Assembly (NCBI GenBank): GCA_004802705.1
Contig: SGPL01000228.1
Coordinates: 1-49,308 of the forward strand
Length of the DNA stretch: 49,308 nt
Direction of reading: 5' to 3'
Origin: Bondarzewia mesenterica
Taxonomy: Eukaryota; Basidiomycota; Agaricomycetes; Russulales; Bondarzewiaceae
Shown here one piece after another: positions 1-49,308 of this stretch (position 1 is its first letter; the number at the start of each line of letters is the position of its first letter). Below the pieces are notes generated by a model. It worked only from the letters and a program-made list of their open reading frames with translations. It searched no databases and had not been told where the DNA came from. Position numbers and translations under genes: made by a program.

Positions 1-600
1 AAAACAAGAGTTGTTGTAGATGAATATATGAGTATGATATATGAGCAGGGAGCTATTTTGATGTAGAATCCACACCATATAATGCTGAAGCTGTCTTGCA
101 AAGCCTTTGGCCTTGCTGGCAAGAAACAGTGATCTTACTAGAAAATATCATTTAGAAAGTGTAACAAGTGTTATTCAAGATGAATATATAAGTGTAATAT
201 ATGAGCAGGAAGATATTTTGATGTAAAATGCTGCCTAAATAATGCTAAAGCATTTTGAAAAAGTTTTATATCTTCTCGGTGAAGAAGAGTGATCTCGTCA
301 GGTAAGATCATTGAGAAAATAGTATAAGTGCTAGTGGCAATGAATATATAAGTGTGATACATTGACCTGAAGCTATTTTAATATAGAATCCATGCCAGGC
401 TGAAGCTGAGGCTGCTCGGCAAAGTCTTATACCTTTCCAGTGAGGAACAGTAATCTCACTGGGCAATATCATTGAGAAAATAGTATAAATGCTAATGGTA
501 ATAAATGTACAAGTGTGATACATCTGTCTGAAGCTATTTTGATGTAAAATGCTCTCTAAATAATGCTAAAGCCATTCAGCAAAGTATTCAGCCTTTTTAT
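1..600. repeat. 160-bp tandem repeat array (about 3.8 units)
   Basis: A motif reading TGAATATATRAGTRTGATA recurs at positions 21, 181 and 341 and, more diverged, near 502, giving a period of 160-161 bp. Each unit continues through an 'AGCTATTTTGATGTA' segment and a 'CAGTGATCTCACTGGGCAA' segment. Units differ mainly by transitions. The array starts before the window, so its full length is unknown. The last unit runs into the 94-bp array that follows, and 'GTGAGTGGGCAAAATATT' of the second array aligns loosely with the end of the 160-bp unit, so the two arrays may share an ancestor. No coding potential is seen; short open frames here are chance. Confidence 0.85.
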
Positions 601-1100
601 CTCTTAAATATAGTAATAGTGAGTGGGCAAAATATTATTTATATTCTTTGCCCAGTAATGGTGAGCAAGCCCTTATTAAAAATCTTAGCTGAACTATTAG
701 AGATGGTCAACAGTGAGCAGGCAAAACATTATTTACATTCTTGGCCCAATAATAATAAGCATGCCCATATTAAAAACCTTGGCTGAACTGTCAGAGATAG
801 TCAATGGTGAGTAGGCAAAATATTGTTTACATGCTCAACTCAGCAATGATGAGCAAGCCCTTGCCAAAAATCTTAGCCAAACTATCAGAGATGATCAACA
901 GTGAGCAGGCAAAATATTGTTTACATGCTTGGCTTAGTAACAGTGAGCAAGCCCTTATCAAAAATCTTAGCTGAACCATTAAAAATGATCAATGGTGAGC
1001 AGGCAAAATATTATTTACATGCTCAGCCTAGCAACAGTGATAATAGCAAGCAAGCCTTTGCTAAAAATCTTGGCTAAAATGTTAGATATAGGCAACAGTG
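601..1100 (+). repeat. 94-bp tandem repeat array (about 5 units)
   Basis: The phrase GTGAGCAGGCAAAATATT, with variants, starts at 619, 713, 807, 901 and 995, an exact 94-bp step, and once more at 1098 after a 103-bp step. Each unit also holds 'CTTAGCTGAACTRTYAGAGAT', a segment that recurs in inverted orientation at 47.3-47.96 kb and 49.1-49.3 kb. The regular spacing is seen directly; the units are far too long and similar throughout to be a CRISPR array. Confidence 0.88.
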
Positions 1101-1291
1101 AGCAGGCAAGCCTATAATACTTGTATCTATTCCACTCAGCCTAACTATTAGAGTCAGCAAATAATGACACTAGCTGAACTGTTAGAGATAGACCTGCATT
1201 GCCATCGGTTGTGCTCAGCTGGACTATTGAAGATAGACAAAAAGCATATTCAGCTGGACTATCTAAGATAGTAAAAGGTACTGAATAATGT
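1100..1291 (+). repeat. Terminal segment of the repeat family ending in CACTGAATAATGT
   Basis: This segment is an inverted, decayed relative of 49,122-49,308. Both hold, in order, 'GCTGAACTGTTAGAGA', 'CCTGCATTGCC', a GCTCRGCTG block, 'AAAAAGCA', 'AGCTGGACYATCTAAGAT' and the closing TACTGAATAATGT / CACTGAATAATGT. Similarity stops abruptly after the last T at 1291. The same closing sequence marks the edge of the copies at 47,328 and 49,122, so it is probably the true end of a repeat unit. Confidence 0.75.
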
Positions 1292-2399
1292 ACATAATGG
1301 GCATCCAAAGTTTTTCACCAGTGAGAGGTCACTTATAGTCTGAGTGCTATCAAAGATCTAATTGAAGAGGGCTCACAAGGTCTTTAAACTCTCTCCATCA
1401 ACTTGAGCTGCCCTTGATATGAATTTGAGGTAAAATTAGTAAAAGCATTGCTCTTGATGGTCATGGATATACTACACACTAATACCTTTGATAATGCCTA
1501 AGCTAGCTAGCATGATGAGATGGAGACTGTCAGTGAAGTAACAGAGAAGATGCACACTATACTGATAATACAACATTATATAAAATAAAGACCTGAGGGA
1601 AATTATTGATTATCTTTAAAGCTTTACTGAGGCAATAATTTATATTCATCTTCTTAGCATAAACTCACATTTTCTCTCTTCTTGGCTGTGATCAGCATTA
1701 GAGTGGGATTCAAGGGTGTAAAGAAATCAAAGGGGGAGTTTAGCAGAGCTATCAGCATTCTCAAGATGCTTAGCCTAATATACTTTGCTAATCAAGTGGC
1801 CCAAATAGGGGGCCTGCTTGATCTTTATCCTTTTGTTTGACTTTCATTTTTTTAAAACAATCATTCAAGCATCAAGTATTCTCACTTTCTAGAGCTTATA
1901 GTATTATAAAAAGAGCTATATTATTGGGCAGAATAATCAACAAATAGCAACATTAACTGAGTGATTATTTAATTGATTAGCAGATGATTTAGCCCCTTTC
2001 AGTAATAACTCTTGACATCATGTTATTTGAAAGTCTTGTCATTTTATAAAAAATGTCATCTTAATGATGGGCTGATCATCAGATGATTCAAAATATAGAG
2101 GTTGTTGAAAGTAGTTATGTGTACTTCAATTGTCAATATTGATGTCAATAGTAAAAAGGGGTATATCCTCTAGCTATTTATTAGCTTTGGCTAGCATGAG
2201 ATAGTTGACTTATAATACTTAACAACCTCACAAATTTCACATTAATTGCTATTTACTGTAAATATTTTAAAACTCTGTTTCTCATTAAATCAATCAATAT
2301 ATATCTTTATACTACTTGCTATGCTTAGTCATGATTTCATCCTAACATTGTCCTTAAAATACTAGTCTCATTTCATCCATCCTTTAGCTTACACATCAA
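1292..2399. other. AT-rich spacer, nothing recognised
   Basis: No coding frame, RNA gene or repeat could be supported. It lies just downstream of the minus-strand TET/JBP-like relic, so any 3' part of that unit would fall here, but no similarity to the region downstream of the better copy (28.0-29.6 kb) was found by eye. Confidence 0.4.
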
Positions 2400-3260
2400 G
2401 CTACTCATACACATTATTTCTCTTAAAAAAGGCATAGCATACACACTCTTTGTTAACTTAGAGAATTAAATGTATCAGCACTTGGCTACAGATAGCTGCA
2501 ATAGTTCTCAAATTATATTGAAAAGATAGCCCTATTCATAGAAGCTCAAAAATAGCTTGGTCATAGGGGCTGATAATAATTAGTAGATTAAATCACTTAG
2601 CTTGACTATTGGTATCTCAGTGTGATGAAGTCAATCTCTGAGCAATCACTAAAATCCTATTAAAGACCAATAGCTAACAGCAGTGAGATCAATGAGGTTA
2701 GTGATATCATTGAGTTTTTTAATGCATTCAATTTTAGCAAAGTATTATTCAAGATCCTTATTATACCACTGAGGATGATTGATGACTCAACAAAGTCTTA
2801 AAGCTATTAGTGGCATCTCAAGTCAGAGTATCAGTTTTGAAAGCTGGCTAAATATTTTAGCCCATATTCAATAGTCTTTAGCAAAGGCAAAGAAATAGCA
2901 GCAGCATCAGTGATATGAATATCATCAAGGTATATTTTAAATGTTTCATTGAGAGGTGAATTAGTTTACTTGTATGATGTGTCTGTTCAAACTATTCTAA
3001 GGATATGTCTATTGACTCAGAAGGCATTCCTGTGCAGTCCTTCAAGTTATAATACAGACTAAGCTCTATTTAAGAATACTAATTACTATTATCTTTTAGT
3101 TTACACATTAGCTTTAACTTTGCTGCTGCATGTCATATTATAATCTTAAATCAGCATATCATTATGCATCCTATGGGACAATAACTGCTAGTAACTATCA
3201 ATAATGTGATATTATCAATGTCAATAAAACCCACTAAAATTATCTATAGCAAGCAAAAGC
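2400..3260 (-). pseudogene. TET/JBP-like 2-oxoglutarate/Fe(II) oxygenase, decayed copy 1
   Basis: Read on the minus strand, this region matches the better preserved copy at 26.7-28.0 kb piece by piece: 'LMCKLKD', then 'DCTGMP...S..IDIS...FEQTHH', then 'IAQRLTSSH' and 'VCYAFFKRNNVYE'. TET/JBP enzymes oxidise methyl groups of thymine or 5-methylcytosine in DNA using Fe(II) and 2-oxoglutarate. The iron-binding HxD appears as His-stop-Asp at 2614-2622 (CAC TGA GAT), where the other copy has His-Arg-Asp, consistent with CGA to TGA. Many further stops make it dead. It is divergent from gene X copy A, which starts about 950 bp away. The 5' limit is uncertain because upstream exons are too decayed to place. 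Family assignment rests on similarity to copy 2. Confidence 0.7.
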
Positions 3261-4214
3261 TAGTCAGTGATCCTTTCACACTCATATAGTTAGTGAAAGG
3301 TTAATGATAAGTAAAGCAAGGTGGATGTGCAGCCTCAGAGAGATTGTTGACCACTGAGTTTTTACTAAGACTTATAATATATATAATTGACAAAGGTTTT
3401 AATTTGCTTCAGCATCTATATTATGGCTTATTAGATTGAGATAATATAATAGAGTTTATAGAAAAGTGTAGGAGTTGTATGAGACTATTGTTATAAATAA
3501 GAAGGATAAGGGGATGATTAAAAGTACAAATTTTAGATAGGGTCATAATAATATGATATTTAAGCTTTTATTTTAGTAAGAGTGTGAGAAAGTATTTTTA
3601 TATCATAATAATAAAAGAAATTGAATTACAAAGTATGTACAAGAGTTTGAGTAATTTGGGGATGAGTGTTATATCTTGGCCCAATCAAGCAAGTCTTATG
3701 ATTTATACTACAAGAAACAGTTCACAGCATGCTAAAAAAACATACTATAAATAGGTAAGATGATAATTATTTAATTTTTAGATGCTGACACTGACAACAA
3801 ATGAGAAATTGAAAGGATTGAGTATATAAATTATATTCATGCTCATTGTCCCTGAATCTATCCTCACTGAGAATATTATTGTCAACTCCATACTATGGTC
3901 ACATTTTTAGGATTTAATAGATCATGAACATTAGAGTGTATACATATTATATATATATCATTGCTTTTATTTTTTATTTCACTCATTGTAATACTTAATT
4001 CAATTGGGCTACCTATAAGTACTGTGCACCATGTGGCTAAGCATTGCCTTATTAACATCATTCATATTGTACCCAATATCACTCTTCAACTTCTGTTAAT
4101 GATAAATGCTAGAGATTATGCAGACAGTATTTGCACTCTTAGGAATAGATATGCTATACACAATAGATGGCTATTTAAATCTTTCTCTATCTCTGTCTCC
4201 TCATCTTTTCTCCT
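3261..4214. other. Divergent intergenic region between TET/JBP-like copy 1 and gene X copy A
   Basis: By position this holds the 5' exons and shared promoter region of the two divergent genes, but decay is too strong to place exons or promoter elements. Open frames of 98 and 75 codons start at 3961 and 4106 and run into the beginning of gene X copy A; neither is convincing as an independent gene. Confidence 0.4.
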
Positions 4215-5345
4215 CCTTCTCCTATGCATTAAAGTTTTATATCCTTCAAATAGATAAAAATGCTGCTCTGTTTACTGATGCCAAAATTATTACATTTATC
4301 TGCACTTTAGAAGATTGGCTCTCTAAAAAGTGAAAGAATCATTGAGAATTCCAAAGGGGACTATGTCTAATATCTCTCTTAAAAAGGCTAAGTATATTGA
4401 TAAGCTGAGAAAGGTGAGTTTGTTATTGTACATGGGCTTAGCATGCTCACTGGTAGTAACTATCATTCTATGAGAAATTTATTAACTATTTTGAGTTTTA
4501 GCTTTTACAACAACTAATAAAAGAAATAATTAAGTATTTCTATCATTAGACTCTCTAACAAATTATTATAAAGGTCAAAAAGAAGGAGATCTAGGCATAT
4601 ATCAATGAGAAGCACTCTATCACTCTAGTCACTTTTTGACAGTACATCAAGCATTATTAAAAGGTTTTATAGTAGAAGACTAAAAATAAGATGTATTGGA
4701 GAGCTAAAAAAAGTACCATGAGCTTACTGATAAATAAAATGCAGCAACCTCACCACTAAAAGTATAAAGAGAGTGAGTAGAGTCCTCCTGTCATGATCTT
4801 TTGATGTTAACAATATTATAGTCTTATTGAAAAACATAGCCACTAATATATCAAAAAATTCACTCGATGAATATACAAGAAGTTTAAGATATAAGTGTTC
4901 ATTCTACATGCCTCTTAAAACAAGGATATAAAAAAATCTATACATAGTGAGTTTATTGTTACTGTTCAGGCCAATGAATGTAAAACTAATGGCATTGGCT
5001 TTAGCAGTCAAAATTATAATAATAAAAATGAGACTTTACTATTCATTAAGACATACTCTGAGTAGGCCACAAGAAATATCTTAGAAGATTAGAGCAGTAC
5101 ACTAAGAAGTCATTTTATAAGTAAATCCTCTAAATTATTATCTCATTTTTGACTTATTTATGTAAGTGTATCTCTCACCAATGTCAATGTTAATTATGCT
5201 AAGGCTAGCAAGAAGAATAGCAAGAAGCTCTTGCTAAAGTAGGCATTTGCAGAAGATAGTAAAGTGATGCTTTTATTAATAAAAGAGGGCAATTAGTTAG
5301 ATTTAGAGCAGATAAATGTACTAATTTAGTCAGTGATGATAGCCA
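4215..5345 (+). pseudogene. Gene X (unrecognised family), decayed copy A, 3' truncated
   Basis: This plus-strand relic is homologous to copies B (22.8-25.9 kb) and C (48.0-49.1 kb). Ordered matches are 'FTDAKIITFICTLEDWLSKK' against B 'FSKAECGLLTDSLKEWLTKS'; then 'YIDKLRK' followed by a GTGAGT splice donor at 4424, exactly where B has its first intron after 'IKLQK'; then 'KKKEI-AYINEKHSITLVT', 'YIKKFTR-IYKKFKI-VFILHA', 'NNKNETLLFIKTYSE' and 'KKLLLK-AFAEDSKVMLL'. Dashes mark stops, mostly explicable by single C-to-T or G-to-A changes. The family has no function I recognise. The match ends near 5345, where a minus-strand gypsy RNase H begins, so the downstream part seen in B and C ('EQYLSDGYL' region) is lost. 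It is divergent from TET/JBP-like copy 1. Confidence 0.72.
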
Positions 5346-5349
5346 CTTG

Positions 5350-6330
5350 AGAGTGTAAAATCTAAGGCATCAGTAATTAGTGTGCAAAAAGTGGTAGAGT
5401 TAAAATATTAGAGGATTGAAAAGGAAGCAAATTTATGCTTTAATAGTTAGAATGCATTTTGTGTAATATCTAAAAATATATAAAAAGAATATTTCTTTTT
5501 GTTAGTAAAGTCAAAAAGTGAATACTAGATGAATAATAGTCAATAAAGTGATAATGAAATTAGTAAAACTGAAGAATAATTAGAACCTTCAATATTAGAG
5601 GTTATGATCATCAATGATAATTGTAAGCTTCTTAGAATTCATTTTAATGCCATCAATACTTATGGTATACTTATCATACTCAACTTTTAATTTATCTCAC
5701 TCATATTTTACTAAATTAATGCAAGTATATATAATATGAAGGCAATCAATAACAAGTTGAACATGACCATTACGTTCCTTTTAAATGTATAAAAAAAACT
5801 AAAATGTCATCTAAATAAATAATACACATAACATTAAGCACAATATGAAAGACATCTTAGATAAGAGCCTAAAAGCTATAGGTCTATTAGTTAAACTATA
5901 CATTGATTAAGCTATATAGAATAATGAGGTGTTTAAAAGGTCTAAAAGGGATGTAAAAAGCAGTTTTTTACTCATCTCCCTCTTTGATCTAAAGTGAACT
6001 ATATGTAAAAATAAGATTAATGACAGTGAAAAGTTTATAGTTTTGAATATGATTCAGTAAATTATGAACAAGTAAAATTGGGTATTGATTCTTTTTATAA
6101 TAGCATTGAGGTCACAAAAGTCTATACAAAAATAGAGATTATTCATCTTCTTGAAAATGAGGTCTAAAAGATAGTGTTTTGCTATCCTCAATCTCAATGC
6201 TAATATGATATAGGCAGTATAATGGGTGCTTATTGAATTTAGCTTTAAAGAAAGTTGAGTTGATATAATCTATATATTTAGAAGGTATAAATAGCTAAAG
6301 AGTTAGATTTAGAGAATGTAAGTTAACAAT
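5350..6330 (-). pseudogene. Ty3/gypsy reverse transcriptase and RNase H remnant
   Basis: The minus strand shows, in order, 'KYIDYINSTFFKAKFNKHPL' (the entry region before gypsy RT), 'FTVINLIF' (first catalytic block), 'KEGDE-KTAFYIPFRPFKHL', then 'CIIYLDDILVF' at about 5810-5775, the YxDD active-site box with both aspartates present, then 'GIKMNSKK' and RNase H 'LKHKFASFSIL-YFN' and 'TDALDFTL' near 5350. Stops interrupt most segments. The RT would copy element RNA into DNA and RNase H would remove the RNA strand. The reading ends at the junction with gene X copy A near 5345. Confidence 0.8.
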
Positions 6331-7969
6331 AGATATGGAACTATTCAGTTTTGTTAGGTCATCAGCAAGAGATGAAAATATAGAGGTCATACAAATATAT
6401 GTCAATAAGCTGCTTAACAAAAAGCAAAGGAGACAGACATCATCAAGCATTGAGTGTGTCATTTACATAAACATTTTTAGACTAATAGTCTCAATGTTAA
6501 AAGCTAAGTTCAAGGTGGGGTTAAAGTAATCATAGCTAATCTACTAAGTGAAGATGCACAAAAATAAGAAAGAAGTTAAAGCTACAGCATTTGAGTTTAT
6601 CGAAGTTGAGTTTGAGGCTATTAGTGATGGTATGAATGATAAAAAGTTGATTTTTAGGTGCAAGGAGATGTAAGAGGCATAGATCACACTAGTTAAATTA
6701 AAGCTTATGTTGACAGCAGAGATAAAGTTTAAGATCAAGGGCAATAGCTATAATATAAAACTAAAGCTATTTATAATAATCATGACTAAAGATGTTTAGG
6801 TAGAGCTATAGCAATCAAGGGTGAGATTGTCATCATATTAGTTGATGTGAGAGTTGTAATATATAATTTAGTTAAGACCTAAGATGATAAAATAACTTAT
6901 AAAAACTACAGCAAGAGTTAAAAATCTAGAGTGAGTAAAAATAAATAAATAAGTAATAACATCTTGATCAGTTTAGACATGATTAGATAATTATTAACTA
7001 CTATAATAAGTATAGAAATATTCTTAAAAGTATTAAATTACTCAAAAATGCATAAAGTTTGCATATCTGAGTCAATAAGCATATATGTGTGAATGAGTTC
7101 TTGATTAATAAAATCTAGCACAATAGAGATAAAAAAATATGATGAGTAGTTCAAAGAAGGGCCAGAAGCTACAAAATATACTTAAAAATAGAAAGAGGAG
7201 TCAAGTTATTAGATGTGTCATAAGCTGAATAGATGTAAGTGGGCTTCAGCATGATTATTTGATCATTAAAATGTATCTCTTCATCAATTGAATGCTCTAG
7301 GACATTAAAAGGACAAATAGCTAAGCTTTTTTGTAGAGAGTTTGCCCTGTAAGGCCTTATTATTATTTTTATTTAGGTAGTTATTTATTATATGGCTAAT
7401 AATTAAAGGTCATTATTATAACAATCTTTTTTTCTTTTACTCAGTAAGTAGACTGCATTTTTTTTTAAATATGCATCATAATGATCTTTATCAAAATATC
7501 AAGAGAAAGTTGTTACATCAGGAAAAGTATACTATGTAAATAAACTCTAATTTATTTAATCCATCTAATTGCATTTTATTTTTAAAGAATATTTATATTT
7601 CAAATCAAATTCTTATTAGATCTTATTAACTATAAATATAATTATTATTATTATCATAATAAAGTATATGAGTATTATCTGATTTACATTTTAGAAATCA
7701 ACACCAAACTCCACCTGCTCAAACACTCACTCTCAGACATCCATAAGAGATCATGATCAAATGTTATATATTTAAATCTTTACCATAATTATTTTGATTA
7801 AGTCAAACTAGCTATTAAATTTAAGCTTATAAATTATGATACTTTTTACTGAAACCTTTCTAATGATGTAGAAGATGTTTGAGGTTGATGCAAATCAAAA
7901 GATAAGAATAAACACTGATAGGTAAGGCAAAATTTGTTGCAAGTTAGATTTAGGTCTATATATTAAAAT

Positions 7970-8150
7970 ATATGAGTGGTTAAGAGTGTTCATACAGAAA
8001 GTTAATAGTAATCAGTAGCTAAGATCTTAGGGATCAAACCTAGCTGATGGCAAAAAAAAAAAGTTAGTAAAAATAAATAAAAAGTTGTAATAATAAATAA
8101 TGAAGAGCTTGAGTTCAAATCTGAGTAATGGCATAATAAAAAATGAACAG
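7970..8150 (+). repeat. Possible tRNA-derived SINE relic
   Basis: A box-A-like stretch (GAGTGGTTAAGAGTG, 7974-7988) is followed about 45 bp later by a box-B-like GGGATCAAACCT (8030-8041), then 'AGCTGATGGC' and an A11 tract. A second box-B-like GAGTTCAAATCTG (8110-8122) is followed by 'AGTAATGGC' and an A/T-rich tail. Both boxes become good RNA polymerase III B boxes if CpA is read as a former CpG. No cloverleaf can be folded convincingly, so this is a repeat relic and not a functional tRNA. Confidence 0.35.
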
Positions 8151-8489
8151 CCGAAATTTATTCTCAATTGTTATTAGGTTATTCTTATTCAAAGTACAAT
8201 AAGCAATAAATTTACTGGTTACTCAAAAAGAGTAGATATCCAATAAGCTAGATTAGACTGTATACTGTAATAACTTATAATTTGTAAATAATAAATTCTT
8301 ATTTACATAGTGTGCTTTTCCTGATGTAGACAGTAGTAAGAGCATGCGAGATAAATATTGATTGATGCCTGCTACTAAAAAATTACTTGATGTTATATAC
8401 TGCCATTTTTTTTAATCTAGATCCTCATTATAAAGTCTATTATCAATGTCAATAGGTAAAGAATGAGCATATATTAGCTTAGCTTAAAT

Positions 8490-8905
8490 AGCTCACTTTA
8501 AATTATGATTAGATATGTATATCTTTATCTCTTTAGTGCAGTTGAGATAAATGAGCAGCTTACAAAATTATAATGCATATTTTACACACAAACTGATTTG
8601 ATACAACATCTCAATTTTATGAATCATAATGTGAACTGAATTAACATTATCTAAGTGCTTACAAAAGTCAATAATAAGTGTACTAAAATTATTGAGTAGT
8701 TCAGTGTTTCTTTTCTTAATAATATTAAATTAAGATTTAGAGGAGCCACTGCATAGACAAGAGTTCAAATAGAGAGCTTTATTTTTGTCAATAGAGAGTG
8801 AAGCATATGAGAGGTCTATTGTGCCCTTGAGTTCATCAATGAATAGCTCTATATTAATAAAGCTATCTTTAAATACTATCAGCTCTTTAAATTTTGCAAT
8901 TTAAT
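8490..8905 (-). pseudogene. Ty3/gypsy Gag remnant
   Basis: The minus-strand translation holds 'AKFKELIVFKDSFINIELF', 'DKNKALYLNSCLCSGS', 'KIEMLYQ' and 'YLNCTKEIKIYISNH'. The order and spacing resemble the retrotransposon Gag capsid domain, which has a tryptophan- and leucine-rich helix region followed by a 'L.Q...V..Y...F..L...L.W...' segment. Gag forms the virus-like particle. The assignment is from memory of the family pattern, supported by its position upstream of a clear gypsy RT on the same strand. No CCHC zinc knuckle was found in the following 500 bp. Confidence 0.55.
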
Positions 8906-9920
8906 ATAGTGCTAATAAGTCAACAGTAGCATCAAGTGAGGTGAGATCTATAGAAGGTGCTAGTGCTAGATTGGTAAAAGATATAAACAGTGTAGTGAGA
9001 TATTAAGTGATCATCTATAACATTTTATTGACTTGATATTGATTGATGCAAAAGTCAAAGGTGTATTGACTTAATATAGTGATAACATAAACTATATTGA
9101 CATATTCATTTCACAATAGTTGTATTGCCTATGATAAATTAAATATTGATATGAGAGTGATATATTCTAGATCAAGTGAGCTTAAAATTAGCATGTTTAT
9201 ATCTATAAAGTATGGTGTTTCTAGCTAAGAATTCTTTAAAGGGTCTATTTTTGTTAGTGAGTTACTTTTAAAATGAAATATACTAAGATTTTACTAAAAC
9301 TGAAGCAAGAAGGTTTTAGATTGAGACAATGGAGGAGCAAAGTTCAAAAAAGATGAGTTGTTAGTCTAATTAAACTATAACAGGTGAGGTTATCAATAAG
9401 TCAAATAAAAGTGCATATATAAGAATTCTCAAATAACAAGAGGCATATTACTAATGTTAACTAGATGAGGTACATGAGTAACATGTGACAGGTTCAGTAG
9501 AGCAGAGTCTGCAGCTAGTAAAGAAGACACAAGAAACATTAAATGTAGAATAGATCAAATAAGAGTTAGAATAGGTATAAATAGAGGAATAAATAGTGTA
9601 GAGATAATGAGAATATATCAGATTAATGATAAATTATCTGTTGTATATAGAATAGATATGACTGTGATGTAAGGCTTAAAGCCCTATATTTAACATGATG
9701 TATAAATTTATAATATCTATTCTATCTAATTAGCTATCATAAGGTACTCTGCCTCAAGAAGTATATAAACTTTAAAAGATAAAGAATATGACTTTTAATA
9801 TATAAATAAATCGAGGCTTAAAAATGAGATATATAAGATGAGTTTAGAACAAGATAATTTACTTCTCTGAGGTATTCAATAGCATATAGCAGAGCCTATA
9901 ATTAATTATATAATATAATT
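8906..9920. other. AT-rich spacer upstream of the gypsy gag
   Basis: A gypsy 5' LTR and leader would be expected here, but no partner LTR exists in the window to define it and no primer-binding site was recognised. No supported gene. Confidence 0.35.
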
Positions 9921-9922
9921 TA

Positions 9923-10030
9923 GGGAGTGAACAAGCTTAATAAAAGAAGCTCAATTATTTATTTTATAGAGGAAATAATTAATATTAATATATCTAAGGA
10001 GTGAGCAAGCTAAATAAAAGAGGCTATAAA
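9923..10030 (+). repeat. Local direct duplication, 75-bp spacing
   Basis: GGGAGTGAACAAGCTTAAT-AAAAGAAGCT at 9923 recurs as AGGAGTGAGCAAGCTAAAT-AAAAGAGGCT 75 bp later (about 9998). The two copies differ mainly by transitions and are set in nearly pure A/T sequence. The duplicated unit has no evident function. Confidence 0.55.
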
Positions 10031-12299
10031 TATAAATAAATATAAGTACTATAAGTAATATTAATATACAAGATTTACTTTGATTATTCATCCTACAAAG
10101 GAAAATAACTAATAAAGCTTTTCTATAGGCTTAGTAACTTATATAACTATTTAAAACTTGAGAACTCTCATATTAATATAAACACAAAGAAAAAGTTAGA
10201 GTAACTGCAAGGAGCTAGTGAGATGTTAACTCATAACTATAAGTTAATTTTTTTTTTATAATAAAGTCTTAAGTAGGACTAAGTAGGTATATAATTAAGC
10301 ACATTTCTCAATAAAAAAATTGAATTAGATTAGATTTGTACATATACTAGCATATTTATAGTTCCTTAGATTTTGATTGTATTTTTATATATATCTATAA
10401 CTAAAATAATAACTATAAAAAATAAGATAGCTGCACCATATCAAAATAGCATGTGCATATCATAATGAAATAAATAGAGCATTTATAAATAGGAGAGGCC
10501 CATTTAATTTGAACTATAAAGATAAAAAGTCATATGCATTTTGTATTAATAAATTTCAAAGAACAACTGTACTCAAACCTCTACCTATTATCTTTCACTT
10601 AAAAATTAATCCAATAGCTAAAGACTTTAATTTCAACATAATAGTTGTTGAAACTATATATCAATAAAGAGGCATTATTTACTGAGGATCCAATCACTTT
10701 ACTACAAGAATAATTTTTTAAAATTGCAATGTATGATAACATAATAGTATATTTATAGATAGGAAATGCATATCTAAAAATATATATTTAATAATTATAC
10801 AAACTCAATTGCACTCCTTAAATAAAAGATCGACTTTGATATTAATTTATTTAAAAGTTTGATAGAGTTTATATTAAATTTTTAAGACAAACTTGAAAAA
10901 AGTCAAAAATAATTCATATTATGCAATACAGTGGCCCTTTCTTATCATGACTTTTCAAAAGAATATGAACAGAGTTACATAACATGCTTTTCTTCAATTT
11001 TATAAAGTGATAGTATTAAGTTAGGTGAGTTCTTTGAGCTGCATGAGCACATAGAACCTCATGATAATGAGTATAAGGAAAAAAAAAATTATCATAGTCA
11101 TTTGATGCTAAAGATAAGGAGAGGAGTATAATGAGATCATATTATGATAAAGAGCATTTATAAGAGGGCAGAGAGTTAAATTGCTTTTTATTGCCCTTTA
11201 AAGTGTATGTAATTAATAAGGATTTATAAATAGTGCAAATGTATAGAAAAAATAGCTTAAGCCAGTTGTAGATGCTAGTACATTGTGTAGTTTTGAATCG
11301 ACTCATTTAGTTTTCATTAAGGCTGTATTTACCACTAAGATGAAATCTTTGCAAGAGGTAACTCTTTTCATCAAGAGGGATTCAGATGTATAGTGCACTG
11401 CATTAAGGACCTCTTACAGACCTCAAATGCTTATCCTTAAGACCACTCAAGTGGATTTATTTCATCGCATATGTTATTATAGGTGCCAAAAGTAAGCTTT
11501 ATTTTTTTGGTGTATAAAGAAAAGTGATTAATTACAATAATACAAGCTAATTTCAACCTGAGTATTACTTCATGCTATATTGTAAGTTAATTTAAAATTA
11601 TATACAAGGCTTTTGTCTAAAAATAGCCTTTCTTGATAGATTTTCAAGGGTAAGATTTGATAAATTTCAGTTGAATATGATGATACATATAGATTACAAA
11701 AAATGAAAGAGTGTCGAGGCTGATATCTAAGGAGAAGCCAATTGAGAGCAGATATATATAAGAGCCTAAAATTAAATTTGAGAGAGAAGCTATACAGTAG
11801 ATTAATGTAGCTGAATCATAGAGTTTAGTAAGAAGAGTTCAGCACTGTGGTTAATTATTATCTTATATTTCTCAAAATTTAGCTTAGGAACTATATTGAA
11901 AAGCATGCTGTACATTACAAGTAGGAGTTCTGGGCTGAAAGGATATAACAATCATCTAGCTGCTTCTTCCTCAGTTATATGATGCTATACAAATTTAACT
12001 TGAGACTCTTCATACAGGAGATGTAAGAAGTTATTCTATATATTAAGATAGAATAGGTTTGAGGTGTTTACTATAGGCTAAAAACCTTAATGAAGGCTAG
12101 TCATAATAAAATTAATAAATAAGTAGTTTAGATGATCAAATAGTAATTGTGTAAATTAATTAATATTAATTAAAGTAATAATATAGAATAGGTCAAGGTA
12201 TCCTAATATTGTTGCAAAAATAAAAGCACACCTGAGCCCATCCAGTGAAGGCTTGAAGATTAATAAAGTAAATTTAAAAAGGAACACAGATGGAGTAAA
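10031..12299. other. AT-rich degenerate sequence, no identifiable gene
   Basis: Protein-like segments appear on the plus strand around 11,240-11,470 and 11,880-12,060 (for example 'QLYDAIQI' and 'ETLHTGDVRSYSIY'). They are broken by stops and I do not recognise them. The rest is low-complexity A/T sequence. Confidence 0.3.
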
Positions 12300-13480
12300 A
12301 ATGTACTTAAAATTATACTATATAAAAAGTGATGATGCCATGATATAAGTAATTATAATAGCTCACTTTCAGTTCCTAGAGGGATATTTTTTGTCTGCAT
12401 GCTAATTCAATCTGCATTCAGTGCAGATATAAACATATTAGTAGGTCTCACTATTAAGTGGACACTGTTTCTCATTTTATCTTTAGCAAGCTATCTTTAG
12501 TTGTTTAGCTCAATTATCTCCTTTTCTACTTTTAATGCTCTTAAAGGATCTAACAACCCCAAATCTAATGCTTATTGTCCACTAAATTCAAAAATCATCA
12601 AAAACTAAAAAGTCATTAAGTATGAGTTGATAATAGCTTGCAATATAAATGCAGATAGCTCAGTCATAAAAGATAATTTTATTATAAAAGGATGAATGCA
12701 GGCCACAAAGTGTCAGTTGATATAGCTGGCATAACAGTTGAGTATAGCAAATTGATGCAAAAAAATAAATAAATATGCTTGAGCAGTTGTAGTCTAGCTT
12801 ATTATTCATTCTCCTTAATTTAACACTATTTTAATAAGCATGGTAGATGATAAAGTGAACTCAATTCTACTGACCTTTTTTTTTATGAATGACTGAGTAA
12901 GATGTAGATATAAAGACTGTAAACACTTAGTCAAGGTAGACAGCTTTTTCAAATATGATGTGCATTTACTCAGTATTAAAAAATAGTAGACAGCTGACAG
13001 TATTGATAATTAAAGACTTGATAAGTTTGAGGTTAATGAAAAAGTTTGTGAGCATAGTACATACTCATTTGAGAGACTCAGATAGTAGCTTTTTTATTAT
13101 CTATATCTCAATGAGCTATGAGTAAAATTTTAGGTCAATATAACATTAATAATATAATTCTCTAGCTCTAGATGTGTCTTCATCCTTATTAGAATCTAAT
13201 TAAATATCAACATGATTTTATTTATTTTAAGTGGAAATATGTCCTAGCTAATCATTGTATTAAGCAAATCTTTTTTTTAATCTCAGCATTAGTTTTGCCC
13301 CTATCTCTTAAGCTAATTATAAGCACGATATACAACTGATGCTCGAAGTTGTCAAGCATGTTGAAATAAACACCAAAAGACTGCTTAATGGACTTTTTTA
13401 AATAGCTCTTCTTCTGAGATCATATCTCAAAGTTTAAGTATAACATGCAGCGTTATACTTCATCTGCTTCAAAATTTTTG
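12300..13480 (-). pseudogene. Unrecognised degenerate coding remains
   Basis: The minus strand has several protein-like runs: 'YLKKSIKQSFGVYFNMLDNF', 'IISLRDRGKTNAEIKKKI', 'LARTYFHLK' and, further on, 'FTPSVFLFKFTLLIF'. They are separated by stops and frame changes. The composition suggests a dead mobile-element gene, but no catalytic motif could be found and the family is not recognised. Confidence 0.3.
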
Positions 13481-14214
13481 CACAATCTCAATACACCTTT
13501 TTAAGAGTTCATCATATAGTATACCTCTTATATTTAACTCTTTATTATATATAAGCTCTGAGGTGTTATTCTAAAAATATAATATATTAAATAGAAGTTA
13601 TTATAATAGTATCAGCATTGTCAATACAAGTAAGAATTTAAAGTGATTTAGACTATGGTTGCTCAGAATTGAGAATTTAATAAAAAAAAATTAATGTATT
13701 AATAGATAGATCATAAAATATATACAAAAGTTCTAGGAAAAATGAGAGCAAGTCTAATTAGTGAATAAGTGAGGCTACCTCAGAGTAAAAGGTACTATAT
13801 CTAAGTAGAATAAGAGTAAAAAAAAGAAGATACAGACTATATGGCCTTTTTAAAAAGTGTCTGTCTATAGCGTATGCTTAGCGAATGCAACATTATTGTA
13901 GATGCTATAATATGCTTAATAGAGAGCAAATATGAGTAAAAGCTTAATAAAGAGCATCTAAGAAGTGCACTATGTAAGTATAACTTATAAATTCAAAAAT
14001 GCTCTAAGAGAAACTAACAAGATTAAACTCTATTAAACAAGATTGAACATCATTTAATCCACTCTATGGTGTTCTTTTATTTGGCCTTCTCATTATTGAC
14101 TACATTATTAATATTGCATTTATTACAAAAATGTTATGATGTGCATGACTGAAATCATCATTTTATTTATTCTAAACCATCACTATGCCTTGACCTTCAA
14201 ACATCATTAGAGCT
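13481..14214. other. AT-rich spacer
   Basis: No supported coding sequence or repeat was seen. It leads into the 5' side of the plus-strand nuclease-like pseudogene, whose start was not found. Confidence 0.35.
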
Positions 14215-14760
14215 TTCACCACTGTTAGATGAGAGGATGATGTCCTGTTTCTTGAAAACCTGTACTATAGCCCTTACAACAAACTTCTTTATATTTTATT
14301 CCCTCTGAATAGTGATTTTATTGTCTCACCTAACTACCTATTAGGCAATATGGATGGTGGTGAGGACTTTATTGTCTCATTCAAAATCACCCTTTATCAG
14401 CACCTTGTGCTTATCCTACAAGTCAAGCTGCCCTACCATTTAGCCTATGTTTTGATGTAGAAGGCAGCTGACAAGCAAATTTACTGCTATTTAGTTGATA
14501 TATTAGGTGTGTGACATCATTGTAGATTGCACTCATGATCTTACTATTAGCTTTCTTTTTTTTAGTGTATGCAATTCTCCCTGTTCTCTATAGCATCAGC
14601 ATAATAAGGACTAAACTCTATTTTTATAAGTATGAAACAGTACAGAGGCATATGAGTCCTCAATGTATCTTCAGAAATTTTGATCTCATATCTGATGTTA
14701 TACTAAAAGAGCAGTAGGACTGCAATGACCTTGAATGTATTTTACTATATAAGGCTTTAT
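14215..14760 (+). pseudogene. PD-(D/E)XK-nuclease-like protein, partial, with one intron
   Basis: Exon 1 reads 'DDVLFLENLYYSPYNKLLYI', then 'SPNYLLGNMDGGEDFIVSF', then 'LVLILQVKLPYHLAY' and 'KAADKQI'. An aspartate (GAC at 14,364-14,366) lies about 18 residues before Q-V-K at 14,419-14,427, the spacing of a PD-(D/E)XK core in which the acidic residue is now Gln. The intron 14,507-14,565 (59 bp, GTGTGT...TTTTTTTTAG) joins the two frames correctly (split Val codon), and exon 2 continues 'YAILPVLYSISIIRTKLYFY' and 'ISDVILKEQ'. Stops in exon 1 include TAG at 14,455-14,457. The same arrangement is, from memory, common in hypothetical proteins of mushroom-forming fungi. The nuclease assignment is an inference from the D...QxK pattern; DNA cleavage activity is unproven for this family. 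Confidence 0.5.
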
Positions 14761-17689
14761 TATCATAATTTATAACAAATTCTTAAGTTTATATATTATA
14801 ATTTATTAGTGAGGTAAAAGCTTACTTGTAGTGAATTTTTAAGTGCTAAAAATGAAAAAAAGCATAAGTTATTATAACACAGTATAAATATACAAGCTAC
14901 TTTAAGGCAATTCTAATAAACTTACTCAATAATTCATATTTATAATTAATTAATTAATAATAAATATAAAAATTATTATACAAGTATAGTAATAACTCAC
15001 ACAAGCTTTTGTGTTATATATTAGTAGATATAAATTATTAATAAGATTTATCTCTAATTATATATAAAATCATGTTTTATATAATATAATAAATATACAT
15101 TTAAACTTCAGTCTAGCTTAGCTTAGATCAGTCAGTATAGCTAGTAAGATTTTTAGATTTAAGTTTGACCCTTAATTTAGTTCACAGTGTTTAGTTCTCC
15201 TTTATCACAAGACTATTAGATTAATAATAAGTAGCAAATATAAGAAGAAATTATGACTTAGGTTATTAATAGCTTTACCTCTATTTTTCATTTATCTCTA
15301 CTATTGTCAATTTATTGTGTAGACTGTTTGCTAGATATTAGTTATTGTGAATAATATTTTGCCTTTATTCTTCATTCATCTTTATTATTGCAGTTTATTA
15401 TATATATATTGGTTGTTATGAACAGTATATGAGGGCCAGCATTTTTATTATACTGATTAAATAAATTAGTTTTTATGACAGTGAATACTAAAGAACTAAT
15501 GTACCTTTAAAGAGGTCTGATGTATATTAATGTCATTATAAAAATTTATTTATTTATATTTTTCACCTATTCTCTGTATACTCTTTAAGGTGACAATATT
15601 ATTAATGTTATTTATATCTATATACAAAGAGATAGAGTGCCTCTTGAAGAAGGCATTTACAATATATCTACTGATGTTATCAATAATGCAGATTGTTTAA
15701 GAGTAATAAATATTTCAAATATAAGTGAATATAAATAGTGTTATTGTTATAAAAAAAAAACAGTATTTTATATATAATTTTTAATAAGGTCTAATAATTA
15801 AACTTTATATTTTTCTTTTTCTAACTCATGCATGGTACCTAAATATCAATAAACCTTTTTTAAAAAATCTCAAGATTAAGAGTTTGGATGTTGACGTAGA
15901 AACTCATAAAAGAAGTTTTCACAAATTCTTTTTAAGACATTTATGTTTAGTACATCAAGTGTTATCTTGCTGCCTTCATATAATGTAAATGTGACTAAGA
16001 TGCCTTTCATACACTCTACAACACTCACACTTTAAACATCTCATTTTGAATCTTTATTATTATTTTTATAGGAGATAGTAAAAAACTTAAAAAGCAAGGC
16101 AAGTTTTGATACTTCTTTTTATTCTTCTATATTTATTAAATTTAAAATCAGTGCTGATTCATTATTCATCATCCTCTTCCTCTTCAAAAAACTCAATAAG
16201 GCAAAAAATGAATTCTCTCAAACTCATAATGCTATAAATGATAAAAAAAATTAAGTGGACTTGCACACTTTAAGATTAAATAGTGTATGAGTTATATACC
16301 TTTAAATGTTTTTTTTTAAAAATTATATAAAGAGCTTAATCACAAATAGATTAGGAATATAAAAGAATTATGCTCTTAAAAGCACATCTACAGTTGAAAG
16401 CCATGCTTATACATTATAAGGCTAATTAATCTCCTTATAATATAAGTAATAAATTATAAATATATATTATATACTGTAAATGCTGTAAAAGATATATAAT
16501 AAGCTTATAAGAGCTGATTTTATTTATATTACGCAAATTTATTATATTTATCTTAATAATTTTAGATGTGTGTAACAAGAGTTTTTATATATAAGCATGT
16601 TGCATTTTAGGTGTATTTAAGAAGAAAATTAGCTAGAGCAATATTATAAAACTATTGTGAGTTAAGCATTGCTTACTTTAATGAATAGTAAAATTTATTA
16701 AAATGATGTTTATACTAACAGCTGATCATAATTCTGCTATTTTTGAGTTAAATATTTTTTTTAATATTATTTTATATTATACTTTATTAATTACATAGCT
16801 AAATAAGTGCTTATAGTAAAGTTAACTTTTAGCTTAAAGTATTAAGGTACAAAGATATGTATAAAGAGAAAAAAAAGCCTAATAGGAGAAGAAGATTGAG
16901 TACAAGGACAAAAAGCTAAAGGTATTAAACTAAATCATTTTATTATTGATTACTATAGATTTGGTGAGCTGATGTGAATAATAATATTTTTTTTGCCTTT
17001 TTCTATTTATAATACTAATAGCAATATTTATAGATACATCACTTATAAGCTATCCTCTTCTTATAGAGCTATAAAGTAAAGATAAATAAGAAAATGAAAT
17101 CTCTCTTTACTCTAGCTACTTTATGAAAGTAGAGTTAGAATGAATAAAAGAGAATAACAACAATTATCTCTCTGAGAAAGATTGTGAAATACTCAAAATA
17201 GATTAAATACTAAGCCCTTTATTAATTGTAACTCAATAGTAAATAATGACCACTTACTTGATATTAGAGGATACACAGCTAAAATGTATTCTAAAAGTGT
17301 TTGAAATTAAGAATCAATCACATATCTTAATAGTTTATTGCATGTTGGCTGTATATGAGGTCAATTTAAATTTAGCTAGCTCTAAAGCTCTCTTAAGTCA
17401 CTCATTATCTAATTCTCTGATGATAAAGATATTAATGATATAATTTATAAGCTATTAAATGAGCTTAGCTGTGAGGACTCAAATAGCTATAGTAATGAAG
17501 ACACTAATGGAAAATAAAAAAAAAGTAAGAATTGTATAAAGATTTTTAGCTTCCTTTATCTCTCACTATTGTTATTTCTCCTTATCAGTTTTAATACTGA
17601 GAAATACAAAGTTTACCTTTATCATTTTAATAGGTATTATACATAAAATAATAATTGATATTAATATTAATATTAAAAGAAACCTCTTT
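14761..17689. other. Very AT-rich region, no identifiable gene
   Basis: Long stretches are nearly pure A/T with short homopolymers. A weak plus-strand protein-like run at about 16,080-16,260 ('KASFDTSFYSSIFIKFKIS') is not recognised. The 65-codon frame at 17,246-17,443 shows no conserved feature. Confidence 0.35.
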
Positions 17690-18060
17690 TCTCTTTCTCT
17701 TTTCTCATTGATAGTAACAGCTGCATCTTCTCTTACTTCAATGAGATATACTTTTGCTCAATCTTATCAGTCTTATCATGCATCATCTGTTCTATTGATA
17801 AAACTTTAGTTTTATTTAGCTCTTTAGCTCATTATATTAATGTCTATCATATAATAATTTTTAAACTTTTAAAATATAAGCTTATTACTCTTTTCAAACA
17901 CATCAGCTAAGCTTTTAGCATTTAAAAATATTAGTTTGAGGCTTAACTCATAATTATCATATTTAGAATGTCTCTGCCTTAGCTTAATTTAAAGCTTTTA
18001 TTATTACAAAAGAGCATCCAATGTTTAAAATGTGAGGACTTGTTCTTTATAACATCTAAA
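17690..18060 (-). pseudogene. Coiled-coil-like protein remnant
   Basis: The minus strand shows 'LKLIFLNAKSLADVFEKSNK', 'KFKNYYMIDINIMS', 'KVLSIEQMMHDKTDKIEQKY' and 'QLLLSMRKEKEKRGFF' in order, with stops between them. The charged, heptad-compatible segments suggest a coiled coil. Function is unknown. The non-random protein composition in otherwise A/T-rich DNA is the main support. Confidence 0.35.
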
Positions 18061-18555
18061 AAGCAAACTCCTGCTCTAATTCTATAATTATTATAAGAGA
18101 GAAAAATAATGAATGCTAAATAGCTAAACTTATTTATGAATAAGCATTGTGATCATAACCTTTAATAAGTAAGGCTTATTATATAGATGAATAACGCTAT
18201 AAAAATATTATAGAGAAAAAGATAACTTATGAGCTTTATCAATTTATATGATGCTTTAAAAGTATCAAAAAATAAAAGGCAATTTAAGTAATAAAAGCTT
18301 TAACTTCAGTTTATAAGTTGCTTTTAACTATATAAAAGTGCTCTTATTGTTAAAAGACTTACATATGTGTATTATTAAACTAAAGGTAATTTAAGTCAAA
18401 AATACTATATAATAATAACTAGATATTTATAATATAGTATAAAGACAAAGACTGTTATTAGAATATAGCTTGTCACTTTTTTATCATTAAAGTAAAAAAA
18501 ACATGTTTACTATATCAAATTTAAAAAAAACTTAATTTTTATTAATTAATAAGCT
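18061..18555. other. AT-rich spacer
   Basis: No gene or repeat could be supported. Some plus-strand runs ('REKNNE', 'ALTSVYKLLLTI') are too short to interpret. Confidence 0.3.
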
Positions 18556-19130
18556 TTTTTTTAGATTCATCATTTGTTTATTAGTAGCTATCAAATATAC
18601 CTTCATCAGAAAAAACTAAGATTATCTCATGATCATTTATTTTTAACTTATGATGATAAAACATTAATATCTCAATAATACTATATTAATTTTAATTCTA
18701 TTTTCAAATTATAAATATATTTATTAAGAACTTTTATATATAGTATAAAATAGCATATTACTTTTGATCACAATATTATCAATATCATATTAAACCTTAC
18801 TATGATCTGTTATCATATCTAAGATCTTAATTTTATAATTAGATTGAATATATTTTTATTTTTATTAAACTATCCATTATACTTAGCTATATATAAATAT
18901 TAGATATAAGATCCTATAAAAATTTTGATTAGAGTAAATGTACATATATTTAGATTAAATTAGATGTTAAATTCAACTAGACTATTGCATATAGATATTA
19001 GTTCTATTAAGAACAAATAAATATATAATAAAAATATATAAAAGTAAACTTATATATATATATTATCAAAAAGAAATATTGAAAAATATATATAACTCAA
19101 AAGAAGAGATGTAAGATATATATATTAAAA
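18556..19130. repeat. Relative of the 44.7-45.5 kb MITE-like element
   Basis: The internal sequence matches the interior of the element at 44,727-45,503: 'ATTTTTAACTTATGATGATAAA', 'TATTAATTTTAATTCTATTTTCAAATTATAAATAT' and 'CCATTATACTTAGCTATATATA' occur in the same order in both. The long inverted ends are not evident here, so this is either an older copy whose ends have decayed or an internal fragment. The 3' part is A/T simple sequence. Confidence 0.5.
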
Positions 19131-20849
19131 ACATGTGATAAAAATATATAAAATTCAAAAAAGAAATAGCAAGCTGTCATAATGTCTAATTAATAGCCTA
19201 TTAAAATGGACAATCTATAATATACTTATATATCATAATAATTACAGTAATCTTGTGATTAAAATATGTACCATAACTTTTTTATTCTACACTACTATTG
19301 GACACTGATATGCATATATGCATTGCTCACTACATCTTACATTGCCTCTTCAAACTGCATAGTATATAGCACTGATTATTCCATGACAGATATGAAAAGC
19401 AGTGACTACAGCAGATCTAGTTTAAGATATGCTAGTGGATCAAAGTATACAAATAATTGACCTTAAATAAGCATTACATCAGGCATTAACTCTCACTATC
19501 CTTACAATTCTCCTTGCGTAAAAAAGCTAGCACAATAGTTAGTGTGATTTATCCTAAAGTGAGGCATAATCAATAAAGCTTTTAAATTAGTGTGAATCTT
19601 AACACACAAGTTATATGTGTAATTCACTAAAGTCGTTAAGTTTTTATTAAAGTTTTTAAATATAATGGTGAGAAATCTTGAAGATCTAAAAATATGCATT
19701 GATTAATATCATGCAGCAACTGCTAGTTACTCATTTATGATCACAAGTACAAGTGTTTCAAGTATGATAGCTCTATTCAGGTGGTATGCTACTGATGGCC
19801 CTAAGGGAGAAACAACACTCTAAAAGACGCTATAAGTGATGAGTAAAATGGTGAATCAAATAGTTAAATGCTATAAAGGCATAAATGTCAAGATAGTCAA
19901 GTTTTAGTGACTAGCTTTAAATGCTTAGTTGAGTCATGCCTTGTTAGAAGTAGCCTCGTGTAGCTATTTCTTTTTTAGTTGAATGAGGTCAATGAAGTCT
20001 ATATATCTAGTATGATATATTTAATTTTGAATAAATATCTTTATATTATAATTAACTACTGTTAAATTTTTTTTACTATTTTGATAATATAAAAGCTAAC
20101 ATCAATTAAATATTTATAAGGTTAAAGTATTTTATTAATGTTAGCATATTAACTATTTTTATTTATAATCTTGAAATATGCAGCTTGTACAACTACTATT
20201 TAATATAGGTATAATTATTTTATATTCACTTTTAAAAACAATTCTCACATATTAATAAATATATAATTATTTAATATTGAGCATCTATTTATAATATAAA
20301 AGATAAATTTAAAATAAAGTATTCTGCATGTTCTCTTCAATATCATTATGTATAAAACAGACTATATAGTGGAGTAATATTTATAATAGTAAAATAAAAG
20401 TTATAGATATATTTTATTAAAAAAAAATAGACATATTATATAAATTTATTTAATGCTGACTATGACTTCACCTGCATCATTGTTATCATTATTATTGCTA
20501 TTAATATTAACACTATAATTAGGATTCAACAAGGGTTACTTGAGCTTTATCTTCTACATATTATATTAAGTGCACACTTATTCAATTGTGTCTTAATAGT
20601 ACAACTATAAAAAAATTTCTACTATTAAAAATAACACCAGCAAAAAAGATGCCATTACTTTATCATAATTTCTCTCAAGCATGGTCAAAATTATTATTCA
20701 CAATATCAAAAATAAATTTGTAGACTTTCATTAGCTTGTTCATAATATCATGTTATCTCTTAATTATCACTTTAGACTAAGAAATAGAGTAGCAAAAGAT
20801 GTGTTTATTATTTATCATCTATAAATGTGAGCTTGATAAGCTTCTAAAG
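19131..20849. other. AT-rich region with one less AT-biased block
   Basis: Between 19,260 and 19,460 and between 19,700 and 19,960 base composition is more balanced than the surroundings. The 64-codon plus frame at 19,266-19,460 is Ser- and Tyr-rich and unrecognised. Nothing else could be supported. Confidence 0.3.
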
Positions 20850-21640
20850 GACTTCACTAATTATGTAAAGCTATTTATAATATTAAATATATATTTCTCA
20901 TTTAAAACTTATAAAATTGCATATATTCTTCTAAAAACACTTGAATATAGATCTTTTACTAAAAAAGTTATTAATATACTCACACAAAGTGCACAATGAT
21001 GTACTCCATTAGACACTTTTTATAAGCAGTGATCACTTAAACAATTATTTAGACAATCATCAAAATCTTGCTGATTTAATTGATGTTGTGGCATTTTATT
21101 TAGTATTTTTCTAATTTTATTTCTCTTCTTTATTGATTCATCATCTCTCTTTTGTTTGAGATAGTTTAAAACATTTAGAGATATTCTGTCTATTGTTTCC
21201 TTGTTTCTGATGCCATTTGATTATTATATTTTATTTTAGTTATTGTGCTACAATGCCACTCATTGTGTTATTATTCTCATGTCTCAAATTTTTTATTCTA
21301 TTTTTTATTATGTATTCTAACATAAATACCTACAGCCAAGTGCACTCTGTTCTCTAATTACTTTAGACTGCAGATGCATTTTTCCTCTCTTATTTATTAT
21401 GTATCTATAGTTACTCACTTTAGATTGTAGTGTTTACATATACACTTTATTGTTGTTCTCTTAGCATTGCTAGTTATTTGTTTTCACTATACTTAAATGA
21501 ATCATTATAATCTTTCTCAAGATAAATTTAATCTAAAAAGGTATAAATAAACTTTTTACTATAATTAGCACACTTTTTCTCTTTATTCTTATCCTTCTAT
21601 AGTTGATTGACAATTATGCCTATGCAATCTTCTTAAATAA
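20850..21640 (+). pseudogene. Decayed relative of the 30.7-31.0 kb sequence, split by an insertion
   Basis: Positions 20,940-21,070 align with 30,740-30,870: 'ACTCACACAAAGTGCACAATGATG' here against 'ACTCACACAAAGTACATGATAATG' there. Positions 21,515-21,640 align with 30,884-31,010: 'AAGATAAATT-AA' through 'TATGCAATCTTCTT' against 'TATGTAATCTTCTT'. The intervening 440 bp (21,075-21,510) is absent from the other copy. Both could derive from one protein gene ('KVINILTQS' against 'GVINPLTQS'), which I do not recognise. Confidence 0.5.
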
Positions 21641-22400
21641 TATATATTTTAATAAACAAATTGATGAGTAATATAGTATACACATTCTATGAAAAATAAA
21701 ATCATAGTGTGAGTGGCAACTTGTAACTATCAAGAGTCATCTGACATAGAATTAGGATGCATAATATTTAAAATTTTTAAATTACTATATAATAAGCATC
21801 AATTTATAATAATACCCTGCCCTTTAGATAATACCAGTTTTATAACCTTGCTTACAAGGTTTATAGGAGGGTCATAAGCTGTCATATAATCAGCAATCTT
21901 TGATAAAATGCATGCACAAATAATAATAATAACTAATATTTTGAATGGTGAGTATCCTTGTGAAATTATACATAAAGGATGGGATCTAGTAGTACAATGC
22001 AATGATCTCTATTGTAGTGCTGCATGGATATGTAGGTAGAGGTAAAAAAACTGGATGTAAGTAACAAGGAGAAAGAGATAGTGATGGTAGAGTAGATGGC
22101 TGCAGTGAAAGCAACAAAGACAGTGATCATGTGTAGAGGATGACACCAAGTGTGAGCATTGCAGATGGTAAAGGATGACTTATTGGCAGAGATCCAAGCA
22201 TTGGACATGAAGGTGAATGTTATCTAGGTGAAGGAGAAGGGAGACTAAAGTAAGGTGATAAAATTGATAATAGAGAAGGCACAAAAAGAGCTGATGAAGA
22301 AAAGGCTATCAAAGTGGGTACTAGAGTTCTATAATGAAGATGAGTTGCATGTAAGTATAGAGTAAATTGATCACTAATGAGAGTGTTGACTATGCTGATG
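21641..22400. other. Spacer with purine-rich plus strand
   Basis: At 22,020-22,360 the plus strand is rich in A and G and translates into Lys/Glu-rich segments ('AAVKATKTVIM', 'KKRLSKWVLEFYNEDELH') interrupted by stops. It might be a coiled-coil remnant. The minus-strand open frames here are shadows of this bias. Confidence 0.3.
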
Positions 22401-22402
22401 AT

Positions 22403-22432
22403 GAATTGAGTATGTTGCACTGTACTCAATTT
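22403..22432. promoter_or_regulatory. 30-bp palindromic site, left group, site 1
   Basis: The left arm GAATTGAGTATGTTG is followed directly by an arm whose reverse complement is AAATTGAGTACAGTG. The arms differ mainly by transitions. Five more sites of the same 30-bp design occur at 22,727, 22,784, 29,728, 29,785 and 29,829. A second, unrelated inverted repeat (AGATGTAA / TTACATCT) lies at 22,445-22,465. Site function is unknown; dyad symmetry suggests binding by a dimeric protein or a repeat terminus. Confidence 0.6.
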
Positions 22433-22547
22433 TAATTTCAACTTAGATGTAAATATGTTACATCTCTGTGAATCAGATGTGTTGCACCTACATGGTTTTT
22501 GGGTGGTAAAGAAAGCGATATAATGGGGAAATTCACTAGAGGAGTAC

Positions 22548-22790
22548 TTGTCACAGAATCAAGATCTGCACATTTACAAGGTGATGATGGAGTCATTCAT
22601 CATGCATATAGTGATGCTTACAAAGGTAAAGCAGATCATGATGCAGTCAGTGATTGAGGATATTTATAAGAGTTTAGAGAGGGTAGATGTCATACTGAAG
22701 GAGATACATAGTCAATTTGAATGGCTGAATCAAGTTCAATACATCATACTCAATTCTCAAAATTATGAGACATATGCAAAATGGAATTGA
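22548..22790 (+). pseudogene. Short unrecognised frame, 80 codons
   Basis: An open frame with many Met, Ile, Glu and Lys residues ('VIEDIYKSLERVDVILKEIH') predicts a helix. Its last 20 codons overlap the second palindromic site and read 'YIILNSQN', similar to 'IPYSILN' at the matching palindrome near 29,750. It may be the end of a decayed gene next to the site, or chance. No function is proposed. Confidence 0.25.
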
Positions 22791-22813
22791 GTCTGGCATG
22801 CTGTAACTAATTT
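22727..22813. promoter_or_regulatory. Two 30-bp palindromic sites, left group, sites 2 and 3
   Basis: Site 2 is 22,727-22,756: its right arm is the reverse complement of GAATTGAGTATGATG, and its left arm GAATCAAGTTCAATA is degenerate. Site 3 is 22,784-22,813: its left arm is GAATTGAGTCTGGCA, and its right arm is the reverse complement of AAATTAGTTACAGCA. Site 3 abuts the 3' end of gene X copy B. Confidence 0.5.
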
Positions 22814-25800
22814 CTTACACTGTGATAAATTGCTGCATTACTAGTGTTGAATTCGGCCTCAATATCAGCATCAGAATCAGCATCGGCACTCTCTTCAGGG
22901 ATTGAAGAGACTGTCACCTTGGCCTTTTTTCTCTTTGGGATATGGGCAGGAAGTCTGGTGTCAGTGTCGGCATCGGCATCACCTTCAGCAATCGGTGAGA
23001 CTATCACCTTTGCCTTCTTTCCATGAGGGATATGGGTGAGGTCGTCAGCGTCAGCATCAACATTCACATCCTCGTCCGATTCCACTATCTGTCTATGATA
23101 GCACTTCTTAGATGGCCAGTCAGTTGAAATCAATTTATCCTGTTCAACAAGGTAAGGTTATTCCCCTTGAGGATGGGCAATATTTGCTGGGGAAATCTTG
23201 TCCTTCCTCCCTGTCTCTTTTGCCTTTGTTTGTTTCACATCCTGTATCCCGTCCACTAATGATCGACCTTTGGCCTGTCTCACTTTTTCTTTATCGATGA
23301 CTTTGCTGACTTCTTTGCTGCTTGAGCCAGATTTTAGCATGCATTCACTGTTTGCCTCACTTTGACCTTCTTTCACCGACTTCTTCTTTTACGACCCTTC
23401 GATCTTGATGGTGATCTCCTTGCAGAGACTAGTGGCCATTGTATCAGCCTCAGTGAAATCAATATTAGATTAGAGAATATAAGGAGGTGTGCCTTCTACA
23501 CATCTGGTGTCGGGGCCATCAGGATCAGGCCAAGAGAACTGCCTTTGATAGATGTCATTAAGCAGGAAGCCGATGGCGAGGACGATCCACCACAAATGAT
23601 CCTTGCTAACAACCTTGCCTTTTTCGTTCAGATAGGCCAACTCGAACAGCCAGAGAAAGAATTCCTTTTGGTTGTCCTCAGTGTTGTGGACTGCCTCAGG
23701 AAAGAAGGCACTGGTGTAGCTCTAAGTGCACCACTCAGCGATTGGGATCGTCAGCCTCGGTGAATCCTCAGCTTGCTGGAAGAGGAAGATGTGAGTGATT
23801 GTAGTTGTGGGCTAGCTTTTGGATTACTCACCTCTCTGCCATAGATAGTGATGAGCATGTTATGAAACTCACTGTGGCTACTCAGGTTGAGCAAGAAGGA
23901 GTACTTGCTGATGTCATGGTCAGTGGCAATGTCAGCCAGGGCCACATTGGGCTCAATCATGAGGGGATGCTCTAGCTGCTGCTAGATAGCGATCTCCCAC
24001 TGCTCTATTCCAGCCTATGAGTCATTCGTGCTCTTATCCACATTGTCTTGGTCATCATCATTATCACTGCCCTCCAGAGCCTTCAGCTGCTTGATGATAT
24101 CATCAGCGTCAGCGTCAGTGTAGATGTCGAGTTCAGGTTCTTCATCCAACTCTAGGTCAGTGGCCTTTTCCTTCCCCTTTGATGATCACTTCCCCTTCCC
24201 CTTCACTGATGCCAATGCTAATGCCATTGATGATGCTGTGCCTGTTGCATTGCCCTTGGCCTTTTGCTTGCTCTTGACTTCACCATCGCGGTCTTCTTCT
24301 TTGGCTCCTTGTGTATCAATGTTATCCCACCATCATTGGTCCTATAGCCCTTGAAAACCACGAGTTCTTCATCCTCAGCTTGCCTTGCCTTCCAGTGGTT
24401 GATCAGCTGGACTACATCTGTCCTCATCATCTTCGAGGGCTCCTTCATGAGATATCCATCTGAGAGGTACTGCTCATCCATGTAGTCATCCCTATGCTCC
24501 TTCAGGTCACTCCAAGGTACAGTGCTCTTGGCATTGACACTGGCCTATCCTATTGAAAGAGAATAAATCTCAGTGAGCTCAGTTACTGGCCTAAAATCAC
24601 TCACTGTACATTGTGGTCATCACCGATTATATCAGTCTCTTCAACTGATCTAAGTCAGGATCCTGGCCAGCATCACTCTCTGGCAATATCACACGGCTGT
24701 CATCGGTGAAAGCTAATTCTAACAGAGGCTTCTTGCCTTTCTTGTTTCCAGTGTCAGCCTGATCGGCATCAGCATCGGCATTGGCTTGACCTGAGGAAAG
24801 ATGTCAATAAGAGAGATGACCGATATGCTGAGCACCATACCAAAAGCCTTAGCAGTGTATGCTCCCCACTTCTGCATAATGTTCTCCGACTCCCAATCTG
24901 TCTGGGTCTTAGTGAAGGAAATCGACCCATTTTCCTCATTATAGTCATGCCTATAATTACCGAAGCCATTAAAGGTTCATTTTCAGCTCAGTCAGCATCA
25001 ATCCACTTACTATGCAAACACAATCCTCCTATTGATGTTTTCAGCTGCATGCAAGACAAACACCCTCATTCTGAGCTACCTGTACATCTGCCTTGTGAAC
25101 TCCTTGATGTATTTGACACAATGTTTTTTGGCCTGACTGTGTCAGCATCGACATTATCGGGGTGGTCAAAAAGAGGGATGGGAACTCACTCTCTTTGCAC
25201 CTCAATGGGTGGAGTGATAGCATTTCACTTGTCGGCCAGCTCATCATACTTCTTTAAGTCTCTGGCCAACATCTCTACTTTGATCGCGATGAGGGCCTCC
25301 TAGTAGTATGAGATGTATTCTTGAGATGTGGTGATAGAATACTTGTTGTCAATATAGGCTTAGATTGCCTTCTTTTTCTCCCGCTTGATGATCTCATTGC
25401 CTGTCCAGTGGCAAAAATAGTTAATCTTGTATTTTGGCTTCTTTTGAGGAAGTCAGAACTCGAATCAGTCCGCAATATCCTATCGGAATGTTAGTGCACA
25501 TCGGTGAGGACGCTGAGCCCGCAACGAAGCAAAGACTCACCTTCTGCAGTTTGATAGTGTAGTTAGCCAACTTGAGAGGGATGGTGGGGATGCTTCACCT
25601 TAGCCTGCTAGCTTGGAAGCTGTCACACAATTGCTCCTGCAAATTTGATCGATGGATGCCTGACTTGGTCAGCCACTCCTTCAAACTGTCGGTGAGTAGA
25701 CCACACTCAGCTTTGCTGAATTGGGCCTTATTGTCTTCTATAAGGGGATGAAGAATTTTGGAGGGGGATGGAGAGGGAATGAAGGGAGAGAGAGAGGTGA

Positions 25801-25888
25801 TTTTAAGAGCCGACCCTGTAGAGATGGAGTAAAAGGGATCAATTGATGTAATTTGTCCCTTAGAAGAAGAATCTTTTAGTATCTCCAT
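22807..25888 (-). pseudogene. Gene X (unrecognised family), copy B, best preserved
   Basis: The family is not one I can name; from memory, similar hypothetical proteins occur in mushroom-forming fungi. The start is taken at the ATG at 25,888. Exon 1 (about 116 codons, Ser/Pro-rich then 'LTDSLKEWLTKSG') ends at 25,541. Intron 1 is 25,480-25,540 (GTGAGT...CTAAC...TAG). Exon 2 holds 'YKINYFCHWTGNEIIKREKK', 'SITTSQEYISYY', 'IKVEMLARDLKKYDELADK' and 'ITPPIEVQRE', followed by a GTGAGT donor. Later come 'YIKEFTRQMYR-LRMRVFVL', 'YNEENGSISFTKTQTDWESE', a short (AD)n tract, 'KKGKKPLLELAFTDDSRVI', 'EQYLSDGYLMKEPSKMMRTD', and a Lys-rich tail with two repeats of about 30 residues containing KKAKV and Asp-Ala runs. 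The basic clusters suggest nuclear location (inference). In-frame stops (TGA, TAA, TAG) are each one C-to-T or G-to-A change from Arg, Gln or Trp. Divergent from TET/JBP-like copy 2. Confidence 0.7.
25480..25540 (-). other. Intron 1 of gene X copy B
   Basis: The donor is GTGAGT (complement of 25,535-25,540), there is a CTAAC branch-point-like motif (complement of 25,490-25,494), and the acceptor is TAG just before 25,479. The length of 61 bp and the signals are typical of basidiomycete introns. Copy A keeps a GTGAGT donor at the homologous codon (4424). Confidence 0.7.
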
Positions 25889-26640
25889 GCTCTCTCTGAT
25901 GCTGAAGCGTGTTCACTGACATGTTCAATCTCATCGGGAAACCTTTATTGAACAAGAACGCTCTATGTCTGGCTTGGTATATCAAGTCCTAATAAAAGAA
26001 CAAGTATCTCCATGATTCCCCAACATTAGTTTCTCCGAAAGTTGACAGGGTGTGGAGGGTGCAATGTTAGTGCTCTCAGCGTGGCAATGTTTGACGTTAT
26101 TGAGCATTGGTATGGCCATAATATCTAATCTTTTATAGCTGTTATTGTGCTGTTGTTGTTGCCAATACCACAAAACATTTATACTCTCATGACATGTATT
26201 AGATTTTATGTTGTCTTTATTTTATGAGTCTGTGCCTTTTTGGAGCATTCACAGAAGCCAGTTGCTTAGAGTGAATGATAACACCTGCCTTATTGGGACA
26301 CAATGCACTGATTATTCAAACATCATCTCCCACTTGCTCTTGAATGATACACACCTTTTGAGACACAGCACACAATCTAAAATCAACTCAAATCTTGCAC
26401 ATAATATTGATCACCAGTGCATTAAAGTTGTGCATCTGATTATGAATAATGTCCTGCACGTTACTGTCTGATACATAACATTTCAACATCTCTGCTGTAG
26501 CTCAACATCTTTTATCAGTGCATTTAAGTTGGGGTCCCTCATTCTGTAATTATTTTCCGCAATGTCAAAGCACTTGAAAAGTCACATAAGTGTGACCTAG
26601 TCTTTAAACTGCTTTCTTCTAGTAATCATCAATCTTCTTG
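25889..26640. promoter_or_regulatory. Divergent intergenic region between gene X copy B and TET/JBP-like copy 2
   Basis: About 750 bp separate the ATG of gene X (minus) from the first protein-like segment of the plus-strand oxygenase, so this must hold the promoters of both, and perhaps 5' exons. No TATA box or shared operator could be picked out with confidence. The 87-codon plus frame at 26,208-26,471 is unrecognised. Confidence 0.4.
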
Positions 26641-27192
26641 CTTTCAACATTGTTAGCAGCTTTGATCCACATTCCACATCCCCAATATGTCAATCAGCAG
26701 ACTCCCCAACACAGACAAGCCTGCAAAATGGATGCTACAATGTGTAAAAGCATTTGTCGAGCACATGCATGCTGAATTTCTACAAAAACGTGGTGGCTGA
26801 CGGTCACCCCGAGGCTGAGCAAAAGGACTGCTTGACTCACTGTTCATGATCGGGCAACTATATGAATGTGAGCTCATCATCGACAAGATCATCCAAGCAG
26901 CGGACAATCCTAGTGAGCATTGAGCTTTGACTGTTGCCACGTTACTGACCTCATTGCTATGTCACCACCCATGCTCGAAGTCCAAGTGCCATGGAATGCT
27001 CAAAGATATGCCAAGTGGGTTTGGCATGGTCTCCAGGGTGGCGCCAAAGCTACCAAAAAATAGCTAAAGTGAGCCTACTCCCCAATGCATCCCCAGCCAT
27101 TCCCCCATTATACCTTACCGGTGATAGTGGTGGATATCCATGAGAAGATACTTGAATAGTATCTTCCCGATATTCTTACAGCAGAGAGACAG

Positions 27193-27242
27193 GTATGTTG
27201 ATTTCCTGTCATACTTAGTAGATGATTTGAACATTCCCTGAG
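27193..27242 (+). other. Probable intron of TET/JBP-like copy 2
   Basis: A GTATGT donor follows 'TAERQ', and an AG at 27,241-27,242 restores the frame used by the next exon (phase 0). The branch point is weak, so the acceptor is tentative. Confidence 0.5.
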
Positions 27243-27407
27243 GCCATGATGTAGCTGGCAACAGTGAAGTTAAGGCTGATGTGCAAGCTAAAAGACTTGG
27301 GCAATTGGCGTGCCCAATTGGACTTGTATCAGTCTCCTGAAGACTGCACAGGAATGCCTCCTAGCACGGTGGAAATATCATCAGGCTGGTTCAAACAAGC
27401 ACACCAT

Positions 27408-27502
27408 GTAAGCAATTTTCATTCGCATCAATATGGAGATTGGGTACCTTGTCACTGACATACCTATTGCTATCCCCATCCCCATCCCTGTCCTAATCCT
27501 AG
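27408..27502 (+). other. Intron of TET/JBP-like copy 2
   Basis: The GTAAGC donor directly follows the 'QAHH' codons and the CTAG acceptor precedes 'TAEFSLKC'. Removing these 95 bp joins two frames at a codon boundary, which strongly supports the intron. Confidence 0.75.
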
Positions 27503-28019
27503 ACCGCTGAGTTCAGCCTCAAGTGTTCGGTGAGCTTCAATGACTGGCATGACGATCTTGGATGCCACCAATAGCTCCAAGATTTCACTGATTTATCTGC
27601 CATCCTCAGTGGAATATTAAGGATCATTCATCCTGAGCAATACTTTGCCAGCATAGAATGCATCGAGAAACTCAGTGACATCACCAATATCGGCGAGCTT
27701 GTTCGCCATTGGCTGTCAGTGTTCAATAAGATATCTATAATCACTCAAAGGCTCACCCCACTACATCGAGATGGGAACAACCGTGCAGAGTGGTACGACC
27801 TCTTTGCACCCATCGGCCCATACAAAAATGGCATCTTTGAGCTCCTCAGCATCAGTGTTTTATTCCAATACAACTCAGGGACCATGGTCACCCTTTGTGG
27901 CCAGGTATTGATACACTCAGTCTCTGACATTGATAGTGAGTGAGTGTGCTTTGCATGGTTCATGAGAGACAATGTTATTATACATCTGAAATTGATTATA
28001 GCATGCTATAGTTAATTCT

Positions 28020-29600
28020 ACTCTCTTGATCAAGAATGAGACTTACTGTGTTATAGGTCTGTCACTAGATTGAATCAGAAGTTAACAATGGCATTCAAGT
28101 GAAAAACTATTATGATTAGACAATAGCTATTAATGACTAACTGTGCAAATGAGAAATGATCAGTGCAGGCATCTTTAATATCAATGAGGTAAATCCATAG
28201 CATGCCTTGGTTGAGAACAACACACTAACAGTAAAACACAGTTCTAGACTTGCCTCTTCTCTATCCGATATCCATCCCTCACTATGCTAGAAATTAAGCG
28301 CATCTACTTTAGTTATGCTACTAATTTCTTGTAGAAAGGAAGTAGGACAACCATCTTCAATCACATTAACTAAAAAGACGAGGTGTTTTATGACTTTATG
28401 CATAACCTATGGAGGGACTTAAACTTCCCCCCACACAAGATCCTCATCATCACCAAAAGTGTAGCTATTGCCACTCTAAAAGTGAAGCTAAGTAAGGGGA
28501 GCAAGGCCACAGATCCTAAAGACTTTCTAAAGAACTTAATCTGATTGCAAGAGCCCATCACTATACTGTAGCACAGTGCATGAAATATCTATTAGATGGC
28601 CTGTGGTAATATAATGAAGTGTGCAGGGATAACTGTCATGTATTGGAGCATGCATTGATAGATCATGCATGTGTTTCTAATCCAAATGCCTAAGGTATTG
28701 ATCAATATGCATGAAGCTATCAAACAAGTAATGATTGCATTATGTAAAGTGTCCACCTCATTCTTCTTCTTAGATAAAGTCAACTTCTTCTGAGATGAGG
28801 TCTTCGTTAAGAAGATCTGTGCCATTTATCATGCCAAAGTGATTGAGTCAGTGCTAGATGCTGGCACCATGCAGAAGATGCTAGTCAAACTGGAGAAGTT
28901 AGCAAATGATTGCATAGAGATTTAGTTGATCATTCAGTGGATGGAGTCTCACCATCTCTCTGTCATTGACTCAAAAGCATGCATGAATAAATGCTTAGTC
29001 ATGTTGACTGTTCATGAGGCATTGAAGACCCTTATTTGAGTAAGCACATTATATAATTCTATGTGTTGAGTGTATTGACAGTTCTAGCATCATAGGGCCT
29101 TGATATAAATGGTGCATAAAAGTGATATCAGCTGGCATCTGGTAAGGAGGTTTTTGGCCTCAGCTGGCATTACATGTTGATGTCTTATTCCTTCATGCTG
29201 TATAAGTATTCAGTCAATCTGCAGCTGGTCACCACTTATAATGCAGTGTTCAATGAGTTCTGCTGTGATGTCGATGTACTGCCAATTCTCATACTCTTTA
29301 TTATTAGATGAGAACATAGATATTGATAATGAGGCTAAAAATGAATATCAGAAGATAGTGGAGGAGACTAGTGCTAATAGTGACAATGATGCTGAGTCAG
29401 TTTATACAGACATTAATGAATCAACTGGTGTTGATCTTGTAGAGATGATTGAGCTTGTTATGATATCTAATGAGACATTGCTAATAATTAAAGAGAATGA
29501 GGATGCAATAAACTCATTAAAGTCAATGGAGGATGATAATCTCATTGGTGAGTTTGACTAGTTAGAGTTGGACAAGGATGACATAAAGGTCAACCCTATC
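28020..29600 (+). pseudogene. Unrecognised plus-strand coding remains downstream of the oxygenase
   Basis: Protein-like runs in shifting frames include 'VFYDFMHNLWRDLNFPPHKI', 'ATLKVKLSKGSKATDPKDFL', 'SWHYMLMSYSFMLYKYSVNL' and 'VTTYNAVFNEFCCDVDVLPI'. The last part (29,241-29,561) is an open frame of 106 codons whose C-terminal two thirds is strongly acidic ('DNDAESVYTDINESTGVD'). This looks like one gene of more than 400 codons broken by frame changes and stops, lying just after the oxygenase and ending just before the right group of palindromic sites. No known domain was recognised. Confidence 0.4.
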
Positions 29601-29727
29601 AAGAAATCAGTGGATCCTTCTGTGCTCATCTAATTAGAGCTCATTGACAAGATCGAGGACATGCTAATGGAGGTTATTAAGGACATCATTGAGGACATCA
29701 TTGGTAAAACACTTACCTAACTCATGT

Positions 29728-29858
29728 GAATCGAGTATGGCATACCATACTCAATTCTAAATATAATGTCTAAATGATGAATGAATTAGATGTAGTGCAC
29801 CATACTCGATTTGATAGATTATTTTATAGAATTGAGTATAACACACTATAATCAAGTC
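29728..29858. promoter_or_regulatory. Three 30-bp palindromic sites, right group
   Basis: Site 4 (29,728-29,757) is a nearly perfect palindrome: left arm GAATCGAGTATGGCA, right arm the reverse complement of GAATTGAGTATGGTA. Site 5 (29,785-29,814) and site 6 (29,829-29,858) are degenerate versions of the same 15-bp half site, differing mostly by transitions. Together with the left group at 22.4-22.8 kb they bracket the gene X / oxygenase block. Confidence 0.6.
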
Positions 29859-29939
29859 ATTCTATTTGTTCTCTATATATATTACCTGCTGACACAAAGT
29901 CATTTATATAAATAAAAGCAAACAGTGATCAGCTCTTCA

Positions 29940-31010
29940 ATATGAGTTCAATTCAGCTGACATTCTAAGTCACTCACTGAAATACCTTTTAGCTTTATTT
30001 TAATAGGCCTCTCATGGAAGGTATATAGATCACATCATCTTCAGTTTTATTGTTCTAATATTTATCTCCGCTGAATCATTGTCAGTGGCTTTCATAGATA
30101 AGTATCATTTAATGTATAACTCATCTAACATACCCTTGACCTCACGATAACATCAGCCAAGTGAAAGCATTCTAATTCCTCTGTATCTCGTGAATTGACA
30201 AAGTCTCAGAAAAGTAAGTCATCAAAACTTTGCCTGACCACTTCCTTTTTGATATTGCATTATTAGGTTCCAAGCATGTGGTTAAGAAGCAGAATATCAC
30301 ATGGGATGTTTATGAGGATAAGACCATCATCTATGGTAAGAATATGCTGATGTAGTCACCTCTTTTCATTTCTTGCCTCTGCTCACTGTTCTTTTTTTTT
30401 TTGTACATTTGCATTATATTTTGACTTTAAATTGAATATGTCCCCCTCTTATCTCTTTGTATTCCATTATGTTCAATGAAATATCCATGCACTCACTGTG
30501 TTGTCTGATGTGATCTTGGTTTAATCTAGCTACTTGAATAGGCAACTATAATGGCTTCTTCTTTCTAAATAAATAGCAAACATCCATCTCACTTTCTTTT
30601 TGCCTGAATAGGCAATTTGTTGGGTTTCTGTTGTTTAAATAGATGTAAACATCCATCCTACCTCTCAGTAGCCTGAATAGGCAACTAAGATAGTTTCTTT
30701 TATCTGAATAGATAGCAGATACCTATGAAGACTTTAATATGGGGTCCTCTGCTGAGGGAGTTATTAACCCACTCACACAAAGTACATGATAATGCACCAC
30801 ACCAGATACCTTTTCTTATCATTAAAAGAGCCAGCAGATCCTGAGCAGTGAACACTCAGACTATCAAAAAAATCTCCATATTATTTGTGAAGATAAATAA
30901 AGCCATGAAAGGTGAAGTCTTCTTATCAAAGCTAAAGCACTTTATCTCTTTATCCTCTATCCTTCCATAGGCAGATAGCAATGACTGTTATGTAATCTTC
31001 TTGAGTGATT
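29940..31010 (+). pseudogene. Unrecognised gene remnant with intron-like minisatellite
   Basis: The plus strand has 'DHFLFDIALLGSKHVVKKQN' and 'ITWDVYEDKTIIYG' followed by a GTAAGA donor near 30,336, then a non-coding stretch with a 70-bp tandem repeat, then 'KISILFVKINKAMKGEVFLS', 'LKHFISLSSILP' and 'DSNDCYVIFLSDFCPNNEIG'. The second half has a decayed relative at 20.85-21.64 kb. The function is unknown. The pattern suggests a dead, once repeated gene. Confidence 0.4.
30530..30710 (+). repeat. 70-bp tandem repeat, about 2.5 units
   Basis: GAATAGGCAA starts at 30,536, 30,606 and 30,675 (steps of 70 and 69 bp). Each unit also has a second half containing 'AAATAAATAGCAAACATCCATC' or a variant, so each unit may itself be an approximate 35-bp doublet. 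It lies in the putative intron of the surrounding remnant. Confidence 0.65.
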
Positions 31011-31932
31011 TTTGTCCCAATAATGAAATCGGCCCTTAAATTATGAGAATACTACATGAAAGCTCCTTACTTCTCTTGTGCAAAATTATAGAGTGCTATG
31101 AGTGTCTCATTGACTGCCTCAATAACAAGTCTGTCTGCTTTACTATAATTAACTTAAAATCCCTTATACAGATTTGCTAGTTAAACATACACATTGTGTT
31201 AAACATGCATCATTCTCTTTTTATGTTTCAGCCACAATTGTGCTGACATGATGAAGTAGAATTGTAATATCTTAAATATGATAGACTACTTTTAACCATA
31301 TATAGTTTCCTGTATGATGTCTTTTCCATTCACTTTCATAAATTGAACCTGTACATGTGATACCATCCTAATGTAGCCATTGTATGATAGCTGCCATCAT
31401 TTTTTTAGATTTCAAGGTAGCAGTTCAAGGCAAACATAAAATAAGGTACATTTACTATTGTAGTTGCCACAGTCCTCTAGATGCCAGAACTATGTGCAGT
31501 CATCATGAAAAAAATAACTTAAGGATGAGTGTTAAATGATTTTCTTGAGTCATCATTACATGGATGATATACTCAGTCCATTCAACATCTGATCTAGAAC
31601 CTTGATTGCCTGCTGATTTTAGCATTGATCTCACAATTTACAAGATAAATGTGATTGATGGTCATAATACATCACATTATTGGACTGCATATTCCATCGC
31701 TTGAGCATATCATTAAGACTGGCCATGAGTGTAGAGTGCATTATACATAACTTTTTATGTTTATTTTAAAGCAATTTTACTACCATTTTATAGCATGAAA
31801 TTAAACACTTTCAACAAATTTGTTCTACATTTAACATCACACTACAATATTAATGGACTACATGACAAACATAGTCTTGATAGTTTTATATCATCATGAA
31901 GGTGATCAGCTATAAACTGTAAAATTATATTC
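31011..31932. other. Left flank of the copia insertion, no gene recognised
   Basis: Plus-strand protein-like runs ('LHESSLLLLCKIIECYECLI') follow the previous remnant and fade out by about 31,150. The final bases TATTC (31,928-31,932) are the left target-site duplication of the copia element. Confidence 0.4.
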
Positions 31933-32266
31933 TGATAAAAATTAAAATATATGTGTGATCTAACTAGACTTGTAAACCCTCAGTCACGATGAAAGTGACT
32001 CAGTTGCATACTTAACTGGACTTGTAAGCCCTGTACAGTATGTAGGTTAGTATGCAATATAGATAGTATATGTGAGTGTAATCTCACCTTAGTCATAATG
32101 AAAGCGACTGAGGAGCTATAAGTGTAGTGAGCTAGTTTATATGTATTTGCTATTGGTTTGACTAATGCCCTCCCCCAGTGATGTATCTCTCTACCACTAC
32201 AATCCATCCACTCGATGATGTCTTACTCACTCATGCATCTGCTCATATATGTGTCAGTTTCCAACA
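31933..32266 (-). repeat. 3' LTR of the copia element
   Basis: 334 bp. In element sense it begins TGTTGGAAACTGACAC and ends in a TTTTTATCA terminus, the expected TG...CA. It aligns without gaps to the other LTR with about 46 differences by hand count, of which 45 are transitions. Confidence 0.92.
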
Positions 32267-32279
32267 CTCCTCCTCACAG
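32267..32279 (-). other. Polypurine tract
   Basis: In element sense CTGTGAGGAGGAG lies directly against the 3' LTR, the expected position of the plus-strand primer in reverse transcription. Confidence 0.75.
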
Positions 32280-35036
32280 AGAGAGTGCATGCATTTGTAT
32301 AAAGACTCCTCCTCAACTTAGTTAGTGACTCTGTGTTCACTATTATATGATAAAGCAGTTCTCAAGTGCAGATGGGAACAACAAATAACCCAAAAGTGCA
32401 AACAAATCTACTTCTTTGCCTAGACCTACTCAGGTTTTTCTACTTTTCCAGAGAGACCTAGTTGTTCATTAAAGGGAGTTTCTAAATTTCAGATTGAATA
32501 CAGTAGGCTAAGTCCTAAGTTACTTAAAAACTATAAGAAGTTATGAATAAATGTAGACCTATATCAGTACGTGTGCTTGATGATTAGAAGAAGAACTCAG
32601 TATAATTTCCTCATCATAGGAAATATACTGAAATTTGGATAATTTTGTCCTAAAAGAATTTGAACAACACCTTGCTTTCAGAGTACTTTTCTAAGAATGA
32701 ATACAACAGATTATCCCCATGTGGGATACTGAAGAATAGAATGATGATGATAAGAATGAGCTAATACTGCTGAAGATCTGGATTATCCACAAGAAATTCT
32801 CACTTCAAACGGTTACTCTAAATTCCTTACAACTGGCTTAACTGACTAGCAGCTAGCTAGACTGTTGAAGTTGTTATGCTTTAAGCCTGATTCTTAAATG
32901 AGATATTTGTTGAAGTGAAGAAATAGCTTGAAGATTAGATAAGATGATTAGCTAATTAAATTCCTTATTTTTAGGATTTTATTTCCTCAAATGGAAACTC
33001 AAACTAATTAATCTCTTAACTTACTCTACTTTCCTTTGAGAGATTCTTAATTATATCTAAGAGAGTCTCTATTTTTTTTTTATTTTTTTTAAGGCCATAC
33101 CCCTTCTTCTTTTATATGTTTGAGAAAGGGCTGTGTATGTACAAATAAAAATAAATTATAAAAGGCTGGGCCTAACCAAAACAAGTAAATTTGAATTAAA
33201 AAGCTATGCTGAAATAGGGATAAAGAAATTCCTCATTTGTGTGCCTCTCTCTGAGTGCTGTAGAACTGTGCAAAGCTGTGCAAGTTGGGCAAGGCTGAGC
33301 ATAAAGCTGTATACGAGGCTATGCAGAATGAGGCTGTGAATAAACTGCCTTTAGAGAGTTCAGAGGCTGTGCTTGGTCTCCTGGTCTATAGACTTGTGGC
33401 TTTGGTCCAGGTTTTTAGGTTATCATGCATTTCCTTCCTGATAACCCTTAGATTAAATGAAATTTGTATAGTAAGAAAATAAAGAATAAATTTCATTTAA
33501 GTCTCAATTTATAAGAATTCTTATATGTTCACTGTTCTTGATCATGATTGAGTCCTTAAAAATTGGTCCTTCTTCAAATAAAATCAGCTCAGCCTCGTGT
33601 ATATGGCTGAGTCATGAAAATATTGAGCGGGGAGTTTGCTAAGACATTTTAAGTGTAAGTGGATGACCAATATAAAATATGGGTGGGTGAGTAAGATAGA
33701 TTCTATCGACATCTTCTTGTAAAGGGTATAAAGTGGGGGTTTCAAAACAATAACATAAACAAACAAACAAGCTGATCAAACCAACAAGAGAACCAAAGAA
33801 ATAGAAACAAGTAGCATAACAGCAAAAGAACAACAAATAGCAATGGCAGGCATGTAAATTAAAAAAAAAAGTTCAATAATATACACCTATCTCTGTCTAC
33901 CTCAACTTCTACCCAGCCTCCTTACCAGCTTGTAAGTAGAGATAATGGGCTTGAGGAGGATGGCTTGAATGGATAGCAAGCTAAGACTAAAATAAAAAGA
34001 ACGTGCGTGCTGCTTACTTTACTGATCACCCATTATCAATCTTCTCTTGTGCCCCTCTTACAACCTTGCAGTTACACAGTGACTGGTCTCTTCACTTATC
34101 TCTACGCACATCAGGATCTCAATAGACTGGCCCAAGAAGGGCACAAACATACTGATGAATTTATCGATGCTAAGCTTATGCAGGCAGATTATCAGCAGTG
34201 ATCTAGAGTAGGTCTGGTCCATGCTCAGTGAAGATAAAGAAGAGGTCATAGATAAGAGGAGGTGTCAGACTGTATATGTGGAAGTGGAGGACAAGGTTTC
34301 AATAATGAGGATAGAATATGAAAATATGATGAAGGGGCAATCATGGATGATCTAGTAAGAAAGATAGCATTGGTAGGCAGTCTGAGTGAAGGAGGATGCA
34401 GATAAAAGAGGAGTTAAAGGATAAACTGCAGAGGGCAAATCAAGAGAAAAGTGAGAGGAAGGAGAAGGCTTAAAAGAGAGGGACAATATCAGATCAAGAG
34501 ATGGAGGAGCCACAGTAAGAGGAGAGAGGTAAATCTCTTTTAATAAGAGAGGAGGAGTATCGAGAGATATTGGGAGAATGAGGGACCTGAGGTGCATTTT
34601 CCCTCATTCTTTTATATAATTAGAATGCACAGTCTTTGGTCTTGACCATCTTCCTTATTAGATAGGGTCTCAATTAGTCTCTCTTTTCATCTGAGATTGT
34701 GTCTCTGCTTCTTCTTTATTTTAGGGTTCTCCATGTCTTCTTGTTGATTACTATTCTTATTTTCTCCTTTTGAATCACTGTCCTTCTTCTTTGCTTCTTA
34801 ATTGCCATTTAGCTCTATTATGTCTGTGGAATTTCCCATTCAGAACTATTCTTGATGGGCCTATGATCTCGGCATCCTTTGTCATTATCCAATCTTCTTA
34901 GATTTTGTCTTAATGACCATCATTTGACCATTTCTAGCTCTGAATAATTTTAGAGCATAATATTGCATGCGCCTCCTCAACTCCTAGCACTTCTCCTCAA
35001 CTTCTGTCCTCTTCAGCTCCTCAATGTCATAGAATT
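32280..35036. other. Extra segment inside the copia element between pol and 3' LTR
   Basis: Copia elements normally have little sequence between RNase H and the polypurine tract. Here about 2.7 kb is present. It holds a T/A homopolymer tract (33,069-33,091), a GCTGTGCAAGGCTGTG-like short repeat (33,260-33,380), a purine-rich plus strand at 34,200-34,600, and nothing I can identify as a known gene. A second polypurine-like stretch identical in its core (TGAGGAGGAG, 35,037-35,046) lies at the pol-proximal edge. It may be a nested insertion or an unusually long 3' region; the ends of a nested element were not found. Confidence 0.5.
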
Positions 35037-35059
35037 CTCCTCCTCATTGGATGTCTGGA

Positions 35060-36700
35060 AGAGTTCTAGGCCAATCAATGAATGAAAATATAAATGTGTG
35101 GCTTTAGGGAGTGCTTTTGTAAAGGCATCAGTGACATTGTCCTTGATAGAGATGTAGTCAAATTAGACATTGTGTAGAGTGATGTAATTCCAAATAAAAT
35201 GGTGTTATATGTCGATGTGCTTGCTTTTGTCGTAGAAAGCTTGATCCTGAGTGAGGTGAATGGCTGATTAGTTGTCACAATGGATGAGTGTAGCAGAGGT
35301 GGGTTTGAGATCTAGTGAAGTTAGAATTATTCAAAACTATAGTGACTCTTTGCAATTGTGAGCAGTGGTGATAAATTCAACTTCACAGGTCGATATTGCA
35401 GTTAGAGATTGACATTTAGAGCTCTATGAGATGAGACTAGAGCCAAGTGAGAAACTAAATCTAGAGACTGAGTGTCGAGATCCTATAGGCCCAGGTGTGC
35501 CACTAAAGCTAGCATCAGTATATCCATAAAGTGTGAGAGGTTTGGTGCTACTGAAGACAAGTCCATGTGTATGAGTGCCCTTTAAGTAGCATATAATGTA
35601 TTTCTCAGCCATCCAGTGGCATGGGCTAGGGTTCACATTGAACTGACTTAAGTATTGGACTACAAATGATATGTTGAGTTAGGAGCCAATCAACAAGTAT
35701 ATAAGGTAGTCAATAAGTTTATGATAGAAGACAGTCATCATGAGTTGTTTATTAGAGTCTATGGAGAGTCCACATATGTGAGTTTGACGTTGTGGTCGAG
35801 TGGTGTAGATACAAAATGAGCATCAGTGAGGTAGAACTTGTAGAGGATGAAGTCAATTAGACCTATTTAAGATATAGTGATCATATGAGTGAACAGTTTG
35901 CATGTAATGGCTAATCCAACCAGCCACTGTATGAAGCCAAGTTCGATAATATCAAAATGTTTACAGAGGGATATTTTAACAGAGTGGATCTCATCCTTGG
36001 TAAAACCTACGAGATTAAAATTATCAATGTGGATAGTTGAGATATAAATGCCACTAGGGGTGGAGTGAAAATAGAGACTCCATTTGGCACTGATTCACAT
36101 GAAGCTGAAGCTCAGGAGTGCCTGGTGTAAGTTTTAATTCTAGATGTGGCTTCTTTATTTGAGGCTGTAAAGACCTTTTTTTTAGTTTTCAGACCTCATC
36201 TTTCTTGTCAGGTTCCTAAAAGCCTTTTGGCTGTTCCATCTAGAGGTCTTCAGTAAGATCCCCATGGAGGAATGCAGTTTTGATGTTCAGCTGTTTGATG
36301 GGCTAGCTAAGGTGTGCAGTGAGGTGGAGGAGTAAGCATTGAGATTCGAGTCAAGTGACAGGAGAGAAGGTATTTATGAAGTCTTATCTAGGGATCTGAG
36401 TGAACTCTTTGGTGTCTAGTTGAGCTTTATAATGAATAGGATTGTTTTGTGCATTACACTTGATCGTAAAGATTAGTCGACACTTAATGACACATTGATC
36501 TAATGGAATAGAAGACCTAGGTACTAAATTATAAATATTGTGCACATAGATAGAGGTTAACTCATTAAGATAGGTGGTGTGCCATTTATTAGCATCTAAA
36601 GATGCCTGTGCTATAGCCCAATTGTGAGGTTCATCATTGAGTTCTATAGCAGTGAGGCCTAAAAGTTCAAGATCAGAAGATAGTGAAGTAAGGGAAGACA
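35060..36700 (-). pseudogene. Copia reverse transcriptase and RNase H
   Basis: The minus strand begins with 'EPHNWAIAQASLDANKWHTT', 'LVPRSSIPLDQCVIKCRLIF' and 'YKAQLDTKEFTQIPR', the usual start of the copia RT domain (RVT_2). Then come 'QLNIKTAFLHGDL' and 'MEQPKGF'. The active site YVDD is changed to I-H-I-D-N at 36,020-36,034; the last Asp to Asn is a G-to-A change. RNase H follows with 'LYGYTDASFSG', 'CDNQSAIHLTQDQAFYDKSK' and 'KDNVTDAFTKALPKA', ending near 35,060. Several stops and at least one small deletion are present. The protein would copy the element RNA and remove it from the hybrid. Confidence 0.88.
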
Positions 36701-37060
36701 ATGGGGAAGAAGATAGGGAAGTGATAGGTGTGGAGGGGGATGGATCAGATAGTGGAGGCAGGCTGGAAGGTTAGTTAATGGGAGGAAGTGAGAGTTCAAG
36801 AGATTCAATAAGTTTGGCAGATAGTTTGTGAATGCAAGTAGAGTAGCATAGTGGAGGTGCCAATGGTAGAATATGTAAAGAAGGTTCAGGTAATGGTAGG
36901 GGAGAAGATAAGGGGGGAGAACATATAGGTAGTGGAGAAAAAATAGGAGAAATAGATTCAGGAGAGAAAGGAGTAGTATATGGATGAATAATAGGGGAAA
37001 GAGTAGGAGGGTAGATATTAAGAGGTATATGAGAAGGAAAGGGATTAGATCATTATTGCA
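36660..37060 (-). pseudogene. Copia pol linker between integrase and RT
   Basis: The minus strand in the RT frame is rich in Pro, Ser and Leu ('SPESISPIFSPLPICSPPL'), which is usual for the disordered linker between copia integrase and RT. The strong purine bias of the plus strand here explains the long leucine-rich frame in another phase, which is a shadow. Confidence 0.7.
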
Positions 37061-37069
37061 GGGCATAAA

Positions 37070-38060
37070 GTAATGAGTATAGTCTGAAAGAATAGGTGAA
37101 GGTAGTGTGAAGAGAGTATGTAATGAATGTGGAGGTTAAAAAGTGTGATAAAATTCGATAAATTTAATGTGGTAAGATATATAAATATGACTGGATGCAC
37201 AATGATAGCATTAGTATGCTTTGAAGTGTGGAAAGTAATCAATAAGAAGACATTCAAGAGAACGATTATTAACTTTAGGATTATGGTGATCTTGTATTAA
37301 AATAAATATATGACATCTAAATTTCCAAAGATGAGAGAGGTTCAGTTTAGATCTGGATCATGCTTTCTCAGGCATAATGTCCTTGAGTGTGTGGGTAGCC
37401 ATACGGTTGTGCAAATATGTGGTGATGAGGTAGCATTCACCCTATAAAGATAAGAGGAGATCTACACTGATGCACATTATATACGCGTGATCAAAGAGAG
37501 TAAAGTGCAGATGCTTAACAGCACTGATATGTGCAAAGGTATAAGGGGCTAATGTTTGGTGTATGACACTAGATCAGTGAAGGTAATGCTCAAATTGGCT
37601 GAGTATAAATTCACTGCCACTATCAGTGTGAACAATGCAGAGTTGATGACTAGAGTCAGCCTCAATGAGAGCACACTATTCAATAAAAGATGAAGCTGCA
37701 TCAGATTTTTGTATAAGTAGAATGGCCCAAGCCTTAGAAGTAAAGTCATCACAAATGTCTAGGGAATAAGCTTTGCCACTAGCAGATACAGGAGAGACAA
37801 GACCCATGAGATTGGCATAAATAATAGCCAAGGGAATAGTAAAGTGTGAGTGCAAGTAAGAGCAAGAGACAGGCTGTTTAGTCTGCTTTCTGAGGATGCA
37901 GGCATCACATTTAGGTGGTGGCACAGAGGTATTAGCTGGCATACCTGTGATGAGACCATGACGGGCCATGTAGCATATAGCATCATAACCTGCATGTTCA
38001 AGTCAGTAGTACCAGGTCTCGAGACTGAGATTAGCCAAGTGTGTGAGTGCTGAGACAAAA
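37070..38060 (-). pseudogene. Copia integrase
   Basis: The minus strand shows the pre-integrase zinc-binding part ('CDACILRKQTKQPVS', near 37,890-37,920) and then the DDE catalytic core: 'ANLMGLVSPVSASGKAYSLD' with the first catalytic Asp changed to Asn, 'ICDDFTSKAWAILL', 'HTDSGSEFI', and further C-terminal segments to about 37,070 with stops and a frame change. Integrase would insert the element cDNA into the genome, giving the 5-bp duplication seen at the ends. Confidence 0.88.
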
Positions 38061-38099
38061 TCACCTGAGAGTGCAAAGAGGTTATTAATAGTGCAGATA

Positions 38100-39480
38100 C
38101 CTACTATGATAAGAGTTTGCACCTCAGATGTCAGAAAGATAGAGCAAGATGTAGTTGAGAAAGTGGCCAAGTATCTGGAGTCACAGAGGTGGCCAATAGA
38201 GATAAGATGCATAGTAGCCTGAGGGATATAAAGAACATTATGTAGGGTAAAAATGCATCCTTTGCCAAGTTAGATGTGAACATCTCCAGTGCTGATGGCT
38301 TAAATACAAGAATTATCAATGCCCTTGATGGCATGAGGGGCAGTCAAATAATAAAAAATAAAGTCATTGCAGTCTAGGCTAAGGTGGCAGCTTGATGCAT
38401 TGTTGAAAAAGAAAGAGATGTTATTAGGGTGCATTGTTGACAGTCCTCAGCCAATTGAGCAAGTGTCAGTAGTTGTCAAAGCAGACTAATAGTCGACATT
38501 ACTGTCATATCTGATGGCAGTGGCAGCTTCTTCGACATGCATGTCATTGAGGGCAATGTTTTTATATTCAACTCGCTTAGTGTTGGTGCTATCAGTTTGA
38601 GAGATAGAAGCAGAGGAGGGAGTGGCATCTTGTATAGGCTATTTGGGCTTCAAGTGGAGGAACTTGCTCTAGCATTGAGCAGATGGGTGATTAGTGTGGT
38701 TGCAGTGTTCGCAGGGTATGCATGGAGTATTTGAGGAGTTAGTCCCTTTGTAAGTGGTGGCAGTTGCAATGTTGACTGATTTGTGACTAGCATTAAACTC
38801 AGTTTCCTCGAGAGAGCGTATGTTTACAGTTTCAAGTCTCTATTGGATAGAGCAATGATCGATGACATTGGAATTTTCTATAGCATGGATAACATCTGCA
38901 TGATGAGGGATGAGTGCCTGTAGTATCAGTATTAATATCATATTATCCATTAATGGTGAGCCGACATCATATATGCATTGGAGATCACTGCAGATGGCAT
39001 GTATGGTAGGTCTGAAAGGTTCATCAAGTGGGAAGACGTGTAACAGTGCTCGATGAAGATAGTTGACCTGGGAGAGAATTTTGCTGTTAACAAAAAGTTT
39101 CTACATACTGTCTCACAATTGATGAGATATCGAGTAAGGTATATCCTGCTTGACTTAGTTGTATACATCCTTGGTAATGGTTCATAATATGAGTTCGGCC
39201 ATTTGTTCATCTCAAGCACACCATAGGCAATGATCTTTGGATTTAGCATTGGAGGGTTGCCTAGAAGCTCCGTGGATATAGTGGGCAAGACTTGTAGATT
39301 TTAATGCAGAGGCACATATCCTAGCTTAGTCCAAGTAATTTATAATGCCCATCAACTGAGTAATGCTCAAAGCATCAAATTTGGAGGCAACTGACATCAG
39401 GTTCATAGTGAGTTATTGTTCCTCTTCAGGTGTAAGTGGACAGGGTTAATTTCCATGATGCATCATAAAAAGCAGATTGG
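38100..39480 (-). pseudogene. Copia Gag and protease
   Basis: Gag runs from about 39,480: 'KFDALSITQLMGIINYLD', 'LHRALLHVFPLDEPFRPTIH' and a CCHC zinc knuckle (C-x2-C-x4-H-x4-C, 38,672-38,713, 'CEHCNHTNHPSAQC') with all four ligands present. The protease follows; the D-S/T-G active site is degenerate (G-to-A changes turn the Asp region into 'NNASSCHLS'). The following 'GIDNS...GKGCIFTLHNVLYIPQAT' and 'MHLISIGHLCD' are typical of the copia protease C-terminal part. Stops break both. Gag would form the particle; the protease would cut the polyprotein. Confidence 0.85.
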
Positions 39481-39786
39481 GGGGAAGTTGTTCACTAAAA
39501 ACTCAACACCCTTAGTAATGACCACAGACAGTGGTAAGAGTTGAGTGTATGCACGTGTAATTATAGATATGTCGAGTCTAGTATTCCTGCTAGTGTCTGG
39601 ACTGTTGGGTGGGCTATTAGAACTGAAAAACAGGACATGCACCCAAGGTATCATTAAGCACTCACTGCACGCTTTCAGATATCTGTAGATTGAAACATAG
39701 ATCTTCTAGTTGCTCCTGTTCTGATCCTCTAGTTCCTAACATTCTATTGCAGTTCGATGAAGGTGGTATTCTTTGTTCACTGTCAA

Positions 39787-39797
39787 GGCCCATAACT
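39787..39797 (-). other. Primer-binding site, initiator-Met half-tRNA type
   Basis: In element sense the bases directly after the 5' LTR are AGTTATGGGCC. Their complement GGCCCATAACT contains the CAT anticodon in a context close to the initiator methionine tRNA anticodon loop (GGCTCATAACC). Copia and Ty5 elements prime from such half-tRNAs. One transition separates it from the expected sequence. Confidence 0.7.
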
Positions 39798-40131
39798 TAA
39801 TAAAAATTAGAATATATGTGTGATCTAACTGGACCTGTAAGCCCTTAGTCACGATGGAAGTGACTCAGTTGCATACCTAATCAGGCCTATAAGCCCTATA
39901 TAGTACGTAGGTTAGTATGCAATGTAGATAGTGTATGTGAGTGTAATCTCACCTCAGTCATGATGGAAGTGACTGAGGAGCTGTAAGTGTAGTGAGCTAG
40001 TTTATATATATTTGCTCTTGGCTTGATTGATGCCCTCCCTCAGTGACATATCTCTCTACCACTATAATCCATCCACCCAATGACATCTTACTCACTCATG
40101 CATCTGCCTGTGTACACATCAGTTTCTAACA
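39798..40131 (-). repeat. 5' LTR of the copia element
   Basis: 334 bp, in element sense beginning TGTTAGAAACTGATGT. Flanked on the outside by CATTC (40,132-40,136), the right target-site duplication. It carries the element promoter and should match the other LTR exactly at insertion; the present difference of about 14 percent is almost all transitions. Confidence 0.92.
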
Positions 40132-41289
40132 CATTCAAGATTGTGCTTAACAACAGTGTGTATCTCAAATATAATAAAACACCCTTAATAATTGTATTTC
40201 TATAAAATAATAATATACAACATATAGAATACCAATATCAATAGGGAACTTATTAGCTATAACTGTTGAGTATTGTACAGTTATGTATAAATAAGCTCAA
40301 ATACAACTTGGCATTTTATTACACTATAGAAAACTGAAGGATCATATTTTCTCATTTTCTTTCTATACTGTTAGGAGAGACATATTTTGTATATCTTGAT
40401 CAGCTTCAAAATTTAGAATTTATAAAAGCATCATTTTATAGCAAGATACAATGATGAATTCTCATTATTGCAAGCAAACCCACAGCATTTAGCAATATTT
40501 TCTCTCTATGAAACTAAAACAAAACAAAAAATAAATAAAGTTATGAAAGTTATTAGAAGTAAATAAAGGATTAAAGTGTCAAGGAGAAGCAATGGTAAAA
40601 AAAATAAAATATGAGCTAATTTTTCTTCTCATAATAGGATAAGAACCTATTCAATGTTTAGCTCAAATCAGCTTATGGCTTTCAATAAGCATGGGCACAT
40701 CATCAGATAGCCATGCTTATTTGGGATGAGTGGACTACAGAGGAGCCTGCCATCCTACCTTTTACTAGTGGCTCTTGCTGCATATCAGATGGTGGGAGTA
40801 GCTGAAATAATGTTTCATCATCTTATAATGACATGTGATATCATCATACTTATTATCTGTATAGGAGGCATCAGAGAGGGTTATCGATAATGCTATAGAA
40901 GAATTAAATACTACAAGGTAAAAGATGGCATATTAACACATAATATTCTAGTCATCCTGCCCAGCCATAGAAGTCTCATTGTGCTATAGAAAGCTAGTCA
41001 ATATAATATATCTCACAATTCAATTAAGCTTACTATTCCTCTAGTGGGGTCTATCACTTTTGTCTTGAATATAATATTAAAACAAATATTATTAAAACAA
41101 AATAAGACAGAATATACTTTAGACACTGTAGATGATGGCCCCATATATTTAAAAAGATGAGGTCAAAGATGATGGCTACCTCTTATATCTGTCCCTTCAT
41201 TTAAATCACCACATGAATGTTTGGGGGTCATCAATAAAAGAGCAATATCCTCATCATCTGATATAACCTAATTATTAGACCATTAAGCA
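40132..41289. other. Right flank of the copia insertion, no gene recognised
   Basis: A more balanced block at 40,640-41,000 translates on the plus strand as 'GACHPTFY', 'LLLVALAAYQMVGVAE' and similar runs, unrecognised. Nothing else supported. Confidence 0.3.
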
Positions 41290-42000
41290 ATCTCTCAGAT
41301 ATGACATATTAGAAAAGTACTCATCACCATATCTTCATTTGGCCTCCCTTTGATTGCACTTTTTGCCTTCACTACAACATCCATTTCTACATGCATTTTT
41401 ATTGTCATTGTAACAGTGTATGTTTTAGCCTCTTTTAACTCTATATCATTCTCCCCATTGGCATCACTATCTAAGGGATCATGCTCCTCATCTGATCTTT
41501 CTTCATTTGAAACTTTCTTTTTAGACTTGGTGATCAGCATGTGCTCATCATTGATTTTGTCATTCTCATTATCTTTACTAAATTGAATATCTATTTCCTG
41601 ATATAGAAGAGGTCACAGTTAGCATATGGTATAAAAATGCCACCACTCACTGTAGAGGATGGGAACAAGTCTACAACCTTTGCCCTTCACTTAGCAACCT
41701 TTGTAGCAGAAGGTGCAGTCATATTTTTGCTTATCATTAAAGTAGTTAGCTTTGATAGTGCTTCTTCATGGCTGGGCAAAGCAGACAACATTTCTCTCAT
41801 CAATTTGCCTTTACCTTTATTATTACCCTTCACTATTCTGACACGTGCACGCTTCTATTTTTCTGGCATCTTCTGCTTTTTATAATTATCCTCAATGATT
41901 TTATCATCGTTTTAATTCTCATTAAATAGATCAAGGTCTATCAAATTGCTCATGCTGTTATCTATATTATCTGATATTATAGGCTATAAAATAAAGTTAT
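41290..42000 (-). pseudogene. Unrecognised nuclear-type protein remnant
   Basis: Read on the minus strand from about 42,000: an acidic start, a basic patch ('KKQKMPEK-KRARVRIVKGN', 'NKGKGKL'), 'LSALPSHEEALSKLTT', 'VVDLFPSSTVSGGIFIP', then in a second frame (41,540-41,295) 'KSKKKVSNEERSDEEHDPLD' and 'KTYTVTMTIKMHVEMDVVVK'. Alternating basic and acidic stretches suggest a chromatin- or DNA-associated protein, but this is a guess from composition. From memory, similar proteins are frequent in repeat-rich mushroom genomes. Frame changes and stops mark it as dead. Confidence 0.4.
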
Positions 42001-42399
42001 ATTTAATGATATATGTAAAATTATGATATCATAATACCTTATTTATGCCAGTAATTTTGAAAACAATTGTGAACTAAAATATAATGGGAGAGGACATTAA
42101 AATCTACTTGTTCAAGTGCATATGAGGCTTTTTAGAGTTTGCTTAACACTATATTTAGTTTTTAGCAAAAAGTTCACCATCACTTGAATCAAAGAAAAAA
42201 AAAAACACTATTATTCCCTAGCATGAAATTAATAAGTTTAAGACTTTATGAACTGAGAGAATAGAAATGGAATGAACACTTGTTTCTCTTTTTCCTTTCA
42301 TTCATCCCTCCTACTTGTGGATGAAATCAAAGATATAATTAAAAAAAGAGTTTTGAGAGCTGTTACTTCCCCACAAGTTAGAGTAGGAGTAAGGGATAA

Positions 42400-44480
42400 T
42401 ATCCACAATATTAGTTTTGAGCAGCTCACTTGCATGCAATTCATCTTGATCTATTAATTATCTGTCATCTCTAGTGGAGAATATTATTTGGCTTGGCTAT
42501 TGCTATGAAAAACCTTATGCCATGAGTATCATGCTGCTGGCATTTCTATTTCTAAAGTAGAGAGTGAGCAAGAACTCATGCATAAATGCAGAGATTTTAC
42601 TGAAGCCCAGTGGGTCACCAAAAGTCTTCAAAGTTTTCAGTTTCTCCCAGTGCCCAGGCCCATGAACTACTTATGCATATCTCTACAAAATTCAGATATC
42701 GATGATTAGGCAGCAAAAGCTATCATAGCATCTCAGAATAGGATTCAGGTTTGCAGTTGCTAGATTGTGACTATTAAAGTAATAGGTCTTAACATCTTTA
42801 AGAAGCATATCATGAATGGCCTCAATATATTGCAGATTGAGTATGAGACTAGTAGTGATACTATTGTACCATTTGTTCACCTTTTTGTTGATCTTGTTCA
42901 GAATCACACCCATTGTTATTTCTAAATGAATTCTGATGGTCATGTAAAGTGCGAATCTATAGTTCAGCAAGTGAAGTGCATTCACATACTTGAAGAGGAT
43001 AAGTCTCACTTACTCTTTCTCTTCAATCATTTGTAGAAGAGCTTCACAGTAAATTGAGAATCTACTGACACTTTTATTGTAATTCAAAAGATAAGTGTAC
43101 TTGTAGGCAACTTGGACTGCCTTCAGAGTCTTAGAAATACTAGAGTATAGGTGTTCCAAAGCATTGAGCAATTCTATGGTAATAGAGAAAGACATGCTAG
43201 AGAAAAAAGTGGAATGTGATGTTATAATGATGTACAAAAGGGCTAGAGAAAGTGCAGTATGAATGCCTTATCTTATATGTAGGGCTTCTGCTCAGAGATG
43301 ATGTTTCTACTAGTTTTGTTTTAATCACATGACTTGCCCATGAGGATGCCATGAGATGACCACCTCCATATACATATAACAATAAAGTTGCTCCCTGTTC
43401 CTTTAAATATCTTATTATCTGTAACAGCATCTCACTTCAATTTTAATACTCTATTATTCCTACTGCAATGTCTAACACCAGAGAGTCTTGTTCATGTCAT
43501 GGCTTTGCCATAAAAGGACCCTATATTATTCATCAACTAAAAGGTGTTAACAATGAGCATAGACATAGTACAAATACTATTGTACATTTTAAGGCCATCA
43601 GCATCAATTTTGATGTAGAAGATAAGTCGGTCATCTAATCCAAAAATATAATTCTGCTCATTATTACCACTTTCAATTAGCAATTGCAGAAGGTGATGAG
43701 GATGGGGACATGCATTAAATATTTTCAACAAAGAAAAAAAGTAAAGATAACATGATATTAGTAAACTTTTCTTTTATCTTCACCCCTCTCTACATGAATG
43801 CTGAAGTAGATCAGTAATATTACATTTGCTGTGATCATAGCGATCTCATCCTCTGCAACATAGATGGCTGCAACTATGTATATTACCTGTATGATTCCAA
43901 AACTAGCTTTGGCTGCATTAACATGTTCCTGCATATGACCTTAAATTATTATCTATTCTTTTATCCCCTCTGTGTTAGGAGGAGTGATGACCTCTCAACC
44001 AATGTATATTTTTACAGTCCCATCTTGCATCATACTAACATTCACTTCATTTCAGTATAAAGTCATACAGTTTGGCTTCCTTTAGCAGCACTTTTTGGAG
44101 GAAGTGCCAGCCATCTCACTGATACTAATCTATTAGCTCATGAATATAGACTATGTCGTAGAGATCTTGCCTTTACCACCTTAGGGAAATTACTACATGT
44201 GATTATCTAACATAAGTAGTTTTGTACTATGGCATCTCATTTGTTTATATATTATCCTTATAGCTCCTCATTTGCAATGTCATTATATAAAAGGAGGCTG
44301 CTCATGCCAGCAAGATAAGGAATGCCAGAAAAGACCTCAAGGGTTGGATCATATTCAAGCTAAATATAAAGATCACCTTCATCATCATCATTCATAGCTA
44401 TGCGGATGTGATGAACAGTTTTTTGATCTGCAGAGAGGGTAAAGATGGCCTGCATGCTATACTCATTCTAAAAGTAAGTC
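42400..44480 (-). pseudogene. Large unrecognised gene, decayed (about 650-700 codons)
   Basis: The minus strand is protein-like almost throughout: 'MQAIFTLSADQKTVHHIRIA', 'MNDDDEGDLYI', 'LEYDPTLEVFSGIPYLAGMS', 'ISEMAGTSSKKCC', 'NEVNVSMMQDGTVKIYIG', 'IQVIYIVAAIYVAEDEIAMI', then after a gap 'ESGNNEQNYIFGLDDRLIFY', 'YLKEQGATLLLYVYGGGHLM', 'LLNALEHLYSSISKTLKAVQ', 'LKYVNALHLLNYRFALYMTI'-like runs and 'KTYYFNSHNLATANLNP'. A single TAA (43,010-43,012) separates two long frames that lie in the same phase, consistent with CAA to TAA. Length and consistent strand indicate one gene with a few introns. No family or catalytic motif was recognised. Confidence 0.5.
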
Positions 44481-44726
44481 ATTCTTCTTTTTATTTTCTT
44501 GTGGTAGAGACCTGATAATGTATTTAAAAAGCTTATTCAGCTGTATATCAGCAAGTCAATATACTATGAGGTATATAATTCAAATCATCTGGGGATCTGT
44601 AGCCTAATTACTTAGATGTATAGACTAATCATGTCTCAATTAGAAGGATTTAATTATTTTCTGCTGTTAGTCAAAAGGTCAACACATCCCACTTCACCTC
44701 TCATTCACCTCTCACATTTGAGTCAT

Positions 44727-45503
44727 ACTAGTAGCCGTAGTAACTTTGTAAAGTATATAACTTGTTATAACATAAGGGTTTGCAAAGTCTTATTAATCTA
44801 ATAGCTAATATTTTAATTGAAGGTCTACAAAGTGCCTATATATTATAAATAGCTTTTTATATGTTATTTTTCTATATTATTTAATATCTTAGCCAATATT
44901 ATACTAATTTTAATTCTAACTTTAGATTCATGATCTCCTTATTGATAGCTTTCTGATCATATATTTATCGAGAAAAAATGAGATCATTTAAAAAACATCT
45001 ATTTTTAGCTTATAATAATAAAGAGCAATATTTTAGCTAATACTATACTAATTTGAATTCTGTTTTAAAATTATGAATATCTTTATCAAGGTCTTTTACT
45101 ATAATAATAAACATGATAAAATTATATAATTTTTGATAATAATACTATAAATAGTATACTTAGCCTTTATACTGTATATATATCAGAACATACTCTCATT
45201 TTAATTAGCTCATTTATTATACTTAGCTATATATAGTTGAGCTATATTAAAAACATTGAAAATATATATATATAAATATAGGAAAAGACATAACATAGAA
45301 AAAAAAATATAAAAAACATAGGAAAATAACATAGGAGATAACATAATAAATAACATAGAAAAATAACATATAAAAAGCTATTTATAATATATGAGCACTT
45401 TGTAGATCTGTAATTAAAATATAAGCTATTGTATTAATAGGACTTTGCAAATCCTTATGTTATAATAAGTTATATACTTTACAAAGTTACTACAGCTACT
45501 AGT
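44727..45503. mobile_element. MITE-like element with about 150-bp terminal inverted repeats
   Basis: The left end (ACTAGTAGCCGTAGTAACTT) and the reverse complement of the right end (ACTAGTAGCTGTAGTAACTT) match over about 150 bp, through 'TATAACTTRTTATAACATAA', 'AAAGTGC' and 'ATAAATAGCTTTTTATATG', with few differences. The interior (about 470 bp) is A/T-rich, without coding sequence, and shares segments with 18.56-19.13 kb. The ends sit in the palindrome ACTAGT, so a TA or CTAG target duplication cannot be told apart. Likely a non-autonomous DNA transposon. Confidence 0.75.
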
Positions 45504-46214
45504 GAGATAGAAGATGAGTACCAAGATTCAAACAGCTAATGATAAAACTAACTGTGATTTTGGATAGAATTTGACGTATTGAAGTCATTAAAAATGATCA
45601 CATTCTCTCTCCTAAGTGGACTAGGTCACCTCCTACTAATTATCACAGGTGGCTGCCTAACTTCTCATTCCATGCGCTCTGCTATCACTTTAGCATTCAC
45701 CTTATAATCAGCTATTTTCTTTACCTTCGCACCCTTCTTCTCTTTTTCTGTCTTTTTTAACTCAGCAATGACCTCATCATCAACTCTCACCTGTTCACTA
45801 GACTGACGAGGGTGTGGCACATCAGGAAGTCTAGGATGGGCAAGTTGGTTAGACAGGTGAGTAACTTTAGAAGAAATTATATTAAGGGCAAGAGTGGTAA
45901 AGGAGCTGACATTGACCTATAGTTTTATTGAAGGTTAAATGCCATGTAGCATTCACAAGGTATATATTGCCCTCTACTCTCTTACTAGCTAGAATGGCCT
46001 AGTGCTGCTGATTTATTTATACAGTTTACTCAAAATCTTTGACTTTATTATTTATCTGTTTGTTGAAAGGGCCGGGCAGTGTTAAAAAGCAACACTATTT
46101 TTTTCCTCAAATTTTTACTCTCATCATCTTTTTATGCAGACTCTATGCATCCCCGACCAATAAAATGCTTTCAGCCTCACAAATTCCTTTGCACTAAGGG
46201 AAGTACATCCACCT
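45504..46214 (-). pseudogene. Short Lys/Glu-rich helix remnant in a spacer
   Basis: At about 45,660-45,800 the minus strand reads 'VDDEVIAELKKTEKEKKGAK' followed by 'VKKIADYKVNAKVIAERME', a strongly helical charged run. It is not recognised. The rest of this interval shows nothing that can be supported. Confidence 0.3.
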
Positions 46215-46870
46215 GTCATTGTGGATTTTTCTCTTTGGACAGCTTAAGATAGCATCAAATAGCCATCCACCCACTACTTATGCATCATATTATACCAGCT
46301 CCAGCCCCATTGCAGATCTAAAACCTAGTGCTACCTAATCCAATTCATAACTTTCATCAGCCATATGTTGAAGATATGCTAAACAATGATAATATCATTA
46401 ATCCACGACCTCTGAGTCCTACTCCTGATGCATACAGAGTCATGCATCCTATACTCGATGGTGAGTGAATGAATACCTATAATTATTTTTTAGAATAATA
46501 AAACCTATTTCTTATTAGATACATTATTCGATTCTGATGGCAATGAAATACCACCTAATAATTCGCCTCACACCACTTACAATATTGACAATGACACTAG
46601 CTGGACACTATTCAAGAATTGAGTCCAATTTGAGCTCATTGATTTTCTATATCAGTAAGACTAGATGCCAAAGATGCATGTTAACACACTTCTCAGTCTT
46701 TAAGCAGCTATGCAAAATAGTCACAATAAGCCCCCATTTCATGATCATACTTACTTTTACACCATTATTAATTCTATTAATTATAGTGACTTACCTTGAA
46801 AGACTTTCTCCATTCACTATGTAGGAGAAAAACCTACAACTAATCCACCTCTGTGGATGACCGTTAAAAT
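46215..46870 (+). pseudogene. Plavaka-type transposase, N-terminal fragment with intron
   Basis: Exon 1 ends 'FHQPYVEDMLNND', 'PRPLSPTPDAYRVMHPILD' at 46,460. The intron 46,461-46,518 (GTGAGT...TTATTAG, 58 bp) splits an Asp codon. Exon 2 continues 'TLFDSDGNEIPPNN', 'DTSWTLFKN-VQFELIDFLY', 'MPKMHVNTLLSL', 'AAMQNSHNKPPFHDHTYFY' and 'TFSIHYVGEKPTTNPPLWMT'. This is the well-known N-terminal layout of basidiomycete Plavaka transposases (CACTA group): a 'HP.L.G..CDE.G..IPP' start, a 'W.PF..R..FELAEFLY' block and a 'PPPWM' end. The catalytic DDE part is missing; similarity stops near 46,865. A degenerate C2H2-finger-like run precedes it. Stops replace Gln, Arg and Trp codons. Confidence 0.68.
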
Positions 46871-47327
46871 AGAGGTCAGGCAGGTTAGACAAGTAGGGAG
46901 TAGTTATGTGCATTTAGTTAGACATAGTTAATCAGAGCAGGTGTAGTAGAGAGCAAGAGGGAGTGATACATTATGATTAGTTCCACGATGAGACCAACTC
47001 ACTCGGTTTCCCCTATCTCATCTTAATGATGAGAGCGGCATCTAAAGCATACTATAGCAGACTGAAGACACAATAACAGAAGATAACAGAGATAGATTTT
47101 GATCATACAAATATACACAGATGTACTAACACCACTGTCACGCTAGCAAATGCTACAAACTTAAGTGACAAAGAGGATGTTCAGTGACTACTAGAACCTA
47201 TAAACTACCCACAGTGTTGCAATGGTCATTTCAAAAAATGAGGAGTGACTACAAGAACAACCTTTACTACCACAACCCCTATCTCCATGCTGATGATACT
47301 CACCTCCCTCGACACCTCTCTACTAAA
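46871..47327. other. Spacer between the Plavaka fragment and the repeat
   Basis: The plus strand at 47,184-47,327 gives 'LPTVLQWSFQKMRSDYKNNL', which is protein-like but unrecognised and is cut by the repeat edge at 47,328. It does not read as the continuation of the transposase. Confidence 0.35.
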
Positions 47328-47955
47328 CACATTATTCAGTGCCTTAATACCATCTATGATGCTCTGGCTAATTGTGCTTTTTGACTGACACTGACAGTGA
47401 AGCTGAGCTCGGCCGATGGGTATACAGCCCATCTCCAATGGTTGGGCTGCTCCTCACTGTGCACCTACTGAGTCAATTTAGCTGAAGGTGAGATACTAAG
47501 ATATGGAGAGCTTGCTCGCTCACTATTGTCCATCTCTGATGGTTTGGCTGATGGTCAGCTGGGTGGGTATGAAGACCTTGCCCACTCACTGTTGCCTATC
47601 TCTGAAAGTTCAGCTGAATGTCCAAACTATGTCTCACCTGCTCATCATTGCTTATCTCTGATAGTTTGGCTGAGCATGAGATATTTTACCCACTTGCTAT
47701 TGCTCATTTCTGACAGTTTAACTGAGCATGAAATATTTTACCTGCTCACTATTGCCTATCTCTGATGGTTTGACTGAGCATAAAATATTTTACCTGCTCA
47801 TTATTGCCCATCTCTAATAGTTCAGCTAAATGTGAGAACAAAATTGTGCTATTTTGACTGCTCACTATGCACCATCTGTCATGGTTCAGCTGAGCATCAT
47901 CAAATTATTTTACCTGCCCACTATTCCCCATCTCTGATGATCCAGCCAATACTAA
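47328..47955 (-). repeat. Repeat family copy with 52-bp tandem units, minus orientation
   Basis: It begins at the edge CACATTATTCAGTGCC (complement of GGCACTGAATAATGTG), as in the copies ending at 1291 and 49,122. Toward higher coordinates it carries tandem units with ATATTTTACC at 47,681, 47,733 and 47,785, an exact 52-bp step, and the phrase 'CTATCTCTGATRGTTYRGCTGA'. The same core occurs in the 94-bp units at the left end of the window, which have 42 bp more. Confidence 0.8.
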
Positions 47956-47964
47956 TGCTATTGC

Positions 47965-49121
47965 ATGAGCCTTTCCCTTCCTCAGCTTTCCTTTCTTTGT
48001 GATGATTAACATCACTGACTAAACCCTACCATCAGATTCCCAATATGACTTGAACACAATCAAAGCTTTGCCGTCCATTTGCTGATTGTACTAGTGATTC
48101 ATCAGCTTGGTGATTATTTCTTGAACTAGCTTTGATAGCTTTTTAATAATAAAGTCATCTGAAAAATACTCATCAGTGAGGTACTCACCTCACTATTTCT
48201 TCAATTCTGCCTATGACACTAATCTCTTTGCATTCTTGCTCACTACTCCTATACTTTTATCAGCAATAAACATCATGATGTCTGATTATAACATACAGTA
48301 TTTAGTTGTCATCACTACCCTCACTAAGCCCTTCATCTACTCTAGATTAAAGGTCTTGTCCTTCTTTGGTGATGGCAACATCACCCTCCCATCCTCAGCA
48401 GCTACTCACTCTAAAATTAGCTTTTTCCTTTGCCTTTTCTTCACTTCCTCCTTAGCCTCCTCTCCTTCTTTAGTAGTCCTTGTTATAGTCATTAGAGTAC
48501 TCACAAACATCATCAATAGAATGCTCACTGAACATCTCATTCATGTACTCTGTTCATTCCTTCAGGATCTTGTCAGTGTTTCAGTTTGAATGAGAAATTA
48601 ATAAATGATGTCAACTCATTCTCCTCATTGAAGTCATGACTGACAGGACAGTCTAGTGTTAATCATCACCAAGACCACTGCTGACAGTGCACTCACTAGG
48701 TATACATTGGCTTGTCATTTTTTGACACTATTGCCGAGAAGATAAACAACTTCATGTTCAGTTGCTGGAACATCTAGTCAATGAACTCCTTCACATATTG
48801 ATTGGCATTCTTGGTGAACCTAAAAGAGGATTTATTGATATGTCACTGATAATAGAAAAACTACACATTCTCTTTATTTCTCAACTAGTAAATGCACTGC
48901 ATTCTACTTCTTAATGAGCTTTTGAAACTTTGCTGTGTCCTTTGAGCTCACTGAATCCCTCACCACCCTTACTCCATCCTAGTAGTGAGAGATATAGTCT
49001 CAAGAATTCTTCAGTAAGGCTCTATAATGCTCTAAGATGTGGGCTTCAATGTCTTTCCTTTTGATAAACTTTAACACCTCTAGTTGGGTCCATCAATGAA
49101 TGTAAGAGAACTTGTCCTTCC
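47965..49121 (-). pseudogene. Gene X (unrecognised family), copy C, 5' truncated
   Basis: The minus strand reads from the repeat edge at 49,121: 'KFIKRKDIEAHILEHYR', 'ISHY', 'DTAKFQKLIKK-NAV', 'NQYVKEFID-MFQQLNMKLF', 'DFNEENELTSF', 'KKRQRKKLILE', 'AAEDGRVMLPSPKK', 'EYLTDEYFSDDF', 'ALIVFKSYWESDGRV' and a basic tail 'KKGKLRKGKAH'. Each block has a partner in copy B in the same order. The N-terminal part (exon 1 of B) is missing because the repeat at 49,122 interrupts the gene. Stops as in the other copies. If the pair arrangement held here, a TET/JBP-like partner would lie beyond 49,308. Confidence 0.7.
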
Positions 49122-49308
49122 ACATTATTCAGTGCCTTTTTCCATCTTAGATGGTCCAGCCGAACGTGCTTTTTGCCCATCTCCAACGGTCAGCCGAGCC
49201 CAGCCGATGGGCAATGCAGGCCCGTCTCTAACAGTTCAGCCAGCATCATTGTTTGCCGACTCTGACGGTTGGGCCGAGTGGGTGGGTGCAGGTATTATGG
49301 GCTTGCTT
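49122..49308 (-). repeat. Repeat family copy, CpG-rich and least decayed, continues past the window
   Basis: It starts at ACATTATTCAGTGCC and matches 1100-1291 in inverted orientation over its whole visible length. It keeps about 15 CpG dinucleotides, while its partner at 1100-1291 has almost none. Over the aligned part near the edge the hand count is 16 transitions, all C-to-T or G-to-A when going from this copy to the left copy, against 2 transversions. It interrupts gene X copy C. Confidence 0.78.

Follow-up and report, generated by a model that had tools for sequence, protein, structure and literature searches.

When a transposon brings its own DNA-demethylation enzyme, mobile DNA is directly pitted against silencing by the host. 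In fungi, KDZ elements bearing TET genes were reportedly described by Iyer et al. in 2014, and the same authors are said to have noted a 'divergent HMG-domain' accessory protein in KDZ elements. TET-bearing (TET+) Kyakuja DNA transposons have been published from Agaricomycetes, Russulales included, and only TET+ Kyakuja were seen in Russulales, according to the available text of Kojima 2025 (PMC12730594). Two Laccaria Kyakuja families are given there with CA..TG termini and no inverted repeats; the TET+ PHISTA and IS3EU elements of Pucciniales are described as encoding something besides TET and the transposase, namely an alpha-kinase or a 'third protein'.

The window, meaning the whole 49,308-nucleotide stretch of Bondarzewia mesenterica DNA analysed here, has two places at which an earlier note had placed a TET/JBP oxygenase gene and a second gene, X, as divergent neighbours, and this arrangement was confirmed at both by domain, protein and DNA matches. 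We consider it very probable that both places hold defunct, incomplete copies of a Kyakuja-type (KDZ) transposon, approximately 14 kb long and multi-copy in this genome, with a fixed order of X, TET and KDZ transposase, in which TET would counter methylation and X would act as a helper.

Copy 2 (22834–27975) is cut at both ends and its TET gene is broken. Its X gene (22834–25741, minus strand) has several exons; protein matches run from 25741 down to 23473, DNA identity with C106 extends the gene to 22834, the C-terminal tail present in C106 is missing, and the NCBI protein model, P0003, is partial. The X/TET spacer, a presumed divergent promoter (25742–26687), shows 88–93% identity to the spacers of C106, C254 and C46. 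The TET/JBP gene (26688–27975, plus strand) retains the HxD motif, and its Tet_JBP domain (27578–27967, plus strand) reaches 48.3 bits, well over the cut-off of 34.9, but is interrupted in frame by a TGA at 27941. The gene ends at 27975, a different repeat that is also present at C388 begins at 27976, and no KDZ transposase remnant was detected in this copy.

Copy 1 (1297–5348) is likewise defective: X is reduced to half, and little is left of the transposase. Only the N-terminal half of X is present (4250–5348, plus strand), similarity stopping at 5348, about half-way through the gene. Profile HMM scores for the protein are very low (7.7, 12.2 and 15.0 bits), and this X was not among the matches of either X protein-query search; at the DNA level, 4170–5348 shares 70–72% identity with units on C303, C194 and C364 that carry X. 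The spacer, again a presumed divergent promoter (3461–4249), is approximately 75% identical to those of the same three relatives. The decayed TET/JBP gene with its 3' flank (1652–3460, minus strand) shows 70–72% DNA identity to C194 and C364, its start being placed near 3460 by alignment to relatives. A sister-copy query located the TET domain remnant at 2332–2667 (minus strand), and the Pfam Tet_JBP model matched 2428–2673 with 25.7 bits, under the cut-off of 34.9; three TGA and one TAA interrupt it.

Beyond the two-gene unit of the earlier note, a KDZ transposase lies 3' of TET. In copy 1, it survives as a decayed remnant (1297–1651, minus strand) of approximately 355 bp, 72–77% identical in DNA to the part that codes for KDZ in C194, C303, C364, C106 and C487. 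The KDZ domain was located in those relatives with PF18758, a profile that found no match within the window, the remnant included; relative to C194, approximately 1.45 kb is absent between 1651 and 1652. The unit therefore corresponds to a transposon of a kind already in the literature, with X as an addition.

The two copies share the first-intron donor of X, whose position the earlier note had found conserved; it reads AAG|GTGAGT. Both have ATA as the start codon of X where C106 and C194 have ATG. That both genes match from one unit to the other held directly for TET, over a short stretch of 132 bp at 73% identity, whereas X of the two copies is linked mainly via intermediate relatives. The two spacers, for which an alignment had been proposed, gave no match (best E 0.30), each resembling its own subfamily. 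The copies fall into separate subfamilies, and each is closer to units on other contigs than to its counterpart; on these grounds, together with the unmatched spacers, we rejected the segmental duplication of a single unit.

Across the genome, X was found within 6 kb of TET at 29 of 43 TET loci, compared with approximately 0.9 expected, and in 29/29 of these pairs X lies upstream of TET on the opposite strand. The pairs include both window copies, and 28 were obtained from search matches, copy 1 being added from the DNA similarity of its X (28/43 without it). A KDZ transposase (PF18758) was present within 6 kb at 28 of the 43 loci, downstream on the same strand in 27 and downstream on the opposite strand in one. 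These counts take in every match of the Tet_JBP, PF18758 and X searches together with all 53, 54 and 132 matches of three further query searches, and a count on a chosen subset of the 132 agreed with them; an earlier, narrower count, using Pfam matches, a single X query and a 4-kb limit, had placed X near 21 and KDZ near 18 of 28 TET loci. At the X loci C639 and C629, TET is present at the expected position. The recurrence of this layout identifies the unit, on sequence grounds, as a TET-bearing Kyakuja-type DNA transposon with X transcribed outward on one side and TET, then KDZ, on the other. The order is X on one strand, a spacer of approximately 0.8–0.95 kb (in the window copies), the divergent TET/JBP gene and, approximately 2 kb further on the TET strand, the KDZ transposase.

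Co-regulated fungal genes are frequently divergent neighbours with a common spacer. The layout would accordingly fit a divergent, co-regulated pair of host genes that was segmentally duplicated and is not mobile, and both window copies do lie on a single contig. This explanation is very improbable given that the 29 divergent pairs are scattered across many contigs, with KDZ beyond TET in most and element-type termini near several; the subfamily difference and unmatched spacers of the window copies, as well as the stops within most of the TET copies listed by the Tet_JBP profile and sister-copy query searches, also speak against it.

The proposal that X and TET move as a unit is supported by the pairing frequency, by the uniform divergent orientation and by the agreement of X and TET distance matrices at 11 loci (Mantel r 0.87, 55 pairs, 0/10,000 permutations). 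The orientation of X stays constant even between subfamilies whose proteins are as little as 32% identical. The dN/dS values of X were 0.25–0.46 for six near pairs, 0.20–0.24 for C74 compared with C380 and C719, and 0.14–0.15 for C106 compared with C194 and C193, where dS is near saturation. From these comparisons, X looks to be under selection.

Partners are absent within 6 kb at 14 of the 43 TET loci (no X) and at 19 of 48 X loci (no TET). Six of the 14 X-less TET loci, on inspection, appear truncated, interrupted, decayed or close to a contig end. Counted over all 14, KDZ is kept at its usual place in eight (C166, C204, C259, C42, C487, C618, C723 and C810). These eight loci, at which X was not detected, and the fact that no function or domain was found for X would fit a transposon made of TET and KDZ, with X a passenger without a role in the life of the element. 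We regard this as unlikely in view of the constant orientation and low dN/dS of X. In addition, C204 follows the X-bearing unit of C639 as far as the border of X, and C487 ends inside TET, which suggests that X was lost at those two loci rather than originally absent.

The element ends were also examined. Read inward, they are CACATTATTCAGT and GAGCCTATTCAGT; CA.. occurs at one end only, paired with ..CTC (GAGCC inward), and TATTCAGTGCC is common to both ends as a short imperfect inverted repeat. The GAGCCTATTCAGT-type terminus had 83 matches at up to three mismatches compared with one for the reversed pattern, and the CACATTATTCAGT-type terminus 67 at up to one mismatch compared with none. 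Of eight end pairs scored for a 7-bp target duplication, C27 and C431 were identical and C501 agreed at 6/7, a level reached by 0/50 mismatched control pairs. The other scores were 5/7 (C80a), 4/7 (C118, candidate 4129–18361), 2/7 (C80b), 1/7 (C434) and 1/7 (C80c), C80b and C80c sharing one end. The clear duplications sit on relatives shorter than the full element, among which only C27 is known to hold X. No target duplication was visible for C106 37083–51038, which has the same end type on both sides, or for C166 and C323, with GAGCC at both ends, and the end pairs inspected included no complete three-gene copy with a perfect 7-bp duplication.

Further traces of such elements occur in the window. 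A terminus TACATTATTCAGTACCTT at 1275–1292 (minus strand, one mismatch to the pattern) has its interior leftward and belongs to a neighbouring element. Two matches to the terminus pattern, CACATTATTCAGTGCCTT, lie on the plus strand at 47328–47345, with the interior rightward, and at 49121–49138, with the interior running past the contig end. A third, decayed X fragment (47998–49125, minus strand) is nearest to the C74-type subfamily; the C74 X query matches 47998–48453 and 48865–49125, and the HMM matches are weak.

The TET domain of C106 matches CcTet (PDB 7vpn, E 7e-22) and keeps HRD; counted from the H of this motif, Ser stands at the place of Gly331 and Asp at that of Asp337. These are the Kyakuja TET residues in the available text of Kojima 2025 (PMC12730594). 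Judged by those residue criteria and by the CcTet match in C106, the element TET is an AG-type TET/JBP dioxygenase. When copy 2 was compared with C106, C-to-T changes amounted to 134/366 in CpG, 128/815 in CpA, 64/626 in CpC and 33/616 in CpT contexts, and the observed/expected CpG ratio was 0.01 in copy 1, 0.35 in copy 2 and 0.58 in C106. The CpG bias of this decay reads as a methylation footprint in an Agaricomycete, and an enzyme of this type would act against mutation pressure of just that sort.

In the X protein, of approximately 950 residues in the longest model, the N-terminal half is conserved, and a linker, acidic and rich in lysine, leads to a basic tail. Its predicted structure has a mean pLDDT of 36, and in this very-low-confidence model the N-terminal half is mainly helical. 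No Pfam match exceeded its cut-off. Identities as Tat, tRNA-endonuclease, DUF6572 or L14 were rejected, since the matches either fell short of the cut-off or were weak and turned up in isolated members. KDZ transposase was rejected too: X has no KDZ match, and the KDZ gene is found beyond TET, away from X. Protein database searches, in part scoring the best 7998 candidates, found no relatives outside Bondarzewia, and a scan of viral contigs gave none. Because the protein searches required shared 5-residue words, this is no proof that other organisms lack X. Among the papers listed on TET/JBP and KDZ/Kyakuja elements and on Bondarzewia mesenterica, no description of X was seen, the available text of Kojima 2025 (PMC12730594) being silent on it for Kyakuja.

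X could nevertheless already be described, as the 'divergent HMG-domain' accessory protein of Iyer et al. 2014: the element kind and host group are the same, and the helical prediction would fit. We hold this as a tentative possibility, somewhat short of even. The Pfam matches of six X sequences contained no HMG family at E up to 5, in searches where HMMER filters drop most weak matches, a PDB profile search gave no HMG match, and the word HMG is absent from the available text of Kojima 2025 (PMC12730594).

Returning to the transposon reading, the KDZ transposase would move the element, and X and TET would be expressed together from their common spacer. By oxidising the element's 5-methylcytosines, the AG-type TET would work against methylation by the host and against C-to-T decay. 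X may be a nuclear protein that assists the oxygenase or the transposase, probably by binding DNA or chromatin. A constant, apparently selected partner beside TET is a concrete candidate for the step by which a transposon-borne TET would be guided to the element that encodes it. A more specific version, which we consider doubtful, makes X a dedicated TET partner, a DNA- or chromatin-binding protein that recruits the 5-methylcytosine oxidase to methylated DNA of the same element, or guards the element's ends; X and TET would then form a counter-silencing module that the transposon encodes and that has been passed on unbroken through long divergence.

Compared with known systems, the Bondarzewia unit shares with TET+ Kyakuja, as far as the available text of Kojima 2025 (PMC12730594) describes them, a KDZ transposase, an AG-type TET/JBP with CcTet-like catalytic residues including the Asp337 equivalent, and one end starting with CA; clear 7-bp target duplications were seen on some shorter relatives, most scored end pairs falling below 6/7. 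It differs in having X as well, which stood divergent to TET in all pairs recovered. In contrast to the Laccaria Kyakuja, its second terminus reads GAGCC inward, and its ends share TATTCAGTGCC as an imperfect inverted repeat. We file it as Kyakuja-type rather than as a settled member, because it lacks the CA..TG termini without inverted repeats, a feature stated for two Laccaria families only. Its transposase is placed provisionally with Kyakuja, in preference to Zisupton or Dileera, on the basis of the 7-bp duplications, the TET type and the Russulales data in the same text. Among solved structures, CcTET of Coprinopsis cinerea (PDB 7vpn) comes closest to the TET domain of C106; unlike CcTET, the Bondarzewia TET belongs to a multi-gene element, and its window copies are inactivated by stop, truncation or decay. 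The PHISTA and IS3EU elements of Pucciniales differ, by the paper's description, in transposase superfamily and TET type, and their likeness to the Bondarzewia unit lies in gene content, a TET transposon with a further gene.

Across the 33-Mb assembly, in which the window is contig C144 (C-numbers denote contigs of this genome), whole-genome queries for Tet_JBP, KDZ and X, with all rows merged by script, gave 43 loci for the TET/JBP oxygenase gene (TET), 48 for X, the gene without an assigned domain, and 50 for the KDZ transposase gene; these counts are lower bounds because the searches score best candidates only, and TET proved to be present at the expected place at two X loci first scored as TET-less. 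The divergent arrangement of X and TET, seen at two places in the earlier note, recurs across the genome: 29 of the 43 TET loci have X no more than 6 kb away, always 5' of TET and on the opposite strand (29/29). This figure includes copy 1 of the window, entered manually on the basis of DNA similarity; leaving it out gives 28/43. Within the same distance, KDZ accompanies 28 of the 43 TET loci, 27 times 3' on the same strand and once 3' on the opposite strand. Extending the limit to 10 kb brings in one more divergent X, an X on the 3' side in the orientation of TET (C189) and a KDZ on the 5' side. Evenly scattered X loci would be expected within 6 kb of ~0.9 TET loci, a figure that ignores repeat clustering; the uniform X/TET orientation is independent of this expectation.

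Of the 14 TET loci lacking a nearby X, six were inspected. C6 is truncated within the spacer between X and TET, C204 matches the X-bearing C639 unit as far as the X edge, C487 ends within TET, C618 has retroelement-like reading frames directly upstream, as judged by eye, and C33 and C42:2815 are close to contig ends.

In copy 2 (22834-27975), the Tet_JBP domain at 27578-27967 on the plus strand scores above the Pfam cut-off, and protein matches place X on the minus strand from 25741 down to 23473, extended to 22834 by DNA identity. In copy 1 (1297-5348), the Pfam model matches, under its cut-off, a minus-strand TET remnant at 2428-2673 with four stops inside, widened to 2332-2667 by a query from a sister copy; X starts at ~4250 on the plus strand and its similarity stops at 5348, so that the N-terminal half alone is present. 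The better copies of X give 7-8 match blocks, consistent with several exons, and the X-matching proteins in the protein search carry Bondarzewia mesenterica names. The first-intron donor of X that had been described as common to copies 1 and 2 is indeed the same in both, and also in C106, C194 and C303, while the start codon is ATA in copies 1 and 2 versus ATG in C106 and C194. C106 shares 89% identity with copy 2 over 4.8 kb and C46 shares 88% over 2.7 kb, and for copy 1 the identity to C194, C364 and C303 is 70-76%. The two copies belong to different subfamilies, which means that neither arose as a recent duplicate of its counterpart.

Similarity to copy 2 stops at 27975 in all seven compared contigs reaching there (C106, C46, C303, C194, C364, C204 and C487), and from 27976 another repeat follows, also found at C388 starting at the same point. 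The left end, 22834, is inside X, judged against C106. Near-palindromes of ~30 bp like AATTGAGTATGGCATGCCATACTCAATT occur at window positions 22404, 22785, 27990, 29729 and 29830. Two of them lie at the edges of copy 2, each no more than about 20 bp away. This placement suggests that a single repeat family makes up both flanks and has cut or captured copy 2. Relative to C194, the stretch separating TET from the KDZ remnant is ~1.45 kb short in copy 1, and at 1292 copy 1 adjoins another element's terminus.

Two types of inward-reading termini, GAGCCTATTCAGT and CACATTATTCAGT, were found 83 and 67 times, and their backwards patterns once and zero times, respectively. On C118, termini enclose 14.2 kb containing X, TET and KDZ. 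Among eight scored end pairs, the 7-bp flanks are identical in C27 and C431 and agree at 6/7 in C501; the other five comprise one at 5/7 and four at ≤4/7, C118 among the latter. None of 50 mismatched end pairs reached 6/7. In C106, C166 and C323, whose paired ends both carry GAGCC, the duplication was absent. C27 is probably an internally deleted copy, since it holds X with neither TET nor KDZ detected there. Given the bracketing termini and the 7-bp flanks, the three-gene unit looks like a DNA transposon, with perfect duplications so far on C27 and C431 and not on the three-gene C118.

Termini in the same direction also lie 0.6-1.8 kb apart (C487 15754/16388, C323 30400/31013, C166 6122/6936, C462 22517/23331 and window 47328/49121), as if elements inserted close to ends of their own kind. 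Slightly inside termini, tandem arrays with periods of ~40 to 190 bp (window 606-1034 and 47647-47822; L023 247-580; L024 5274-5910) look like subterminal repeats and are possibly transposase binding sites.

Pairwise distances of X and TET correlate at 0.87 across 11 loci, a value equalled in none of 10,000 permutations. The dN/dS of X, approximate because of CpG decay, is 0.25-0.46 for six near pairs; C74 versus C380 and C719 gives 0.20 and 0.24. Values of 0.14-0.15 were obtained for C106 versus C194 and C193, two pairs close to saturation at synonymous sites. C74 was also compared three times with the other subfamilies, and full saturation makes these values uninformative. These data fit X being coding and under selection during the spread of the element. 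Domain and profile searches assigned no domain to X and its structure model was unusable; its composition includes acidic stretches, lysine-rich blocks and a basic tail. Because of this composition, the low dN/dS and the fixed place beside TET, we infer that X would act in the nucleus as a helper that probably binds DNA or chromatin, with the oxygenase or the transposase as its partner.

Between copy 2 and C106, C-to-T differences on either strand affect 134/366 CpG, 128/815 CpA, 64/626 CpC and 33/616 CpT sites. The CpG observed/expected ratio is 0.58 for C106, 0.35 for copy 2 and 0.01 for copy 1, which has 31% GC and C-to-T changes in every C context. The pattern fits methylation followed by deamination, which would have been stronger or longer-lasting in copy 1. 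The strong CpG bias of C-to-T changes in these transposon copies from an Agaricomycete (window 1297-27975 versus C106, C194 and C364) is possibly due to a RIP-like process. In Agaricomycotina, according to Kojima 2025 (PMC12730594), hypermutation was not detected; the CpG-biased decay seen here may merit a proper test.

Elsewhere in the window, the 16 kb at 6000-22000 (25.6% GC, CpG observed/expected 0.08) contain no reading frame of ≥90 residues between stops and look like heavily decayed repeat DNA. Direct repeats at 31935-32267 and 39800-40132 share 86% identity over 333 bp, and between them lies a weak minus-strand gag_pre-integrase match under cut-off (37679-38002); the region 31935-40132 is probably a decayed Copia-like LTR retrotransposon.

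The best-supported reading is a Kyakuja-type transposon in which, after published proposals, KDZ would be the mover and TET would oxidise 5mC; the C106 TET is CcTet-like and keeps HxD and the Asp337 equivalent. Iyer in 2014 reportedly described TET-KDZ linkage together with extra proteins, including one with a divergent HMG domain. A Pfam search of the X sequences gave zero HMG matches, and a description of X was not found in the portions consulted of the literature on TET/JBP and KDZ-type transposons. TET-bearing Kyakuja elements, Russulales included, are already published (Kojima 2025, PMC12730594). The element described here is best placed with these known TET-bearing Kyakuja, and its third gene, X, may be one of those described by Iyer or a different one.
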